Assembly (NCBI RefSeq): GCF_011801125.1
Contig: NZ_CP046171.1
Span: 3,410,001-3,474,000 of the forward strand
Direction: 5' to 3'
DNA: 64,000 nt
DNA from: Nocardia brasiliensis
Lineage (GTDB): Bacteria; Actinomycetota; Actinomycetes; Mycobacteriales; Mycobacteriaceae
A program made the translations under genes and the position numbers. This document shows positions 1 to 64,000 of the stretch, in pieces. The number at the start of each line of letters is the position of its first letter. Position 1 is the first letter of the stretch. Below the pieces are notes generated by a model. The model searched no databases, was not told the DNA's origin, and saw only the letters and a program-made list of their open reading frames with translations.

Positions 1-734
1 GCACGGGTGATCTGGCCCGGCGGCTGCCCGACGGCAGGCTCGTCTTCGTCGGTCGCAAGGACCGGCAGGTGAAGATCCGCGGGCATCGGGTGGAGCCGGG
101 GGAGGCCGAGACCTTCCTGCGCGCGCACCCGACGGTCGGTGAGGCGGCCGTTGTGCTCGACACCGACGCCGAGGTGCCCCGGTTGGTCGCCTACCTCACC
201 CAGGAGGGCCCGCTCGAACCCGACCATCTGGAGTTGTCGGCGTTCCTGCGAACCAGACTGCCCGACTACATGATTCCGTCGGCCTACATGGTGCTCGACC
301 GGTTGCCGCGCGGTCTCACCGGCAAGCTGGACCGGGCCAAGCTGCCGAAGCTCGCCCCGGCCGCGCCGCCGATCTACCTCCCGCCGAGCACGGAGCTCGA
401 ACGCGTGGTCGCCGAGGTGTGGGCGCAGGTGCTCGATCGCGAAGTCGGCCTCGGCCAGAACTTCTTCGACCTCGGCGGGCACTCGCTCGCGGTGGCCAGG
501 GTGCGCGGGCTGCTGGAGCGCCGGCTCGGCATCGAACTGGCGATGACCGACCTGTTCGCCGCGCCGACCGTCGACGGTCTGGCGAAGGCCCTGGCTGGGC
601 GGGCGAGCGCGCCCGAGGAGGCCGACCGCGGGCACGACCGGCGCGCGGCCGCGGCGCGCAGGCGGGCACACCGCCACAGTGCGGGCTCGCCCCCGCCACC
701 CCAGTCCGACGACGAGAGCCTGGATCCGCGATGA
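1..734 (+). CDS. Non-ribosomal peptide synthetase, C-terminal fragment (end of A domain plus PCP)
   Basis: This is the 3' end of a gene that begins outside the window; it is open from base 3. It starts inside the adenylation domain at core A7 (TGDLARR) and runs through A8 (KIRGHRVEPGE) and the A10 lysine loop (LTGKLDR). A peptidyl carrier domain follows, with the 4'-phosphopantetheine site DLGGHSL (Ser codon at 483-485). The last 45 or so residues are a charged, Arg/Pro-rich tail that may be a docking region. The stop overlaps the next start (ATGA). The specificity core lies outside the window, so the substrate is unknown. Collinearity suggests that the loaded amino acid is passed to the PKS module just downstream. 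Confidence 0.93.
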   Translation, partial: TGDLARRLPDGRLVFVGRKDRQVKIRGHRVEPGEAETFLRAHPTVGEAAVVLDTDAEVPRLVAYLTQEGPLEPDHLELSAFLRTRLPDYMIPSAYMVLDRLPRGLTGKLDRAKLPKLAPAAPPIYLPPSTELERVVAEVWAQVLDREVGLGQNFFDLGGHSLAVARVRGLLERRLGIELAMTDLFAAPTVDGLAKALAGRASAPEEADRGHDRRAAAARRRAHRHSAGSPPPPQSDDESLDPR

Positions 735-3712
735 CGCACGACGACAACGACTTCCGGATCGCCGTGACCGGCATGGCCTGCCGGTTCCCCGGCGCCGACA
801 CGGTCTCCGAGTACTGGCAGAACCTGTGCGCGGGGCGGGAATCGGTGGGTCCGCTCGCGCCGGAGACCATGCCCGCCGACCCGCCCGCCGGCTACGTGCA
901 CGTGGGCGCGGTGCTGGCGGACGCGGACAAGTTCGACGCGGAGTTCTTCGACATGAGCCCCCGTGAGGTCCAGCTGACCGACCCGCAGCAGCGGTTGTTC
1001 CTGCTGTGCGCGTGGGAGGCGCTGGAGGACAGCGGTCGGCTCGCCACCGAGAATCCGGGCGCGGTAGGCGTTTTCGCGGGCTCCGGCCTGAGCACCTACC
1101 TACTGCGCAACCTGGCCGGGCACGCGAGCCTGTTCCAGACACCGAGCTCGCAACTGCACGCCCTGCACGGCAACGCCTCGGATTACCTCGCCACCAGGGT
1201 CTCCTACAAGTTGAACCTGACCGGCCCGAGCTTCGCCGTGCAGACCGCGTGCTCGACGTCGCTGGTCGCGATTCATCAAGCGGCACAGGCCCTGCTCGAC
1301 TTCCAGTGCGACGTGGCGGTGGCGGGCGGAGCGAGCGTCCAGGTGCCGCAGCAGGCGGGCTACATCTACGAGGAGGGCTCGATCCTGTCTCCGGACGGGC
1401 ACTGCCGCGCCTTCGATGCCGAGGCCGGGGGCACGGTCTTCGGCTCCGGTGTCGGCGTCGTAGTGCTCAAGCGGCTCACCGACGCGCTCGCCGACGGCGA
1501 TCGGGTGCACGCCGTGATCCTCGGCTCCGCGGTGAACAACGACGGCGCCAACAAGATCGGCTACACCGCACCGGGCATCGCGGGCCAGCGCGCCGTCATC
1601 CGAGAAGCGTTGTCGGCGGCCGGTATCGGCGCCGACACCATCGGCTACGTCGAAGCGCACGGCACCGGAACCAAGCTGGGCGATCCGATCGAGATCGCGG
1701 CGCTCAGCGCCGCCTACCGCGAGCACACGGCCGCGACCGGGTACTGCGCGCTGGGATCGGTGAAATCCAATGTGGGTCACCTGAATTCCGCAGGCGGCGT
1801 CGCCGGTTTCATCAAAGCGGTGCTCGCGGTGCGCGACGGTCGCATTCCGGCGAGCCTGCATTACACGAGGCCGAATCCGGAGATCGACTTCGCGGCGAGC
1901 CCGTTCTATGTCAACACCGAGCTGACCGAGTGGCGCGATACGGTGCGGCGGGCGGGCGTGAGCGCGTTCGGCATCGGCGGCACCAACGCGCACGTCATCG
2001 TGGAACAGCCGCCGACCGCGACGCCGAGCGCGCAGGCGAGTGGCCCACGCGCGCTGCTGATCTCGGCGCGCACCGCGCAGGACGCCGACCGCGCCGCGGC
2101 CAGGCTGGCCGACCACCTCGACCACACCGAGGTCGAATTGGCCGCGGTCGCACACACCTTGGCGCATCGCAGGCGGGCGTTCGCGCATCGGCGCATGGTG
2201 GTGGCGAGCAGCTCGGCGCAGGCGGCGGCGGCACTGCGCAAGCCGGTGGCGGGCGAGGCGGTGCCCAACCCGGCACTGGCGTGGCTGTTCCCCGGCCAGG
2301 GCGTCGCGCTCGGTGCGGCGGTGCTCGAGCTCGCGGCCACCGTGGCGCCGTTCGGCCGCCGCCTGCGCGAGTGCGCGGAGCTGTTGCGTGCCGACGGTTT
2401 CGATCTGGACGCGGCGATCCGGCAGGCCGAGGGCACCGAGCAGAGCCAGGTCGCGCTGTTCGCGGTGGAGTACGCACTCGCGGGCATGTGGGGCGAGTTC
2501 GGCCTGGCGCAGGCCGAACTGCTCGGGCACAGCCTCGGCGAACTGGTGTGCGCCACCCTCGCCGGCGTCTTCACCTTGCCCGACGCGCTGCGCCTGATGG
2601 TCGAGCGCGGCCGGATCATGGCGGCCGCACCGCCCGGCGGGATGCTCGCGATCTCCAAGGGCGCGGACGCCGTGCTCGAGCGGCTGCCCGAGGACGTATG
2701 GCTGGCCGCCGACAACTCCGCGAACCGCTGCGTGGTCGCGGGCGCGCCTGCCGCATTGCTGCGGCTGTCCGCCGAATTGTCCGAGGAGGGCGCGGCGAGC
2801 TCGCCGCTGCCCGTCGGGCACGCGTTCCACACCCCGCTGATGGACGAGGCCGCGGCGCGGTTCGCGGAGCTGGTGCGCGGTGTGGCGCGCCAGGCGCCCC
2901 GGATCTCGTTCTGGTCGAACGTCACCGGCGCGCCGATCACCGCCGAGCAAGCGGTCGATCCGGCGTACTGGGCGCGGCAGATGTCGAGCACGGTCCGCTT
3001 CCGTACCGCCGCGCTGGGCCTGCTCGCCCGCAACCCGCACACCGTCGCGCTCGAGGTGGGGCCCGGCAAGTCGCTGGTCTCGTTCCTGCGCACCGCCGAT
3101 CGCGGGTCGGCCACGGTCGGCACGCTCGGCGTCGGACTCGGCGCGGGCGCGCCGGAAGCGGCGATCATCGAAGCGGCGGGCCGACTCTGGCTCGCCGGCG
3201 TAGCGGTCGACTTCGAGGCCGTCTACGGTGACCGCACCCCGGCGGCGGTGAGCCTGCCGACGTATCCCTTTGCGCTGAAGCGCTATTGGGTCGACCCGCC
3301 GGAGACCGCGCCGACCCTGGTCCGCACGGTCGCGCCGGCGCCGCCGGTCCCGCCCACCCCCGATCCGGCCGCGGCCGCCGGGGCCGAGGAGGACGAGTTC
3401 GTGGCCGCGGTGCGCCAGCGCGTGCACGCCGTGTGGTGTGCCGCTCTCGGTGTCGACACGGTGGGCGTCGACGCGAACTTCTTCGAACTGGGCGGCGATT
3501 CGCTGCTCGCGGTGCACGTCGCCACTCAGCTGCGCGCCATCTTCCCGCTGGAACTCGCGCTCGGCGAATTGTTCGCGGGGCCGACCGTGGCGGGGATGGC
3601 CGAAACCATTGCCGAGCACCTGATGCGGCGGTTGGACGAGCTGTCCGACGCCGAGGTCGAACTGCTGCTGAATCAGCCGGGGACGGCCGAAGAACGGAGC
3701 AACAATGCCTGA
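731..3712 (+). CDS. Type I polyketide synthase module KS-AT-ACP
   Basis: A 993-residue single-module PKS. The ketosynthase is at about 8-425 with the catalytic set Cys174 (TACSTS), His310 (EAHGTGT) and His350 (SNVGH). The acyltransferase is at about 540-850 with Ser601 in GHSLGE and HAFH at 697-700, the signature usually linked to malonyl-CoA. The ACP has Ser924 in LGGDSL. No ketoreductase, dehydratase or enoylreductase is present, so the module alone would leave a beta-keto group. The C-terminal stretch ELSDAEVELLL looks like a docking tail. I chose the ATG at 731 because it overlaps the previous stop and directly precedes the KS; the reading frame is open further upstream but runs antisense to sense with the NRPS. 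It overlaps the next gene by 8 bp. Confidence 0.95.
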   Translation: MTHDDNDFRIAVTGMACRFPGADTVSEYWQNLCAGRESVGPLAPETMPADPPAGYVHVGAVLADADKFDAEFFDMSPREVQLTDPQQRLFLLCAWEALEDSGRLATENPGAVGVFAGSGLSTYLLRNLAGHASLFQTPSSQLHALHGNASDYLATRVSYKLNLTGPSFAVQTACSTSLVAIHQAAQALLDFQCDVAVAGGASVQVPQQAGYIYEEGSILSPDGHCRAFDAEAGGTVFGSGVGVVVLKRLTDALADGDRVHAVILGSAVNNDGANKIGYTAPGIAGQRAVIREALSAAGIGADTIGYVEAHGTGTKLGDPIEIAALSAAYREHTAATGYCALGSVKSNVGHLNSAGGVAGFIKAVLAVRDGRIPASLHYTRPNPEIDFAASPFYVNTELTEWRDTVRRAGVSAFGIGGTNAHVIVEQPPTATPSAQASGPRALLISARTAQDADRAAARLADHLDHTEVELAAVAHTLAHRRRAFAHRRMVVASSSAQAAAALRKPVAGEAVPNPALAWLFPGQGVALGAAVLELAATVAPFGRRLRECAELLRADGFDLDAAIRQAEGTEQSQVALFAVEYALAGMWGEFGLAQAELLGHSLGELVCATLAGVFTLPDALRLMVERGRIMAAAPPGGMLAISKGADAVLERLPEDVWLAADNSANRCVVAGAPAALLRLSAELSEEGAASSPLPVGHAFHTPLMDEAAARFAELVRGVARQAPRISFWSNVTGAPITAEQAVDPAYWARQMSSTVRFRTAALGLLARNPHTVALEVGPGKSLVSFLRTADRGSATVGTLGVGLGAGAPEAAIIEAAGRLWLAGVAVDFEAVYGDRTPAAVSLPTYPFALKRYWVDPPETAPTLVRTVAPAPPVPPTPDPAAAAGAEEDEFVAAVRQRVHAVWCAALGVDTVGVDANFFELGGDSLLAVHVATQLRAIFPLELALGELFAGPTVAGMAETIAEHLMRRLDELSDAEVELLLNQPGTAEERSNNA

Positions 3713-6700
3713 ACTCGTCGACACCGGCGCCTCGCGCCGCGAACTGCTGCGGCGCTGGGTCGCGGGCAGCACCCCGCGCGCGGGCATCCCACGCCGTCCC
3801 GATCCCACCGCGGCCGCGCCGCTTTCGGCGGCACAGCAGCGGATCTGGTTCCTGGAGCAGCTGTTCCCCGAGCGCGCGACCTACACGATGCCGCTCGCGC
3901 TGCGGCTGCGCGGACACCTCGACATCGCCGCCCTGCAGGGCGCGCTGTCGCTGGTGGTGGCCAGGCACGAGTCGCTGCGCACCAGCATCGAAGTGCGCGA
4001 AGGGGTTCCGGTGCAGGTGGTCGGCCCGATCGCGCCGCTGCCGATGACCGTGGTCGGCCCGGCTCAACTCGATCCGACGCAGCCGCTCGCCGACGCGACG
4101 GCACAGGTCGAGCGGTTCAGCCGGACCGTGTTCGACCTGTCCGGCCCGCTGGTCGAGGTGCTGCTGGTGCGGCTCGCCGCCGACGACGCGATCTTCGCCG
4201 TCGCGATGCACCACATCATCTCCGACGGCTGGTCGCTCGGCGTGTTCGCCACCGAGCTGATGTCGGCCTACGCCGATCTCACCGCGGGGCGGCACGCGCC
4301 GGAGCTGCCGGAGCTGCCGCTGCAGTACCCCGACTACGCGGTCTGGCTGCGGGATCTCGCGCAGCGCGACAAGTTCGGCGCCGACCTCGACTACTGGCGC
4401 GGGGTGCTCGGTGACGAGCCGCCGCTGGTGACCTTCCATCCGGACCGGCCACGTGCGCTCGAGCCGGAGAATCGCGGCGCCCGCGTGCCGTTCACGATTC
4501 CCGCGCCGGTGCTGACCGGCCTGCGCAAGCTCGCCGACGAGGTCAGGGTGAACGAGCGCCCCGCGACGCTGTTCGTCGCGTTGATGGCCGGATTCAAGGC
4601 GCTGCTGCGGTATTACACCGGCGCCGAGGACATCACCGTCGGCACGCCGATCGCGGGGCGGAACCGGCCCGAGATCGAGCCGCTCATCGGATTCTTCGTC
4701 AACGCGCTGGCATTGCGGACCGACCTGTCCGGGTCGCCCACGTTCCGCGAGCTGCTGGCCCGCGAGCAGCGGGTGGTCTTCGACGCGTTCGATCATCAGG
4801 ATGCCCCGTTCGACCTCGTGGTCGAGCACGTGCGCCCGGACCGGGAACTGAGTCATTCGCCGCTGTTCCGCACCGCCGTCGTGCTGCAGAACACCAGCCT
4901 GCCCGAGCTCACCATCCCCGGGCTGAGCGCCGAGTACGTCGAAGTGCATTCGGGCACCACCAAATTCGATGTGCTGGTCACCCTGCGACAGGTCGGCGCC
5001 GAGCTGGTCGGCGCGTTCGAGTACGACGTCGACCTCTACGACGAGCCGACCGTGACCGCCATCGCCGCTCATTTCGTCGCGCTGCTGAGCGCGGTGGTCG
5101 CCGACCCGGATACCGCGTTGCCGGAACTGGATTTCCTCGAAAACGGTGAACGGCAGCGAGCGGTGGCCGCCGCGCTGCCGTGCACGCCTGCCGCCGAGGC
5201 GCGGCACACGCTGCACGAGTTGTTCGCGGTCCAGGCGGCAAAGACGCCGGAGGCGGTGGCGCTCACCTTCGGTGACAGTGCGCTGACCTACGCCGAACTG
5301 GCGACTGCCGCCGCCGAATTGGCGCAGCGGCTGCTGGCGCGCGGCGTCGGCCGCGGGTCGTTCGTCGGCATCCACCTCGAGCGCGGGGCCGATGTGGTGA
5401 TCGCGATCCTGGCCGTGCTGCGGGCCGGTGCCGCCTATGTGCCGCTTGACCCGATGTATCCGGCGGATCGGATCGAGTTCATGATCGCCGATTCCGGTGC
5501 GCGCCTGGTGATCAGCCACAGCTCACTGGTCGCCGGGACCGCGAGCACGGGTCCGGAGCTGCTGCTGATCGACGAGCAACCCGAGCGGTCCACGTCGGAT
5601 CTGCCGCTGCCGCAGGCCGAGCCGCACGATCCCTGCTACGTCATCTACACCTCCGGATCGACGGGTGTGCCGAAGGGGGTGGTCATCGAGCACGCCAACG
5701 TCGTTCGCCTGTTCTCGACCACCACCCGCTGGTACGACTTCGGCCCGCGCGACGTCTGGACGATGTTCCACTCCTACTCGTTCGATTTCGCGGTCTGGGA
5801 GATGTGGGGCGCGCTGCTCTACGGCGGCCGCCTGGTCGTGGTTCCGGGTTCGGTGAGTCGTTCCACCGCCGAGTTCGCGGATCTGCTCGCGCGCGAACGG
5901 GTCACGGTACTGAACCAGACCCCGTCCGCGTTCACGCAGCTGCTGCGCGCGCTGGAGAACGCACCCGCGACCGAACTCGCGGTGCGCTGGGTGATCTTCG
6001 GTGGCGAGGCGCTCGATCTCGCCATCCTGACCCCGTGGTTCGACCGCTTCGGCCAGGCCGCCCGACTGGTGAATATGTACGGCATCACCGAGACCACCGT
6101 GCACGTCACCTACCGCGAACTCACCAGGGCCGATGTGGAATCGGCGGCGGGCAGCCTGATCGGGGTGCCGCTGCCGGACCTCGGCGTGCTGATCGTCGAT
6201 CCGGCGGGTCGTCCCGTGCCCGACGGCGTGGCAGGGGAGATGCTGGTGTGCGGGCCGGGCGTCGGGCGCGGCTACCTGAACCGCGACGAGCTCACGGCCG
6301 AGCGCTTCGTGACCAGCCCGGTGCTCGACGGCAGGCGGGTCTATCGCACCGGCGATCTGGCCCGGCGCCGCGCCGACGGTGATCTCGAGTACCTGGGCCG
6401 CATCGATCAGCAGATCAAGGTGCGCGGCTTCCGGATCGAGCTCGGCGAGATCGAGGCGGCGATCACCGCGCACCCCGGCGTGGACCAGTCGGTGGTGCTC
6501 GCCCGCAAGGACACCGGCGGAAACGTCTCGCTGGTCGCGTATTTCACGCCGGGCGAGCAGGCCGCCGACGCGGCGGGGGCCGAACAGGACCAGGTCGCCA
6601 ACTGGCAGGTCGTCTTCAACAGCACCTATCGGCAGGGCCGGGACGGCGACGCCGATTTCGACATCTCCGGCTGGAACAGCTCCTACACCAACGCCGCCAT

Positions 6701-9344
6701 CCCCGAGGAGCACATGCGCGAGTGGGTGGACGCCACGGTCGCGGCCGTGCGCTCGCTCGCGCCCCGGCGGGTTCTCGAGATCGGCTGCGGTACCGGCCTG
6801 TTGCTGTCGCGGCTCGCGCCGCTGTGCGAGGTCTACGACGCCACCGATGTGTCCGCCTCGGCGATCGAGAACGTCCGGACGAAGATCGTCGAGCCCGACC
6901 CTGGGCTGGCGCACGTGCGGCTGGATCTCTGTGCCGCCGACGCACTGCCCGACGATCTGGCGGGCTCCTACGATGTGGTGCTGATCAACTCGGTGGTGCA
7001 GTACTTCCCGAGCGCCGACTACCTGACCAGGGTGCTGCACCACGCGGCCGGATTGCTCGCGCCCGAGGGCGTGCTGTTCGTCGGCGACGTCCGCGATCTG
7101 CTGCTCAGCGAATCGTTCCACGCGACCGTCGAGGCGACCAACGCGCCATCGGCCGGTGCGGGCGAGCTCGCACCTGCGGTTCGCGCCGCGCTCGATCGGG
7201 ACGCGGAATTGGTGATCGCCCCACGGTATTTCGAGGATCTCGTGGCGGCGAGCCCGGTGCTGACGGGCAGCCGTATGCGGCTCAAGCGCGGTGTGCACCT
7301 CAACGAGATGTCCCGATTCCGCTACGACGCCGTGCTGTACGCGGGCAGCCGCGGACTTCCGGTGCGGCCCAAGGTGTTCGACGCGTCGACGACTCCGCAG
7401 CGGCTGGCCGAGATTCTGACGCGGGACCGGCCTGCGGCCGTGCTCGTCACCGACGTGCTCGACGCCAGGGTCGCCGGACCGCTGGCGCTGGTCGAGGAGC
7501 TACGCCGGGGCCGGGCGGGCGCCGCCCAGATCCGTGCCGTGCTGGCCGATTCCGGCGGCGTCAGCCCGGAAGACTATCTGGCGCTCGCCGAGCGGGTGCC
7601 GTATCGGATAGAGGCGCTGCGCCGTCCCGGGGGTCGCTACGACGTCGTGGCGACGGGCTGGGAGGTCGCGCTGTCGGGCGCGCCGGCGCGCGCCGTCGAA
7701 TGGCCGGAGGATCTGATCGTCTCGGATCCGCTGCGGGTCAAGGCCCGCGACGATCTGGTGGTCGACGTGCGCGCGCACCTGGCGCGCAGGCTGCCGCAGC
7801 ACATGGTGCCCGCCGCGGTGCTCGTGCTGGACGAGTTCCCGTTGACCGCCAACGGAAAGCTGGACCGTCGCGCGCTGCCCGCGCCGGTGCTGCGCCGCAA
7901 CACCTTGGAGTACGAGCCGCCGCGCACGCCGCTCGAGCAGCGGGTCGCAGGCGTATTCGCGCAGGTGCTCGGCATTCCCCGGGTCGGCCGCGAGGACAAC
8001 TTCTTCGACCTCGGCGGTCACTCGCTGCTCGCGGCGCAGCTCATCCTGCGGCTGAAAGAGACCTTCGGCGAGGACATTCCGCTCGGCTCGCTGTTCGCCA
8101 GGCCGACGGTGACCGGTGTGGTGGCGCTGCTGTCCGGAGAGGCCGCGACGGAGGAGACGATCGATCTGCCCGCCGAGGTGGCCGCGATCGTCGAGGCGTG
8201 GCCAGCGGGGCCGTGGCCGCTCACCCCGCCGCGCACCGGCGAGGTCCTGCTCACCGGTGCGACCGGCTTCGTCGGCGCGTTCCTGCTGCGGGAACTGCTG
8301 GCGCGCACCGATTCCCGGGTGCACTGCCTGGTGCGCGCGGACACGCCGGAGGCGGGCCTGGCCCGGCTCGCGGAAACGTTCGACACCTACGAACTCCCGC
8401 GCACCGGGTTCGACCGGGTCGTGCCGGTGCTCGGTGATCTCGCCGAACCGCGCCTCGGCCTGAGCGAGAAGCAGTTCCTGCTCCTGGGCCGCACGATCGA
8501 CGCGATCTACCACAACGGCGCGCACGTGAATTTCGCGTTGCCCTACCGGGTGCTGGAGGCGGCCAACGTGCGCGGCACCGACGAGCTCATCACGCTGGCC
8601 CGCACCAGCGGTGCGCCACTGCATTTCGTGTCCTCGCTGTATGTGCTCGGCCCTGGCGACGCGGTGGACGGTGTGGTCACCGAACGGGTTCCGGCGCAGG
8701 ACCCCTCGCGGCTCTCGCTCGGCTACCTGCGCAGCAAGTGGGTCGCCGAGCGGCTGGTCTGCGCGGCGGGTGCGCGCGGCCTGCCGGTGAGCGTGTTCCG
8801 GCTCGGCCGCATCGGCGGCGACAGCCGCACCGGCGCCTGCCAGACCAGCGACTTCTTCTGGCTGCTCGTCAAGGCCAGCCAGGAGGTCGGTCGCGCGCCC
8901 GAGGTGGACTTCGCGGTGGACCTGGCCCCGGCCGACTTCACCGGCGCGGCGATGGTCGAGCTGGCGCGCGACGCGCGGCCCGGTACGCACATCTACCACC
9001 TCCGCAATCCCGTGCCCGGTTCGTTCACCGAGGCCGTCGGCTGGCTGCGCGACAGCGGCACGGCGGTGGCGCTGGTCGGCCTCGACGAGTGGCGCGCCGC
9101 GATCGCCGCGCACGCGGCCGAGGCGGGCCCCGGCTCGGCGTCCTACAGCGTGCTGAGCCTGCTGAGCGCGGGCGACGGGCTCACGCCGCTGATCCGGTTC
9201 GACGTCGACGACGCGGTCACCGCGCTGGACCGGGTCGGCGTGCAGTGCCCGCCGGTCGCCCACGACCTGTTCACCCGCTACCTGGATTACTTCCGCAAGG
9301 TCGGCTTCCTCGCCGCGCCGTCACCACAGGAGGTCGGAGTATGA
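3705..9344 (+). CDS. NRPS C-A(Thr)-MT-PCP-reductase, terminal module
   Basis: A 1879-residue synthetase. The condensation domain has HHIISDG at 169-175. The A domain has TSGSTG at 649-654. Pocket residues read in order (Asp694, Phe695, Trp698, then Asn, Ile, Gly, Met, Val, His, and the A10 lysine) give DFWNIGMVHK, the classical threonine code. A SAM methyltransferase (VLEIGCGTG at 1023-1031) is inserted between A8 (about 904-918) and A10 (Lys1385), the usual place for an N-methyltransferase. The PCP serine is Ser1440. The end is a thioester-reductase domain of the SDR type: GATGFVG at 1518-1524 and YLRSK with Tyr1674/Lys1678. I infer release of the chain as an aldehyde or alcohol of N-methyl-threonine rather than by hydrolysis. 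There is no thioesterase. Confidence 0.94.
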   Translation: MPELVDTGASRRELLRRWVAGSTPRAGIPRRPDPTAAAPLSAAQQRIWFLEQLFPERATYTMPLALRLRGHLDIAALQGALSLVVARHESLRTSIEVREGVPVQVVGPIAPLPMTVVGPAQLDPTQPLADATAQVERFSRTVFDLSGPLVEVLLVRLAADDAIFAVAMHHIISDGWSLGVFATELMSAYADLTAGRHAPELPELPLQYPDYAVWLRDLAQRDKFGADLDYWRGVLGDEPPLVTFHPDRPRALEPENRGARVPFTIPAPVLTGLRKLADEVRVNERPATLFVALMAGFKALLRYYTGAEDITVGTPIAGRNRPEIEPLIGFFVNALALRTDLSGSPTFRELLAREQRVVFDAFDHQDAPFDLVVEHVRPDRELSHSPLFRTAVVLQNTSLPELTIPGLSAEYVEVHSGTTKFDVLVTLRQVGAELVGAFEYDVDLYDEPTVTAIAAHFVALLSAVVADPDTALPELDFLENGERQRAVAAALPCTPAAEARHTLHELFAVQAAKTPEAVALTFGDSALTYAELATAAAELAQRLLARGVGRGSFVGIHLERGADVVIAILAVLRAGAAYVPLDPMYPADRIEFMIADSGARLVISHSSLVAGTASTGPELLLIDEQPERSTSDLPLPQAEPHDPCYVIYTSGSTGVPKGVVIEHANVVRLFSTTTRWYDFGPRDVWTMFHSYSFDFAVWEMWGALLYGGRLVVVPGSVSRSTAEFADLLARERVTVLNQTPSAFTQLLRALENAPATELAVRWVIFGGEALDLAILTPWFDRFGQAARLVNMYGITETTVHVTYRELTRADVESAAGSLIGVPLPDLGVLIVDPAGRPVPDGVAGEMLVCGPGVGRGYLNRDELTAERFVTSPVLDGRRVYRTGDLARRRADGDLEYLGRIDQQIKVRGFRIELGEIEAAITAHPGVDQSVVLARKDTGGNVSLVAYFTPGEQAADAAGAEQDQVANWQVVFNSTYRQGRDGDADFDISGWNSSYTNAAIPEEHMREWVDATVAAVRSLAPRRVLEIGCGTGLLLSRLAPLCEVYDATDVSASAIENVRTKIVEPDPGLAHVRLDLCAADALPDDLAGSYDVVLINSVVQYFPSADYLTRVLHHAAGLLAPEGVLFVGDVRDLLLSESFHATVEATNAPSAGAGELAPAVRAALDRDAELVIAPRYFEDLVAASPVLTGSRMRLKRGVHLNEMSRFRYDAVLYAGSRGLPVRPKVFDASTTPQRLAEILTRDRPAAVLVTDVLDARVAGPLALVEELRRGRAGAAQIRAVLADSGGVSPEDYLALAERVPYRIEALRRPGGRYDVVATGWEVALSGAPARAVEWPEDLIVSDPLRVKARDDLVVDVRAHLARRLPQHMVPAAVLVLDEFPLTANGKLDRRALPAPVLRRNTLEYEPPRTPLEQRVAGVFAQVLGIPRVGREDNFFDLGGHSLLAAQLILRLKETFGEDIPLGSLFARPTVTGVVALLSGEAATEETIDLPAEVAAIVEAWPAGPWPLTPPRTGEVLLTGATGFVGAFLLRELLARTDSRVHCLVRADTPEAGLARLAETFDTYELPRTGFDRVVPVLGDLAEPRLGLSEKQFLLLGRTIDAIYHNGAHVNFALPYRVLEAANVRGTDELITLARTSGAPLHFVSSLYVLGPGDAVDGVVTERVPAQDPSRLSLGYLRSKWVAERLVCAAGARGLPVSVFRLGRIGGDSRTGACQTSDFFWLLVKASQEVGRAPEVDFAVDLAPADFTGAAMVELARDARPGTHIYHLRNPVPGSFTEAVGWLRDSGTAVALVGLDEWRAAIAAHAAEAGPGSASYSVLSLLSAGDGLTPLIRFDVDDAVTALDRVGVQCPPVAHDLFTRYLDYFRKVGFLAAPSPQEVGV

Positions 9345-11107
9345 CCACGACACTGCTCACCGGGGGCGATATCGAATACGACACGCTCGTGCGCGCGCTG
9401 ACCAGGCAGGCCGCCCAGCGGCCGGACCGGCTCGCCTACAGCTTTCTGAGCTACCCGGATTCGACCTCGGCGCACGGGGTGACGGAGTCGCTCACCTACG
9501 CCGAAATCGACCGTGCGGCACGGGCTTACGCGGCGACGCTGCTCCAGGTGGCGCATCCCGGCGACCGGGCGGTGCTGCTGCTCCCGCCGGGACTGGAGTA
9601 TGTGAAGGCATTTTTCGGCTGCCTCTACGCCGGCATCATCGCGGTGCCGCTGTATCCGCCGAGCGCGCACAACTCCAACGGCCGCATCGACGCGGTGTGC
9701 GTCGACGCCGACCCGGCCTGCCTCGTCACCACCGACGACGCGCTGCCCAATGTGACCGCGTGGCTGGACAATTCACCGACCGACACCACCCGGCTGATCG
9801 TGACCACCGGCGAGGTGAACGAGCGGCTCGCGACTGACTGGGAGCCGGTGCTCGTCGACCGTGATCAGATCGCGCTGCTGCAGTACACCTCCGGCTCCAC
9901 CCGCACACCGGCCGGTGTGATGGTGCCGCACCGCGGCCTGCTCGCCAACGCCAGGCAGACCTACCAGATGATGTATCACGTTGGGGTCGGCCCGGAGGAC
10001 GAGGTGGGCTTCGTCAGCTGGCTGCCGCTGTTCCACGACATGGGCCTGATGGTCGGGGTGATCATGCCGATCATCAACGGCCACGGCGTGGTTCAGCTCT
10101 CGCCGACCTCGTTCCTGCGCAGGCCCGAGCGGTGGCTGCGGGCGATCAGCGACCATCCCGCCCAGGTCTTCGCGGCCTCGCCGAACGTCGGCTATGAGCT
10201 GTGCGCCGAGCGGGTCGGCCCCAAGGAACTCGACGGCATCGACCTGAGTCGCTGGCGCTACGCGCTCTCGGGCGCGGAACCGGTGCGGGTCAGCACGATC
10301 CGCAAGTTCCACGCCGCCTTCGCCGCACACGGCCTGGCCGAGTCGAGCCTGATCGCGGGCTACGGACTGGCCGAGGCGACGCTGCTGGTCTCGGTCAACT
10401 GGCGCACGCTCTCCGGCGTGCAGACACTCACCGTGGACCGGGAAGCGCTCGCCGCCGGGCACGTGGTGGCCGCGCAGGACGGCGCGGACATCGTCAGCGG
10501 TGGCGCCCCGGCGCCCGGCACCGAGGTCAGGATCGTCGATCCGGAGACCAAACAGCCGCTGCCGGAGAACCGGCTCGGCGAGATCTGGGTCAACGGCCCG
10601 TCACTGTGCTCCGGCTATTTCAACCGGCCCGCGGAGACCGAGGAGACCTTCCGCGCCGAACTCGCGCCGCGCGACGGCAAGTACTACCTGCGCACCGGTG
10701 ACATCGGATTCCTGCACGAGGGCGAGGTCTATCCGACCACCCGGCTCAAGGACCTGATCATCATCGACGGTCGCAATTACTACCCGCCCGATATCGAGGA
10801 CGCCGCGGAGCAGGCGCATCCGCTGGTGCTGCCGGGGCGCTGCTCGGCCTTCTCCATCGAGGTCGGCGTGCAGGAGAAGATCGTGGTGCTGGTCGAGGCC
10901 AGGATCCCCACCGACGACACCACCACCGCGCGGGAGCTGCGCAACGCGGTGCGCGAGGCCATCTTCCGGGTGCACGACGTCGGCGTGCACGAGGTGCTGC
11001 TGCTGAGCCCCGGCGGGATTCCGCGCACTTCCAGCGGCAAGATCCAGCGTTCGGCCTCACGCACCGCCTACCTCGACGGCACGCTGCGTGTGCGGGGTGC
11101 GAAATGA
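9341..11107 (+). CDS. Fatty acyl-AMP ligase (FAAL-type)
   Basis: A 588-residue ANL-superfamily enzyme. The ATP loop is YTSGSTRTPAG (Thr183 onward). Other family marks are GYGLAEATLLVS, LRTGDIGFLHEGE, the A8-like DLIIIDGRNYYPPDIE and the A10 lysine Lys567 (TSSGK). The IIIDGRNYYPxDIE stretch and the phrase PLFHDMGL are characteristic of FAALs, which adenylate a fatty acid and hand it to a carrier protein without making acyl-CoA. It begins at the ATG overlapping the NRPS stop. In this cluster it could start the assembly line with a lipid chain or charge the free ACP at 13795. Which carrier it serves cannot be told from the sequence. Confidence 0.92.
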   Translation: MTTTLLTGGDIEYDTLVRALTRQAAQRPDRLAYSFLSYPDSTSAHGVTESLTYAEIDRAARAYAATLLQVAHPGDRAVLLLPPGLEYVKAFFGCLYAGIIAVPLYPPSAHNSNGRIDAVCVDADPACLVTTDDALPNVTAWLDNSPTDTTRLIVTTGEVNERLATDWEPVLVDRDQIALLQYTSGSTRTPAGVMVPHRGLLANARQTYQMMYHVGVGPEDEVGFVSWLPLFHDMGLMVGVIMPIINGHGVVQLSPTSFLRRPERWLRAISDHPAQVFAASPNVGYELCAERVGPKELDGIDLSRWRYALSGAEPVRVSTIRKFHAAFAAHGLAESSLIAGYGLAEATLLVSVNWRTLSGVQTLTVDREALAAGHVVAAQDGADIVSGGAPAPGTEVRIVDPETKQPLPENRLGEIWVNGPSLCSGYFNRPAETEETFRAELAPRDGKYYLRTGDIGFLHEGEVYPTTRLKDLIIIDGRNYYPPDIEDAAEQAHPLVLPGRCSAFSIEVGVQEKIVVLVEARIPTDDTTTARELRNAVREAIFRVHDVGVHEVLLLSPGGIPRTSSGKIQRSASRTAYLDGTLRVRGAK

Positions 11108-12066
11108 CCACCGCGCTGTCCACCCACGGCGACAAGCTGACCTGTTTCACCGCGGCGTTGGCGAGTGCGCTGCTGGCCAGGGGCGAAACCCGCTGGTGGC
11201 GGCCGCTGCTCGCGGGCGGTCCGGTGCTGGCCGTCACGCCGGCGCCGCAGGAACTGCTGCTGTTCGAACACGATGCCGTCGCGCCGCTGCCCGCGCTCGG
11301 GTTCGGCGTGCGGGGCGAGGACGACTGGGCCACGGCCTACCACGCCATAGAAGAGGAAGTGGCCGAGCATGGTTCGGTGGTGCTGCTCGCCGACATCTTC
11401 CACCTGCCATGGCAGCACGGATATCGGAAATGGCACGCGCCGCACTGGCTGGCCATCGTGGCGACCCTCGACGGCTGGGTGGTGGAGGACCCGCTCACCA
11501 TGACCACCGAGCTGGGACCGCAAACCGGGCAACGGGTTCCGGTGACCTCGGCCGCCGAGCTGCGGTCCTGGTCGGTGAGCCTTGGCCCGGACGACACGGT
11601 CGCGTTGCTGCGCGAACAGGCGATGGCGGGCGCGCCGGAGATCGCGGTGGGCCGCACCTATCGCTGGCTGGAGACCCGTCCGGCCGAACGTCGCGCCCCG
11701 CGCCCGGATCGGTTGGTGGGCGCGGACGCGCTGGTCGCGCTGGCCAGCCGCTACCAATTCGCCGCGACCCCGGACGATTTCACCCAGCTCGACGACCTGT
11801 GGCAGGCGCTGCGCCAGCGCGAACTGCTGCTCTGGGCCGCGGAATTCGACGACGAGGTGCTCGACGACGCGGGCCGCGCGCACTGGGACCGCGCGGTCGC
11901 GCAGTGGCGCACCCTCCCGCCGTTGCTGATGCACGCCAGGATGCGCGCCGCCGCGGGCGGCACTGTGCAGACCGCGCTCATCGCCGAAACCCTGCTGGCC
12001 CTGGCCGAATACGAGGGCAAGCACCTCGCCTTCGCGCACCGCCGACCGGAAGGAACGTGGCGATGA
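11104..12066 (+). CDS. BtrH-like cysteine acyltransferase / papain-fold protein
   Basis: A 320-residue protein. The N-terminal half follows the pattern of BtrH-type proteins (butirosin acyl-ACP:aminoglycoside acyltransferase) and of papain-like folds: Cys14 in KLTCFTAALASAL, a GFG motif near 66-68, ADIFHLPW at 96-103, then His114 (HAPHWLAIV) and Asp129 (WVVEDP). Cys14-His114-Asp129 would form a triad. The C-terminal part is helical and acidic, with no motif I can name. ATGA overlaps on both sides put it in one operon with the FAAL and the FkbH-like gene. By analogy with BtrH it may move an acyl group from the nearby free ACP to the product. This is inference; a peptidase role is the alternative. 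Confidence 0.62.
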   Translation: MTTALSTHGDKLTCFTAALASALLARGETRWWRPLLAGGPVLAVTPAPQELLLFEHDAVAPLPALGFGVRGEDDWATAYHAIEEEVAEHGSVVLLADIFHLPWQHGYRKWHAPHWLAIVATLDGWVVEDPLTMTTELGPQTGQRVPVTSAAELRSWSVSLGPDDTVALLREQAMAGAPEIAVGRTYRWLETRPAERRAPRPDRLVGADALVALASRYQFAATPDDFTQLDDLWQALRQRELLLWAAEFDDEVLDDAGRAHWDRAVAQWRTLPPLLMHARMRAAAGGTVQTALIAETLLALAEYEGKHLAFAHRRPEGTWR

Positions 12067-13805
12067 CCGCCGACATCGCGGTGCGACTGGCACCCGCCGA
12101 CGGCTACCTCGCGTGGACCCAGCACGCGAAAACACTGTCCCGCGAGGCGATCCCGCCCAGTCCAGGCGTCCGATTGGCGGTGCTGGCGACCTACACCACC
12201 GACTTCCTCACCGAGCTGCTGCCGCTGGCCTGCGCCCGCGCCGGGCTGAACGCCGAGCTGCTCGAATTCCCGTTCGGACAGGTCGAGCAGGTGCTGCTCG
12301 CGCCGCAGACGCCATTGCGCGAAGGCGATTACGTCGTCCTCGCGGGCACCCACCACGACGTCACCGGCGCGGTCGAGGAGACCGTGGATCGCTGGGTCGG
12401 GCTGTGGGACGCCGCGGCCCGCTCCGGGGTCCGCGTCGTGCAACTCGGGTTCGCACCGCCGGCGGTCGACGCCTACGGCGCGGCCGCCTGGCGCACCCCG
12501 CAGTCGCTGTCGCATCGGGTGCGCGAGGTCAATACGCGCCTGGCCGAACAGGCGGCGGGCCGGGTGCTGTTCGTCGACGTGGAACAGCTCGCCGCACAGG
12601 TGGGATTGCGGCACTGGGAGGACCCGCGCAGTTGGTATCGGGTGCGCCAGCCGTTCGCGGCGGACAGCCTGCCGTGGCTGGCCGCCGCGATCGCCGATAC
12701 GGTCGCGGCCGACCGCGGCCGCTCCGCGCGGTGCGTGGTGGTCGACCTCGACGGCACTCTGTGGGGTGGCGTCCTCGGCGACGACGGCATCGACGGCATC
12801 CGGGTCGGGACCGGCGCCGATGGTGAGGCCTTCGCCGAGTTCCAGCGCTACCTGCGCGCGCTCACCGAGCGCGGCGTGCTGCTCGCGGTGGCCAGCAAGA
12901 ACGATCGTGAGCTGGCGCTGCGCGCCATCGACGAGGCGCCGGGCATGGTGCTGCGGGTCGCCGACTTCACCCATATCGTCGCCGACTGGCGGCCGAAATC
13001 CGAACAGCTCCAGGAGATCTCGCAGAAGATTCGGCTCGGGCTCGGCAGCATCGCGTTCGTCGACGACAACCCGGCCGAGTGCGCGCAGGTCCGGGCCGCG
13101 CATCCCGAGGTGCGCGCGCTGTGCCTGCCCGAGGCGCCCGCGAAGTTCCGCGCCGCGCTGGCCGCGTTGCCCTGGCTGCACCCCGGCGCGCTGTCCAGCG
13201 AGGATTTCGCGCGCCAGCGCTCCTACCAGGCGCTGGCCGCCGCCGAGCGGATCGTGACGGACAACCTGGACGAATTCCTGGCGAGCCTGGAGATGGTCGC
13301 GGTGATCGAACCGATCAACAGCACCACGGTGGACCGGGCCGCGCAGCTGATCGCCAAGACCAACCAGTTCAACCTGACCACCCGCAGGCATACCCAGAGC
13401 CAGGTGCGCAAGATGGCCGAGGACCCGCGCTGGTTCACCGCGATCCTGCGCCTGCGGGACCGATTCGCCGACCACGGCATCGTCGGCGTGCTGCTGGCCG
13501 AGCAGCACGGCGCTGCGGTCGAGATCGACACCCTGCTGCTGAGCTGCCGGGTGATCGGCCGTAACGCCGAACACAATCTGCTCGCCGCGGCCGCCGAATG
13601 GGCGCTGGCGCAGGGGAGTTCGCGATTGGTGGGCCGGTATCTCCCGACCGCCCGCAACGCGCTGGTGCGCGAGCTGTACCCCCAGCACGGCTTCACGCTG
13701 GAAGCGGAGTCGGAACAGGGGGCGGTATACGGATTCGACCTGACGGGCGGCGCGCCTGCGCGCAGTCCGCACGTGCGAGAGGCGCAGACCCAACATGGCT
13801 ACTGA
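12063..13805 (+). CDS. FkbH-like HAD-IIIC protein (glyceryl-ACP type)
   Basis: A 580-residue protein with the three-part FkbH layout: an N-terminal SGNH-like region (about 25-210), a HAD phosphatase domain with nucleophile motif DLDGT at 228-232 (LWGGVLGDDG follows) and SIAFVDDNPAE later, and a GNAT-like C-terminal part. FkbH proteins take 1,3-bisphosphoglycerate, dephosphorylate it and load glyceryl on a dedicated ACP. Such an ACP starts 11 bp before this gene ends. The FkbI/FkbK dehydrogenases and the O-methyltransferase that would turn glyceryl-ACP into methoxymalonyl-ACP are absent here. The glyceryl unit, if made, must have another fate. Some FkbH relatives act on other substrates. Confidence 0.88.
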   Translation: MTADIAVRLAPADGYLAWTQHAKTLSREAIPPSPGVRLAVLATYTTDFLTELLPLACARAGLNAELLEFPFGQVEQVLLAPQTPLREGDYVVLAGTHHDVTGAVEETVDRWVGLWDAAARSGVRVVQLGFAPPAVDAYGAAAWRTPQSLSHRVREVNTRLAEQAAGRVLFVDVEQLAAQVGLRHWEDPRSWYRVRQPFAADSLPWLAAAIADTVAADRGRSARCVVVDLDGTLWGGVLGDDGIDGIRVGTGADGEAFAEFQRYLRALTERGVLLAVASKNDRELALRAIDEAPGMVLRVADFTHIVADWRPKSEQLQEISQKIRLGLGSIAFVDDNPAECAQVRAAHPEVRALCLPEAPAKFRAALAALPWLHPGALSSEDFARQRSYQALAAAERIVTDNLDEFLASLEMVAVIEPINSTTVDRAAQLIAKTNQFNLTTRRHTQSQVRKMAEDPRWFTAILRLRDRFADHGIVGVLLAEQHGAAVEIDTLLLSCRVIGRNAEHNLLAAAAEWALAQGSSRLVGRYLPTARNALVRELYPQHGFTLEAESEQGAVYGFDLTGGAPARSPHVREAQTQHGY

Positions 13806-14043
13806 TGTGATGGAGCAGTTGCTCGAGCTGTTCGCCGAGGTGGTCGGCGAGCCGGCCGCCCACGGCCCCGACACCGTCCGCGCCGACATGGACACCTGGG
13901 ATTCCCTGGCGCAGGTCCGGTTGGTGTACGCGGTGGAACGCGCGTTCGCGGTGGAGCTTCCGGAGCGCACGCTCACCTCGGAACCGACGCTGGCCGAACT
14001 CGCCGCCGCCGTGGTTGCCGCACGGCGGGAGCGGGTGTCATGA
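13795..14043 (+). CDS. Free-standing acyl carrier protein
   Basis: An 82-residue acidic four-helix carrier protein. The phosphopantetheine attachment serine is Ser37 in TWDSLAQVRL. WDSL instead of the more usual DSL after a loop is typical of ACPs paired with FkbH proteins. It overlaps the FkbH-like gene by 11 bp and the MaoC-SDR gene by 4 bp, which argues for coupled translation. It is the likely acceptor for the FkbH product and the likely donor for the BtrH-like transferase. Loading by the FAAL is an alternative. Confidence 0.9.
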   Translation: MATDVMEQLLELFAEVVGEPAAHGPDTVRADMDTWDSLAQVRLVYAVERAFAVELPERTLTSEPTLAELAAAVVAARRERVS

Positions 14044-15587
14044 GCGCGCGCGTGTTCCGCGTGACCGACACCGATGTGGCGACCTACGCGGCCGCCACCG
14101 GCGATCGCAATCCGTTGCACGTGGACAACGATTTCGGTCACCGCTCGCCCTACGGCAGGCCGGTGGCGCACGGTGCGCTGGTGGTGACCCTGGCGCTGGC
14201 CGCGCTCGCCGAGACCACCGATCCGATGGCGGTGCGCGACATCCGGGCGACCTTCCGGCAGCCGACGATTCCCGGCCGCCGCTACGAGGTGGACTGGACG
14301 GTGTCGGAAAGCGAAGCCCGTGGTCGGGTCAGCTTCGGTGGGATCGAGGTGGTCGGCATCCGGTGCAGGCTCGGTTCGGTGCTGCCGTGGTGCGGGCCGG
14401 CGGCCGCGGACGAGCCGCGCCGCGAGGCGCCGCGCGTGCTCGGATTGGCAGATCTGGCAGGCGATTCCGCGCAGGCGCCGGGCGCGGAGCGCGGGACCTA
14501 CTCGGTGGACTACCCGTTGATCGCCGCGCTGGTGTCGCGGGTGATCGGTGGGCGCGTGCCCGAACACGTCGCCGCCGTGCTCGGCTGGGCCAGCTACTGG
14601 ACCGGCATGTGCACCCCGGGCCGGGACGCGCTGCTCGTCGCGGCGTCGGTGGTGTTGCACGGGTCCGGTTCCGGTGCGGTCGAGTTCGACACCGCGGCGC
14701 CCGAGGTGGACCGGCGCTCGGGTCTGGTCACCCTGCGGGCAGGCATGCGCTGCGGCGCCAGCGCCGATGTCACCGTGCAGAGTCTGATCAGAGAGTCGGT
14801 GCCCGGGCCAGATCCGAAGGAGCTGGCCGCCGTGCTGCCGCCCTCGGAGCGGCTCGCCGGCCGCACCATCCTGGTCGTCGGCGGCAGCCGGGGCCTCGGC
14901 GCGGCCGTCTCCCTGGGCCTGGCCAGTCAAGGGGCGCGGGTGCTGGTGAGCTGTACCCGCGCGCCCGAGGTGCTCGCCGCGGCCTCGCACGCCTATCGGG
15001 ACCGGCTGTGTCCGGTGCTCGCCGACGCAAGCGACGGTTACGCGCTCGGCGCGGCATTGCCCGAAGGACGGCTCGACGGCGTGGTTCTGCTTGCGGCACC
15101 GGCGATTCCGACCTTGCCGCTGGCGCCGGACGCGGTCGAGACCGCCGCGCAGTTCATGGCCGCGAGCACCCGGCTGGTCTTCGCGCCGCTGTCGGTGTGC
15201 GTGCCACGGCTCAACAAGGGGGCCACCGTGGTGTTGATCTCGTCGGAGGCGGTGCTCGCCCCGCCGCGCTGGTGGCCGCACTACGCGGCGTCCAAGGCGG
15301 CGGTCGAGGGGCTGGCGGAATACGTTGCGCGCCACCATCCGTGGCACGTGGTGGTGGTCCGTCCACCGCGGCTGTGGACCGATCTGACCAACACCCCGGG
15401 TGGGCGTGCGGTGAGCAACCCCATCGCCCCGGTCGCCGCCGATATCGTCAACGCCTTCTCCGCCGAAGATGCTGTCGCCGGGGAAGTTTCGGTACTCGGC
15501 GCGGCCGGATGGGGCGCGCCGTGGCCACTGCTGAGCGAGGAGGTGCGCGATGCTGGAGATCTCCGGTCTGAGCAAGTCGTACGGTAA
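14040..15587 (+). CDS. MaoC-like hydratase / SDR reductase fusion
   Basis: A 515-residue two-part enzyme. The N-terminal half is a hot-dog (MaoC) dehydratase with the hydratase motif GDRNPLHVD at 21-29, followed by a second, more diverged hot-dog-like stretch to about 265. The C-terminal half is a short-chain dehydrogenase with the nucleotide loop GGSRGLG starting at Gly281 and the catalytic pair Tyr415/Lys419 (YAASK). The PKS module upstream has no reducing domains. A ketoreductase plus dehydratase acting in trans is therefore the simplest role, giving an alpha,beta-unsaturated unit. It might instead act on the free ACP. No fusion partner resembling ER was seen. Confidence 0.82.
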   Translation: MSARVFRVTDTDVATYAAATGDRNPLHVDNDFGHRSPYGRPVAHGALVVTLALAALAETTDPMAVRDIRATFRQPTIPGRRYEVDWTVSESEARGRVSFGGIEVVGIRCRLGSVLPWCGPAAADEPRREAPRVLGLADLAGDSAQAPGAERGTYSVDYPLIAALVSRVIGGRVPEHVAAVLGWASYWTGMCTPGRDALLVAASVVLHGSGSGAVEFDTAAPEVDRRSGLVTLRAGMRCGASADVTVQSLIRESVPGPDPKELAAVLPPSERLAGRTILVVGGSRGLGAAVSLGLASQGARVLVSCTRAPEVLAAASHAYRDRLCPVLADASDGYALGAALPEGRLDGVVLLAAPAIPTLPLAPDAVETAAQFMAASTRLVFAPLSVCVPRLNKGATVVLISSEAVLAPPRWWPHYAASKAAVEGLAEYVARHHPWHVVVVRPPRLWTDLTNTPGGRAVSNPIAPVAADIVNAFSAEDAVAGEVSVLGAAGWGAPWPLLSEEVRDAGDLRSEQVVR

Positions 15588-16509
15588 GAAGCAGGTGCTC
15601 ACCGGCGTCGACCTGGTCGTGCGCCCCGGTGAGATCGTCGGCTTGCTCGGACCGAATGGTGCGGGCAAGACCACGACCGCCTCGATCGTCGCGGGCCTGA
15701 CGCCCGCCGACGCGGGGACGGTCCGCATCGACGAGATCGACCTCGCCGCCGAACCGCGCCGCGCCCGGCGCAAGCTGGGCTTCGCGCCCCAGGAACTCGG
15801 CGTCTATCCCACGCTGACCGCGCGGGAGAACCTGACCTTCTTCGGCAGGCTGATGGGCGTGGGCCGCAGGGAGCTACCCGGACGGATCGACGAGGTCGCC
15901 GCGCGCCTCGGCATCACGCCCTTCCTCGCCACCCGGGCGCATCAGCTCTCGGGCGGACAGCAGCGGCGGCTGCACACCGCGATGGCGCTGCTGCACGAAC
16001 CCGATGTGCTGTGGCTGGACGAGCCGACCGTCGGCGCGGACGTCTCGGCTCGCCAAGACCTGCTCGACGAGGTGCGCAACCTCGCCGACCGCGGCGCCGC
16101 GGTGGTGTACGCGACGCACTATCTCCCGGAACTCGAGGTGCTCGGGGCTCGGGTCGTCGTCCTGCATCAGGGCCGAATCCTGGCCCAGGGCAGTGCCGCC
16201 GAGCTGATCGAGCGGCACGCGCAGGCGGCGGTGAGCCTCGAGTTCGCGACCGAGGTTCCCGCGAGTCTCGGCGGGTTCCTCGCCGCGCCGGGCGCCGAGG
16301 TGCTCGACGCGCGCCGCTTGGTCATTCCGACGAGCACGCCGGGACAACTGCTCGCGCAGCTGTTCACCACGCTGGACACCGACACCGAGCAACTGCTTGC
16401 CGCCGAGATCCAGCACCCCGATTTGGAGAACGCCTATCTGGCGATCATGCGCGCGGCCGCGGCCGGCGCCGAGCCGCCCGCCGAAGGGATCCGAGATGCT
16501 GTTGCATGA
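15550..16509 (+). CDS. ABC transporter ATP-binding protein (drug-export type)
   Basis: A 319-residue ATPase. Walker A is GPNGAGKTT at 34-42, the signature is LSGGQQRR, and Walker B is VLWLDEPTVGAD. It belongs to the DrrA/NodI-like group that pairs with ABC-2 permeases. The start is the ATG preceded by a GAGGAGGTG ribosome site; the gene overlaps the preceding coding sequence by 38 bp. With the permease gene that follows it most likely exports the cluster product or gives self-protection. Confidence 0.93.
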   Translation: MLEISGLSKSYGKKQVLTGVDLVVRPGEIVGLLGPNGAGKTTTASIVAGLTPADAGTVRIDEIDLAAEPRRARRKLGFAPQELGVYPTLTARENLTFFGRLMGVGRRELPGRIDEVAARLGITPFLATRAHQLSGGQQRRLHTAMALLHEPDVLWLDEPTVGADVSARQDLLDEVRNLADRGAAVVYATHYLPELEVLGARVVVLHQGRILAQGSAAELIERHAQAAVSLEFATEVPASLGGFLAAPGAEVLDARRLVIPTSTPGQLLAQLFTTLDTDTEQLLAAEIQHPDLENAYLAIMRAAAAGAEPPAEGIRDAVA

Positions 16510-17287
16510 CTCCGCCGTCGATCGGGTGCGCGCGCTGTCCTGGGCCGATCTGCGCCGGATCCGGTCGGACCCGGCACAGCTCATCGTGCTCACGGTGCTT
16601 CCCATCGGCATGATGGCGTTCCTGACCCCGGCGAACAAGGCGCAGCTGCGCTTCTTCGGCGGGTTCCCCAACGCCAGCGGCATCGAGCAGGCGGGGCCGG
16701 GCACCATCGTGATGTTCGCGTTCTTCATCACGACCCTGCTCGGCGCCTCGTTCTTCCGCGAACACGAGTGGGGCACCTGGGACCGGCTGCGCGCCGCACC
16801 CGTGCGCGCCGGCGAGATCATCCTCGGTAAATCGCTGCCGTCGGTGCTGTTCTCGCTGGCGCACCTGAGCATCCTGTGGGTGGTCGCGTTCACGCTGTGG
16901 GACCTGCGCAGCAAGGGATCGGTCTGGCTGCTGCTGCCGATCAGCGCGTCGCTCATGGCCGCGACCTGGGGGTTCGGTATCGCCCTTGTCTCGCTGTGCC
17001 GCACCATCGATCAGCTCTCGATCATGGCGCAGGTCGGCTCGCTGGCCATCGGCGGGCTGGCGGGCACGATCACCCCGCGGGACACGCTGCCGGGCTGGGC
17101 GCAGGCCTTGTCGCCGTTCACGCCGCAGTACTGGGCGCTGAAGGGGTACCAGGACGTCATCCTGCGCGGGGCCGGCTTCGGGGACATCGTCGAACCGTGC
17201 CTGATCCTGCTCGGGGTCGGTGTGGTCGGCGGGCTGATCGCGCTGTTCCGGTTCCGGCTCAGCCACAGCAAGGTCGGCCGCAGCTGA
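16496..17287 (+). CDS. ABC-2 type transporter permease
   Basis: A 263-residue membrane protein with about six hydrophobic segments, including LIVLTVLPIGMMAFL near 28-42, TIVMFAFFITTLLGA, and a final ILLGVGVVGGLIALF. The motif FREHEWGTWDRLRAAP is the usual ABC-2 coupling loop. The start is the ATG 14 bp before the ATPase stop. It is the last gene of the biosynthetic run; the next gene lies on the other strand, 3 bp away, so the cluster ends here on the right side. Confidence 0.92.
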   Translation: MLLHDSAVDRVRALSWADLRRIRSDPAQLIVLTVLPIGMMAFLTPANKAQLRFFGGFPNASGIEQAGPGTIVMFAFFITTLLGASFFREHEWGTWDRLRAAPVRAGEIILGKSLPSVLFSLAHLSILWVVAFTLWDLRSKGSVWLLLPISASLMAATWGFGIALVSLCRTIDQLSIMAQVGSLAIGGLAGTITPRDTLPGWAQALSPFTPQYWALKGYQDVILRGAGFGDIVEPCLILLGVGVVGGLIALFRFRLSHSKVGRS

Positions 17288-17290
17288 GGG

Positions 17291-17797
17291 CTATTCGATG
17301 GGCTGGGTGATGGCGTTGTGCTCGTCGTTGATCAGGTGAAAGGCCGAGGCCAGGTCGTCCAGGGCGGTCTGCCAGAGCGATTCGGTGCCGTCGCCGTGCG
17401 GATTTCCGCTGCTCAAGGAGAGCAGCACCTGCGCGGCCTCGGCGGCTCGGGCCGCGGCGTCGAGCAGCACCGGCGCCTGATCGGAGGTGTGGCGCGGGGC
17501 CAGCGCGTCGATCCGGTTGTGCAGCCAGTGCGCGTCGAAATGCGCCTGTTCGGTGGCGTTCTCGCCGTCCAGGGCGGACTGGGTGCTCGCCGCCGTCCAG
17601 CGGCGAGCCAATTCCTGCTGGTCCGGGGTGTTGGTCACGGCACTGCGCAGTTCACTGCTGAACACCCGCTGTAGCAGCGCCGCGAGCTTGGCGCGCTCGA
17701 CCGCAGGATCGATGCCGTCGGTGACGAGGGCATCGGTCTCGCCGGGGTCGATGTTCAGTACCGCCAGAATTGCCCTCAGCTGCGCGATCGTCGCCAC
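17291..17797 (-). CDS. Hypothetical helical protein
   Basis: A 168-residue, soluble, alanine-rich, largely helical and acidic protein. I do not recognise a family. It starts at GTG, with CAGGGG a few bases upstream as a weak ribosome site. Its 3' end nearly touches the 3' end of the ABC permease (3 bp apart), so the two transcripts converge. No signal peptide, membrane segment or catalytic motif is visible. Codon use is like the neighbours, which supports real coding. Confidence 0.6.
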   Translation of the reverse strand: MATIAQLRAILAVLNIDPGETDALVTDGIDPAVERAKLAALLQRVFSSELRSAVTNTPDQQELARRWTAASTQSALDGENATEQAHFDAHWLHNRIDALAPRHTSDQAPVLLDAAARAAEAAQVLLSLSSGNPHGDGTESLWQTALDDLASAFHLINDEHNAITQPIE

Positions 17798-17941
17798 TCA
17801 ACCCCTGCCTGTCTGCCTCGCCGAGCCGCTCCTCGGCACCACCCGACCCCCGTACACGGAAACGATTAACCAAATGATAGCCGCACGGTCTCATCGTGGC
17901 ACCGCAAACGCCGCGCGAATCGTTCGGCGCACAATGCGTGT

Positions 17942-18217
17942 TGGCTATGGCACGCAACCGATCTCGTCGTGGCCGCCGGCTTCGCGCCGCATGGTCGCGA
18001 GGTCGCGCTGGCCACCGTGTGGGGTCCGGTCGCCCGCGACTTCGATATCGCGCCGTACGACGAGGCCTGGTTCGACGCCGCCGCCGACGCCGTGCTCGTC
18101 ACCGGCAAGCCGGTGTTCGCGGAGTTCGCGCACCTGTGGCGGGTGGCCGATGGCAAGATCAGCGGGCTGCATCAGTACACCGACACCTGGTGCTGGCGCA
18201 CCGCACTGGCCGCCTGA
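17942..18217 (+). pseudogene. C-terminal remnant of a SnoaL/NTF2-like protein
   Basis: The end of this open stretch (PVFAEFAHLWRV, DGKISGLHQYTDTWCW) is the typical last two strands of SnoaL-like proteins, which are about 130 residues long. The N-terminal helices are missing, and the middle looks shortened just before TGKPV. There is no convincing start: the first usable codon is GTG at 17969 with no ribosome site. I read it as a decayed gene fragment. A short functional protein of 82 residues from 17969 is less likely. Confidence 0.4.
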
Positions 18218-18365
18218 GCGACTCGGGGTGCCGGGTGGGCCCGGTGGGCACATGCTGACCTCGTTCCGAAACATCGATGCCTTCACATCTGAGTTCGGTT
18301 CGGTCACCCCGTTGGATTGTCGACACGTCGAAACAATCTCGGCGGTCTGTTTCCGGTTCGGATGA

Positions 18366-18566
18366 TCAGCGGGCTCTGCTGTTGGCCGCCACCATGTCCA
18401 GGACCAGATCCTGTAATAGTCGGCAGGTGGTGTGTGCCTGAGTGATCAGTTGCTCCGACGATTCGGCTTCGGCCGCACCGATGAGCTCGTTCATGTGGTG
18501 GCACAGGGCGACGAGCCGTCGCACGACCTGCCGCCGCTCACCGCAGGTGAGTACGTCGCTTCGCAT
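18366..18566 (-). CDS. Small hypothetical protein
   Basis: A possible 66-residue helical protein with two cysteines in the first half and one further on (MRSDVLTCGERRQ, LCHHMNELI, TTCRLLQDLV). The start is the ATG at 18566; the frame stays open further upstream but that part looks like antisense noise. No strong ribosome site is visible. Amphipathic helices make it look coding, yet no family is recognised. It is placed downstream of the prenyltransferase on the same strand. Confidence 0.35.
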   Translation of the reverse strand: MRSDVLTCGERRQVVRRLVALCHHMNELIGAAEAESSEQLITQAHTTCRLLQDLVLDMVAANSRAR

Positions 18567-18666
18567 ACTGTGGCCATCGCCGCGACACGCTCGCCCGTTT
18601 CGGCAACTCGCCGGACACCTTGCGGCGAAACGATTGTCAGCCCTGTCACCCCGATTGTCCTGGGCT

Positions 18667-19563
18667 TCAGTTGACGCGCGGCGCGGTTCCGCCAGGGAAG
18701 ACGGCGCGCTGGGCGGTAGCGTATTCGGCCTGGATCTTGTAGTAGCGATCGGTGGGCCCGTACGCGGTGTAGAAGACGAACCCGCGGGTGGCCGGGTCGG
18801 CGAAGGGCGCGCCATCGACGAAGCGGGCAAGCACTGGATGCAGGTGGGCCGGAAAGTGCGCGGGTTGAAGGCGCAGCGGGAAGCAAATGCGTTGCATGCG
18901 TGGGGAAGTCCAGGAGAAGGTGCGGTAGAGATTGAAGGCGCCGCCGAGCAGCCCGAGCTCTTCCTCGGTGGCCGCGGTGAACTCGAGATCGGCCAGGATG
19001 GTGGCGATCTCGGCCGCGTCGAGGGTGCCCGGCTCGAACACATTCGAGTACAGATTCATCGTGCGGGCCGCGAAATCCACCGCGAGAATGCCGATCTTGC
19101 CGCCGTAGCGGGACAGGTGCGCGGCGTGTGCGCGGGCCGACTCCGGCATGCCGGGAAAGGCGAGCATCCGTTGCACGTCCATCAGTTCGGGGAAGATCAG
19201 CCAGATCTTCTGGATGCCGCCGGTGAGTGCGACGTCGACACCGGCATGGGCCGGCCCGGCCGCGCAGACGGCGGCAAGGAGCTCCTCCATCGGATGTCCG
19301 GTGTAGGTGAGCAATTCGGCCGCGCGGAGCCTGGTGATCAGTTCGGTCGGCGCGCCGGGATTCATCACCCGCACATTGACGTCACGCTCGGATACGGGGT
19401 GCGTCGTGGTGCGCACGGCGACAGCGGAATTCGTCCACAGATCGGCGAGTGTCTCCAGCACCGGATCGGTGACCGCGGGGTCGTAGCGGACCTCGGCGAG
19501 GCGGGCGAACTCGCCGAGATCCCGGCGCAGTCCATCGAGCGTCACCAGCGTGGAAGAACTCAT
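18667..19563 (-). CDS. ABBA-fold aromatic prenyltransferase (NphB/CloQ type)
   Basis: A 298-residue soluble prenyltransferase, the normal length for the family. Blocks matching NphB are LTYTGHPMEELLA (about 85-97), TGGIQKIWLIFPE (114-126), MNLYSNVF (169-176), MQRICFPLR (223-231) and YYKIQAEYATAQR (274-286). Residues that bind diphosphate and Mg in NphB have counterparts here: Asp61, Lys119, Asn170, Tyr172, Arg225 and Lys276. Retention of Asp61 suggests a metal-dependent NphB-like enzyme rather than a metal-free CloQ-like one. It has a good ribosome site (GAGGTG). The acceptor would be an aromatic ring; no aromatic biosynthesis gene is adjacent, so the acceptor is unknown. It is separated from the PKS-NRPS cluster by about 1.4 kb. 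Confidence 0.87.
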   Translation of the reverse strand: MSSSTLVTLDGLRRDLGEFARLAEVRYDPAVTDPVLETLADLWTNSAVAVRTTTHPVSERDVNVRVMNPGAPTELITRLRAAELLTYTGHPMEELLAAVCAAGPAHAGVDVALTGGIQKIWLIFPELMDVQRMLAFPGMPESARAHAAHLSRYGGKIGILAVDFAARTMNLYSNVFEPGTLDAAEIATILADLEFTAATEEELGLLGGAFNLYRTFSWTSPRMQRICFPLRLQPAHFPAHLHPVLARFVDGAPFADPATRGFVFYTAYGPTDRYYKIQAEYATAQRAVFPGGTAPRVN

Positions 19564-19915
19564 CAGTCACCTCGGATACGTAACCGCCGCGGGCGGTTCA
19601 CGCCGCCGTCGGCTGTGGAACACGGATGGACCGACACGATGTCCGAGACGACAGCGTAGTCCGTCCCGGCGTGGGATTCGGGCGAAGCGCGCAGGAAAGT
19701 TGAAGCATTGATCGACGGCGCGGGCGGATCGGGGCGTGGTGTCGGAAACCGAAAGGTATCGAAACTGTGGGGTATTAAATACTGCAAGGTATTTTTAGGA
19801 CGTATCCTCGGTAAATGCGGCGGTGCTGAGAATTCCCTCCGGATTTGCCGTACAACACGCGCGGACGGTGTGTAGCGTCTGGAATCCTCAACCCTTACAG
19901 AACAGGCTAGGGCGC
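19564..19915. other. Divergent intergenic region between prenyltransferase and Roadblock genes
   Basis: About 350 bp without a convincing gene. The part from 19750 to 19815 is markedly AT-rich for this DNA and carries repeated GGTAT elements, so it probably contains the promoter of the Roadblock operon. A GTG at 19823 is in frame with the first Roadblock gene and could extend it by 31 residues, but those residues do not align with the sister protein. Confidence 0.5.
19755..19792. promoter_or_regulatory. Three GGTAT direct repeats with a GTATTAAATAC palindrome
   Basis: GGTAT occurs at 19755, 19771 and 19788 (spacings 16 and 17 bp). The middle copy is part of the perfect palindrome GTATTAAATAC (19772-19782). 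Such phased AT-rich repeats in a GC-rich intergenic region suggest a regulator or activator binding array. No regulator is encoded next to it. Confidence 0.35.
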
Positions 19916-20299
19916 GTGCTCGATATCGATGGCTGCCTCGCGCGCATTATGGATATACCCGGTGCGTGCAGTACGACACTTGTGGACGGTACGAGCGGTC
20001 TCGCGATCGCCGCGGCGGGTCGGTACGACCTGGTCGATCAACACGAAGATGCCGCTGCCACAACCGATATCGTGCGTTCGGTGCTCGGCTGCGCCGCACT
20101 CGCGACCGGCTCTGCGGACACCGAGATCCTCGTGTGCGGTACGCACGCCTTTCACCTATTGAATCCGCTGTCCGGCGAATTCGCGGGGCGGCTGTTCGTG
20201 CATGTCCTGTTCGATGGTGACACCGGGAATCTGGCGATGGCGCGATTCCGGCTGCGGGGGATTCTCGCGGAATTCGCTGCGGACGATCATGAGCGTTGA
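19916..20299 (+). CDS. Roadblock/LC7-like protein (diverged)
   Basis: A 127-residue protein. I chose the GTG at 19916 because the protein from there aligns end to end with the product of 20815: LDIDGCLARIMDIPGACSTT matches the sister's N-terminus, and NLAMARFRLRGILAEF matches NLALARHRLKGIEEEL. It has the small alpha/beta Roadblock layout but a diverged sequence. It is the first gene of a three-gene Roadblock operon. Roadblock proteins in bacteria act as partners or regulators of small GTPases or as scaffold dimers. No GTPase is encoded here. Confidence 0.65.
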   Translation: MLDIDGCLARIMDIPGACSTTLVDGTSGLAIAAAGRYDLVDQHEDAAATTDIVRSVLGCAALATGSADTEILVCGTHAFHLLNPLSGEFAGRLFVHVLFDGDTGNLAMARFRLRGILAEFAADDHER

Positions 20300-20332
20300 G
20301 GCGGAAGTCCGGCGGGCAGCTTGGGAGGACCC

Positions 20333-20803
20333 GTGACCGCGCGAAGGAAATTGCTCGGAGAATTGATGGGAAGGTTGACCAAGGTGGCGATGACCGCACC
20401 GGAACTGAACATGACCGTACTGGGGGAGCTGAAGCTGCTGCGCGAGCGCGTCCCACAGCTGACCGGCGCGCTGGTCGCCTCCAGCGACGGTCTGCTCGTC
20501 GCCCACGATCTGCCGCCGCACATCGAGCCCGCGGGCATGGCCGCCATGACGGCCGCGCAGCTATCGCTGTCCTACCGGCTGACCACCACCGCGCACGGCG
20601 GCGGCTTCCACGAGGTGGTCGTCCGGGGCAGCGAGGGGCACGTGGTGATCTACGCGGCGGGCTGGACGTCGCTGACCGTCTTGGCCGGACCGGACGTGAA
20701 TGTCGGTCGGCTGCACCTGGAGTCGCGCCCGGTGGCCCGCGCCATCGCCGACCACATGATGGCCGACGACCTCGGCACAGACCAGACAACACACACCGAA
20801 TGA
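20333..20803 (+). CDS. Roadblock/LC7 domain protein
   Basis: A 156-residue protein. The central part (LTGALVASSDGLLVAHDLP, about 43-61, then MAAMTAAQLSLSYRL) is the classic bacterial Roadblock/LC7 core as found in Streptomyces conservon (cvn) operons. It starts at GTG with GGGAGG upstream. It follows the first Roadblock gene by 33 bp and precedes the third by 11 bp, so the three are likely one transcript. Unlike conservons, no sensor kinase, DUF742 or Ras-like GTPase gene is present. Confidence 0.8.
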   Translation: MTARRKLLGELMGRLTKVAMTAPELNMTVLGELKLLRERVPQLTGALVASSDGLLVAHDLPPHIEPAGMAAMTAAQLSLSYRLTTTAHGGGFHEVVVRGSEGHVVIYAAGWTSLTVLAGPDVNVGRLHLESRPVARAIADHMMADDLGTDQTTHTE

Positions 20804-20814
20804 GAGGAACAGAC

Positions 20815-21186
20815 ATGTCCAACCTGGATCTGTCGCTGAAAGACATGATGGTGATCGACGGTGCGCTCGGCGCCGCGGTTGTCGACTACAACAGCGGGAT
20901 GGCGCTCGGCACGCTCGGCAGCTCCAAGTCGCTCGATCTCCAGGTCGCCGGTGCGGGCAACACCGAGGTGGTGCGCGCGAAGATGCGCACCATCGAACAG
21001 CTCGGCCTCAACGAGAGTATCGAGGACATCCTCATCTCCCTGTCCAGTCAGTACCATCTCATCCGTCCCATGACCGGCCGAAAGTCCAAGGGGCTCTTTC
21101 TCTATCTGGCCCTCGACCGCGATCGCGCCAACCTCGCGCTCGCTCGCCACCGGCTAAAGGGCATCGAGGAGGAATTGGAGGTCTGA
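20815..21186 (+). CDS. Roadblock/LC7-like small protein
   Basis: A 123-residue protein beginning at the ATG after GAGAGGAAC. It shows IDGALGAAVVDYNSGMAL near the start, a Roadblock-type strand-turn-strand, and ends with an acidic helix (RLKGIEEELEV). It pairs with the first gene of the trio as a close structural paralogue. The function is unknown. It may form heterodimers with the other two, as Roadblock proteins usually dimerise. Confidence 0.68.
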   Translation: MSNLDLSLKDMMVIDGALGAAVVDYNSGMALGTLGSSKSLDLQVAGAGNTEVVRAKMRTIEQLGLNESIEDILISLSSQYHLIRPMTGRKSKGLFLYLALDRDRANLALARHRLKGIEEELEV

Positions 21187-21244
21187 GCTCCCGCGCCGGC
21201 GCCGGGCGGCGATCCCTCGCCGCCCGGCTCGGCCGGAACACAGG

Positions 21245-23287
21245 TCAGTCCGTGGACGCCACAACGGTTTCCGTGCTCGCGGGCTCGGATTGTTTGGGCG
21301 CGGCGGGCACCCAGCCGCGCAGCGGTTGCACGACCGAACCGTAGAAGGCGTCGGTCGCCGAGGTGACGCTGGCGATGAAACTCGCCGCGGTGCCGGATCG
21401 TCGACTCCCCATCGGGAACGTCTGCTCCAACCCGAAGGATACGATCGAACCCACCCGGTCCTTGGTCAGCACCTTCGGGTCCGCCCGCACGGCGGCAAGG
21501 CGCGCACACGCCTCGTTACCGCGCTCGGAGAAGACCGCCTCGACCAGGACCTCGCCGGGCGCATCGCTCAATTGCCGCAGCAGCCAAGCCGATCGGCGTC
21601 CCGACGTGCCCTCGTTCGGGGCCGTCAACGTGGTGCGGCAGCGGATCTTGTTCGTCCGCACGTCCGCGATCACCACGAGATCGCCCGCGGTGTCCGGAAT
21701 CCGGAGCACCGCCTCGAAGGTCCCCTCGGCGGCGAGATGCTCGGCCACCGCCGCGCCGCGGGCCGCGGGATCGGTCCGGTGCCTGCGCGAAAGTACGTGT
21801 GTGACGGTCACTCCGAGTTCCGCGGTCAACCGCAGCGCGAGGTGGCGCGCCAGCGCGACCCAGGTGTCGGCGACGGTCAGCGCCTTCTGGTCGCCCGCGC
21901 GCAAGGTGCCCGCGACGACCGCGTCCCGGACCGCGACCCAGTGCCTGCCCATGTCGACGAACTCCGCCGCGCCGGAGCGGGGATGATCCAGATAGCGCAG
22001 GAACTCGCCGAGGAGCCAGGCCTGCAGATCATTGTCGATGCCGCCGTGCGAGAGCAACATTCGGGCCTCGTGCGCCACCTCGGACCACGACAGGTGTCGC
22101 AGCGCGACCTTGGTGAGTTTGCGCCGATCCACCTCGACGGGCAGCTCGCCCGGCCCGGCCGGGATGTCGTTCGACAGGCTGACCACGACGTCGTACTTCT
22201 TCTTGCGCGCCACATCGAGATAGTTCTCGAGCTGGTCGCGCCGCAGCTTGCCGTTGCCGGTCTTCACCTCGAGCAGGCCGGTCCACACCCGCCCGCCCCG
22301 CGCGACCTTGAGCACAGCGTCCGGAACGACCTTCGAATCGCCACGCTCGTACTGCACTTCGACATAACCCTCGAACGCGCCCACCGGCGCGCCCATGCGC
22401 GCGCAGACCGCGCGGGCGAACGGCCGCACCGCCTGCATGGTGGCGATCAGCGCCGAGGTCGCGCGGCGCTCCTGCTCCTCACCCGCGCCGACACCGACCA
22501 CGGAGAACAGCGGAGCCGTCCGCCAGGAATCGAGTTCGGCCAGTTTGAGTTCGATCGGTTTGGCCTTGCGTGGGGCGCGCTTGGCGGTGCGGATACCGCG
22601 CTGACGATTTTGGGGGAGTGCGGCAGGGTGCGGCTTCTCGGCCGCGGCAGTCGGTGCGGTCGGCGGCTCTTCGGCTGTCGCGTCGGGTACCGTCTCAGCG
22701 GGCGCTGTTTCTTCGGCGGCGTGGACTTCTGTTGCGGTGCTTGTTGTTTCGTCGTCTTCATCGATGTCGACACCGAAATCGGTGGCCAGCCCGGCGAGCC
22801 CTGATGCCCAGCCCTGGCCGACCGCGCGCACCTTCCATTCCCCGCCGCGGCGATACACTTCGCCGAAGACGAAGGCCGATTCCGTAGTCGCGTCGGCCGT
22901 GATGTACTCCGCCAGCGTGTACCCCGCGCCGTCGACGACGCGCAGGGTGAGCTTGCCGAGATCGCCGAAGGTGCCCTCGCCGACACTGCCGACCAAAGCG
23001 ACGGTGTGGACGGCGGTGCCGACCCGCGAAAGATCGATGGCGATGCGGGCCTGTGCACCCGCCTCGGTGGCGCTCGCACCGAGAAAGCGCACCGATCCGT
23101 CGAGGGCCTGCGGCTGGTTGTAGAAGATGAAATCGCTGTCCGCGCCGACCTTTCCGTCCGCACTTAGCAGCAGCGCGGAGGCGTCGACCTCGATCTCCGA
23201 CTCGGTCCACCCGAGCACGATGTCGATGTGGACCACGTCCTCGGGCAAGCGAATATTCTGACCCTTGGCCAGCATCGGAGACGTCAC
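21245..23287 (-). CDS. TerD-domain protein fused to a PD-(D/E)xK nuclease-like domain
   Basis: A 680-residue fusion. Residues 1-175 are a TerD domain (LAKGQNIRLP, ALLLSADGKVGADSDFIFYNQP), a Ca-binding fold of the tellurite/stress Ter systems. An acidic Pro/Ala/Glu linker spans about 176-250. Residues 300-375 carry PDAVLKV (Asp323) and GLLEVKTG (Glu340, Lys342), the spacing of a PD-(D/E)xK nuclease. The rest is helical with no clear family. It starts at GTG with AAGGGG upstream; an ATG four codons in is an alternative. The protein lies antisense and convergent to the Roadblock operon. I infer a stress- or phage-linked DNA-processing role. Confidence 0.8.
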   Translation of the reverse strand: MTSPMLAKGQNIRLPEDVVHIDIVLGWTESEIEVDASALLLSADGKVGADSDFIFYNQPQALDGSVRFLGASATEAGAQARIAIDLSRVGTAVHTVALVGSVGEGTFGDLGKLTLRVVDGAGYTLAEYITADATTESAFVFGEVYRRGGEWKVRAVGQGWASGLAGLATDFGVDIDEDDETTSTATEVHAAEETAPAETVPDATAEEPPTAPTAAAEKPHPAALPQNRQRGIRTAKRAPRKAKPIELKLAELDSWRTAPLFSVVGVGAGEEQERRATSALIATMQAVRPFARAVCARMGAPVGAFEGYVEVQYERGDSKVVPDAVLKVARGGRVWTGLLEVKTGNGKLRRDQLENYLDVARKKKYDVVVSLSNDIPAGPGELPVEVDRRKLTKVALRHLSWSEVAHEARMLLSHGGIDNDLQAWLLGEFLRYLDHPRSGAAEFVDMGRHWVAVRDAVVAGTLRAGDQKALTVADTWVALARHLALRLTAELGVTVTHVLSRRHRTDPAARGAAVAEHLAAEGTFEAVLRIPDTAGDLVVIADVRTNKIRCRTTLTAPNEGTSGRRSAWLLRQLSDAPGEVLVEAVFSERGNEACARLAAVRADPKVLTKDRVGSIVSFGLEQTFPMGSRRSGTAASFIASVTSATDAFYGSVVQPLRGWVPAAPKQSEPASTETVVASTD

Positions 23288-23448
23288 AGGCGAAGCACCC
23301 CTTGTCGCGAATCGGCACGCAAGCCATTGCTGGCCCCCACTGCGTCGGCGTCGCGGTGTGGCGACGATGCAGTGATAGTCGCGAGGCAGGACGGCCTTGT
23401 TACGCAGGGCTTTTGATACCTACCGGTCTGCCGGGGTGGTGCTGCGGC

Positions 23449-24243
23449 TCAGCGCAGGGCAGGGGCGAGCCCGTTGGGGGTGAAGAGTTGCTTGGCGTCG
23501 GCGACGGGCTGGTCATCGATCAGGACGGTCGGGGTGGAGCGGATGCCGCCGTCGATGATCTCCTTGGTCTTGGCGCGCAGGTAGGCGTCGTAGCGGCGGT
23601 CGGTGATGCATTGGGCCACCGTCGTTTCGGTGTAGCCGGCGGCCTGTGCGATCGCGATCAGCTCGGTGTCGGGCAGGCCGTCACCGCCTTCGGCGGGCTG
23701 CTGCTCGAACATCGTGGCCAGCCAGCCATGGAACCGCGCCGGGTCGGCTTCGGCGACGCAGTAGGCGGCGTTGCCCGCGCGCGAGGAGTACTGAGTGGTG
23801 GATGCGCGGTCGAGGAACGAGATGATGTTGTACTCGATCAGGGCCGACCCGCGGGTCGCGGCGTCCTCCAGTGCCGTGGCGTTGGCCTGCTCGAACGCCT
23901 GGCAGGCCGGGCATTGCAGGTCGGCCACCACCCGGACGACGGTCTTCGCGGCGGGATCGCCGATCGGGATCGCGCCGGTGGCGGTGACGTTGGTCGGCAT
24001 CGCGGCCAGCGGCTGCTGCTGTTCGGCGGCGGGCTGCTGGCCGGTCGCCGGCTGCTGCGGTGTCTGCGGCGCCGCGACAGCGGTGCCGACGAAATCCCTG
24101 CTCAGGTCCTGCGCCACGAGCGCGACGCTGATTCCTGAGATGACGGCGAAGAGCAGGGCGCCCGCGACCATGCAGGCCAGCACCGTGCGATTGCGATCCC
24201 CCCGCGGCGGCAGGCTCGGCCACCCGCTCCGACTGGTGTTCAT
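23449..24243 (-). CDS. Membrane-anchored DsbA-like thiol oxidoreductase
   Basis: A 264-residue protein. A short cytoplasmic N-terminus is followed by one membrane segment (about 21-45, VLACMVAGALLFAVISG), a Gln/Pro/Ala-rich linker and an extracytoplasmic thioredoxin fold with the active site CPAC (DLQCPACQAFE) and the cis-Pro loop STPTVLI. It acts outside the membrane to form or shuffle disulfides. I chose the ATG at 24243 because GGGGGA lies 7 bases upstream; the frame is open 16 codons further. Further cysteines in AYCVAE and AQCITD could form a structural pair. Confidence 0.85.
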   Translation of the reverse strand: MNTSRSGWPSLPPRGDRNRTVLACMVAGALLFAVISGISVALVAQDLSRDFVGTAVAAPQTPQQPATGQQPAAEQQQPLAAMPTNVTATGAIPIGDPAAKTVVRVVADLQCPACQAFEQANATALEDAATRGSALIEYNIISFLDRASTTQYSSRAGNAAYCVAEADPARFHGWLATMFEQQPAEGGDGLPDTELIAIAQAAGYTETTVAQCITDRRYDAYLRAKTKEIIDGGIRSTPTVLIDDQPVADAKQLFTPNGLAPALR

Positions 24244-24285
24244 CGTTGTTCCCCCATGCCTTCCGCCGATCGAACAGGTTCGCTC

Positions 24286-24301
24286 CGACACATTAGTGTC
24301 G
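24286..24301. promoter_or_regulatory. Palindrome in the dsbA-like/Nudix divergent promoter
   Basis: CGACAC-ATTA-GTGTCG, a perfect inverted repeat with 6-bp arms, lies between the divergent genes starting at 24243 and 24382. Its position suits an operator acting on one or both promoters. No cognate regulator can be named. Confidence 0.35.
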
Positions 24302-24381
24302 CTGACCGCGTTTGTGGCACTGACCGGCGAACGGCGCTATTCGGTTGACCTGTCACCGGAGTGGAAAAGTAGGGTGGTCCG

Positions 24382-24780
24382 GTGATTCGGACAGCCGCGT
24401 TGGCCCATGTCAGGGATCGTCGTCTGCTGCAGGCGCGATCGATCGGCAAGGACGTCTTCTACATGGCGGGCGGGAAGATCGATCCCGGCGAAACTCCTGT
24501 CGTCGCCCTGCATCGTGAGGTGCGGGAGGAACTCGGCGTCGGCGTGCTGTCCTGTGCCGAGCTCGGAGTGTTCGAGGCCGAAGCCTACGGGCATGCGGCG
24601 GGCACCCCGCTGCACATGACGTGTTTCACCGCCGAACTGGACGGCGAGCCGCGGCCGACCAGTGAGATCGCCGAGCTGCGCTACTTCACGGTGCGCGAAT
24701 ACGCGGCGATGGACCACGTCGCACCGGGTTCGATGCTGGTGTTCCGCCGACTGCACGAGCTGGGGGTCATCGACTGGTAG
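24382..24780 (+). CDS. Nudix hydrolase
   Basis: A 132-residue enzyme with a complete Nudix box starting at GKIDPGET and ending in REVREELGV (G-x5-E-x7-REU-x-EE-x-G-U). Nudix enzymes hydrolyse nucleoside diphosphates linked to another moiety; the substrate cannot be told. The start is GTG at 24382 and the transcript may have a very short leader, since no strong ribosome site is seen. It is divergent from the DsbA-like gene. Confidence 0.9.
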   Translation: MIRTAALAHVRDRRLLQARSIGKDVFYMAGGKIDPGETPVVALHREVREELGVGVLSCAELGVFEAEAYGHAAGTPLHMTCFTAELDGEPRPTSEIAELRYFTVREYAAMDHVAPGSMLVFRRLHELGVIDW

Positions 24781-24826
24781 CGCGGCGCGCTCCGGTCACC
24801 GGCGGATGCGGTTGTGGCCGATCGGG

Positions 24827-25111
24827 TCAGCCGACGGCGGCGGCGAACGCCGCGTATCCGCGCGCGTCGAGCGCGCCTGCCGTGGTGGCGACGGCCTGTC
24901 TCACGGGCAGCCCGCGGGGACAGCGGTCCGCGCGCAACGCGCGGCAGGCGGCGAGGATTTCGGGCCCGCCCGCCGCGTGGATCGCACCGTCGACCCCACT
25001 GCTGCCGAGCAGACCGGAGTTGGCCGCATTGACGATCGCGTCCACGCGTTGGCGGGGGATGTCCCCGCGCAGCAGCACGGCGGCGGCGCTCCGTGGCGAT
25101 GCGGCGGTCAT
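24827..25111 (-). pseudogene. Truncated macro-domain (ADP-ribose-binding) gene
   Basis: The first 60 residues carry the macro-domain signature: [19 protein letters not shown], then [18 protein letters not shown] and [16 protein letters not shown] full macro domain needs about 170 residues; this frame ends after 94, just where the strand leading to the second ADP-ribose loop should follow, and the tail ([15 protein letters not shown]) is unrelated. No continuation was found in other frames downstream. I consider it a broken gene. A short functional protein seems unlikely because half of the binding cleft is missing. It starts at ATG with no good ribosome site. Confidence 0.6.
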
Positions 25112-25149
25112 GGGGTCGACGGTAGCGGGTGCGGGACAAACGTTCCGGC

Positions 25150-25608
25150 TCAGGACTTCTCGGCGAGTTCGGCGAGCCGCTCGACCGAGGCCAGGAGCTT
25201 GTCCGAGGTGGTGGCGCGGGCGCGGACCAGCCGCTTCTCGTCGGTCAACCGCGACCAGTCATAGGTGTGGGTCACCAGGGTTCGCGCGTCGTCGAGCGGT
25301 TGGATCTCCCAGCGCCACAGGTGTCCCGGTGGCTGCTGCCCGACTTCGGCGGGGCGCCAAGCGATCAGGCCGCCCTCGTCGAACTCGACGACGTGGTTCT
25401 CCCGCACGGCCCCGATGGTGAGCGTCATGGTGAACACGTCCCCGACCGCGCGCACGCGCTGCCCGGTCGGGGCCTCGGCCAGATTGTCGTTGCCGTCCCA
25501 GCGCGGGTGCTGCGCCGGATCGGCGATGAGCTCGAAGATCACCGCGGCGCCCGCCGCGACCTCCCGACTGGCCTGTACCACCTGTGCGACGTCATCGGTC
25601 TCTGTCAT
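25150..25608 (-). CDS. SRPBCC-family (polyketide cyclase/dehydrase-like) protein
   Basis: A 152-residue protein with the START/Bet v1-like layout common in actinobacteria: [22 protein letters not shown] at the N-terminus, the PRWDGND turn, and a C-terminal helix ending [14 protein letters not shown]. The start is the ATG at 25608, preceded by GAGGC. It is a small hydrophobic-ligand binding fold; no substrate can be assigned. The MerR gene upstream on the same strand ends 44 bp away. Confidence 0.8.
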
Positions 25609-25652
25609 GCCTCGATCGAAGCATCCGCGCGCCCATCCCGCATCCGCTCGCC

Positions 25653-26513
25653 TCACACCCCGTCCCACGTGGCCGATTCCGGATCCACCCCGTGTGCCCT
25701 GGCATTCGCGAACACCACGTCGCGCAACCACGGGGTGAGCTCCGGGGCCATGGCGTCGTGGTACTCGGCGTAGCCCGGTTCCTCGACGAACATGCGCGCG
25801 ATGCAGACCTGGCGGGCGTGCGGGCAGTCGAAATAGCGCGACAGCAGCGCACGATGCCGCTCGGCCAGGGTGTTCGCCGCGTCGGACCCGGCGACGACGC
25901 CCGCGAGTTTCGCCGCGGCCAGGTCGGCGTACAGCGCCTCGGTCTCGGCCGCGATCTCGCGCCAGTCCTGCTCCGAGCGGTGCGCGGCCCGTTCGGCGTA
26001 CTGCGCCCACTGCGGGCTGTCACCCCAGCGCTGTCCGGCCTCCTCGACCCATTCGCTGCGCCACTGGTCACCGAAGATCTCCGCCTGCTGCTCCGGTGCG
26101 AGCAGGATGCCGGATCGGAACGAGTCCAGCATCCGGTCGACGGCGCCGACCATGTCCTGCAGGCGGGTGATCCGTTCGACCAGCTGTGCGCGCTGGCTGC
26201 GCAGGTGTTCGCGCGCGTCGGTGGCCGGGTCGTCGAGGACGCGGGCGATATCGGCGAGCGAGAGACCGAGTTCCCGGTAGACGAGCACGCGATGGATCCG
26301 GGCGATGTCCTCGGCCGAGTACAGCCGGTAACCGGACCAGGTCCGGCCACTCGGCTGCACCAGGCCGATCACGTCCCAGTGGTGCAGTGTGCGCACGCTG
26401 ATCCCGACGAGCGCGGCGGTCCGGCCGACGGTCGCGCCGTCCGGATCGATCGGCTCGCCCGCTTTGGCCGGTGCGTCGCGGGCTCCCCGTGTCATCAGGT
26501 CAGTATCGCGCAT
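25653..26513 (-). CDS. MerR-family regulator with TipAS-type ligand domain
   Basis: A 286-residue regulator. The N-terminal winged helix (VGRTAALVGISVRTLHHWDVIGL, about 28-50) and the SGYRLY wing are MerR hallmarks, followed by a coiled dimer helix. The C-terminal 140 residues (EIFGDQW, RHRALLSRYFDCPH) match the TipAS antibiotic-recognition domain. TipA-type proteins bind thiopeptides or other multidrug ligands and activate their own promoter. The start could be 26513 or the second ATG at 26495. It lies 33 bp downstream of the VOC protein gene, perhaps in the same transcript. Confidence 0.88.
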   Translation of the reverse strand: MRDTDLMTRGARDAPAKAGEPIDPDGATVGRTAALVGISVRTLHHWDVIGLVQPSGRTWSGYRLYSAEDIARIHRVLVYRELGLSLADIARVLDDPATDAREHLRSQRAQLVERITRLQDMVGAVDRMLDSFRSGILLAPEQQAEIFGDQWRSEWVEEAGQRWGDSPQWAQYAERAAHRSEQDWREIAAETEALYADLAAAKLAGVVAGSDAANTLAERHRALLSRYFDCPHARQVCIARMFVEEPGYAEYHDAMAPELTPWLRDVVFANARAHGVDPESATWDGV

Positions 26514-26546
26514 GCCGGTGCCGCTCCGATCGTGGCGAAGTGACGC

Positions 26547-27038
26547 TCAGGCCCGCGGCACCGGGAAGCCGACCGCGCGCAGCGCGTCGGCCTGCGGGCT
26601 GCGCGGGTCGATCGGACGCGCGGCGGTCATCACGACGTGCGCCCGCTCGGGCGTGATCACCGTCAGCTCGAGCGCGTTCCACGGCATCTCCCGCGGTCCG
26701 TCGGTGGAACCGGGCACGAGTTCCGCACAGCGGGCGGCGATCTCGTCGATCTGGCTGGGCACGCACGAGAAGTCGACCCGCATGGCGGGTGCGTCGTCGG
26801 CGGGCGTGCCAGCCACCAGCAGTACATCTTGAAATGCCCAGCGCCGCAGGTGGATCAATTGACCGGGGATGGTGAAGATATTGATGAAGCCGAGCCCGCG
26901 CAGCCAGAAGTCTTCGGAGGCCGCGAAATCGGCGGTCGGCACGGTGATGAACATCGGCATGCCGTAGTACTCGCGGTAGACCTCGGGGGCGACCGCGTCG
27001 AGCGCGGGCACGGGGACAGGGCTGATGAATTCGTTCAT
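26547..27038 (-). CDS. VOC-superfamily (glyoxalase/bleomycin-resistance fold) protein
   Basis: A 163-residue protein with one clear VOC module: FITVPTADFAASEDFWLRGLGF, IHLRRWAFQDVLLV and later MRVDFSC. It starts at the ATG at 27038 (MNEFISP), with CAGGGC upstream. Members bind metals and include drug-sequestering proteins. Its place beside a TipA-type MerR regulator fits a drug-response pair, but the sequence does not prove it. Confidence 0.78.
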   Translation of the reverse strand: MNEFISPVPVPALDAVAPEVYREYYGMPMFITVPTADFAASEDFWLRGLGFINIFTIPGQLIHLRRWAFQDVLLVAGTPADDAPAMRVDFSCVPSQIDEIAARCAELVPGSTDGPREMPWNALELTVITPERAHVVMTAARPIDPRSPQADALRAVGFPVPRA

Positions 27039-27099
27039 GCCCTGATCGTCAAGCCTCACGCGACGTAAGGGTCAAGCCGAGGTGCGTAGCCGCGCGATG

Positions 27100-27837
27100 C
27101 TACGGCTGCCAGGTGATTCGGCCGCCCTCGAAATCCTGGGCCTTGCCGCCTTCGAAGTCGTATTCGTCGCCGGTGGGGTAGCCGTAGGCGCCGTTGGCCC
27201 CCGCCCGGGATTCCCAGGTGATCCGGATGGCACCCCACACCGCGTGCGCGCCGGTCTTCTGCGACCAATAGATCGCGCCGTCGTTGAACAGGTTGTAACG
27301 ACCGTTGTTCTTGGCGGCCGCCTCGTCGGTGATCGGGAAGCCGAGCGGGCTGTTCTCCGCGCCGAGGGAGTACCACTTGTCCCGGATCACGCCGCCGAGC
27401 TGGTGCGCCGCGGTACCCACCGACCAGTAGATCGAGCCGCCCTGGAAATGGCTGAAGCTGCCCGCCTTCACCGGCGTCTGCTCCACTCTGGTCACCGGGT
27501 AGCGCAGCGCACCGGACTCCGCGCCCAGGCCGCGCCACTTCTCCAGGATCGGACCACCGATCTGATGCGCGCCTGTCTCGGCCTGCCAGTAGATCGCGGC
27601 ATCGCGCTCGAAATTCTGGTACTTGCCGCCGTTGGCGGCGTCGGACTCGGGCGTGGTCGGGTCGCCGAGCGCCGCGGCGCCGCCCGCCGCGTCGTATTCG
27701 ACCTCGATCGCGCCGCCGACCTCGAACGGCCCGATCGGCCGTGCGTGCGCGACACCGGCGGCGAGTGCGGCCGCGAGTACCGCGGTGGCCAGCGCGGTCG
27801 TGCGGGCTCCGGGCAAGGTCTGGTACAGGCGTGCCAA
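27100..27837 (-). CDS. Secreted LGFP-repeat protein, copy 1 (TTG start)
   Basis: A 245-residue exported protein. A Sec signal of about 32 residues ends in AGVAHA. The body holds about four LGFP-type repeats, such as DKWYSLGAENSPLGFPITDE and TWESRAGANGAYGYP, with the first diverged (AALGDPTTPESD). LGFP repeats occur in cell-wall-associated proteins of mycolic-acid bacteria and are thought to bind the envelope. The start is decided by a GAGGAG box 6 bases before a TTG at 27837; an ATG further out lacks a ribosome site, and the sister gene uses the same arrangement. Confidence 0.82.
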   Translation of the reverse strand: MARLYQTLPGARTTALATAVLAAALAAGVAHARPIGPFEVGGAIEVEYDAAGGAAALGDPTTPESDAANGGKYQNFERDAAIYWQAETGAHQIGGPILEKWRGLGAESGALRYPVTRVEQTPVKAGSFSHFQGGSIYWSVGTAAHQLGGVIRDKWYSLGAENSPLGFPITDEAAAKNNGRYNLFNDGAIYWSQKTGAHAVWGAIRITWESRAGANGAYGYPTGDEYDFEGGKAQDFEGGRITWQP

Positions 27838-27935
27838 TATAGCTCCTCGGTCGGGCGGTCCTCGATGACGAGACAGCGTCGCTGAGGATGATGGCACGCC
27901 GCGCCGGCGTCGACCGCGCCGCCCCGGCGGCGCGC

Positions 27936-28682
27936 TCAGGGGTGCCAGGTGATCCGGCCGCCTTCGAAGTCCTGCGCCTTGCCGCCCTCATAGTCGTACT
28001 CGTCGCTGGTCGGGTAGCCGTAGCTGCCGTTGGCGCCCGCACGGGCTTCCCAGGTGGTACGGATCGCGCCCCAGACGACGTGCGCGCCGTGCTTCGGGGA
28101 CCAGTAGATGGCGCCGTCGTTGAACAGGTTGTAGCGGCCGTTGTTCTTGGCGGCCGCCTCGTCGGTGATCGGGAACCCGAGCGGGCTGTTCTCCCAGCCG
28201 TAGGCGGCCCACTTGTCCCGGATTGCGCCGCCGATCTGGTGCGCGGCGGTGCCGACGGACCAGTAGATCGATCCGCCCTGGAAGTGGTTGTAGCGTCCCG
28301 GCTTCGACGGTGTCGATTCCTCCCTGGTCACCGGGTAGCCGAGAAAGCCGTTCTCCCAGCCCAGATCGCCCCATTTGGCGCGGATCGCGCCGCCGACCGC
28401 GTGCGCGCCGGTGCTGGGATGCCAGTAGATGGACGCATTGCGTTCGAAGGCCTGGAATTTCCCGCCGCGGCCCGCGTCGGACTCCGGTGTGACCGGATCG
28501 CCGAAGACGGCGCCGCCCCCCGCTTGGTCGTATTCGACCTCGATCGCGCCGCCGACGTCGAACGGCCCGATCGGCCGCGCGCCCGCGGAGCCGGCCGTGA
28601 GCAGGGCCGCCAGCGCGGTCGCGGTGGCCGCTGTCACCGCGAGGCGAGCGTGTGGGCGAGGGGTGCGAGATAAACGTGCCAA
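27936..28682 (-). CDS. Secreted LGFP-repeat protein, copy 2 (TTG start)
   Basis: A 248-residue paralogue of the gene at 27100, sharing RPIGPF-VGGAIEVEYD after the signal peptide and near-identical repeats (ENSPLGFPITDEAAAKNNGR). Its start is also TTG, with GGGAG 6 bases upstream. The signal peptide ends near GSAGA. The two genes lie in tandem about 100 bp apart, which points to a recent duplication. Role: envelope-associated, probably wall binding; no catalytic domain is attached. Confidence 0.83.
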   Translation of the reverse strand: MARLSRTPRPHARLAVTAATATALAALLTAGSAGARPIGPFDVGGAIEVEYDQAGGGAVFGDPVTPESDAGRGGKFQAFERNASIYWHPSTGAHAVGGAIRAKWGDLGWENGFLGYPVTREESTPSKPGRYNHFQGGSIYWSVGTAAHQIGGAIRDKWAAYGWENSPLGFPITDEAAAKNNGRYNLFNDGAIYWSPKHGAHVVWGAIRTTWEARAGANGSYGYPTSDEYDYEGGKAQDFEGGRITWHP

Positions 28683-28835
28683 GAGAACTCCCGATGTGAT
28701 GGTGAGTACGAGACGACGGTGTCGCGCATTCCGACACCAGCCCTATCGGCAGTACCGCCGAACCCGTTAGCCGAGGACCGGACGCCGTCGCGAAGCCCGC
28801 CCGCGCCGCCACGGCTCAGCGCCTAGGCTCTACTC

Positions 28836-29855
28836 ATGGTCGAGTCGACGCGAATCGTGCTTGCATCCCGGCCGGAGGGTGCCCCCACCCCGGCGAACTT
28901 CCGGGTCGAAACCGCCGAACTGCCGCCGCTCGCGGACGGTCAGGTGCTGTTGCGGACGTTGTACCTGTCGTTGGATCCCTACATGCGCGGTCGGATGAGC
29001 ACCGCGGCGTCCTATGCCGAGCCGGTCGAGATCGGGCAGGTGATGGTCGGCGCCACGGTCGCGGAGGTGCTCGACTCGCGCGATCCCGGGTATGCGAAGG
29101 GCGAGGTGGTGCTGGCCTACTCGGGCTGGCAGAGCGCCGACGTCGCGCGCGCCGCGACGCTGCGCAAGCTCGATCCGGACAAGGCTCCGATCTCCACCGC
29201 GCTCGGCGTGCTCGGCATGCCTGGGTTCACCGCGTACGCCGGGTTGCTGAAGATCGGACAGCCGCGGGCGGGGGAGACGCTCGTGGTGGCGGCAGCGACC
29301 GGGCCGGTCGGGTCGATGGTCGGGCAGCTGGCCAAGATCAAGGGCGTTCGTGCGGTCGGTATCGCGGGCGGCCCGCGCAAGTGTGCCGCGCTGCGCGACG
29401 AGCTCGGGTTCGACGTCGCCCTCGATCACCGCGCCCCCGACTTCGCCGACCAGCTGCGGGCCGCGGTCCCCGACGGCATCGACATCTACTTCGAGAACGT
29501 CGGCGGCCACGTCGCCGACGCGGTCTACCCGCTGCTGAATACCTATGCGCGGGTACCGGTTTGCGGCATGATCGCGAATTACAACGCCAGTGGTACGCCG
29601 GACGGTCCCGATCGCTTCCCGTCCTTCTACGCACGCGTGCTCACCAAGAGCCTCACCGTCCGCGGCTTCATCCAGTCCGAGTTCGCCGGCGAGCTCTACC
29701 CCGATTTCCTGCGTGAGGTGTCCGATTGGATCGCCGAGGGGCGCATCCGCTATCTCGAGGACGTCGTCGAGGGACTGGAGAACGCGCCCGCGGCCTTCAT
29801 CGGACTTCTGGCGGGTCGCAATTTCGGCAAGCTCGTGGTGAAAGTCGCGGACTAG
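28836..29855 (+). CDS. NADP-dependent MDR oxidoreductase (LTB4DH/CurA-like)
   Basis: A 339-residue zinc-free medium-chain reductase. The N-terminal YLSLDPYMRGRM and the Rossmann region VVAAATGPVGSMVGQLAKIKG, followed by YFENVGG, are typical of leukotriene B4 12-hydroxydehydrogenase / NADPH-dependent curcumin reductase relatives. These reduce alpha,beta-unsaturated ketones or aldehydes with NADPH in the cytoplasm. It starts at ATG 28836. It is a single gene, divergent from the LGFP pair. Confidence 0.92.
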   Translation: MVESTRIVLASRPEGAPTPANFRVETAELPPLADGQVLLRTLYLSLDPYMRGRMSTAASYAEPVEIGQVMVGATVAEVLDSRDPGYAKGEVVLAYSGWQSADVARAATLRKLDPDKAPISTALGVLGMPGFTAYAGLLKIGQPRAGETLVVAAATGPVGSMVGQLAKIKGVRAVGIAGGPRKCAALRDELGFDVALDHRAPDFADQLRAAVPDGIDIYFENVGGHVADAVYPLLNTYARVPVCGMIANYNASGTPDGPDRFPSFYARVLTKSLTVRGFIQSEFAGELYPDFLREVSDWIAEGRIRYLEDVVEGLENAPAAFIGLLAGRNFGKLVVKVAD

Positions 29856-30171
29856 CGACCCTCCGACATGGCGTTTGTGGGTCGGCCTCGGGTCAGATCA
29901 CGGTCTCGCTTCGGTGTGTCGAACTTTCGGTGTGTCGCGGTATCCACCTGATCTTGGTGGGGTTCAATTGTGCAGGTCACGAGTTTTTCCGGCGACGAGC
30001 GGAAAGCAGGAGCGACATGGCACGGGTCGACAGCGTCAGATAGCGCGATCGTGTCGGTGGTGTCGGCGAATTCTGTGCCGGCGCATTTCTTCGGTTAGTC
30101 GAATCGCGCACGACAGCGCGATTTTCTCGTGTCCGGACCCCACCTCAAGCCCGCGAAAAGGAGCAACGAAC
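29856..30171. other. Intergenic region upstream of the small membrane protein
   Basis: About 315 bp. It contains a 12-bp direct repeat (listed separately) and a mini-ORF at 30017-30043 (MARVDSVR then stop) with a good AGGAG site, which could be a leader peptide or a relic. The AAAGGAG ribosome site of the next gene sits at its right end. No other gene is visible. Confidence 0.4.
29910..29937 (+). repeat. Direct repeat TTCGGTGTGTCG, two copies
   Basis: TTCGGTGTGTCG occurs at 29910-29921 and again at 29926-29937, a 16-bp period. A related GTGTCGGTGGTGTCGG follows near 30050. It may be a protein-binding site for the promoter of the downstream small gene. Confidence 0.4.
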
Positions 30172-30456
30172 GTGAGCATGATTCTGGCCGCGCTACACGA
30201 CACCGTTCTTGCGGAGGTCAGCAATCCGACACCGGAGGCCCCGCCGCTGGCGGACAAGTTGATGCAAATGGGCCGCTACTTCACCTGGCTCGTGCAGTTG
30301 TCCGGTATCACCGCCATCACCTACGGCGGCGGCCGGTTCGCGTGGGAGAAGTGGAGCGGCGGCGGTTTGCAGTCGCCCAAGATGATCGCCAGCGCGATGG
30401 CAGGCGGTGCGGTGGCAACCAGTGCAGGCACCATCATGAACTCCGTTATCGGCTGA
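30172..30456 (+). CDS. Small two-helix membrane protein, pilin-like layout
   Basis: A 94-residue protein starting at GTG behind AAAGGAG. A polar N-terminus is followed by two hydrophobic stretches: FTWLVQLSGITAITYGGG (about 36-53) and MIASAMAGGAVATSAGTIM (about 70-88), separated by a basic WEKWSGGG loop. The arrangement resembles TrbC/VirB2 pilins and small holin-like proteins, but no conjugation or lysis genes lie nearby. I do not assign a function. Confidence 0.55.
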   Translation: MSMILAALHDTVLAEVSNPTPEAPPLADKLMQMGRYFTWLVQLSGITAITYGGGRFAWEKWSGGGLQSPKMIASAMAGGAVATSAGTIMNSVIG

Positions 30457-30713
30457 TCCGGCAGCGGTTTCGATCACCGGCTCGACGGGGGCGATCTCGT
30501 TGAGCCGGACTCGGCCGCATTCGGCCACCCGCTCGAAGCTGTTGCGCCGCAAGCCGATCTCGCGTCGAACCGGAGCCGGATCCGCGAGTGCGGGCCGACC
30601 GCCCCCGCCCGGTCGGTGATCGTTGGAGTCCGGTGGGCGACACCGCGGCAATCGGCGATGATCGCGCGCGCACGGCGAGAAATTCCCTGTCCACCATGCG
30701 TACAGTGCAGGGT

Positions 30714-31250
30714 ATGTTCGAACAAGCGCATCCCACCGCAGCGGTGCGTGTCGAGCCGGCTGCACCACACGGCACCGTCGCAACCACGGGGGAGTCCGGC
30801 CCCGACCTGCTCTCGCTGGCGAACCAGCTCTGCTTCGCCCTGTATTCGACCTCGCGCGCGATGACCGCGGCCTACCGGCCGTTTCTCGACGCGATGCACC
30901 TCACCTATCCCCAGTACCTCGCGCTGCTCGCGCTGTGGGAGCGCCCCGGGATGACGATGAAGGAACTCGGCGAACAGCTGCGCCTCGACTACGGCACCGT
31001 GTCGCCGCTGATCCAGCGACTGCAGGCGAACGGATTCGTGGAGAGCGTGCGCAGCGCGCACGACCGCCGCTCGGTCGAATTGCGTTCGACCGAGGCGGGT
31101 CTCGCGCTGCAGGACCAGGCCAGGGCGATGATCGAGGCCGTGCTGGCCTCGGTCGGCTATCCCGTCGACACGCTCGTCGCCCTGCGCGATCAGGTCAATG
31201 CCCTCGGTGCTCGCCTCGACGCGTTGACCGGCGAGCGCAAGCAGCGGTGA
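30714..31250 (+). CDS. MarR/OhrR-family transcriptional regulator
   Basis: A 178-residue winged-helix regulator. Cys40 in NQLCFALYSTSRAM and the PQYLALLALWE stretch match OhrR, which senses organic hydroperoxides through that N-terminal cysteine. The DNA-binding helices cover MKELGEQLRLDYGTVSPLIQRL. The usual target gene ohr is not next door. An in-frame ATG at 30696 is an alternative start; neither has a clear ribosome site. Its 3' end converges with the phosphoribosyltransferase gene. Confidence 0.87.
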   Translation: MFEQAHPTAAVRVEPAAPHGTVATTGESGPDLLSLANQLCFALYSTSRAMTAAYRPFLDAMHLTYPQYLALLALWERPGMTMKELGEQLRLDYGTVSPLIQRLQANGFVESVRSAHDRRSVELRSTEAGLALQDQARAMIEAVLASVGYPVDTLVALRDQVNALGARLDALTGERKQR

Positions 31251-31253
31251 GGA

Positions 31254-31748
31254 TTACGCGTCGAGCACCTTGACCTGACGCTGCACCACCGGCGGCTCGG
31301 TCGACCACGGGAAGTTGATCCAGCGGTCGGTGTGCTTCCAGACGTACTCGCAGTCGACCTCCGAGCGCGGCTTCTGATAGATCACCGCGCATCGCACCTC
31401 GGCGACGTGGTCCTCGCAGAAGTCGCGTACCAGCTTGAGCGTGGCCCCGGTGTCGGCGACATCGTCGGCGACCAGCACGGTCGCGCCCGCCAGGTCCACC
31501 GCCTGCGGTACCGGCGGCAGCATGACCGGCAGGTCGAGGCGCTGGTCGATGCCGGTGTAGAACTCGACGTTCATCACGTGCAGGTTCTTCACGTCCAGCG
31601 CGTAACCGAGCGCTCCCGCCACGAACAGCCCGCCGCGGGCGATCGAGAGGATCAGATCGGGCTCGAACCCGTCGTCGGCGATCGTGGTCGCCAATTCCCG
31701 GCTCGCCGAGCCGAACAGGTCCCAGGTCAGCACTTCCCGATCCGCCAT
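31254..31748 (-). CDS. Phosphoribosyltransferase-family protein
   Basis: A 164-residue protein with the PRPP-binding loop VLVADDVADTG (about 93-103) and an N-terminal RGG motif (SIARGGLFVAG). It resembles the actinobacterial xanthine/guanine-type or unassigned type I PRTases. The start is the ATG at 31748, with GGAGG 7 bases upstream. A nucleobase substrate is likely but cannot be specified; a PRTase-like regulatory role is possible. Confidence 0.88.
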   Translation of the reverse strand: MADREVLTWDLFGSASRELATTIADDGFEPDLILSIARGGLFVAGALGYALDVKNLHVMNVEFYTGIDQRLDLPVMLPPVPQAVDLAGATVLVADDVADTGATLKLVRDFCEDHVAEVRCAVIYQKPRSEVDCEYVWKHTDRWINFPWSTEPPVVQRQVKVLDA

Positions 31749-32096
31749 GGATCCTCCATCTCCCTCGTCGCGATTGCGCAAAGAGCATACGAGGGCGCGC
31801 ACTGTGGCCGCTCCCACGGTCGGCGTTCGGTGGGCAACCCGGCCCCGGCGCGGCCGACGGCCTATTTTCGCCGAGAATGTGTCTTTGCCGATAGCTGGGT
31901 TCGTGAAACGGCCTGCGACCTATCTGTCGGAGGGCTTTTGCGGGAAATTGTGTCCGGCTTTTCGGGGCGCGCGGATACCCGCGCGACACCCGTTTGAAAT
32001 CGGATAAAAGGTTTGTCGGGTCGACTACGGTTCGCTTTATCGGGTCGCACCACGACCCCTTTCCGGCCTCCCCGCACCAGAGAAATGAGGATTGTC
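31749..32096. other. Divergent intergenic region
   Basis: About 350 bp between the phosphoribosyltransferase and the small secreted protein. It includes AT-richer stretches near 31990-32040 (GGATAAAAGG and CTTTATCGGG) that may hold the promoter of the gene at 32097. I see no gene, RNA structure or repeat that I can support. Confidence 0.4.
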
Positions 32097-32459
32097 ATGC
32101 GCCTGTCCCCGGTCCGGATCGCTGTCCTCGCAGTCTTGTTCATCGCGGCGGTCGCCGGCCTGACCTCCGTCGCCGCGATCGCGGGCGCCGAGGAGCCATG
32201 GACCTATGTGTGCGACGACATCGAAGAGCCGGAAGAGGTGGGCGCGGTCGGCGCGGGGAACTGTGAGTCGCGCAACGGCGCTCCGGAGTCCGGGCCGATC
32301 AAGCAGAAGTTCAAGCTGCACCAGCGCGGCGTGGCGCCGAAGCCGGACATGATCGCGGTCTGCGAGGGCGAGGAGAAGAACAGCTTCGGCGAGGCGTCGC
32401 TGCCCTCGAAGGTCGACGGATTCGGTTGCTACGTCTACGAAGGCGCGCTGGGCGGCTGA
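32097..32459 (+). CDS. Small secreted four-cysteine protein
   Basis: A 120-residue exported protein. The Sec signal is MRLSPVRIAVLAVLFIAAV onward, with cleavage near AIAGA. The mature part is acidic and has four cysteines (YVCDD, NCESR, AVCEGE, GCYVY), enough for two disulfides. The start at 32097 has GAGG 6 bases upstream; an in-frame ATG at 32085 is the alternative. No family is recognised. The 3' end overlaps the convergent gene by 25 bp. Confidence 0.7.
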   Translation: MRLSPVRIAVLAVLFIAAVAGLTSVAAIAGAEEPWTYVCDDIEEPEEVGAVGAGNCESRNGAPESGPIKQKFKLHQRGVAPKPDMIAVCEGEEKNSFGEASLPSKVDGFGCYVYEGALGG

Positions 32460-32812
32460 ATCCGGCGGCGCTGCTGCCATCCGGCGTGCAGCTCGCGCAT
32501 CGCGCGCAGGCTGGCGGCGGAGACATCGGGCCACGGCGGCCGACGCAGGATCGCAAGGGTCGTGAACACCGTCGCCGCCAACCCGATGACCTCACCGAGC
32601 AACGCGATACGGGTGGTGTCCACGGCGGATTCCCATTTCACCTCGCCGTTGTGCACGACGAAGATGCCCAGCGGCGCTGCCGCGCGCGGACCGCCGCCGG
32701 GCCGGGCGACCGTGATGATCGTCGACCCGTCGGCGGTCTCATACGGCTCGCCGAAGATCCGCGTGTCCTGTGCCTTCGCGGTGAACCGGCGAACAACCTT
32801 GTCGCTGCTCAT
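32435..32812 (-). CDS. GerW-like (YtfJ family) protein
   Basis: A 125-residue protein resembling actinobacterial GerW/YtfJ proteins: FGEPYETADGSTIITVARPGG, then PLGIFVVHNGEVKWESAVD, and a hydrophobic helix near 70-90 (IALLGEVIGLAATVFTTLAIL). The glycine-rich middle seen in many relatives is shortened. It starts at ATG behind GAGGGGG. GerW proteins affect spore germination in Bacillus; in non-sporulating actinobacteria the role is unknown. Confidence 0.6.
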   Translation of the reverse strand: MSSDKVVRRFTAKAQDTRIFGEPYETADGSTIITVARPGGGPRAAAPLGIFVVHNGEVKWESAVDTTRIALLGEVIGLAATVFTTLAILRRPPWPDVSAASLRAMRELHAGWQQRRRIQPPSAPS

Positions 32813-32873
32813 ATTTCCCCCTCACTGGGTATCAAGCCCACCGTACCCGCGGCGCACCCCACAGGCCCCGCTC

Positions 32874-33124
32874 TCAGGGTCGCAGCCGATGCCGATCCCT
32901 CGGAAACAACGCCACCCGCCGCACATTGTCCGCTCCGACCACCCGGGCCACCCACCGCTCCAACCTGATAGCGAACCCGCCGTGCGGCGGCATGCACCCA
33001 CCAGTTCGAGCGCATCGCGGAAATGCACGACCGGAATCCGCTCCGGCACAACAGGTAGCCGCACGCTGAGTATTTCCACTGTGCCGCCGGCCTTTTCGGC
33101 CACACCTTCGCGGCGCGTGACGTG
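32874..33124 (-). pseudogene. Remnant of a class II (Asn/Asp-type) aminoacyl-tRNA synthetase-like gene
   Basis: Two pieces lie in different frames. The upstream piece reads VAEKAGGTVEIL and VVPERIPVVHFRDALELV; the downstream piece reads PPHGGFAIRLERWVARVVG and NVRRVALFPRD, then stops at 32874. PHGGFA(I)GLER followed by xxLFPRD is motif 3 and the C-terminal end of AspRS/AsnRS. In an intact enzyme well over 100 residues separate these pieces; here they touch through a frame change, and the ATP loop has Arg where Gly is expected. The gene is therefore internally deleted and dead. A stop codon cuts the upstream side as well. Confidence 0.68.
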
Positions 33125-33258
33125 CCGCCTCTACTGGTCGATTCGCGAATCGGTGACCGGCCGATGCGGCTCGAAGTTCGTCACACTCGTCAACGCCGCG
33201 CCACCGATGGTAGCCGCGCCCACGAACCGCGCCAGTTGTTTTTCGGCGCGGCCGGTGG

Positions 33259-34023
33259 TCAGGCGAGGCTGTCTACTCGGGAGGAGGACATGGCGGTTAC
33301 CAGGCCGGTGGAGGTGAAGGCGATGGCTACTTCGAGGCCGGGGGCGGCGAGTAGGAGCTTGGTGGCGTCGTCGTTGAAGGTGGCGGCGAGACCGCGTTGC
33401 ACGGCGTAGCTGTGGATGGCGCGGCGATGGTCGGGCAGCTTCAGGCGGAAGACGCCGTTGAGCACGTGTATGAGACTGAGCAGATCGAGTGCGGGCGGGT
33501 CCAGGTCGGGATGTTCGATCAGCACCGCGAGCCGGGTGCCGCCCCCGACGTCGCAGCTGTACCACGTCCAACTGCCCGAGACCGCCTTGCAGAGTTCACC
33601 GATGAGCCAGGTTACCCGGCTCGGTTCGCTCGGCGCGCCGGGCAGCTGCGCGAACGGGATCTCGGCGGTGTGCAATTCCGGAATCCCGTGGCGCAGACCG
33701 TAATCGCGCACCGATCGGGCCAGCTCGGTGACCTCCTGCGGGTACCAGTCGTGGTTGGCCCAGCTCCACAGCCAGCTGCGCGGACCCGGCGCGGCGGTGC
33801 CGAGCACGTGAAACCTGGTGCAGGCCAACGGATGATCGCCGAAGAACTCGAATAACGGCGGCTCATAGGTGACCTGCCACCGGTGTGCGCCCAGCACCTC
33901 GATGCTGCGCTCTTGATGTTCATACGACATCAATGCCGCGTCATCGAGCAACTGTTCGAGGGTTGGCGATTCACTGCGGAGATAAGCCGTCACGACAGCC
34001 AATCCTGATCGATTTTCATACAC
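33259..34023 (-). CDS. DUF6882-like protein
   Basis: A 254-residue soluble protein. The stretch GPRSWLWSWANHDWYPQEVTEL and the following YGLRHGIPELHTAEIPF match proteins annotated as DUF6882, common near polymorphic-toxin or stress genes in actinobacteria. The function is unknown. It starts at GTG with GGGGGATG upstream. No signal peptide or membrane segment is present. Confidence 0.65.
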   Translation of the reverse strand: MYENRSGLAVVTAYLRSESPTLEQLLDDAALMSYEHQERSIEVLGAHRWQVTYEPPLFEFFGDHPLACTRFHVLGTAAPGPRSWLWSWANHDWYPQEVTELARSVRDYGLRHGIPELHTAEIPFAQLPGAPSEPSRVTWLIGELCKAVSGSWTWYSCDVGGGTRLAVLIEHPDLDPPALDLLSLIHVLNGVFRLKLPDHRRAIHSYAVQRGLAATFNDDATKLLLAAPGLEVAIAFTSTGLVTAMSSSRVDSLA

Positions 34024-34210
34024 GACGCATCCCCCTAGAAATGGCGTCCATAGCGGTTCGCCTGACGTTATGAGCGTCTGGTGATCCGATGATTATGCAA
34101 TTCCGCGCCGCGGCCGCCGATGTCGTCGGCGTTGCGCGGGCGGATTTCCCCCGAGGTGCCTCGATGCACCGGAGAACCGACCGGTGTGCACTATTCGTTG
34201 CGTGCGGAGA

Positions 34211-34672
34211 CTACCGATGGTTGGTCTGTACGCCGATCTGCTTGGTAAGCGCGCGTACGTCGGTAAGCAATTGCGGTGCCTGGCTACAGTCGTCGGTGTT
34301 CACGTTCTTGGTCGTGTTGTCGGCGTAGGTCACGACCACCTCGTAGTAGAACTGATCGAGGCATTCGTCCGGACCCAAGTAGCTGTCGTCGAGCGAGCGG
34401 AACTGCTGGCTGCCGACCAGATCGAACAATTGGCCGCGGCGCTGGTCGGCGAGAGCGCTGTCGACGGTATAGATGTCGTGAACCCCCGCGATGCCACCGG
34501 TCTGGTGTAGTTCGACGCGCACTGCCGCGGATGTGGTCGCGGCAGTGGCCGGGTCCGGTGCGTCGCCGCTGGATTCCGAGCCACAGCCGGTGGCTCCGAA
34601 CAGTGCCGCGGCTATGCCGATCGGGAAGGTCGCCGCCAGTACTCGCCTGCGGTGAAATCGCGGTTTCCGCAT
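34211..34672 (-). CDS. Lipoprotein with an emfourin-like domain
   Basis: A 153-residue protein. A basic N-terminus, a hydrophobic helix and a lipobox (GATGC, Cys about 30) mark a lipoprotein. The mature part reads VRVELHQTGGIAGVHDIYTVD, then FYYEVVVTYADNTTKNV and APQLLTDVRALTKQ, the strand pattern of emfourin, a small inhibitor of M4 metalloproteases (protealysin inhibitor). Two further cysteines (DECLDQ, DDCSQ) could pair. No protease gene is adjacent. The emfourin call rests on pattern only. Confidence 0.6.
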   Translation of the reverse strand: MRKPRFHRRRVLAATFPIGIAAALFGATGCGSESSGDAPDPATAATTSAAVRVELHQTGGIAGVHDIYTVDSALADQRRGQLFDLVGSQQFRSLDDSYLGPDECLDQFYYEVVVTYADNTTKNVNTDDCSQAPQLLTDVRALTKQIGVQTNHR

Positions 34673-35079
34673 GCTTCCACGCTACTCAGACAGCCCCGCG
34701 AACGTAACCGTTCATCTATTCCCCAGTCGTATTCGATGCCCTTGCCCGCGAGCCGGGTCGGTGTGTCGGAGCAGGGACGGTAGACAGGCATGATCGGTAG
34801 CGGCCCGCGGCGACGGTTGATGCGCGGCACCCGGCGGCGCCCGCGCCGATCTACCGTGCATCGCCGAAATGATCCGCGCGGACCTCGAATTCGCGTACTC
34901 GCGCGCGGTGCAGAGCCGGTGAGGGTGCTCGATGTCGTGACCCGCTCCGCGGCGCATCATCGATGCCACCGGGTCGATTCCCTACGGTCGGTACGTCGAC
35001 GCTATGGACGAGGCATGGATCGAGTGGGGAGAACGCGACGTGCCGCAGGGCGGGGGAGCGGGCTGACTATGGTGAAGCG
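34673..35079. other. Region with weak coding relics only
   Basis: About 400 bp upstream of the NAD-binding protein gene. On the + strand two short in-frame pieces look coding-like (AEMIRADLEFAYSRAVQSR then stop at 34921; later DATGSIPYGRYVDAMDEAW ending near 35065), but they lie in different frames with no clear start. They may be debris of a decayed gene that I cannot name. Confidence 0.3.
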
Positions 35080-35664
35080 ATGCGGATCTTTCTGGCGGGC
35101 GCGACCGGCGTCATCGGAACCCGATTGCTGCCGTTGTTGATCGCGGCCGGGCACGAGGTGGCCGGGATGACCCGATCGGCGGACAAGGCCGAACGGATCC
35201 GCGCGGCGGGTGCGGTGCCGGTGGTCTGCGATGTGTACGACGCGGACGCGCTGGTCGAGGGGGTTCGCGAGTTCGCACCCGATCTCGTGCTGCACCAATT
35301 GACCGACCTCCCCGACGATGCCGCGTTGCTGCCGGAGTCCGGTGCGGCGAACTCGCGCATTCGCACCGAGGGCACCCGCAACCTCGTCGCGGCCGCCCGA
35401 GCCGCAGGCGCGAAACGGTTTGTCGCGCAGAGCATCGCGTGGGAGCCCACGGGCGGGCGCGGCGCGGCCGTCGGCAGGCATGAGGCCGCTGTGCTCGACA
35501 TCGGCGGCGTGGTCGTGAAATACGGCCAGTTCTACGGTCCCGGCACCTATTACGAGACGCAGCGTCCCGCGCATCCGCGCGTGCACGTCGACGAGGCGGC
35601 CGCACAGACCGTTCCGCTGCTCGAAGCGGGGAGCGGTGTCGTGATCATCGCCGAGAACGCCTGA
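35080..35664 (+). CDS. NAD(P)-binding epimerase/oxidoreductase-like protein, short form
   Basis: A 194-residue extended-SDR-like protein. The N-terminal MRIFLAGATGVIGTRLL holds the GxxGxxG dinucleotide loop. The middle (VRTEGTRNLV-like RIRTEGTRNLVAAAR and RFVAQSIAW) is typical of NAD-dependent epimerases. The catalytic YxxxK is not evident and the C-terminal substrate lobe is much shorter than the usual 280-320 residues. It could be a compact member or a shortened gene. It starts at ATG 35080 with GGTGA upstream. Confidence 0.72.
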   Translation: MRIFLAGATGVIGTRLLPLLIAAGHEVAGMTRSADKAERIRAAGAVPVVCDVYDADALVEGVREFAPDLVLHQLTDLPDDAALLPESGAANSRIRTEGTRNLVAAARAAGAKRFVAQSIAWEPTGGRGAAVGRHEAAVLDIGGVVVKYGQFYGPGTYYETQRPAHPRVHVDEAAAQTVPLLEAGSGVVIIAENA

Positions 35665-35703
35665 GCGAACCGGGTTCCGGGTGTTGCGGCCCCTGGATCG
35701 GGC

Positions 35704-36861
35704 TCAAGGCAGGCAAGGCCCCGTGTCCACGGCTGGTGCGGCGGTGTCGAGGGGGCCGATTTCGGCGAGCAGTTCGGGCAGGCTCGCCGCGTAGCCGACC
35801 GCGTCGTCGTCCGGGTCGACGCCGAACACCATGCCGAACACCCGACCCTGCGCGTCGGTCAGCGGTCCGCCGGAATTGCCCTCGCGGATCGTGCCGTTCA
35901 CCGTGTAGACGTTCCGCTCGCTCGTCGCGCGGCGGTAGATGTCGGGCACCGGACGGTCGCCGCGCTGGCGCACCCGCGCCGCGGCGGCGGTGTACAACCC
36001 GCCCTCCGGGTAGCCGAGGATGATGGCGTCGGCGCCGGGCACGCCGGGTTCGGGCGCGACGGTGACCGGCGGTGCGTCGAGGCCGGGCACCGCGAGCACC
36101 GCCAGGTCGCGGGCGGGGTCGAAGCGCACGACCACCGCTTTCAGCCGGCCGCGTGGTGTGTCGACGCCGACTTCGTTCGTCCCCGCGACGCCGTGGGCGT
36201 TGGTCAGCACGCGCTCCGGGGCGATGACGAAGCCGGAGCCGGTCTGTTGCCGACCGCACGACGGTGCCGCACCGCGGACGCGGAGCACACTCTGTTGCAA
36301 CGCGCGGGGTACCGGACTGTGCACGACGCGTGCGTCGGGCGGCGCGAGCGGCAGCGTCAGCCCGGCGTCGACGATCGGGGTCGTGATCACCGTGGACAGT
36401 CCGGCCAGCCAATACGGCGCGACCCCGTCGACCGCGCGCACCACCGTCGAATCCCGCACTGCCGCGGCCAGGCTCGGCTGGGCCGACACCGTGAGCGGTG
36501 CCGCGAGCAGCCACACCGCGAGCGGCACCGCGGCCGCGTGCACGAACGAGCCACCGGTGGCGTCGACGCGTTGTGCGAGCCGACCGCGGATCGCGCGGCG
36601 CGCCCGCCGGCCCAGCCGCTGGCCGACCGTCTCGCCGAACGCCACCATGCCGATGATCAGGCACAGCACGATCAGCAGCCGGATGGGTCCTGGTGTCACC
36701 CGGCTCAGCGTCGCCGCCGCGACGCAGGCGCCGACCACCGCGCCCGCGACGACGCAGAGCATCCCGATCATCGCGGCGAGCGCACCGCGCCGCCAGCCGA
36801 CCAGCGCGGCCAGCCCGGTCGCGGCGAGTAGGGCGAGGTCGAGCCAATTAGGCAGGGTCAC
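35704..36861 (-). CDS. MarP-like membrane serine protease (CvpA-trypsin fusion)
   Basis: A 385-residue protein. The N-terminal 130 residues form four membrane helices of the CvpA/colicin V production type; the rest is a chymotrypsin-fold protease outside the membrane. The triad is His223 (TNAHGV), Asp252 (ARDLAVL) and Ser330 (EGNSGGPL). Cys202 and Cys383 correspond to the regulatory disulfide known in Mycobacterium tuberculosis MarP, which keeps internal pH and protects against acid and oxidative stress. The length is like MarP (397). It starts at GTG. The nth/Nudix neighbours that normally flank marP are missing, so this may be a second copy. Confidence 0.87.
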   Translation of the reverse strand: MTLPNWLDLALLAATGLAALVGWRRGALAAMIGMLCVVAGAVVGACVAAATLSRVTPGPIRLLIVLCLIIGMVAFGETVGQRLGRRARRAIRGRLAQRVDATGGSFVHAAAVPLAVWLLAAPLTVSAQPSLAAAVRDSTVVRAVDGVAPYWLAGLSTVITTPIVDAGLTLPLAPPDARVVHSPVPRALQQSVLRVRGAAPSCGRQQTGSGFVIAPERVLTNAHGVAGTNEVGVDTPRGRLKAVVVRFDPARDLAVLAVPGLDAPPVTVAPEPGVPGADAIILGYPEGGLYTAAAARVRQRGDRPVPDIYRRATSERNVYTVNGTIREGNSGGPLTDAQGRVFGMVFGVDPDDDAVGYAASLPELLAEIGPLDTAAPAVDTGPCLP

Positions 36862-36909
36862 GCTTCCAAAATAGCGACTTGTTAGCCGGTGGCTCGCCGG
36901 GTCGCGGCG

Positions 36910-37154
36910 CTACCACGGGACCGGCATGCCGTGCCGGTCCAGGAACTGCGGGCCAGGGGCGCCGGCCTGGGCTTCGAGCACGTCGACCACGGCCGGGATG
37001 CTCTCCTCGGGGCGCAGCGGGCGTCGGGACCGCCGAGCCGGGTGCGATTGTGCCCGGGGTCGATGAGCAGTTCGGTCTGTCCGTCGTCGGCGTTGCGGGT
37101 GGCATAGCCGCGCATCAGCTGGTTCATCGCGGCCGTGCTCGCCCGACCGTGAAG
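36910..37154 (-). pseudogene. C-terminal remnant of a short-chain dehydrogenase
   Basis: In one frame the minus strand reads GRASTAAMNQLMRGYA, then LIDPGHNRTRLGGPDA; after a single-frame change it continues LRPEESIPAVVDVLEA and FLDRHGMPVPW, ending at TAG (36910-36912). This is the usual C-terminal third of an SDR (active-site helix, PG loop, and the final PVPW). The catalytic Tyr-x-x-x-Lys is lost (GRAST instead of Y-SK). The frameshift and missing N-terminal two thirds show a decayed gene. Confidence 0.68.
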
Positions 37155-37206
37155 TGAACGGCGACCCGGAACGGCTCTCGGTCAGCTCGGTGCGGCGGTG
37201 GCCGGA

Positions 37207-38199
37207 TTACCTCGGGCCGTAAGTGTTGAGGAACAGCGCGGGCCCGGCGCCGAATTCGCCCGCGGCGCCGAGGTGCAGCAGCGCGGCCATGGCCTTGGCG
37301 GTGTAGACCGGCTCGAGCCGGAGGCCGTCGGCCGCGGCGCGGGCCTGGGCGGTCGCGGCCGCGGGGGTGGGGTGGCCGTAGCCGGGGCCGAGCCAGTCGG
37401 TGGTCATCGTCACGTCGGCGGCCTGTAGGCCGGTCGGCGCGAATCGCGCACCGCGCGAACGCAAGAGCCGCTCGGCGCGGTGCGCCAGGCCGACGATGTG
37501 CGTGGCGTCGAGCGCAAGCGTGTCGTTGACGACAACGCCGACAACGCGCGTCCGTAGCCCCGCCAGTCGCAGCCCGAGCGCCAAACCCGCCGCGGTGCCA
37601 CCGGACCCGACGGCCGTCACGAGATGGCTGGGTTCGGCGAGCGCACCGGCCTCGATCTGGGCGGCCAATTCCAGTGCGGCCTCGACATAGCCGAGCGCGC
37701 CGAGCGGAGACGAGCCGCCCACCGGCAGGAAGTACGGGCGCCTGCCACCGAGGGTGTGCCGCAGATACAGCCACGGCACCCGGAGCACGGTCTGCCGCTT
37801 GGTGTGCGTGAAACGCAGTGTCGCACCGGAATCCGCCAGGCGGTCGAGCTGTGCCCGGACGTGCTCGTCGAGCGGCTGGTCGACCAGGGCGAGCGTGGTG
37901 TCGATGCCGTGCTCGCGCCCGTAGCGCGCGGTGGCCAGGCCCCAGTTGGTGCCGGTGCCGCCGACGGTGACGATGGTGCGCGCGCCGCGCCGACGCGCCT
38001 CGGGCAGCAGCCATTCCAGCTTGCGGACCTTGTTGCCGCCCCATCCGCCGTCGCCGTAGGCGCTGTCGTCCTTGCACCACAACTGAACTCCGGTGTCGAT
38101 GTCGACCGGGCGAACCGGGGTAGGCGCGGTACCGAGCCGCAGGAACGGCAGCGTGCCGGTGAGCTCGGGAAAACGCTGGTGCAGTAGGGAATCTGTCAT
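37207..38199 (-). CDS. PLP-dependent D-cysteine desulfhydrase / ACC deaminase family
   Basis: A 330-residue fold-type II PLP enzyme. The PLP lysine lies in GGNKVRKLEWLL (about 51-62); TVGGTGTNWGLATA is the substrate loop and AVGSGGTAAGLALG the phosphate-binding loop. Relatives degrade D-cysteine to pyruvate and H2S or deaminate 1-aminocyclopropane carboxylate. I favour a D-cysteine desulfhydrase-like role but the substrate is not fixed by sequence alone. The ATG at 38199 overlaps nothing but follows the TetR stop by one base on the same strand, so the two are cotranscribed. Confidence 0.85.
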   Translation of the reverse strand: MTDSLLHQRFPELTGTLPFLRLGTAPTPVRPVDIDTGVQLWCKDDSAYGDGGWGGNKVRKLEWLLPEARRRGARTIVTVGGTGTNWGLATARYGREHGIDTTLALVDQPLDEHVRAQLDRLADSGATLRFTHTKRQTVLRVPWLYLRHTLGGRRPYFLPVGGSSPLGALGYVEAALELAAQIEAGALAEPSHLVTAVGSGGTAAGLALGLRLAGLRTRVVGVVVNDTLALDATHIVGLAHRAERLLRSRGARFAPTGLQAADVTMTTDWLGPGYGHPTPAAATAQARAAADGLRLEPVYTAKAMAALLHLGAAGEFGAGPALFLNTYGPR

Positions 38200-38200
38200 G

Positions 38201-38827
38201 TCAGCGGTCGGCGCGAGATTTGGTGATCGCCTCGGGGATGCCGAGCAGCGCGGCCTGCACCTCGTGCAGGCGATCCACGTCGCCGCGGATACCGGCCACG
38301 TTGTCGCTGTAGAGGAAGGCCTCACCGAGCCGAACCAGCGCGTAGGCGAGCAGATCCGGCTCGAGCGGCGGACGGTAGTCGTCCTCACGCTCTGCGCGCG
38401 CGATGAGCTCGCGCACCGTCGTGACCACCAGCGGCTGCACCGGACCGTCGCTCGCGGTGAGAATGCGCAAGCCGGCCAGCGGCTCGTTCTCGAAATACCG
38501 CCGGAACGGCTCGTTGTCGGTCATCCAGCGGTTCACTCGGTACAGCACGTCGAGGATGCGCCGGGCCCCGGTGGAGCGCCTGCGCGCGTCGGCGCGGCTG
38601 AGCAGCGCCGCGAACTCACCCGCCAGCACCGTGCCGAGCACGCCCTCGCGGGAACCGAACCAGCGGTAGATCGAGGCGCGGCTGAGCCCGAGTTCCGCTG
38701 CGATCGCCTGGATATCGACCCGCTCGCCGGCCAGGAACGCCCGCCGTGCGAGTTCGATGACCTCCTCTCTGGTCGCGGACGCCGGTCGTCCGGGCGGGCG
38801 GGTGGTCCGCTGGCTGGGGGAGGTCAT
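38201..38827 (-). CDS. TetR-family transcriptional regulator (QsdR-like)
   Basis: A 208-residue regulator. The helix-turn-helix is IQAIAAELGLSRASIYRWFG (about 43-62). The C-terminal domain (RRYFENEPLAGLRILT, ALVRLGEAFLYSD) resembles the QsdR group. Starts at 38827 (MTSPSQ) and 38842 are possible; neither has a strong ribosome site. A palindrome lies over the second candidate start. The gene sits between the acyl-CoA dehydrogenase upstream and the PLP enzyme downstream, both on the same strand, and probably controls its own transcript. Confidence 0.88.
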   Translation of the reverse strand: MTSPSQRTTRPPGRPASATREEVIELARRAFLAGERVDIQAIAAELGLSRASIYRWFGSREGVLGTVLAGEFAALLSRADARRRSTGARRILDVLYRVNRWMTDNEPFRRYFENEPLAGLRILTASDGPVQPLVVTTVRELIARAEREDDYRPPLEPDLLAYALVRLGEAFLYSDNVAGIRGDVDRLHEVQAALLGIPEAITKSRADR

Positions 38828-38835
38828 CGGAAAAT

Positions 38836-38859
38836 GGTACATCGTTCGTCTCGTGTACC
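38836..38859. promoter_or_regulatory. Probable TetR operator
   Basis: Perfect 6-bp arms GGTACA (38836-38841) and TGTACC (38854-38859) flank 12 bp. The 24-bp site lies at the 5' end of the tetR gene, the usual position and size for autorepression by a TetR protein. Confidence 0.5.
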
Positions 38860-38874
38860 GAACCGATCCGGGAA

Positions 38875-40671
38875 TCAGAACCAGGCGTCCCGCATTTCCA
38901 GTGTGGTGGTGTCGAGCCGGGCGAGCAGGTCCAGCGCGGGCCCGGTCTTGGGCAGCTCGAAGCGGTAGAAGTACCGCGCCGCATGCCGTTTGCCGTCGTA
39001 GAAGTCGCCGGTCTGCGCGCCGGTGGCCAGCAGTTGCTCCAACCAGATCCAGGCCAGCACGATGTGGCCGAACGCCTCCAGATACACCGAACTGTTCGCC
39101 AGCGCGGCCTCGAAATCGCCGGAGGCGAACAGGCCCGCGGTCACCTCGACCAGGCGCTGCCACGCCGAATCCAATTGCGCGGCAAGCTCGGCCGCCTCGC
39201 CACCGGCCGCCCGTGCGGTCGCGACCGTGGCCTGCACCCGGCTGCCGAGCGCGAGCAAGCTGGCACCGCCCTGCTGGGTGACCTTGCGGCCCAGCAGATC
39301 CAGACCCTGGATGCCGTGGGTGCCCTCGTGGATCGGATTGAGCCGGTTGTCGCGGTAGTGCTGTTCGACGTTGTATTCGCGGGTGTAGCCGTAGCCGCCG
39401 AGCACCTGGATGGCGAGGTTGTTCGCCTCGAGGCACCACTGCGACGGCCAGCTCTTCGCGATCGGGGTCAGGATGTCGAGCAGCAGGGTCAGCGACTGCC
39501 GTTCCTCGGCGGTCTCGGCGGTGCGCTGTTCGTCGACCAGGCGCGCGCAGTAGAGCACCAGGCCCAGCGCGCCCTCCGTATAAGCCTTCTGTGCCAGCAG
39601 CATTCGCTTCACATCGGCGTGCTCGATGATTGGTCGCTGCGCGGCGCTCGGGTCGGCGGGCAGCTTCGCGCGGCCCTGCGCGCGGGTGCGCGCGTAGTCC
39701 AGCGATTCCAGGTAACCGGTGTAGCCGAGCGCCGTCGCGACCAGGCCGACGCCGATCCGCGCCTCGTTCATCATGTGGAACATGTAGCTCAGTCCGCGGT
39801 GTGGCTCGCCGACCAGATAGCCGACCGCGCCGGGTGCGCCGCCGGGCGTCCATTTGCCTTCACCGAAATTGAGCACGGTGTTGACGGTGCCGCGGAAGCC
39901 CATCTTGTGGTTGAGCCCGGCCAAGGCGACATCGTTGCGTTCGCCGATCGTGCCGTCCGCGCCGACCAGGAAGCGCGGCACCACGAACAGCGAGATGCCC
40001 TTGGTGCCCGCCGGGCCGCCGGGGATCTTCGCGAGCACCAGATGCACGATGTTCTCGCCGATTTCGTGGTCACCGCCGGAGATCCACATCTTCGTGCCGA
40101 AGAGGCGATAGGTGCCGTCCGCGCGCGGCTCGGCGCGGGTCACGATATCGGCCAGTGACGACCCGGCCTGTGGCTCGGACAGGCACATCGTGCCGAAGTA
40201 CCTGCCCTCCAGCATGGGTCGCACGAATCGCTCGCGGAATTCGGGACCGGTATGGGCGAGCAGGAGATTGGCGTTGGCGACGGTGAGGAACGAGTAGCCT
40301 GCGGTGCCGGGATTGGCCGCCTGGAACCACGCGTAGCTCGCCTGCGCGACGGTCACCGGCAGCTGCCCGCCGCCGATCTCGTAATCCATTGCCACGGCGG
40401 GCAATCCGGCCTTGGCGAAGGCGTCCAGCGCCACCCCCACCTCGGGGATGAGGGTGACGCGTTCGCCGTCGAAGCTCGGTTCGTGCGCGTCGTTGAGCTT
40501 GTTGTGCGGCGCGAAATACTTGGTCGCCAGCTGCTCGCTGAGCTCGAGCACCGCGTCGAAGGTCTCTCGCGAATGGTCCGCGTACCGCTCACGTTTGGTC
40601 AGCTCCTCGACCCGCAGCCACTCGTAGAGCAGGAAGTCGAGATCGCGCCGGGAAAGCAGCGTAGACCGCAT
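38875..40671 (-). CDS. Acyl-CoA dehydrogenase, long form
   Basis: A 598-residue flavoprotein of the long acyl-CoA dehydrogenase type (DmdC-like, with an extra C-terminal domain). The FAD/substrate motifs are GTMCLSEPQAGSSLAD and LFGTKMWISGGDHEIGEN; later QVLGGYGYTREYNVEQHYRD and IHEGTHGIQGLDLLGRK are the C-terminal flavin contacts, with the catalytic Glu expected in HEGTHGIQ. Enzymes of this form act on methylthioacryl-CoA precursors or medium acyl-CoAs; the substrate here is open. I prefer the ATG at 40671 (6 bases after AAGGA) over the GTG just before it. Confidence 0.92.
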   Translation of the reverse strand: MRSTLLSRRDLDFLLYEWLRVEELTKRERYADHSRETFDAVLELSEQLATKYFAPHNKLNDAHEPSFDGERVTLIPEVGVALDAFAKAGLPAVAMDYEIGGGQLPVTVAQASYAWFQAANPGTAGYSFLTVANANLLLAHTGPEFRERFVRPMLEGRYFGTMCLSEPQAGSSLADIVTRAEPRADGTYRLFGTKMWISGGDHEIGENIVHLVLAKIPGGPAGTKGISLFVVPRFLVGADGTIGERNDVALAGLNHKMGFRGTVNTVLNFGEGKWTPGGAPGAVGYLVGEPHRGLSYMFHMMNEARIGVGLVATALGYTGYLESLDYARTRAQGRAKLPADPSAAQRPIIEHADVKRMLLAQKAYTEGALGLVLYCARLVDEQRTAETAEERQSLTLLLDILTPIAKSWPSQWCLEANNLAIQVLGGYGYTREYNVEQHYRDNRLNPIHEGTHGIQGLDLLGRKVTQQGGASLLALGSRVQATVATARAAGGEAAELAAQLDSAWQRLVEVTAGLFASGDFEAALANSSVYLEAFGHIVLAWIWLEQLLATGAQTGDFYDGKRHAARYFYRFELPKTGPALDLLARLDTTTLEMRDAWF

Positions 40672-40748
40672 CACCCATCCTTTCGAGACATGTGCAATCT
40701 ACTGTATCTTACGTCGCTCCCCGGTCGTGTGCTTCCGGAATCGTAGCC

Positions 40749-41870
40749 TCAGCTGCCGAGACGATCCAGGGCAGCGGCGGGAACCCCCCAGCCGGACAGC
40801 AGTTTTCGCACCTGCTGCGGGTCGGCCGAGAGCGGTTCGGGCGGCTCGGTGGGCGTGCGGTCGAACCGTGGCGCGGGCGCGGGCTGCAGCACGCCGTTCA
40901 CCGTGATGAAGGCGTTGCGGGCCACATTGTGCGGGTGCTCGTGGGCTTCCCACGGACTGAGCACCGGAGCGACACATGCGTCGGAGCCGGCGAACAGCTC
41001 GGTCCATTCGTCGCGGGTGCGCTCCTTGAACTTGGCGCCGAGTACCTCTTTGAGTCGCGGCCAGCCGTTCTTGTCCAGCTGGAACGGCAGGTCGGGGTCG
41101 TCGATGCCGAGAATCGCGAGCATCTGGTTGTAGAACGGGATTTCGACGCAGCCGACCGCGAGGTACTCGCCGTCGGCGCATTCGTAGGTGTCGTAGAACG
41201 GCGCGCCGCCGTCGAGCATGTTCTCGCCCCGCGGGAAGTTCCACAGGCCGAGGTGGTGCAGGCCGTGCATAGACGCGGTGAACAGCGCCGCGCCGTCGAC
41301 CATCGCCGCGTCGATCACCTGGCCCTTGCCGGACCGTTCCCGTTCGTACAGCGCGCCGAGCACCCCGAGCGCGAGCAGCAGGCCGCCGCCCGCGAAATCG
41401 CCGAGCATGTTCGCCGGCGCCACCGGCGCCTCGCCCGCCCGGCCGACCAGTCCGAGCGCGCCGGACACGGCGATGTAGTCGATATCGTGGCCGGCGGTGT
41501 GCGCCAGCGGACCCTGCTGCCCCCAGCCGGTCATCCGGCCGTAGATCAGACGCGGGTTGCGTGCCGCCAGATCGGCGGGGCCGATGCCGAGGCGTTCGGT
41601 GACCCCGGGCCGGAATCCCTCGATGAGCACATCCGCGTGCTCGGCCAGCTCGAGCAGCGTGTCCCGGTCGTCGGGGTTCTTGAGGTCGAGGGTGATGCTG
41701 TGCTTCCCGCGGTCCAGCGGACCCTCCGGGGAGACGATGCCCTCGCCGGGCTTGCCGCCGCGGTCAACGCGCAGCACCTGCGCGCCGAGATCGGCCAGGA
41801 TCATCGCCCCGAACGGGCCGGGCGCGAGGCTGGCGATCTCGATGACTTTGACTCCGTGCAGTGGTCCCAT
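40749..41870 (-). CDS. CaiB/BaiF family CoA transferase or racemase
   Basis: A 373-residue class III CoA-transferase family protein. It opens with LHGVKVIEIASLAPGPFGAM and has TLDLKNPDDRD, the typical CoA-binding start. The stretch GHDIDYIAVSGALG and the 370-residue length resemble alpha-methylacyl-CoA racemase (Amacr/Mcr) more than oxalate CoA transferases. Racemases of this kind prepare branched or steroid side-chain acyl-CoAs for beta-oxidation. It is not separated from the acyl-CoA dehydrogenase by any gene, but 77 bp and no shared overlap leave cotranscription open. Confidence 0.88.
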   Translation of the reverse strand: MGPLHGVKVIEIASLAPGPFGAMILADLGAQVLRVDRGGKPGEGIVSPEGPLDRGKHSITLDLKNPDDRDTLLELAEHADVLIEGFRPGVTERLGIGPADLAARNPRLIYGRMTGWGQQGPLAHTAGHDIDYIAVSGALGLVGRAGEAPVAPANMLGDFAGGGLLLALGVLGALYERERSGKGQVIDAAMVDGAALFTASMHGLHHLGLWNFPRGENMLDGGAPFYDTYECADGEYLAVGCVEIPFYNQMLAILGIDDPDLPFQLDKNGWPRLKEVLGAKFKERTRDEWTELFAGSDACVAPVLSPWEAHEHPHNVARNAFITVNGVLQPAPAPRFDRTPTEPPEPLSADPQQVRKLLSGWGVPAAALDRLGS

Positions 41871-42013
41871 GTCTCCGCTCTCTGTCGTCCTGGACGCGGG
41901 CATGCGGCCACGGCCGAACCCCGCCCGTCCGGTCGGTGTCCCGACGGTAGGGCGGACTCGGGGCGCGGCCAATGACCGTCGCGCTCGAGAAACCGTGACC
42001 GCGGCGCTCACGC

Positions 42014-43849
42014 TCAGTCCACGCGCGCCAATCGCGCGAGGATGGTCGCCGCCATGGCGGCGGGGTCGCCGTGATCGGGCCGCAGCACGAGTTCGGCGTC
42101 GGTCGGAGCTTCGTACGGGTCGTCGATGCCGGTGAACCCGCTGATCTCGCCGGCGCGCGCCTTGGCGTACATGCCCTTCGGGTCGCGGGCCTCGCAGACC
42201 TCCAGCGGCGTATCGACGAAGACCTCGACGAACGGGATGCCCGCCGCGAGGTGCGCGGCGCGCACTCGGTCACGGTCGGCACGGTACGGGCTGATCAGCG
42301 AGACCACCGCCACCACACCGGCGTCGGCGAACAAGCGGGCGACCTCGCCGACCCTGCGGATGTTCTCGACCCGGTCGGCGGCGCTGAAGCCGAGATCGGC
42401 ATTCAGTCCGTGGCGCAGGTTGTCCCCGTCGAGCAGGAAGGCGGGGCGGCCCGCGGCGACCAGGCGGCGTTCGAGTTCCACTGCGACGGTCGACTTTCCG
42501 GAGCCGGAAAGCCCGGTCAGCCAGACCGTGAGCCCGCGCGTGGCCCGTTCGTCGCGCCCGACCGCGGTGGCATGCCAGACCACCCGGGACGAGGGCAGCG
42601 TCGGGCCGGTGATCATGCCCGCGGCCACGGTGTTGTTGGTCGTTTCGTCGACCAGGATGAAGCTGCCGGTGCTGCGATTGCGCCGGTACGGGTCGAAAAG
42701 CAGCGGCTGGCGGGTGCGCAGCTGAATGCGACCGATCTCGTTGAGCGACAGCGTTTCCGGGCTCTCGTCACGGTGCAGCGTGTTGACGTCGAGCCGGTAG
42801 TCGAGGCTGCGCACCTCGGCGGTGGCCGTGCGGGTGGTGTGCCGGATGGTGTAGGTCGCGCCGGGGGAGAGCTGGGAGTCGTCGGCGAACCAGCACACCA
42901 TGGCGTCGAGATCGCGCCCGGCGCTGGGCCGGTTGTTCGGCCGGCAGATCATGTCACCGCGTGCGATATCGATCTCGTCGGCGAGCTGGATCGTGACCGC
43001 TTGCGGCGGAAACGCTTCGGCGACGGGCTTGCCGCCCGGACCCCAGATGGCCGCGACGGTGGTGGTCAATCCCGAAGGCAGCACCGCCACCTCGTCACCG
43101 GGCTTGAAGACCCCGCCCGCGACAGTGCCCGCGTAGCCGCGAAAATCCCGGGCGTGCCTGCGGATCACGTACTGCACCGGGAATCGGGCATCGATCAGGT
43201 TACGGTCGGAGGCGATGTGCACCTGCTCGAGGTGGTGCAGCAGCGGAGTGCCCTCGTACCAGGGCATGCTCGCGCCGCGGTGCACGATGTTCTCGCCGTG
43301 CAGCGCCGACATCGGCACGAAGGTCAGGTCGGAGACGTCCAATTTCGAGGCGAACTGGGCGAATTCGGTGCGGATCTCCTCGAACCTGGCCTGCGACCAG
43401 TCCACCAGGTCCATCTTGTTGACGCACAGCACCAGGTGCGGGATGCCGAGCAGGCCGGCCAGGAAGGCGTGCCTGCGGGTCTGCTCGACGACCCCTTTGC
43501 GCGCGTCGACCAGGATCAGCGCGAGGTCGGCGGTAGACGCTCCGGTCACCATGTTCCTGGTGTACTGGATGTGGCCCGGCGTGTCGGCGATGATGAATTT
43601 TCTTCTCGGCGTGGCGAAGTAGCGGTGCGCCACATCAATGGTGATGCCCTGTTCGCGTTCGGCGCGCAGTCCGTCGGTGAGCAGGGCGAGGTTGGGGTAG
43701 TCGTCGCCGCGGTCGCGGCTGGTGCGTTCCACCGCGGCGAGTTGATCGGTGAAGATCGTCTTGGAGTCGAAGAGCAGCCTGCCGATGAGGGTGGACTTGC
43801 CGTCGTCGACGCTGCCCGCGGTGGCGAGGCGCAGCAGGGTGGCGCTCAT
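42014..43849 (-). CDS. cysN: Bifunctional sulfate adenylyltransferase large subunit / APS kinase (CysNC)
   Basis: A 611-residue fusion. The first 430 residues are the GTPase subunit: [15 protein letters not shown] near 12-26, [12 protein letters not shown] and NKMDLV. The C-terminal 170 residues are APS kinase with [14 protein letters not shown] and [15 protein letters not shown]. With CysD it converts sulfate and ATP to APS, driven by GTP hydrolysis, then to PAPS. The fused form is the rule in mycobacteria and relatives. Its ATG shares one base with the cysD stop, so translation is coupled. Confidence 0.96.
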
Positions 43850-44781
43850 CAGAAGTAGCCCTCTCGTTTGCGATCTTCCATGCCCGCCTCGGAGATCCGG
43901 TCGTCGGCGCGGGTGGCGCCGCGCTCGGTGACCCGGGCGGCGGCCACCTCGGTGACCACCTCGGCGGGGGTGGCCGCGGCGGATTCCACGCAGCCGGTGC
44001 AGGTGGCGTCGCCGACCGTGCGGAAGCGCACCGTGGTCTCGTACGGCTGTTCACCGTCGAGCAGCCGCAGAAACCTGGTGTGCGCCAGCAGCATTCCGTC
44101 GCGTTGCACCACCGGCCTGCGATGCGCGTAGTAGAGCGGCGGCAGGTCGATGCCCTCGGCGGCGATATAGGTCCAGATGTCGAGCTCGGTCCAGTTCGAC
44201 AGCGGGAATACGCGAATGTGTTCGCCCGCACGGTGTTTGCCGTTATAGAGGTTCCACAGCTCGGGTCGTTGGCCGCGCGGGTCCCACTGGCCGTATTCGT
44301 CGCGGAAGCTGAACACGCGCTCCTTGGCGCGCGCCTTCTCCTCGTCGCGGCGCGCGCCGCCGAAGACGGCGTCGAAGCCGCCCTCCTTGATCGAGCGCAG
44401 CAGCGTCGCGGTCTGTAATCGGTTGCGCGAGGCCCGCGGGCCGGTGTCCTCGGTGACCCGGCCCGCGTCGATATCGTCCTGCACCCGGCCGACGACCAGG
44501 CGCAGCCCGAGCCGGGCGACGGTCTCGTCGCGGTAGGCGATCACCTCGTCGAAATTGTGTCCGGTATCGATATGCAACACCGGGAACGGCAGCGGCGCGG
44601 GCCAGAAGGCTTTAGCCGCCAGGTGCAGCATCACCACCGAGTCCTTGCCGCCGGAGAACAGCAGCACCGGTCGTTCGAAGGTCGCCGCTACTTCTCGGAA
44701 TATGTGTGCCGACTCGGCCTCGAGCGCGTCCAGATGAGGCAGCTCGTAGGTGCTCGCCGTCGACTTCGCGTACTGGCTCAC
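43849..44781 (-). CDS. cysD: Sulfate adenylyltransferase small subunit (CysD)
   Basis: A 310-residue ATP-sulfurylase subunit. [16 protein letters not shown] near 41-56 is the PP-loop; [14 protein letters not shown] and [20 protein letters not shown] are also diagnostic. It carries out the adenylyl transfer to sulfate in complex with CysN. It starts at GTG 44781, only 10 bp downstream of a KstR-like half-palindrome (44792-44805). Confidence 0.95.
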
Positions 44782-44791
44782 ACCGCAAAAC

Positions 44792-44805
44792 TAGAACACG
44801 TTTCG
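44792..44805 (-). promoter_or_regulatory. KstR-like motif upstream of cysD
   Basis: TAGAACACGTTTCG matches the KstR consensus TnnAACnnGTTnnA at every fixed position but the last. It shares the 12-mer CTAGAACACGTT with the site at 45741. It sits in the 52-bp gap before cysD. Confidence 0.45.
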
Positions 44806-44833
44806 ATTGTTGGCAATGGGTGCGCCGGGTCGG

Positions 44834-45730
44834 TCAGCGCGCGGTCGCGGCGGTGACCGGCTTCCTACCGCCCGACGCGGCCGTGACGGCATCCGCGGCG
44901 GCGATGAGAGCCGTTCCGCGCCTATCGATTTCGGCACCCGTGATGGGCTTACCAACGTACATCGTGAGCACCATGTTCTGCCTGCCATCGCCGTCATAGG
45001 TCGGGGCGGCTAGCAGGCTCACCGGATGCTCCTTGCGTGGGCGCAGATCGGTACCCAGGTACACCCGCTCGCCCAGGCTCGTCACCAGTTCGCCGACCAA
45101 TTCGCGCAGTTCATCGGGGAGATCGCGAGCGGCGAACCCGGCCAGCAGGGCGTACAGTTTGCGCCCTGCGGCGGTGAGACTTTCGACCAGATACCCGCGT
45201 TGACGGCACTCGGCGACCACCTGGCGCAATCGTGCCTCGTCCTGCCGCAGCGGCACGGTCGGCGGTTTGGCCAGCCAGGCGTCGAAGGCCGCGTCGGTAT
45301 CCCACAGCACGTACATCAGCCCGACCGGTGGCGCGAAATGGTAGGCGGCGCCGACCTTGACCATCCCGGGGCCGGTGCTTTCCAGCACCATGATCTGGTC
45401 GCCGACCACGGCCGATGCTGTGCAGGTCGTGCGGTATTCGGCGGTGAGTCCGGCCAGCTCGGTTCTGGCCAGTGCGGAGATCGCGAAGCTGTCCTGGGCG
45501 ACCCGGCCCGCGGCGATGAGCGCGGGCCCGAGGCCGTAGGTGCGGGTGGCGGCGTCGCGCACCAGGTAGCCGCCCGCGGTGAGCTCGGTGAGGATGCCGA
45601 GGCAGGTGGGTTTGGCCAGCTCGAGCGTGCGCGCGAGCTCGGAGAGGCCGAAGCGCTTGCCGCGCTGTTCGACGAGGAAATCGAGCACCTGCACCACGCG
45701 CACCGTCGGTGCGGATCTACGGCCGACCAT
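44834..45730 (-). CDS. IclR-family transcriptional regulator
   Basis: A 298-residue regulator. The winged helix is LSELARTLELAKPTCLGILTEL (about 28-49) and the wing follows (GYLVRDAATRTYGLGPAL). The C-terminal IclR effector domain binds a small acid; PVSLLAAPTYD is the family's ligand edge. It starts at ATG 45730, divergent from the DUF1214-like operon with a perfect palindrome between them. It is a candidate local regulator for both. Confidence 0.9.
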   Translation of the reverse strand: MVGRRSAPTVRVVQVLDFLVEQRGKRFGLSELARTLELAKPTCLGILTELTAGGYLVRDAATRTYGLGPALIAAGRVAQDSFAISALARTELAGLTAEYRTTCTASAVVGDQIMVLESTGPGMVKVGAAYHFAPPVGLMYVLWDTDAAFDAWLAKPPTVPLRQDEARLRQVVAECRQRGYLVESLTAAGRKLYALLAGFAARDLPDELRELVGELVTSLGERVYLGTDLRPRKEHPVSLLAAPTYDGDGRQNMVLTMYVGKPITGAEIDRRGTALIAAADAVTAASGGRKPVTAATAR

Positions 45731-45740
45731 TGACCACTCC

Positions 45741-45754
45741 TAGAACACGTTCTA
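45741..45754. promoter_or_regulatory. KstR-type palindrome between iclR and DUF1214-like operon
   Basis: TAGAACACGTTCTA fits the KstR box TnnAACnnGTTnnA exactly, with symmetric TAGAAC/GTTCTA arms. It lies 10 bp before the IclR start and 75 bp before the DUF1214-like start. An IclR-binding site is the alternative reading. Confidence 0.65.
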
Positions 45755-45829
45755 ATCTCAGCTGAGAGGAAATGTACCAGAGCGGTACATATTTGGAACA
45801 CCACAGCGTGTGATTCAACGGAGAGCCTT

Positions 45830-46993
45830 TTGCTGACACAGCCGTTCGCGGACGCCATCGTCGCCGCCGAGCAGATCATCACCGGAGCCGCGCACATCCG
45901 GACCGAGCAGGACCTCGTCGAGGGCTACGACTACCTGGCGGGCAGCATTCGTGCGGCCCTGCAGATGGCGTGGGCCTATGAGCGAGACTTCCCGTTCTTC
46001 GTGCGATCCACCGGCCCCTACACGAAGATGGGCCTGGACAACCCGGACACGCTCTACTTCCACTCGTACCTGCGCCCGGACGCCGAATACATCGTCACCG
46101 GAAAGCGGGGCAGTACAAGGGATCTCAGCTTTCAGGTGTTGAACGGGAACTATTCGCCGGTCGACGTGCCGGACAGCCTCACCGCCTTCGACGACCGATC
46201 GCTGGAGGTGGCGCCGGACGGGTCCTTCCAGCTGCGGCTCGGCCCCGGTCCGGCCCGCCCGGGCTACGTCCATCTCGCGCCGGACTCCGCGATGCTGGTG
46301 ATCCGTGAGGTGTACAGCGATTGGACCAACGAGCGGCCGGGCACCGTGCGGATCGCCCGGGTCGACGGTCTCGGCGCCGCCCCGCCGCCGCTGACCAAGG
46401 ACCTGCTCACCAAGCGCTACGGCGTGGCGGGCAAGATGCTGATCTCGCGCCTGCAGACCTTCCTGGCCTTCCCCGAGTGGTTCTACCTGAATCTGCCGGT
46501 GAACACGATGACCGAGCCGCGCGCCACCCCGGGCGGTCTCACCACCCAGTTCTCCTCGGCCGGGCACTACGAGCTGTCCGACGATCAGGCGATGATCATC
46601 ACGGTGCCGAAATCCGATGCGCCGTACCAGGGTTTCCAGCTGGGCAGCATGTGGTATCTGTCGCTGGACTACATCAACCATCAGACCAGCCTGACCGCGG
46701 ACCAGGCGCGGGTGGACCCGGACGGCATGATCCGGCTCGTGGTCAGCGAGCGTGATCCCGGGCTGGCCAACTGGATCGAACGCACCGGGCACGACCGGGG
46801 CTATCTCCAGTTCCGCTGGCAGCGGCTGTCACGGGAGATGAAGCCGGAGGACGGCCCGACGGTGGAGGTGGTCCCGGTCGCCGAACTGGGACAACGACTT
46901 CCGTTCTATGACCAGGCGCGCGTCACGCCGCAGCAGTGGCGCGCTCGAATCGCGGCCCGGCAGGCCGCGGTCGCGGAAAGGATGCTCGGCTGA
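45830..46993 (+). CDS. DUF1214-like protein, probable Rv3531c counterpart
   Basis: A 387-residue soluble protein. The second half has the DUF1214-like pattern (SMWYLSLDYINHQTSLT, DPDGMIRLVVSERDPGLANWI). The start is TTG at 45830 preceded by CGGAGAG; other starts in frame lack a ribosome site. Gene order (this gene, then an SDR, then a sulfotransferase-like gene) is that of mycobacterial Rv3531c-Rv3530c-Rv3529c, which I recall as KstR-controlled. Biochemical function unknown; a role in steroid or lipid degradation is inferred. Confidence 0.75.
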   Translation: MLTQPFADAIVAAEQIITGAAHIRTEQDLVEGYDYLAGSIRAALQMAWAYERDFPFFVRSTGPYTKMGLDNPDTLYFHSYLRPDAEYIVTGKRGSTRDLSFQVLNGNYSPVDVPDSLTAFDDRSLEVAPDGSFQLRLGPGPARPGYVHLAPDSAMLVIREVYSDWTNERPGTVRIARVDGLGAAPPPLTKDLLTKRYGVAGKMLISRLQTFLAFPEWFYLNLPVNTMTEPRATPGGLTTQFSSAGHYELSDDQAMIITVPKSDAPYQGFQLGSMWYLSLDYINHQTSLTADQARVDPDGMIRLVVSERDPGLANWIERTGHDRGYLQFRWQRLSREMKPEDGPTVEVVPVAELGQRLPFYDQARVTPQQWRARIAARQAAVAERMLG

Positions 46994-47769
46994 TGTTGTT
47001 GCAGGACAAGGTTGTCGTGGTCTCCGGTATCGGTCCCGGGCTCGGCCGTGCCATCGCGGTGCAGAGCGCCAAGGCCGGTGCCGATGTGGTGCTCGCGTCC
47101 CGGACCGAGTCCCGGCTCACCGAGGTGGCCAAGGAGATCAGCGAACTCGGCAGGCGCGCGGTGGTGGTGCCCACCGACATCAACGACGAGGCCGCCGCGA
47201 TCAATCTGGTGCAGGCCGCGCAGGGCGCGTTCGGCCGGGTGGACACGCTGGTGAACAACGCCTTCGCCATCCCGCCGATCGCGGATTTGGCCGAGGTCGA
47301 TCTGGACCAGGTGCGCGCCGGTTTCGAGACGAATGTGCTTGCGGCACTGCGCTTGACTCGGCTTTTCGTGCCCGCGCTCGCCGAGTCGAAGGGCTCGGTG
47401 GTGATGATCAACTCGGCCGTGCTGCGGCACTCGCGGCGTACCTTCGGCCCCTACAAGATGGCCAAGGCGAGCCTGCTCGCACTGGCGCAGAGCCTGGCCA
47501 CCGAGCTCGGCCCGCGCGGCATCCGGGTGAATACCATTGCCCCCGGCTATATCTGGGCCGACAACCTGAAGTGGTACTTCAACTATCTCGCCGAGCAGCG
47601 CGGCATTACCGCCGAGCAGGTGTACGCGGAGACGGCCGAGACCATCGACCTGCGCAAGCTGCCCGAACCCGACGAGATCGCCGACGCGGTCGTGTTCTTC
47701 GCCTCGGCCATGGCGCGCGCGATCACCGGCGCCTGCCTGGACGTCAATGGCGGCGAATACCACCACTAG
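46993..47769 (+). CDS. Short-chain dehydrogenase, probable Rv3530c counterpart
   Basis: A 258-residue classical SDR. The nucleotide loop is SGIGPGLGRAIA near 11-22, followed by NNAFAIPP; the active site is Tyr-Lys in GPYKMAKASLL, preceded by the serine of INSAVLR. The end (FFASAMARAITGACLDVNGG) is canonical. The ATG at 46993 shares a base with the preceding stop, so translation is coupled. Substrate unknown; by neighbourhood possibly a steroid or acyl-CoA hydroxyl group. Confidence 0.9.
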   Translation: MLLQDKVVVVSGIGPGLGRAIAVQSAKAGADVVLASRTESRLTEVAKEISELGRRAVVVPTDINDEAAAINLVQAAQGAFGRVDTLVNNAFAIPPIADLAEVDLDQVRAGFETNVLAALRLTRLFVPALAESKGSVVMINSAVLRHSRRTFGPYKMAKASLLALAQSLATELGPRGIRVNTIAPGYIWADNLKWYFNYLAEQRGITAEQVYAETAETIDLRKLPEPDEIADAVVFFASAMARAITGACLDVNGGEYHH

Positions 47770-47801
47770 CCGGAATGCCCCGGCAACACAGAGGAGATGA
47801 A

Positions 47802-48965
47802 GTGATCGGTAGGGACGACGTCGGCACCATCGACGATCTGCACGCCTCGGCGACCAAGGTCGTCGGGCTGGACGATTTCGGTACCGACGACTACCGCGCG
47901 GGGCTCGAGGTCCTGCTGGAGTCCTACGCCAAGGACGCGGAGCTTACTCCGTTCGGCAACAAGGTGAACCGCGCTTTCCTGCGCGGGGCGCTGATTGCCC
48001 GGCTGCTCAGTGAGGCGGCCTGGCAACGCTTTCCCGAACACGCCGAGGTCGCGATCGAGCGTCCGATCTTCGTGACCGGGCTGCCGCGCTCGGGCACGAC
48101 CGCGGTGCACCGGCTGCTCAACGCGGACCCGGCGCATCAGGGACTGGAGATGTGGCTGACCGAGATGCCGCAGCCCCGCCCGCCCCGGGACACCTGGGCG
48201 AGCGACCCGGTGTACCAGCGGATCGAGGCGGCGTTCGACAAGCACCACATCGAACATCCCGAATTCATGGGCGTGCACCACATTTCGGCCGATCAGGTGG
48301 AGGAGTGCTGGCAGCTGCTGCGCCAGTCGGCGATGTCGGTCTCCTACGAATGTCTCGGGTACCTACCGGGTTACTCCGAATGGCTGCGCGCGCAGGACTG
48401 GACCCCGGCTTACCGCAGGCATCGCCGCAACCTGCAACTGATCGGGCTGCCCGACGCCGAACGGCGCTGGGTGCTGAAGAATCCGAGCCACCTGTTCGCG
48501 CTCGACGCGATCTTCGAGGTGTATCCGGACGCGTTGATCATCCAGATGCACCGCGATCCCCGGACCATCATCGCCTCGGTGTGCAGCCTCAACGAACAGG
48601 CCTCGGCGGGGTGGTCGGAGAAGTTCCGCGGCCCGGTGGTCGGCGCCGCGCAGCTGGACCTCTGGGCCCGCGGGGCCGACCGCTTCCTGGCGGATCGGCA
48701 GCGCCACAACGCCGCTCAGTTCTGCGATGTGTACTACGACGACTTCGTCGCGGATCCGATCGGCACCGTGAGCGCGATCTACCGGCATTTCGACCTGCCG
48801 CAGAGCGCGCAGGCCACCACCGCGATGGCGGCACTGCACGCCGAAACGACCTCTGGGGCAGCGCGTCCCGCGCATCGGTACACGCTGGAGGAGTTCGGGC
48901 TCACCGCCGAACAGGTCGACGCCCGTTTCGCCGGCTACCGGGCCGAGCACTTTCCGAAGGGCTGA
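47802..48965 (+). CDS. Sulfotransferase-family protein, probable Rv3529c counterpart
   Basis: A 387-residue protein. FVTGLPRSGTTAVHRLL near 90-106 is the 5'-phosphosulfate (PSB) loop; a later RDPRTIIAS is the 3'-phosphate region. The fold needs PAPS, the product of the CysDNC pathway encoded 3 kb away. It starts at GTG after GAGGAGATGAA. Family members sulfate or, in some cases, only bind lipids and sterols. The third gene of the KstR-like operon. Confidence 0.85.
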   Translation: MIGRDDVGTIDDLHASATKVVGLDDFGTDDYRAGLEVLLESYAKDAELTPFGNKVNRAFLRGALIARLLSEAAWQRFPEHAEVAIERPIFVTGLPRSGTTAVHRLLNADPAHQGLEMWLTEMPQPRPPRDTWASDPVYQRIEAAFDKHHIEHPEFMGVHHISADQVEECWQLLRQSAMSVSYECLGYLPGYSEWLRAQDWTPAYRRHRRNLQLIGLPDAERRWVLKNPSHLFALDAIFEVYPDALIIQMHRDPRTIIASVCSLNEQASAGWSEKFRGPVVGAAQLDLWARGADRFLADRQRHNAAQFCDVYYDDFVADPIGTVSAIYRHFDLPQSAQATTAMAALHAETTSGAARPAHRYTLEEFGLTAEQVDARFAGYRAEHFPKG

Positions 48966-48978
48966 ACGCGCGGCGGTG

Positions 48979-49653
48979 TCACGGCTGGCCGGGCTTCAGC
49001 ACGATGAACAGTCCGTGCGCCTCGGCGCAGAGGCGCTCACCGTCGTGCAGGGTGGCGTGCACATAGACCTTGCGGCCATCCTGGCGCTCGGCCCAGGCGT
49101 GCGCCTTCAGTTCGGTGTTCAACGGTGTGATAGAGCGGTAATCGACAGTGAGCGAGGCGGTTCTGGTCACCGCGCGGGCGTGCATGGCGGCGGCCATACC
49201 GAGCAGATCGTCGAAGCTGAGCGCGATGTGCCCGCCGTGTGCGGCGCTGTTGCCGCCCAGGTGGAAGGTGCGGAAGGTGACGCGGGCGTGCACGCCGTCC
49301 TTGCTCGCGTGGTCGACGACGTAGGGCGGCAATGTGATGTTGCCCCGGGCGGGCAAGTCGTGCCGGGTCCAGTTCGGTGTGGACCACTCGTCTACCCGAG
49401 CCGCGTCGAGCTTGTCGTTGAGCTCCTTGAGCAGGCCGATCGTCTCCACCGCGAGCTCGTCGGACGGGCAGGCCAGGCGCACGCGGTCCATCAGCCCGCG
49501 CACCTGTTCGACGAACTCCCCGTAGTGCGGTCCGCCGCGTTCGATATCGGCGCCTTGTTCTTCGCGCGCGTTGATCAGCGCGGACATCGGCCGGAACGCG
49601 CCCTCGTGGTGCTCCTTGTTCGGCAGCGAGGCACCGGCCTGCTCTTCGTTCAT
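48979..49653 (-). CDS. PaaI-like hot-dog thioesterase
   Basis: A 224-residue protein. The C-terminal 120 residues are a 4HBT/PaaI domain: GNSAAHGGHIALSFDDLLGMAA with the catalytic His-Gly and Asp, then TASLTVDYRSITPLNTELKA. The N-terminal 90 residues are helical and acidic, as in mycobacterial PaaI-like proteins linked to KstR. It starts at ATG 49653 with a KstR-like motif immediately upstream. It converges with the sulfotransferase gene. Probably hydrolyses an acyl-CoA. Confidence 0.88.
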   Translation of the reverse strand: MNEEQAGASLPNKEHHEGAFRPMSALINAREEQGADIERGGPHYGEFVEQVRGLMDRVRLACPSDELAVETIGLLKELNDKLDAARVDEWSTPNWTRHDLPARGNITLPPYVVDHASKDGVHARVTFRTFHLGGNSAAHGGHIALSFDDLLGMAAAMHARAVTRTASLTVDYRSITPLNTELKAHAWAERQDGRKVYVHATLHDGERLCAEAHGLFIVLKPGQP

Positions 49654-49654
49654 A

Positions 49655-49668
49655 AGGAACACGTTATA
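49655..49668 (-). promoter_or_regulatory. KstR-like motif at the thioesterase start
   Basis: AGGAACACGTTATA differs from TnnAACnnGTTnnA at one fixed position. It lies 2 bp upstream of the start codon, where repression of a leaderless or short-leader transcript would be effective. Confidence 0.45.
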
Positions 49669-49806
49669 GGTTGCCGTCGGAATGCTCGCGCCGCAGGGGC
49701 CGCGCGTGTCCCGTGGCCTAGGCTGATCGGCAGCGGCGGGTGCCGGGCCGATCGGGTCCGGAGTTCGGCGCGCGGACCGGTCCCGCTGGCGAAAGGCTAT
49801 GGATAG

Positions 49807-50460
49807 ATGGGTATTACGGCGGTTGTCTTCGATATGGACGGCGTGCTGATCGACTCCGAGCCGGTGTGGGAACAGGTGCGCCGTGCCTACGTCGCCGACA
49901 AGGGCGGGCGGTGGCTGCCCGATACCCAGCAGCGGCTGATGGGCATGAGCACCCGGGAATGGTCGGAATACCTGAGCACCGATCTCCAGGTCGGGGAAGC
50001 GCCGGAGACCGTGGCGCGCGAGGTCATCGAGCAGATGGCCGCGCACTACGACCGCGCGGTGCCGCTGCTGCCCGGCGCGGTCGACGCTGTCCAGCGGATG
50101 AGCGAGCGGTGGCCGATCGGTGTGGCGAGTTCGTCCCCGCGCTCGTTGATCGATGTCGTCCTGGGTCGCACCGGGCTGATCGAGTTCTTCACCGGCACCC
50201 TGTCGACCGAGGAGGTCGAGCGCGGCAAGCCCGCGCCCGATGTCTACCTCGCGGCGGCCGAGCTGCTCCGGCAACGGCCGACCGACTGTGCGGCAGTGGA
50301 GGATTCGAGCAACGGCATCCGCGCCGCGCATGCCGCTGGCCTGCGCGTGATCGCCGCGCCGCGGCCGGAGTATCCGCCCGCGGCCGACGCGCTCGACCTG
50401 GCCGCGCGGGTGATCGACGACCTCGCTCAGCTCACCCCCGCAGTGGTCGACGGCGCGTAG
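49807..50460 (+). CDS. HAD-superfamily phosphatase/phosphoglucomutase-like
   Basis: A 217-residue HAD subfamily IA enzyme. The nucleophile motif is FDMDGVLIDSEP (residues 8-19) and the second Asp acts as acid/base; ASSSPRSLID is motif II, GKPAPDVYL is motif III and EDSSNGIRAA is motif IV. Substrates of relatives are small sugar phosphates. It starts at ATG 49807. Single gene; nothing nearby fixes the substrate. Confidence 0.9.
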   Translation: MGITAVVFDMDGVLIDSEPVWEQVRRAYVADKGGRWLPDTQQRLMGMSTREWSEYLSTDLQVGEAPETVAREVIEQMAAHYDRAVPLLPGAVDAVQRMSERWPIGVASSSPRSLIDVVLGRTGLIEFFTGTLSTEEVERGKPAPDVYLAAAELLRQRPTDCAAVEDSSNGIRAAHAAGLRVIAAPRPEYPPAADALDLAARVIDDLAQLTPAVVDGA

Positions 50461-50559
50461 GCGCGCTCACGGGGTGGGCGGCTCCGGTAGCGGGGTGGTG
50501 AGCAGGGTGCGGGCGGCGGCGGGCAGGTCGATGTCCAGCCAGTCCGGCAGCGCGGAACT

Positions 50560-50934
50560 GTGCGCGTGGAGCGTTTGTCCTATATCGATGAGCATGCCAG
50601 ATCGATCGATGCGAACCGCGACCGGGTCTGGCGAGCGCTGTTGAAAGTCCTCTGCGAGAACCCGGCCGATCCGTCGACGGTGCCCGCCGGATTCGGGCTC
50701 GACGCCGCCGAGGAACCGAGCAGGCTGGCGCTGAGCGGGCGGCACTGGTTCTCCCGCTACGCCCTGATCTTCGAGCTCGATGAGCAGGGGGCGAACCGCA
50801 CCCGGCTGCGTGCCAGGTCGCTCGCGAATTTCCCTGGCCCGCACGGCAAGATCTATCGCGCCCTGGTGATCGGCAGCGGCGGCCACCGGCTGGTGGTGCG
50901 CCGGATGCTGCGCCGGATCGAGGCCGCGGCATGA
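50560..50934 (+). CDS. SRPBCC/DUF2867-like small protein
   Basis: A 124-residue protein starting at GTG. It reads VWRALLKVLCENP, RLALSGRHWFSRYALIFEL and TRLRARSLANFPGPHGKIYRALVIGSGGHR, a helix-grip fold close to DUF2867-type proteins. No ligand can be assigned. About 100 bp before it hold no gene that I can support. Confidence 0.6.
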   Translation: MRVERLSYIDEHARSIDANRDRVWRALLKVLCENPADPSTVPAGFGLDAAEEPSRLALSGRHWFSRYALIFELDEQGANRTRLRARSLANFPGPHGKIYRALVIGSGGHRLVVRRMLRRIEAAA

Positions 50935-51145
50935 GAAGCCCGCCGAGGTGTGTCGGCTCGTCGGCCACTTCCTCGCCACCGAAGCGACACCTACCTGGCA
51001 GCCGATTCGGCGGGCCTGACTGGGTGTCTCGCGTGTGGCGTGCCGGTGGCGTACACCGTGGCGGTCTTTGCGGTGGCGCGACATTTGGGCAAACTGTGCG
51101 GTAACGGTGGTCACCGCGGCGGCGCGGCGGTTCATGCTGGGCGGT

Positions 51146-51307
51146 ATGGACTTCATGAAACCGGCGGAGGAGCTGTTGGCGCAGGTTTCGGCCCGCTTCG
51201 GCTCGGCGGAGGCGTTCCTGGCGAAGTTGGCCGAGGTGAAGACCGCCCTGCTCGACGACGACACCATCGAGCTACCCCGCGGCATCGGCGGTCTGCCGAA
51301 CAGCTAG
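51146..51307 (+). CDS. Very small hypothetical protein
   Basis: A 53-residue, mainly helical, acidic protein (MDFMKPAEELLAQVSARFG, LAKLAEVKTALL). ATG at 51146 is preferred; an in-frame ATG 12 bases upstream is the alternative. No family recognised. The 211 bp before it (50935-51145) hold nothing else that I can support. Confidence 0.4.
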   Translation: MDFMKPAEELLAQVSARFGSAEAFLAKLAEVKTALLDDDTIELPRGIGGLPNS

Positions 51308-51320
51308 GGCGATATCGCAG

Positions 51321-52127
51321 TCAGCTGGACCAGGCCGCGCGGGGGTGCGCGGCGCGGGCGTTCCAGCGGCCGTCGTAGCGGACCTCCACCGGGTGGGCGA
51401 AGGCGGCGGTGACGGTATCGGTGGTCAGTGTCCGCGCGGCGGGACCGGCGGCGACGGTGTGGCCGCCGGCGATGAGCATGGCGTGGGTGGTGCTGCTGGG
51501 CAGCTCTTCGAGGTGGTGGGTGACCAGGATCGAGGCGACCTCGGGATGGGTGTCGCCGAGGGTATCGATGGTGTGCAGGAGTTGTTCGCGCGCGGCGAGG
51601 TCGAGGCCGGTGGACGGCTCGTCGAACAGCAGCAGGCGCGGTTCGGCGACGAGCGCGCGGGCGATCAGGGTGCGGCCGCGTTCGCCCTGGGACAGGGTCG
51701 GCCAGATCTCGTCTGCCTTGCCGTCGAGTCCGACGGTGTTGATCATCGCGTCGGCCCGCGCGAGCTGCCCGGCGGTCGGCGTCCAGCGCATCGGGGTGTC
51801 GATCGTCGCGGTGATGCCGGTGAGCACCACCTCGCGGACGGTCAGTGGATACTGCAACGGATGCCGCGGATTCACCTGACCGATGTGGCGCCGCAGTTGC
51901 TGGAGTTCGACGCGGCCGAGTTGCTGTCCGAGTACGCGCACGGTGCCCGTGGTCGGGAACGTGACGGCGCCGCAGAAACCGAGCAGGGTGCTTTTGCCTG
52001 CGCCGTTGGGCCCGAGCAGCGCCCAGCGCTCGCCCGCGCGCACGGTCAGTGAGATGCCGTCGATGATCTTCTTGCCGGCCCGGCGGAAGGTCACGTCGGT
52101 CAGTTCGAGCACCGGGGCGGCCGTCAT
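51321..52127 (-). CDS. ABC transporter ATP-binding protein (stand-alone)
   Basis: A 268-residue ATPase with Walker A GPNGAGKSTLL, signature LSQGERGR and Walker B LLLFDEPSTGLD. It is of the ModC/ThuA-like single-domain sort found without a permease next to it. The start overlaps the GntR stop (ATGA), so the two are translationally coupled. A regulator paired directly with an ATPase suggests self-contained control, but the transported or signalled ligand is unknown. Confidence 0.85.
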   Translation of the reverse strand: MTAAPVLELTDVTFRRAGKKIIDGISLTVRAGERWALLGPNGAGKSTLLGFCGAVTFPTTGTVRVLGQQLGRVELQQLRRHIGQVNPRHPLQYPLTVREVVLTGITATIDTPMRWTPTAGQLARADAMINTVGLDGKADEIWPTLSQGERGRTLIARALVAEPRLLLFDEPSTGLDLAAREQLLHTIDTLGDTHPEVASILVTHHLEELPSSTTHAMLIAGGHTVAAGPAARTLTTDTVTAAFAHPVEVRYDGRWNARAAHPRAAWSS

Positions 52128-52795
52128 TGGCAGGCCTCCTTCAGAGACGTCAGGTGGGCGCGGCTGAATTCCGCTGCGGCCGTGGCGTTCTTGGCGACGA
52201 TCGCCTCGACCAGTTGTGCGTGCGCCGCGTGGTCGGCGGCTTCGGACGGGATGGGACGCAGGGCGAGCATGTCGATCATCGCCAGCCGGAGCCGGGGGAG
52301 GAAGGCGTCGAACAGCTGCACGAGCACCTCGTTGTGCGCGGCGACGAGCACCGCGCGGTGAAAAGCCATGTCCGCGTCGACATGATCGGCGACGGGTTCG
52401 CCGTGTGCCTCGCGTGCCGCCAGGGTGGTGCGCAGGATGCGCAGGTCGGCCCGGGTGCGACGGTGCGCGGCCAGCGCGGCGGCCTCGGCCTCGATGGCGA
52501 TGCGTGCCTCGATCACCGAGGCGATGGTGGCGCGGCGCAGGACGAGGTCCCAGTCCTGTTTCACGTCCAGCGCGGTCACGAACACCCCGGCCCCTTGGCG
52601 ACTGTCGAGCACGCCGTTGCCCGCCAGCTCACGGATCGCCTCGCGCAGTGTCGAGCGGCCGACGCCGAGCTGTGCGGCCAGGGTCGTTTCGCCCGGAAGT
52701 CGGTGTCCCAGTGGCCATTCGCCCGCTTTGATCCGGGTCAGCAGCAGCTCGGCCGCCTGGGCGGCGAGCGGGTGCCTGCGTACCTGCGATGCCAT
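52124..52795 (-). CDS. FadR-subfamily GntR regulator
   Basis: A 223-residue regulator. The winged helix is LPGETTLAAQLGVGRSTLREAIREL (about 33-57, quoted parts only), and the C-terminal FadR-like (FCD) all-helical domain carries the metal/effector residues in DMAFHRAV and HAQLVEAI. It starts at ATG 52795, only 46 bp from the leuA leader peptide on the other strand, so it may control leuA as well as the ABC gene it overlaps. Confidence 0.87.
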   Translation of the reverse strand: MASQVRRHPLAAQAAELLLTRIKAGEWPLGHRLPGETTLAAQLGVGRSTLREAIRELAGNGVLDSRQGAGVFVTALDVKQDWDLVLRRATIASVIEARIAIEAEAAALAAHRRTRADLRILRTTLAAREAHGEPVADHVDADMAFHRAVLVAAHNEVLVQLFDAFLPRLRLAMIDMLALRPIPSEAADHAAHAQLVEAIVAKNATAAAEFSRAHLTSLKEACQ

Positions 52796-52841
52796 CGCAA
52801 CCTCTCTACTTGTCTGAGGAGTTGTGTATAGTCTACCCATC

Positions 52842-52883
52842 ATGCGCACCATGCTTCTCCTTAGCCGCCACGGCGGGGCCTGA
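52842..52883 (+). CDS. Leucine-rich leader peptide of leuA
   Basis: A 13-residue ORF, MRTMLLLSRHGGA, with three consecutive leucine codons (CTT CTC CTT). Its stop lies inside a strong hairpin. This is the layout of a leucine-responsive attenuator: ribosome stalling at the Leu codons when leucine is scarce would stop the hairpin from forming. A TATAGT near 52827-52832 may be the -10 element. Too short for standard gene finders. Confidence 0.72.
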   Translation: MRTMLLLSRHGGA

Positions 52884-52910
52884 CCGACCGGCCCCCCGCC
52901 GTGGGGCTTT
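52868..52910 (+). terminator. Attenuator hairpin of the leuA leader
   Basis: CCACGGCGGGG (52868-52878) pairs fully with CCCCGCCGTGG (52894-52904), an 11-bp GC stem with a 15-base loop, followed by GGCTTTGT. The left arm is inside the leader peptide's last codons, so translation can compete with folding. A short U run is weaker than in enteric terminators but normal for actinobacteria. Confidence 0.72.
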
Positions 52911-52967
52911 GTCGTGGCCGGTCTCTTCGTTCGTGACGGCCGTCCGGCCAGAAAGCAGACCCGTAGC

Positions 52968-54383
52968 ATGATCAACACCCCGCAGGGTGCCGTACCGTCC
53001 ACCGCGCCCGCCTGGAATCGGCAGCGGCACTCGCAGATGCCGTTCCACCGTTACCGCGACGTCTACGATCGTGTGGAAGTACCACTCGCCCAGCGTGCTT
53101 GGCCCGAGGCGCGGCTGACCGCGGCCCCGCTGTGGGTACCGGTGGACCTGCGCGACGGCAATCAGGCGCTGGCCGAACCGATGGATCCCGAACGCAAGCG
53201 CCGCTTCTTCGCACTGCTGACCGCCATGGGCTACAAGGAGATCGAGGTGGGCTACCCGTCCGCCTCGCGGGCGGATTTCGATTTCGTCCGGCTGCTCGCC
53301 GAGGGCGATCTGGTGCCCGACGATGTGACGGTCGTCGTATTCACCCCGGCGCGAAGGGATCTGATCGAGCGCACCGTCGAGTCGGTACGCGGTCTGCGCG
53401 ATGTCGTGATCCACATGTACGCCGCGACCGCACCCGAATGGCGGAGCACGGTGCTCGGCAAGGACCGTGCCGCGTTGCGCGAGCTGGTTCTCGCCGGTGG
53501 TCGCGACGTCCTCGACCGCGCCGCCGGCCTGCCGAACGTGCGTTTCCAGTTCTCGCCCGAGGTGTTCAACCTGACCGAGCCCGACTATGTGCTCGACCTG
53601 TGCGATCGGATGAGCACGCTGTGGGACGCAACCCCGCAGCGACCGGTGACTCTGAATCTGCCTGCGACCGTGGAGGTCGCGACGCCCAACGTGTACGCCG
53701 ATCAGATCGAATACATGCACCGCAACCTCGCCCGTCGCGACAGCGTGATCCTGTCGGTGCACCCGCACAACGACCGCGGCACCGGCATCGCCGCCGCCGA
53801 ACTGGCGGTGCTGGCGGGCGCGCAACGGGTGGAAGGCTGTGTCTTCGGCAACGGCGAACGCACCGGCAACGTCGATCTCGCCACGCTGGCGTTGAATCTG
53901 TACGCACAGGGCGTTGATCCGATGATCGATTTCTCCGCCATCGACGAGATCCAGGAGACCGTCGAATACTGCACGCGCATGCGGATTCCCGAACGTCACC
54001 CGTACGTGGGCGAACTCGTGCACACCGCGTTCTCCGGCACCCACCAGGACGCGATCAAGAAGGGCATGGCGGCGCATCGGGCGCGGGCGGAGCAAGCGGG
54101 CGTACCTGAACGGGAAGCGGAGTGGCGGGTGCCGTACCTGCCGATCGATCCGGCCGATCTCGGTCGCACCTACGAGGCCGTGATCCGGGTCAACGCGCAG
54201 TCGGGCAAGGGCGGCATCGCCTACCTGTTGCAGACCGAGTACGGCATCGACCTGCCGCGCGAGCTGCAGATCGAGTTCGCCGCGCACGTGCAGGCGCATA
54301 CCGACGCGACCGGCGCGGAGATCACCGCGCCGGAACTGCGTGAGCTGTTCGAGGCGGTGTACCCGGCGCTGCGGACGCGGTGA
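52968..54383 (+). CDS. leuA: 2-Isopropylmalate synthase lacking the regulatory domain
   Basis: A 471-residue enzyme of the LeuA/HMGL family. [14 protein letters not shown] holds the first catalytic residues; HPHNDRGTG and [12 protein letters not shown] carry the metal histidines and the active-site glycine loop. It condenses 2-oxoisovalerate with acetyl-CoA in leucine synthesis. Actinobacterial LeuA proteins are about 570-650 residues with a C-terminal allosteric domain that binds leucine; this one stops after the linker helices ([20 protein letters not shown]). Feedback inhibition is therefore probably lost, while the leader attenuator keeps transcriptional control. The next gene begins 60 bp on in another frame. 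Confidence 0.85.
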
Positions 54384-54445
54384 TCGTTGCCGCATCTTCG
54401 GGCAAAGCGCCCGGGGGTGCGCTCGTCCGTGCGAAGGTAATCGGC

Positions 54446-56737
54446 GTGGCCCGGCACGTGACAGGTAACCTCCCGGCCGAAGTAACCAGCTTCGTCGGGC
54501 GCGATCGCGAAGTCGCCGCCGCCAGGAAACTGCTGTCGGGCACGCGGCTGCTCACGCTCACCGGGCCGGGCGGTGTCGGCAAGACCCGGCTGGCCCGGCG
54601 GGTGGGCGACGCGGTGCGCCGGGCCTTCCCGGATGGTGTCTGGCTGGTCGAGGTGGCCCCGGTCAACGACGGCGAACTGGTGGCGCCGAGCGTCGCGCAG
54701 GCGCTGGGCCTGCGCGACGACACCAGCCTGCCGGTGGCCGGACTGATCGAGTACCTGGGCGACAAGCACCTGTTGCTCGTCTTGGACAACTGCGAGCACC
54801 TCATCGGCGCCTGTGCGGCCCTGGTCGATCGGCTGCTCGCGGGCACAACGGACGTGCGAGTGCTCGCGACCAGCCGCGAGCCGCTCGGTGTCGAGGGGGA
54901 GCAGGTGCTGCCGGTCTCGCCGCTGCCGGTGCCCGCGGTGGACGAGGAGTCCGGTGCCGTTGACACCGCCGACAACCCCGCCCTACGGCTGCTGATCGAC
55001 CGGGCCTCCGCGGCGAACCCCGAATTCCGGGCCACCGCGGCCGGGCTCGGCACGCTGGCGGCGATCTGCCTACGCCTGGAAGGCATTCCGCTGGCGCTGG
55101 AACTGGCGGCGTTGCGGCTGCGCGCGTTCACCCCCGATCAGGTGCTGGAACGACTCGACGACACGATGCGCCTGCTGACGACCGGGTTGCGCACGGCGCC
55201 GCGGCGGCAGCAGACGCTGGAGGCGACGATCCGCTGGAGCTACGACCTGTGCACCCCGAACGAACAACACCTGTGGGAGCAATTGGCCGTCTTCGCAGGC
55301 GGATTCGACCTGACGGCCGCGGAGGCGGTCTGTGTGCTCGACCCGCCCGGCGCCCTGCTGGACGCGCTCACCGGCCTGGTCGACAAGTCCGTGTTGAGCT
55401 TCGGCAACCAGGGCCAGGACGGCGCGGGCCGCTACACCATGCTCGAACCGCTGCGGCAATTCGCGCTGGCCCGGTTGGTGGCCCGCGGTGACGAGCGCCG
55501 CGTCCGGCTGCGCCACCGCGACCACTACTACCGGATCGCCCAGCGCGGCCGCGTCGACTATTGGGGCGACGCCGACGTCGGCTGGTTCCGCGCGGTCACC
55601 CGCGAGCACGCGAATCTGCGTGCGGCACTACAGTTCGCGCTGGCCGATCCCGACGGCGCGCACCGCGGTCTGCAGATCGCCTCGGAGCTGCGGCCGTTCT
55701 GGGAGCACTACCGCTTTCTGCGGGAAGGGTATCGCTGGCTGACCGACGCGCTTGGCAAGGATCGGGCGCCCACCGTCGATCGGGCCCGCGCGCTGGCCGC
55801 CGCCTCGGTGATCGCCGCCATGTTCGCCGATTCCGCGGTGGCGCACGGGTTCCTGGACGAATGCGTGGCGATCGCGACGGAGCTGGCCGCGGAGGAGGTG
55901 CTCGTCGAGGCCATGCTGCTGGCCTCGGTGCTGGCGTTCGCCGACGCCGACCCGGTCGGCGCGCTCGAGCTCGCCGAGGCCGCCGCCGCGCGTGCCCGCG
56001 CGTGCGCCCACCACGGCACCGAGATGGAAAGCCTTGCCTTCGCCTATGTTTGTGCGCTGGTGCTGAGCGACGACCGGGCCAGCGGATTGGCGCAGCGGTT
56101 GCTGCGCAAGACCACCGAGCACGGGTCGCACCTGCTCGGCGGCCTCGCCTCCTGGGCGGTCGGCACGGATCACTGGCGAAACGGCGATGCGGACAAGGCG
56201 ATCGAGGAACTGCGCCGCGCGGTGGAGCAGCTGCGGCTGTTCGATCGCTGCGTGTGGACGGCATCGGCCTTCGACGGGCTCGCCTGGGCCGCCGCCGCGG
56301 CCGACGATCCCGCGCGTGCCGCCCGGCTGATGGGCGCCGCGGCGACGGTGCGCCGCGGCAGCACCCAGCAGCTCGCGCACGCCATGACCGCCACGATCGG
56401 CGAGAAGGTGCGCGCGCGGGTGCGTGACGCGCTGGGGGACAGCAGCTTCCAGGCCGCGTTCGACGGCGGTGGCGCGCTCACCTTCGACGAGGCGGTCCGC
56501 TTCGCCCTCGGCGCCGAAGCGCCGCTCCCGCGGGCCGTGGCGTCCGATGTGCCGCTGACCCGCCGGGAACGCGATGTCGCCCGCTTGGTCGCCGCCGGCT
56601 ACAGCAACAAGCGGATCGCCGCCGAGCTGGTCATCTCGATCCGCACCGCGGAGAGCCACGTCGACCACATCCTGACCAAGCTCGGCTTCACCTCCCGGGC
56701 ACAGGTCGCGTCCTGGGTCAGCGCGCGGCAGCTGTGA
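54446..56737 (+). CDS. Large ATPase-type LuxR-family regulator
   Basis: A 763-residue STAND/NB-ARC-like regulator. A P-loop GPGGVGKTRLARRV near 36-49 and LLVLDNCEHL form the nucleotide-binding domain, a long tetratricopeptide-like helical middle follows, and the C-terminus is a LuxR helix-turn-helix (LTRRERDVARLVAAGYSNKR, then TAESHVDHILTKLGF). I chose the GTG at 54446 because GAAGG lies 8 bases upstream and the protein then starts at the conserved LPAEVTSFVGRD; the frame is open to 54380. Such proteins often switch on secondary metabolism or stress genes. It follows leuA directly but a functional link is not proven. Confidence 0.88.
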   Translation: MARHVTGNLPAEVTSFVGRDREVAAARKLLSGTRLLTLTGPGGVGKTRLARRVGDAVRRAFPDGVWLVEVAPVNDGELVAPSVAQALGLRDDTSLPVAGLIEYLGDKHLLLVLDNCEHLIGACAALVDRLLAGTTDVRVLATSREPLGVEGEQVLPVSPLPVPAVDEESGAVDTADNPALRLLIDRASAANPEFRATAAGLGTLAAICLRLEGIPLALELAALRLRAFTPDQVLERLDDTMRLLTTGLRTAPRRQQTLEATIRWSYDLCTPNEQHLWEQLAVFAGGFDLTAAEAVCVLDPPGALLDALTGLVDKSVLSFGNQGQDGAGRYTMLEPLRQFALARLVARGDERRVRLRHRDHYYRIAQRGRVDYWGDADVGWFRAVTREHANLRAALQFALADPDGAHRGLQIASELRPFWEHYRFLREGYRWLTDALGKDRAPTVDRARALAAASVIAAMFADSAVAHGFLDECVAIATELAAEEVLVEAMLLASVLAFADADPVGALELAEAAAARARACAHHGTEMESLAFAYVCALVLSDDRASGLAQRLLRKTTEHGSHLLGGLASWAVGTDHWRNGDADKAIEELRRAVEQLRLFDRCVWTASAFDGLAWAAAAADDPARAARLMGAAATVRRGSTQQLAHAMTATIGEKVRARVRDALGDSSFQAAFDGGGALTFDEAVRFALGAEAPLPRAVASDVPLTRRERDVARLVAAGYSNKRIAAELVISIRTAESHVDHILTKLGFTSRAQVASWVSARQL

Positions 56738-56801
56738 ACTCCGCTCGGGCGCACGTTGTTCCGTCGATGCCCAGGTGGCGCGGACCGGCACGCCGACGAG
56801 G

Positions 56802-57452
56802 TCAGTGCCCGCGCCGCCTTTTCGCCCTGCGGCGGCTGCGGGTGAACCGTGCCGCGTTGTCGCCGCGCAGTTTTCGGGCGGGCAGCGTCCGCCCGCACGC
56901 GACGAGCAGCAGGTCCTGAGCGTTGCCCGTGACGACCGCGCCGGAGCCGTAACTCCAGTCCAGATCGTCGGCGCGCAGCTCGACCCCGGTGAGATCGGTG
57001 CCGAAGAAGTCGATCCACCGCGGATTGATCATGTTCAAGACCAGGCGAAGGCGGTCTTGCGGCACCTTGCGGTCGAGCCCGAGCGCGACGGTGATATCGA
57101 GGCCGTGCACGACGTCGTGGCCGAGCGCGTGCAGATACCCGCTGCTCGGCGGCTTCCACGGGTGTCCGACGTTGTCCCACAGCGACTTCAGCAGGTCGCC
57201 GGGGGACATCGTCGCGGCGTCGACGCGGGCGGTGTGCTGGGAGACCCGGTGAAAATTGCCGCCCGCACGCAGGAGCTCGACGGCGAAGCGGGTGCCGGTC
57301 ATGCGGAACGGCACGGTGATGTGGGCGACGACCTCACGCACCCGCCAGCCCCGGCACAGCGTCGCAGCGTCCCACTTCGCGGTGTCGAAACCCGCGAGCA
57401 GCTCGGCCAGCTCGGCCCGCTCATCGAAGATCGCCCTGCGCACCTGCACCAT
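56802..57452 (-). CDS. DinB/mycothiol-dependent maleylpyruvate isomerase family protein
   Basis: A 216-residue protein. The N-terminal half is the MDMPI/DinB fold (ELAELLAGFDTAKWDAATLCRGWRVREVVAHI, quoted parts only) with the metal-site His-Ile-Thr; the second domain (HALGHDVVHGLDI, RKVPQDRLRLVL) is the usual extension. Many members use mycothiol. The start is the ATG at 57452 with GAGGAG 7 bases upstream. Confidence 0.82.
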   Translation of the reverse strand: MVQVRRAIFDERAELAELLAGFDTAKWDAATLCRGWRVREVVAHITVPFRMTGTRFAVELLRAGGNFHRVSQHTARVDAATMSPGDLLKSLWDNVGHPWKPPSSGYLHALGHDVVHGLDITVALGLDRKVPQDRLRLVLNMINPRWIDFFGTDLTGVELRADDLDWSYGSGAVVTGNAQDLLLVACGRTLPARKLRGDNAARFTRSRRRAKRRRGH

Positions 57453-57600
57453 CGTGGTCTCCTCGTCGCGACCGCCCTTCCCACATCCTGAGAAGGTCAC
57501 CCAACCACGAAACTGGTCGGTCTAATGGGATCTTGCGGACAAAGGAGTCGTCCGTGTGTCGCGCCGCGTGTCCCGAGAGCGCGAGGCATGCGCTCGCCGG

Positions 57601-57650
57601 TGCGGTGCGGTGCGGTGCGGTGCGGTGCGGTGCGGTGCGGTGCGGTGCGG
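57601..57650. repeat. TGCGG tandem array, ten copies
   Basis: Ten uninterrupted TGCGG units (57601-57650) directly after the stop codon of the deacylase gene (57651 on the minus strand). It is a simple sequence repeat, so copy number may vary between strains; being 3' of the gene, it would affect message end or readthrough rather than reading frame. Confidence 0.9.
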
Positions 57651-59378
57651 TTACGGTCCGGCCGTGAGGAACGTTCCCGCGTGCAGGGTGGTGCCGAAGC
57701 CGGGGGCGAATTCGCCGTACTCGTAGACGAGCCGGCCGCCGACCACGGTGGCCGCCACCGCCCGATCGTTGCGGTTGACCATGCGGTCCAGTCCGGCGCT
57801 GCCCGGAACCGGTGCCTCCGCGTAGGCCGCGCTCGACCCGTCGAAACCGGCCGGGTCCAGCACCGCGAGGTCGGCGCGTGCGCCGGGGCGCAGGCGGCCG
57901 GTGTCGAGCCCGTACCAGTCGGCGAGCTCACCGGTCAGCCGGTGCACGGCCCGCTCGATCGGCATGAAGCCGCGCTGATGCACCCGTTCGAGCATGCGCA
58001 GCCCGAAGTTGTAGAACGCCATATTGCGCAGGTGCGCACCGGAATCGGCGAAACCGACCTGCATCACCGCGGATTGCTGCAGCTGATCGAGCACCTCTTC
58101 GCGGTCGTTTGCGATCACCGTGCGCCAGCGCAGTCCGGTGCCGTGCGCGACGGCCAGGTCGAGCAGGGCGTCCGCCGGGTGGATGCCGCGTTCGTCGGCT
58201 ACCTGGCCGAACGACTTGCCGACCACCTCGGGGTCCGGGCAGGCCACGATCTCGGCGTCGTAGAGGTCGCGATGCCAGACCCGGGGGCCGTACTTCTTGG
58301 CGAGGTCCTTGCGGAACTGTCTGCGGTAGGACTCGTCGGCCAGCAGCTCGCCGCGCTTCATCACGTCACGGACGTTGAGCGCCGCGACGCCGGAGCCGAA
58401 CTCCTCGAAGACCACCAGGTCGACACCGTCGGCGTAGACCTCGAACGGCACCGGCAGGTGCTGCCAGCGGAACTCCGCGCCGCCGACGGAGTTGGCGATC
58501 CGGGCCGCGATGGTCGCGGCCCGCGCGGTGGTGCGGTCGGCCTTCACGTCCATGCCCGCGATCAGCGTCGTCTTGAGCGGTTTGCGGAACCGGCCCGCGC
58601 TCTCGGCGAAGTAGCGGGCGATCTCGAGCCGTGAGGTCAGGTTGGGCGTGCTCTGATGGATTCGATCGCGTTGCCGCAGAATCTTGTTCAGCGCCGCGTA
58701 CTCCCGCCAGCTCGCATAGGTGGACGGCAGTTGCCGCGCGGGGAAGCGCGCGCCCTCCAGCTTCGAGAACGAACTGCGAATGGTGGACAGGCCGAGGAAG
58801 CCCGCGTCGAGCGCTTCGATGAGCATGTGTCGCATGCGATTCAGCTCGTCATCGGTCGGGGTGACGCTCGCGTCGGTGGCCCGGCCGAGCCCCATCACGG
58901 CGACGCGGATATCCGAGTGTCCGAGCAGCGCGGCGACATTCGCGCCGAGCGGGCGGGCCGCGAGCGAGTCACGGTAGCCCGCAGGGCCTTCCCAGTTCTT
59001 GTGTTCCTTCACGGCCGAGTGCACCGCGTCCCAGGGCAGCGCCTCGACCCGGGCGAACATGTCGGCGCAGTCTTCGGCCGTCGAATAGACCGTGGACAGC
59101 GAGCAATTGCCGATCACCACCGAGGTGACGCCGTGGCGCACCGATTCGCCGAGGCCGGGGCTGCCGAGCACCTCCGCGTCGTAGTGGGTGTGCACGTCGA
59201 GCATGCCGGGGATGACCCACTTGCCGGTGGCGTCCACCGTCCGCGCGCCATCGGGCAGCGGCGTATCGCTGATCGCGACGACCTTGCCCGCGGTGATACC
59301 GACATCGGCGGTGCGCGGCGGTGCGCCCGTGCCGTCGAACACCGAACCGCCACGGACAACCAAGTCGCACGCCGTCAT
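57651..59378 (-). CDS. N-acyl-D-amino-acid deacylase / amidohydrolase
   Basis: A 575-residue metal-dependent hydrolase. The N-terminal strand (DLVVRGGSVFDGTG) and DVHTHYDAE with two metal histidines, a later GHSDIR, and FADSGAHLR with the metal aspartate identify the D-aminoacylase/amidohydrolase_3 family. Substrates are N-acyl-D-amino acids or related amides. The ATG at 59378 is preceded by AAGGAG. A GTATTGCATAC palindrome sits about 40 bp upstream (59419-59429). A TGCGG repeat array follows the stop. Confidence 0.87.
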   Translation of the reverse strand: MTACDLVVRGGSVFDGTGAPPRTADVGITAGKVVAISDTPLPDGARTVDATGKWVIPGMLDVHTHYDAEVLGSPGLGESVRHGVTSVVIGNCSLSTVYSTAEDCADMFARVEALPWDAVHSAVKEHKNWEGPAGYRDSLAARPLGANVAALLGHSDIRVAVMGLGRATDASVTPTDDELNRMRHMLIEALDAGFLGLSTIRSSFSKLEGARFPARQLPSTYASWREYAALNKILRQRDRIHQSTPNLTSRLEIARYFAESAGRFRKPLKTTLIAGMDVKADRTTARAATIAARIANSVGGAEFRWQHLPVPFEVYADGVDLVVFEEFGSGVAALNVRDVMKRGELLADESYRRQFRKDLAKKYGPRVWHRDLYDAEIVACPDPEVVGKSFGQVADERGIHPADALLDLAVAHGTGLRWRTVIANDREEVLDQLQQSAVMQVGFADSGAHLRNMAFYNFGLRMLERVHQRGFMPIERAVHRLTGELADWYGLDTGRLRPGARADLAVLDPAGFDGSSAAYAEAPVPGSAGLDRMVNRNDRAVAATVVGGRLVYEYGEFAPGFGTTLHAGTFLTAGP

Positions 59379-59512
59379 CTGAGCTCCTTCGACCAGCACC
59401 CAGTATCTGCTACTGCGGGTATTGCATACATGGTTGCACGTTTGTCGGCGTCGCTCATCCGAGCGCGCGAATCGGCTCGCCCTCGACCAGCGAGAATCCT
59501 GATCATGCCTGG

Positions 59513-60916
59513 TCAGCGGTCGTACAGCGCGGACTGTGCCTGGCGATACCGCGCGCGGATCGAGGCACCGATCGCGCCGTCATCGGGCGCGGGCGTCACG
59601 GTGGTGGCGGCGCGCGCCGGCCAGTCCGGTGGTCGCGGTGTGCCAGCGCGGGCCCACGCGGCCTGCCGTGCCGCCCCGAGCGCGACGTATTCGCCGGGCT
59701 CGGGCACGGTGATCGGCGTCGCGAAGATCTGCGCCGCGATCGTGGCGACCAGCGGCGCGCGGGCCGCGCCGCCGATCAGGATGACCCGGCTGGGCGAGAC
59801 GCCGGAGGCCCGGATCGCGTCGAGGGCATCGGCCATGTTGCAGAGCATGCCTTCGAAGGCGGCACGGGCGAGGTGGCCGGGACGCATGGTCTCGGCGCGC
59901 AGGCCGTGCAGACTGCCCGTGGCGTCCGGCAGGTTCGGCGTGCGCTCGCCGGCGAGGTAGGGAAGCATAACCAGGCCATCCGCGCCCGCGGGCGCTTGCG
60001 CCGCAAGCGATTCGAGCGTGCGGAGGTCGACGCCGAGCAACTCGGCTGTGCCGCTGAGTACCCGAGCGGCGTTGAGGGTGCAGACCAGCGGCAGGAAAGC
60101 GCCTGTCGCATCGGCGAATCCGGCGATCGCGCCGGTGGCGTCGGCGCTGGGCCGCTCGGCGCGCGCGAAGACGGTGCCGCTGGTGCCGAGCGAGACCACC
60201 ACGTCACCGTCGCCTATGCCGAGTCCCAGTGCGGCCGCGGCATTGTCGCCCGTGCCCGCCGCGATCAGCGTGCCCGCGGGCGTCCGGCCGGCCGCCTCGG
60301 CGGGGCCGAGTACCTGGGGCAGTTCCGGCGTGCGCCCGCGAAAACCGAGCGCGAGCAGGTCTTTTCGATATTCACCCGACGCCGGTGACCAATATCCGGT
60401 GCCGGAGGCGTCACCACGATCGGTGGTCGGCGCCGCGGCCCCGCCGCCGCGCAGCCGCCAGGTCAGATAGTCGTGCGGGAGCATGATCCGGGCGACCCGG
60501 TCCGCGTGGTCGGGCTCGTGATCGGCCAGCCAGCGCAGCTTGGCGACGGTGAACGCAGCGACCGGAACGCTGCCCACCGCCGCCGCCCAGGCCTGCGGGC
60601 CGCCGAACTCGGTGACCAGCTCGGCGGCCGCCGTCGCCGAGCGGACGTCGTGCCACAGCAGTGCGTCGCGCACCGGGTCGCCCGCGGCGTCGAGTGCGAC
60701 GAGCCCGTGCTGCTGGCCGGCGATGGCCACCGCGTCCACCCGCTCGAACAGTCCGGCGCCCGCGCTGCGCAGCGCGTCCCACCAGGCTTGCGGCGCCACC
60801 TCGGTGCCGTCGGGATGCGGCGCGTGCGCCTCGTGCCGGATCGCGCCGGTCTCGGCGTCGCACACCACCACCTTGCAGGATTGGGTGGAGCTGTCCACCC
60901 CCGCGACCAGCGTCAT
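59513..60916 (-). CDS. xylB: FGGY carbohydrate kinase, xylulokinase-like
   Basis: A 467-residue kinase of the FGGY family. The N-terminal DSSTQSCKVVVCDAETG phosphate loop, HDVRSATAAAELV, and the C-terminal GTGDNAAAALGLG plus LIGGAARAPL match xylulokinases. It phosphorylates a keto-pentose, most likely D-xylulose. The start is the ATG at 60916. Sugar-acting neighbours (GH172 glycosidase, second FGGY kinase) support pentose use; no isomerase or transporter is in the window, so the exact sugar is inferred. The symbol follows the family and is tentative. Confidence 0.85.
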   Translation of the reverse strand: MTLVAGVDSSTQSCKVVVCDAETGAIRHEAHAPHPDGTEVAPQAWWDALRSAGAGLFERVDAVAIAGQQHGLVALDAAGDPVRDALLWHDVRSATAAAELVTEFGGPQAWAAAVGSVPVAAFTVAKLRWLADHEPDHADRVARIMLPHDYLTWRLRGGGAAAPTTDRGDASGTGYWSPASGEYRKDLLALGFRGRTPELPQVLGPAEAAGRTPAGTLIAAGTGDNAAAALGLGIGDGDVVVSLGTSGTVFARAERPSADATGAIAGFADATGAFLPLVCTLNAARVLSGTAELLGVDLRTLESLAAQAPAGADGLVMLPYLAGERTPNLPDATGSLHGLRAETMRPGHLARAAFEGMLCNMADALDAIRASGVSPSRVILIGGAARAPLVATIAAQIFATPITVPEPGEYVALGAARQAAWARAGTPRPPDWPARAATTVTPAPDDGAIGASIRARYRQAQSALYDR

Positions 60917-61040
60917 CGGTTCCGCCCCTGCCCGCTGCCACCCTCGACCACCACGGCACCCATCAACCCACTGTGCACCGCAACCACCTTCGCACGAGGC
61001 ATTTCGGGTATTCGATGCCGGGATCGGGCACACTGGCCCG

Positions 61041-61577
61041 GTGACTGACGATCCGGACCGACCTGCCGACGTGCATGTCCGGACCGGTGACGGAACACCG
61101 GTGCCGGAGCTGACCGACGCGCTGCTCACCGAGATCCTCGACGAACCGCCGCACCCGCGGCCCCCGTCGATCGAGGTGGAACGCGGTGCGCACGACTACA
61201 TCCGGGCGCGACTGCTCGCCGATGGCATGTACGAGCTGGAGTACTGCGCGGGCGAAGCCACCGAGCTGTTCCAGATGTATACCTCCGATGCCAGGATGGT
61301 CCGCGACGTCATGTTCGCCTGGATCGAGGAGAACCCTTGGTGGCGTGAATCGGTCGCCTGGTATCGCGTGGACCCGGCGGTCGAGGAGGTCCGGTCGGTG
61401 CTGCGCGAGTTCGACGATCTGCTCGGCGGGCTGACGGTGCTCGACGACATCGAGTCGAGCATGGACGACGCGCTGGCGCGCGCGGACGAGTTGCTCGCGC
61501 TGGACGCGGAGGCAGCGGCCGACGAGGCCGGGCGGTTCGACGACGAGTCCGGTCACGCGGACGACGGCACCGCCTGA
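61041..61577 (+). CDS. Acidic hypothetical protein
   Basis: A 178-residue, very acidic, soluble protein starting at GTG 61041. The middle (YIRARLLADGMYELEYCAGEATELFQMYTSDARM, quoted parts only; ENPWWRESVAWYRVD) is tryptophan-rich; the tail is Asp/Ala-rich. No family recognised; the look is that of small intracellular proteins of immunity or sporulation type, but that is a guess. The 3' end overlaps the convergent GH172 gene by 25 bp. Confidence 0.65.
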   Translation: MTDDPDRPADVHVRTGDGTPVPELTDALLTEILDEPPHPRPPSIEVERGAHDYIRARLLADGMYELEYCAGEATELFQMYTSDARMVRDVMFAWIEENPWWRESVAWYRVDPAVEEVRSVLREFDDLLGGLTVLDDIESSMDDALARADELLALDAEAAADEAGRFDDESGHADDGTA

Positions 61578-62581
61578 TACCACCACGCGGTGGTCGCGAT
61601 CTCCGCGTCTTCCAGCGGCAGATACGTGGCGTCGTCGCGCCAGCCGAGCGCCTGCACGGTGACGCGCAGGTCGCGATGGAAGCAGATGGGATCGCGCACA
61701 TGCCAGCGGTACATGCCGAATCGCTGGTGCGCCAGGTAGATCTCGTCGGCGGGCAGCACCTGCGGCAGGCCCAGATAGGGGGTCGAATAGGTGCGATACG
61801 CGCCGGCCAGATCGAAATTCCAAGCGCCGCCGAAATAGTCCTCGGTCCCCGTGCCGCACAGCGACGGATGCTCGTCGTCGCCGTCGAGATAGAACTTGAC
61901 CTCGCCCTCGCCCCACCAGCGGGGCGCACCTGGCCGAATGGCAAGGTAGGTACCGACATATCGCCCGCGGCCGGGCCCGGTGTCGAGGATGGTGTGCACC
62001 GCGGGGCTGCCGAGCCGCGCGGTGCGGGCCCACCGCGCGTGCAGGTAGGCCGCCTCGCCCGGCACCTCCTGCACGTCATAGGTGATCTGGTAGTACACCG
62101 GAACCGAACGGCCGCAGCGGTTTTCCAGCGTGATCCGCGCCCGCCGGCGAAACGGCATGGGCCAGTAGCAGTTCAAGCCGCCCGCCGGGGCGACCACCAC
62201 CATTTCCGAGTTCACCATGGCCAGCTCGTCCCAGCCGTTGCAGAAGAAGTCGCCGAGCGGCACGTCGATCGCGGGCTCGACCGCATCGTCCCAGTACATC
62301 CGCAGCGTCAGCGCGCGCAGTGCGGCACGGTCGGTGGTGAGCCAGCAGTGCCGCAGCACGCCGGGACCGGAAACATCTGCCAGGGTGGCGGTTTCACCGT
62401 CGGCGAGATCGATCGATGGCGAGACCTTCCAGCCGGTGCCGAGCAGCCGGGCCGCGTGCGCGCCGGTTCCGGTCCGCGCGCGGGCGCCCATACCGGGAGC
62501 GCCGGTGGGATTCTCGGCACTGATCGACCGCGTACGCGTGTCGTCGAGGTGCCACAGCTCCCGCCGGCGCTCGGGGCTCAC
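61553..62581 (-). CDS. GH172 (DUF2961) glycoside hydrolase-like protein
   Basis: A 342-residue protein of the DUF2961 family, now GH172. The active-site stretch GTGTEDYFGGAWNF (about 239-252) with its glutamate and EVKFYLDGDDEHP before it are diagnostic. GH172 members cleave or make alpha-D-fructofuranosidic links or release D-arabinofuranose from arabinans such as mycobacterial arabinogalactan. No signal peptide, so it acts inside the cell or on imported oligosaccharides. The GTG start overlaps the thioredoxin stop (GTGA), so translation is coupled. Confidence 0.8.
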   Translation of the reverse strand: MSPERRRELWHLDDTRTRSISAENPTGAPGMGARARTGTGAHAARLLGTGWKVSPSIDLADGETATLADVSGPGVLRHCWLTTDRAALRALTLRMYWDDAVEPAIDVPLGDFFCNGWDELAMVNSEMVVVAPAGGLNCYWPMPFRRRARITLENRCGRSVPVYYQITYDVQEVPGEAAYLHARWARTARLGSPAVHTILDTGPGRGRYVGTYLAIRPGAPRWWGEGEVKFYLDGDDEHPSLCGTGTEDYFGGAWNFDLAGAYRTYSTPYLGLPQVLPADEIYLAHQRFGMYRWHVRDPICFHRDLRVTVQALGWRDDATYLPLEDAEIATTAWWYQAVPSSA

Positions 62582-63051
62582 AGTCCGGGCCAGCCGTACG
62601 TGTTCGCGGTCGGTGCGAGTCCGGCCGCCCGGGCGGCGGGCGCGGCGGCGGGCGCCGGAGCGGTCGATGGGTACTCGGGTGTCTGCTGCGCCTGCTGGTG
62701 CCGGGCAACCTCACGGCGGAACTGGTCCATGTCCAGCCACTTGACCTGCTCGATCAGTTCGTCGAGGGTGCCGGGCGCGGGCACCCCCGCCTCGGAGTAG
62801 ACCAGCAGGCCCTCGCGGAACGCCATCACCGTCGGGATGCTGCTGATCTGGGCCATCGCCGCGAGTTCCTGCTCGGCCTCGGTATCCACTTTCGCGTGCA
62901 CGATGTCGGGATGCCTTTCCGCCGACGATTCGAAGATCGGCGCGAACTGCCTGCACGGACCGCACCAGCCGGCCCACCAGTCCACCAGGACAATGTGATT
63001 GCCGGTGATCACCGAGTCGAAATTTTGCCGGGTCAGGGTCTGGGTGGGCAT
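62578..63051 (-). CDS. Thioredoxin with a C-terminal Ala/Pro tail
   Basis: A 157-residue protein. The active site is WCGPC near 30, preceded by VDWWAGWCGPCRQF, and the cis-Pro is in ISSIPTVMAF; the fold is complete by about residue 110. The last 40 residues are Ala/Pro/Gln-rich with no motif. It starts at ATG 63051 with GAGGATTTC upstream. Coupling to a sugar hydrolase gene is unusual for a housekeeping thioredoxin. Confidence 0.92.
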   Translation of the reverse strand: MPTQTLTRQNFDSVITGNHIVLVDWWAGWCGPCRQFAPIFESSAERHPDIVHAKVDTEAEQELAAMAQISSIPTVMAFREGLLVYSEAGVPAPGTLDELIEQVKWLDMDQFRREVARHQQAQQTPEYPSTAPAPAAAPAARAAGLAPTANTYGWPGL

Positions 63052-63110
63052 GAAATCCTCGCATAGGTGTCCGACAGAGCAACCGTGCATCTTCGCACAG
63101 CGCGCGAAGA

Positions 63111-64000
63111 TCAGGAACTCACCCCGGTTCGGTGCTGCTCGCTCGCCAGGAAGTGCGCGATATCGGTGTTGCGTTCGTAGAGCTCGCGGTAGTGCTGGTA
63201 GTAGGAATCGTAGTGCGCGGTGTACGCGGGGCGCGGCGCTACGGTGCCGATCACCGGATTCCAGCCGCCGGTGTCGACCCCGACCGCCGTGGCGGCCAGC
63301 AGCGCGTCGCCCAGGCAGGCGCCGATGGTGTCGGCGGGCAGCTGCTGGTGCAGCCCGGTGACGTCGGAGACGATCTGCGTCCACAGGCCGCCCTTGGTGC
63401 CGCCGCCCACCGCCACCAATCGGGTGGCCGCCCCGCCCGCCTCGGTCATCGCCGCGAGATTGTGCCGCACCCCGTACGCGATGCCCTCCAGTACCGCCCG
63501 ATACAGCTCGGCACGACCGTGGCGCAGGGTCAGCCCGGCCACGATGCCCCTGGCGTTCGGATCGAACAGCGGCGTGCGCTCGCCCGCGAAATAGGGCAGC
63601 GCCAGGAGGCCGTTGCTGCCCGGCGGTACCTCGGCGGCCGCGGCCACCAGGTCGGCGAACTCGCCGCCGACCAGCTCGCGCAGCCACTCGGTCACCGCGC
63701 CCGCGGTCGCCATCCCCGCCGCGAGTGTGTATGTGCCGGGCCAGGTTCCGCAGGTGCCCCAGAGGCCGGGATGCGGGCGGGGATCGGTCAGCACCTGCAC
63801 CAGGAACAGCGTGGTGCCGTACATGATCATGGCGTCGCCGGGCGCGCGGACACCGACGCTTGCGGCCTCGGCCCAGGCGTCGACGGTGCCGGTGGTGACC
63901 GGAAGCCCCACGGGCAGACCGGTACTCGCCGCGGCCGCGGCGCCGACCCGCCCGACCACCTCGGTGGGCCACGCCAGCTCCGGCAGCCGCACGCCGGGCG
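63111..64000 (-). CDS. FGGY carbohydrate kinase, 5' end beyond window
   Basis: The C-terminal 295 or so residues of a second FGGY kinase; the frame runs on past base 64000. GTTLFLVQVLTDP, ALPYFAGERTPLFDPNARG and AVGGGTKGGLWTQIVSDVTGL are the family's ADP-binding and hinge motifs. The sequence differs clearly from the xylulokinase-like gene and is closer to the broad ribulokinase/erythritol-kinase-like group. The true start and exact family position lie outside the window. Confidence 0.8.
   Translation of the reverse strand, partial: PGVRLPELAWPTEVVGRVGAAAAASTGLPVGLPVTTGTVDAWAEAASVGVRAPGDAMIMYGTTLFLVQVLTDPRPHPGLWGTCGTWPGTYTLAAGMATAGAVTEWLRELVGGEFADLVAAAAEVPPGSNGLLALPYFAGERTPLFDPNARGIVAGLTLRHGRAELYRAVLEGIAYGVRHNLAAMTEAGGAATRLVAVGGGTKGGLWTQIVSDVTGLHQQLPADTIGACLGDALLAATAVGVDTGGWNPVIGTVAPRPAYTAHYDSYYQHYRELYERNTDIAHFLASEQHRTGVSS

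Follow-up and report, generated by a model that had tools for sequence, protein, structure and literature searches.

The closest described systems are the vioprolide and corramycin assembly lines, in which the order FAAL-ACP-C-FkbH-T (FAAL being a fatty acyl-AMP ligase) installs a glycerate unit (PMC8949500, PMC10099666). Vioprolide has this glycerate esterified with its fatty acid (PMC8949500, PMC10099666), and its FkbH domain has been shown to activate D-3-phosphoglycerate, with the 1,3-bisphosphate proposed (PMC10099666). Foxicin synthase has its C-FkbH after PKS modules and before a PCP-TE (PMC5318452), and loading of glycerate onto an NRPS by FkbH is also thought to occur for suomilide and varlaxin (PMC10143770). 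Tetronate pathways use an FkbH-like protein and a free ACP, from which the glycerate is taken by a FabH-like protein (PMC4979870). Many orphan hybrids are reported among the gene clusters of Nocardia, and FkbH has 0 occurrences in the available text of either account (PMC4035055, PMC7413640).

The locus described here is from Nocardia brasiliensis, whose genome is a single contig of 7.95 Mb. The window, i.e., the whole stretch of DNA that was analysed (G000:C1:3410001-3474000), is 64,000 nucleotides long. An operon of 11 genes spans G000:C1:3402409-3427287 (window -7591 to 17287) in the order PksA-NrpsB-PksC-NrpsD-FAAL-BtrH-like-FkbH-ACP-MaoC/SDR-ABC ATPase-ABC membrane subunit (Table 1). The left window edge falls inside NrpsB, with PksA and most of NrpsB in the ~7.6 kb upstream. 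Like the vioprolide and corramycin lines, as the available parts of their accounts describe them, this one combines a fatty acyl-AMP ligase start with a C domain, an A-less carrier and FkbH chemistry. Unlike theirs, the Nocardia FkbH is a protein of its own, accompanied by its own ACP, a MaoC-SDR fusion and a BtrH-like transferase, and the C domain comes after a KS-AT extension. Since FkbH is a separate gene, the Nocardia module can be said to work like a vioprolide-type module, not to be a member of that type. In the excerpted accounts of vioprolide, corramycin and foxicin the C-FkbH-T unit follows a fatty-acyl or PKS carrier, and the A-less C-T of Nocardia likewise follows KS-AT-T. Foxicin synthase shares with it an actinobacterial origin and a C domain with FkbH chemistry behind a PKS carrier, but the foxicin FkbH is fused, the chain and its release are different, and a MaoC-SDR is not named in the available text.

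In the methoxymalonyl-ACP pathway a free FkbH-like protein and ACP-bound glycerate lead to an extender unit. The Nocardia operon resembles both this pathway and the tetronate pathways, as far as the available text describes them, in its stand-alone FkbH-like protein and a free ACP that would carry glycerate; their FabH-like or extender partner genes, however, are absent from it. What would be new here is the trans-acting supply of a C3 acid to an A-less module, the general kind of cluster being already known. The openly licensed literature without supplements yielded neither a characterised product for this cluster nor any report of FkbH together with MaoC, which is weak evidence of absence.

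Table 1. Features of the operon and its right flank (window coordinates unless stated otherwise).
Feature	Position	Strand	Remarks
NrpsB 3' end	1..734 (gene G000:C1:3405683-3410734, from window -4317)	+	C1-T1-C2-A-T2, 1683 aa
PksC	725..3712	+	KS-AT-T (Pfam, NCBIfam); AT motif HAFH
NrpsD	3705..9344	+	C-A-MT-T-R; A code DFWNIGMVHK; reductase with YxxxK
FAAL, fatty acyl-AMP ligase	9341..11107	+	model matches below cut-off
BtrH-like acyltransferase	11104..12066	+	C14, H114, D129 at least 90% conserved in 43 relatives; putative triad
FkbH	12063..13805	+	N-terminal domain, HAD-IIIC phosphatase (DLDGTLWGG), GNAT-like part; predicted glyceryl transferase
Free acyl carrier protein of cassette	13795..14043	+	
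MaoC-SDR fusion	14040..15587	+	MaoC hydratase part and SDR part
ABC transporter ATPase	15550..16509	+	Pfam/NCBIfam
ABC-2 type membrane subunit	16397..17287	+	first TTG listed; real start perhaps further downstream
Orf2-type aromatic prenyltransferase	18667-19563	-	just past operon

PksA, the gene before NrpsB, encodes a PKS of 1103 aa in which KS and AT are flanked by a carrier at either terminus. With Pfam and NCBIfam the domain order of the line reads FAAL; ACP-KS-AT-ACP; C-T (no A); C-A-T; KS-AT-T; C-A-MT-T-R. There are two KS-AT modules in line (PksA and PksC) and one A-less module (that of NrpsB T1). No KR, DH or ER was detected in PksA or PksC with Pfam, and the AT motif of PksC is presumably of the malonyl type. 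The FAAL matches fatty acyl-AMP ligase models with E down to 1e-148, yet stays under their cut-offs; it is likely to load the N-terminal carrier of PksA. The adenylation codes were taken from an alignment anchored on GrsA positions, the final K being a convention. The NrpsB code is DALHAGLVAK in 10 of 13 clusters and DALHGGLVAK in 3 of 13, with no match known to us. The NrpsD codes are DFWNIGMVHK (11/15 clusters), DFWNVGMVHK (3/15) and DFWSVGMVHK (1/15), and fit the threonine code.

A sequence-only reading of this DNA had described a hybrid assembly line, and this is borne out, all of the gene types that it named being present in the window (Pfam, NCBIfam). Its collinear interpretation with one malonyl extension set the left boundary wrongly, as only 244 codons of the 1683-aa NrpsB were in view; its chain start and number of extensions are not supported, because two upstream genes lay out of view. 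Its proposals for the other end of the chain have held up better. The reductive release agrees with a thioester reductase (TIGR01746, 304.8 bits against a cut-off of 213.35) whose YxxxK is kept in 15 of 15 clusters by motif count. N-methyl-threonine as the likely last residue agrees with a Thr-type NrpsD code in all 15 and with an MT embedded in the NrpsD A domain (Pfam). The exporter genes (15550-17287), which that reading left unnamed, are of the ABC type.

The cluster is well conserved among relatives. A BtrH relative is present in 16 of 150 Nocardia genomes (own counted). All 11 genes were found in identical order in 12 other Nocardia genomes, including G131, where the PksA start lies beyond the fetched stretch; G080 and G090 have a partial cluster as far as contig ends permit. 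Among the 15 other BtrH-bearing genomes, G111 is the one with the cassette alone, so that the cluster occurs in 15 of 150 (own counted, two cut by contig ends). Since 12 other genomes share the gene order and 2 more share it in part, it is not due to chance. The dN/dS values of 0.05-0.44 for every one of the 11 genes (own genome against four relatives) indicate that they are under purifying selection. The domain maps of the relatives rest on profiles derived from the loci themselves, with confirmation by Pfam for the own NRPS genes, the Kitasatospora genes and the G111 relic described below, but not for the remainder of G111. The FAAL, FkbH, ACP, BtrH-like and MaoC-SDR genes had been regarded as a loose addition to the line, a view not supported, given the joint recurrence of four of them elsewhere as a cassette.

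The first NrpsB module, C1-T1, has no A domain in the own protein (Pfam), and the same A-less arrangement was seen in 13 of 13 complete clusters (own counted). Between C1 and T1 there are 18-21 residues in nine clusters and 129-315 in four. Both other cassette-bearing NRPS loci, those of Kitasatospora and G111, also have an A-less C-T, which makes 3 of 3 architectures. In Kitasatospora 15 residues separate C from T. In G111 there are 167, including an adenylation C-terminal part (PF13193, 30.9 bits, cut-off 24.5), and no AMP-binding core was found in this spacer with Pfam. The relic of an adenylation domain (L071:13459-13956, C-terminal subdomain only) adjoins the cassette. As a control, the own genome has 52 C domains of at least 200 bits, and 4 of them, C1 itself included, have no A directly following. 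The association of cassette and A-less module comes from three independent architectures only, a small number, and the comparison is an informal one. In both the Nocardia and Kitasatospora lines the gene for the A-less C-T comes directly after a KS-AT-T gene.

Shared ancestry of the C domains that precede A-less carriers was considered, and a quick tree of 82 C domains gave no joint clade. The Nocardia C1 domains formed their own long branch, apart from those of G111 and Kitasatospora. This argues against a single ester-forming clade; repeated loss of the A domain stays compatible with it.

The four clusters with long spacers (G131, G092, G136, G018) conserve the 129-315 residues between C1 and T1, and in G131 the spacer holds a repeat of ~14 residues. 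A profile comparison with 8 cluster genes gave no match that would make the spacer a relic of a cluster gene, and the single spacer examined of the four had no Pfam match.

The cassette consists of the BtrH-like, FkbH, free ACP and MaoC-SDR genes. The FkbH assignment is firm by score (TIGR01686, 276.8 bits against a cut-off of 146.65; HAD-SF-IIIC, 70.1 against 35.75). The window protein scores under the Pfam BtrH_N cut-off (20.6 vs 29.7 bits) and is for that reason called BtrH-like, not BtrH; 20 of its 43 aligned relatives match BtrH_N (E up to 0.01). Its conserved Cys-His-Asp is what we take to be the triad of BtrH-type acyltransferases. In butirosin biosynthesis, the acyl group that BtrH transfers comes from a carrier protein. 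The window protein would resemble it in belonging to a family that accepts acyl groups from carrier proteins, with distant sequence similarity, and would differ in acceptor and acyl group; taken alone it stays below the Pfam cut-off. Its closest relatives are N. brasiliensis proteins, mostly of 88-90% identity, and named records holding close relatives include N. brasiliensis, N. vulneris, N. altamirensis and others. In the MaoC-SDR fusion the active-site residues D22 and H27 (MaoC) and S401, Y415 and K419 (SDR) are conserved across 34 relatives. Residue conservation in these two proteins was taken from alignments, not from regex counts. Narrow regex patterns miss the free-ACP site in G131, G018, G092, G136 and G090 and the SDR site in G131, G092 and G090, as well as several sites in cassettes elsewhere.

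When PDB sequences were compared with the BtrH-like profile, the sole match was 7wuw (AziU3), a weak one (E 0.0077) around the conserved His region. AziU3 is perhaps a distant relative of the BtrH-like protein.

From domain order, motifs and synteny a pathway can be proposed. The FAAL would charge the N-terminal carrier of PksA, whose KS-AT would add a malonyl unit. Meanwhile FkbH would transfer glyceryl from 1,3-bisphosphoglycerate onto the free ACP, and the MaoC-SDR would dehydrate glyceryl-S-ACP to 2-hydroxyacryloyl, i.e., pyruvoyl, and then probably reduce this to lactyl-S-ACP. The BtrH-like cysteine transferase would hand the lactyl group to T1 of the A-less module as acceptor. C1 would couple the extended fatty acyl chain to the hydroxy acid, probably as an ester like that of vioprolide. 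C2-A-T2 would then add one amino acid, PksC a malonyl unit and NrpsD N-methyl-threonine, before the reductase frees an aldehyde next to a beta-ketoamide methylene. We infer that the arrangement may be the counterpart in trans of the vioprolide-type C-FkbH-T module.

The chain may end in a free aldehyde. Because PksC has no ketoreductase, a beta-ketoamide would lie opposite the aldehyde on release, and ring closure could then give a 3-acyl-pyrrolin-2-one. In fungal PKS-NRPS systems of the cytochalasan type, R-domain release leaves a beta-ketoamide on an amino aldehyde. The Nocardia line would be alike in this respect; unlike the fungal enzymes it is bacterial and multi-protein and would use N-methyl-threonine, and ring closure by analogy with them is a proposal. 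The aldehyde may thus cyclise to an N-methyl-3-acyl-5-(1-hydroxyethyl)pyrrolin-2-one, persist, or be reduced.

We regard the operon as a conserved Nocardia cluster, its product uncharacterised, for an exported lipid-peptide-polyketide with a lipid chain, a cassette-made C3 unit on T1 and a Thr-type end. This explanation as a whole is given a probability of roughly 45%. A more tentative idea is that the portable cassette makes lactyl-S-ACP and loads A-less NRPS modules, and elsewhere acylates aromatic polyketides and glycosides. Neither estimate is higher because independent architectures are few and because the weak BtrH relative in G686 has no FkbH within 19.9 kb. For the lactyl step bryostatin may offer a parallel, its lactyl group being derived via an FkbH loading module. 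No confirmed precedent for this step, bryostatin included, was found in the openly licensed literature. If the proposal is true, an NRPS carrier would be fed from glycolysis via a relay of stand-alone enzymes that replaces the A domain, and an NRPS would incorporate a hydroxy acid without adenylation. The BtrH-like protein and the MaoC-SDR fusion would each have a testable role, and the cassette could be used as it stands to introduce lactate or glycerate units when lipopeptides and polyketides are engineered.

The cassette is also found outside the full cluster, and there its neighbours vary. Of seven strong loci of this kind, five have FkbH and ACP after BtrH, and four of those five also have MaoC-SDR. 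These four complete cassettes are in G111 (= L071), Kitasatospora aureofaciens CPD02 (with one extra SDR gene in between), Streptomyces lincolnensis L4 and Streptomyces sp. NRRL B-1347. In a Micromonospora record, FkbH and ACP are accompanied by two BtrH genes and a glycosyltransferase, and MaoC-SDR is missing. The two Streptomyces loci (L067 and L069) contain tandem KS genes of the type II PKS kind, L067 also a cyclase-O-methyltransferase and an FAD ring hydroxylase, which suggests an aromatic polyketide bearing a glycerate-derived acyl group. No FkbH turned up in the DNA scanned around the BtrH genes of Salinispora oceanensis and Antrihabitans cavernicola; for the latter gene a contig end is only 1 kb away, and the scan covered 10 kb downstream. 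The BtrH relatives without FkbH are those of L065 and L070, plus the weakly scoring one of L112/G686 (19.9 kb scanned). BtrH searches gave 4 of 401 genomes at the family level and 3 of 396 at the phylum level (own counted in each); the phylum-level matches besides the own are weak, that of G686 being the stronger.

At L070 (S. oceanensis DSM 45547) the BtrH-like gene is near two DUF1702 genes and a P450, a setting that we take to be enediyne-like. Other acceptors must be assumed for the BtrH-like proteins of the type II PKS, glycoside and enediyne-like loci.

Such acceptors could be relevant in Nocardia itself. The cassette might make a glycerate-derived acyl group that the BtrH-like protein attaches to the chain or the released product at a hydroxyl or amine, e.g., on the threonine side chain, with T1 charged by the NrpsB A domain or passive. 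Butirosin BtrH acylates an amine, the cassettes beside type II PKS and glycosyltransferase genes imply small-molecule acceptors, and in G111 the A domain after the A-less carrier is also of the Thr type (DFWNVGMVHK). Direct acylation of this sort would leave the missing A domain in 3 of 3 cassette-bearing NRPS architectures unexplained, and at the Kitasatospora locus 0 of 2 A domains read have a Thr-type code. We consider it unlikely, though the strongest of the alternatives.

The missing KR and DH of PksA and PksC could be explained in another way, if the MaoC-SDR were a trans-acting ketoreductase-dehydratase for the beta-ketoacyl chain of PksA and FkbH delivered glyceryl only. The distribution of the fusion makes this improbable. 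The 31.6-kb contig of G111 has a MaoC-SDR and no KS was found on it. At the order level, relatives of MaoC-SDR (E up to 1e-60) occur in 6 other genomes of 348 searched, and in 4 of the 6 the gene is within ~1 kb of FkbH. Of the other two, L107 had no FkbH in 19.9 kb, and the remaining relative is on a 6.7-kb contig that terminates in the MaoC-SDR gene. The adjacency in distant genomes points to FkbH chemistry, not a PKS, as the context of the fusion. At the phylum level, with the same E, 1 of 396 genomes was found (own counted). A scan of viral contigs for MaoC-SDR gave nine weak and partial matches, which were set aside.

One of the loci with MaoC-SDR and FkbH (L106, G1024:C23:277000-296900) has them beside a class II DAHP synthase and a C-A-T, and also holds a chorismate-binding enzyme fused to glutamine amidotransferase. 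Benzoxazolinate is a model for a C3 unit on an aminobenzoate, and by analogy the product of L106 may have such a unit joined to aminobenzoate.

The protease- or proteasome-reactive warhead suggested earlier, a threonine-type aldehyde or alcohol with the extra genes independent, fits the Thr-type code, the MT and the intact reductase motif, but is demoted here to the least probable alternative, since the chain begins upstream of the window, 12 complete relatives retain the extra genes alongside the line, and no protease or proteasome subunit is found among the 11 operon genes with Pfam.

To return to the preferred lipid-peptide-polyketide operon, its limits are suggested by the flanking genes. 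A flanking MFS gene is found in 0 of 15 relative stretches and the prenyltransferase just past the operon in 4 of 15. The latter was excluded as a cluster member on this count, its matches of 80-81% identity being confined to G029, G143, G030 and G031. An ORF at 17487-18365 has no Pfam or NCBIfam family, partial conservation and odd composition, and was judged spurious. Elsewhere in the genome, a single open frame of 14,621 aa (G000:C1:6992888-7035793, minus strand) encodes many NRPS C and A domains.
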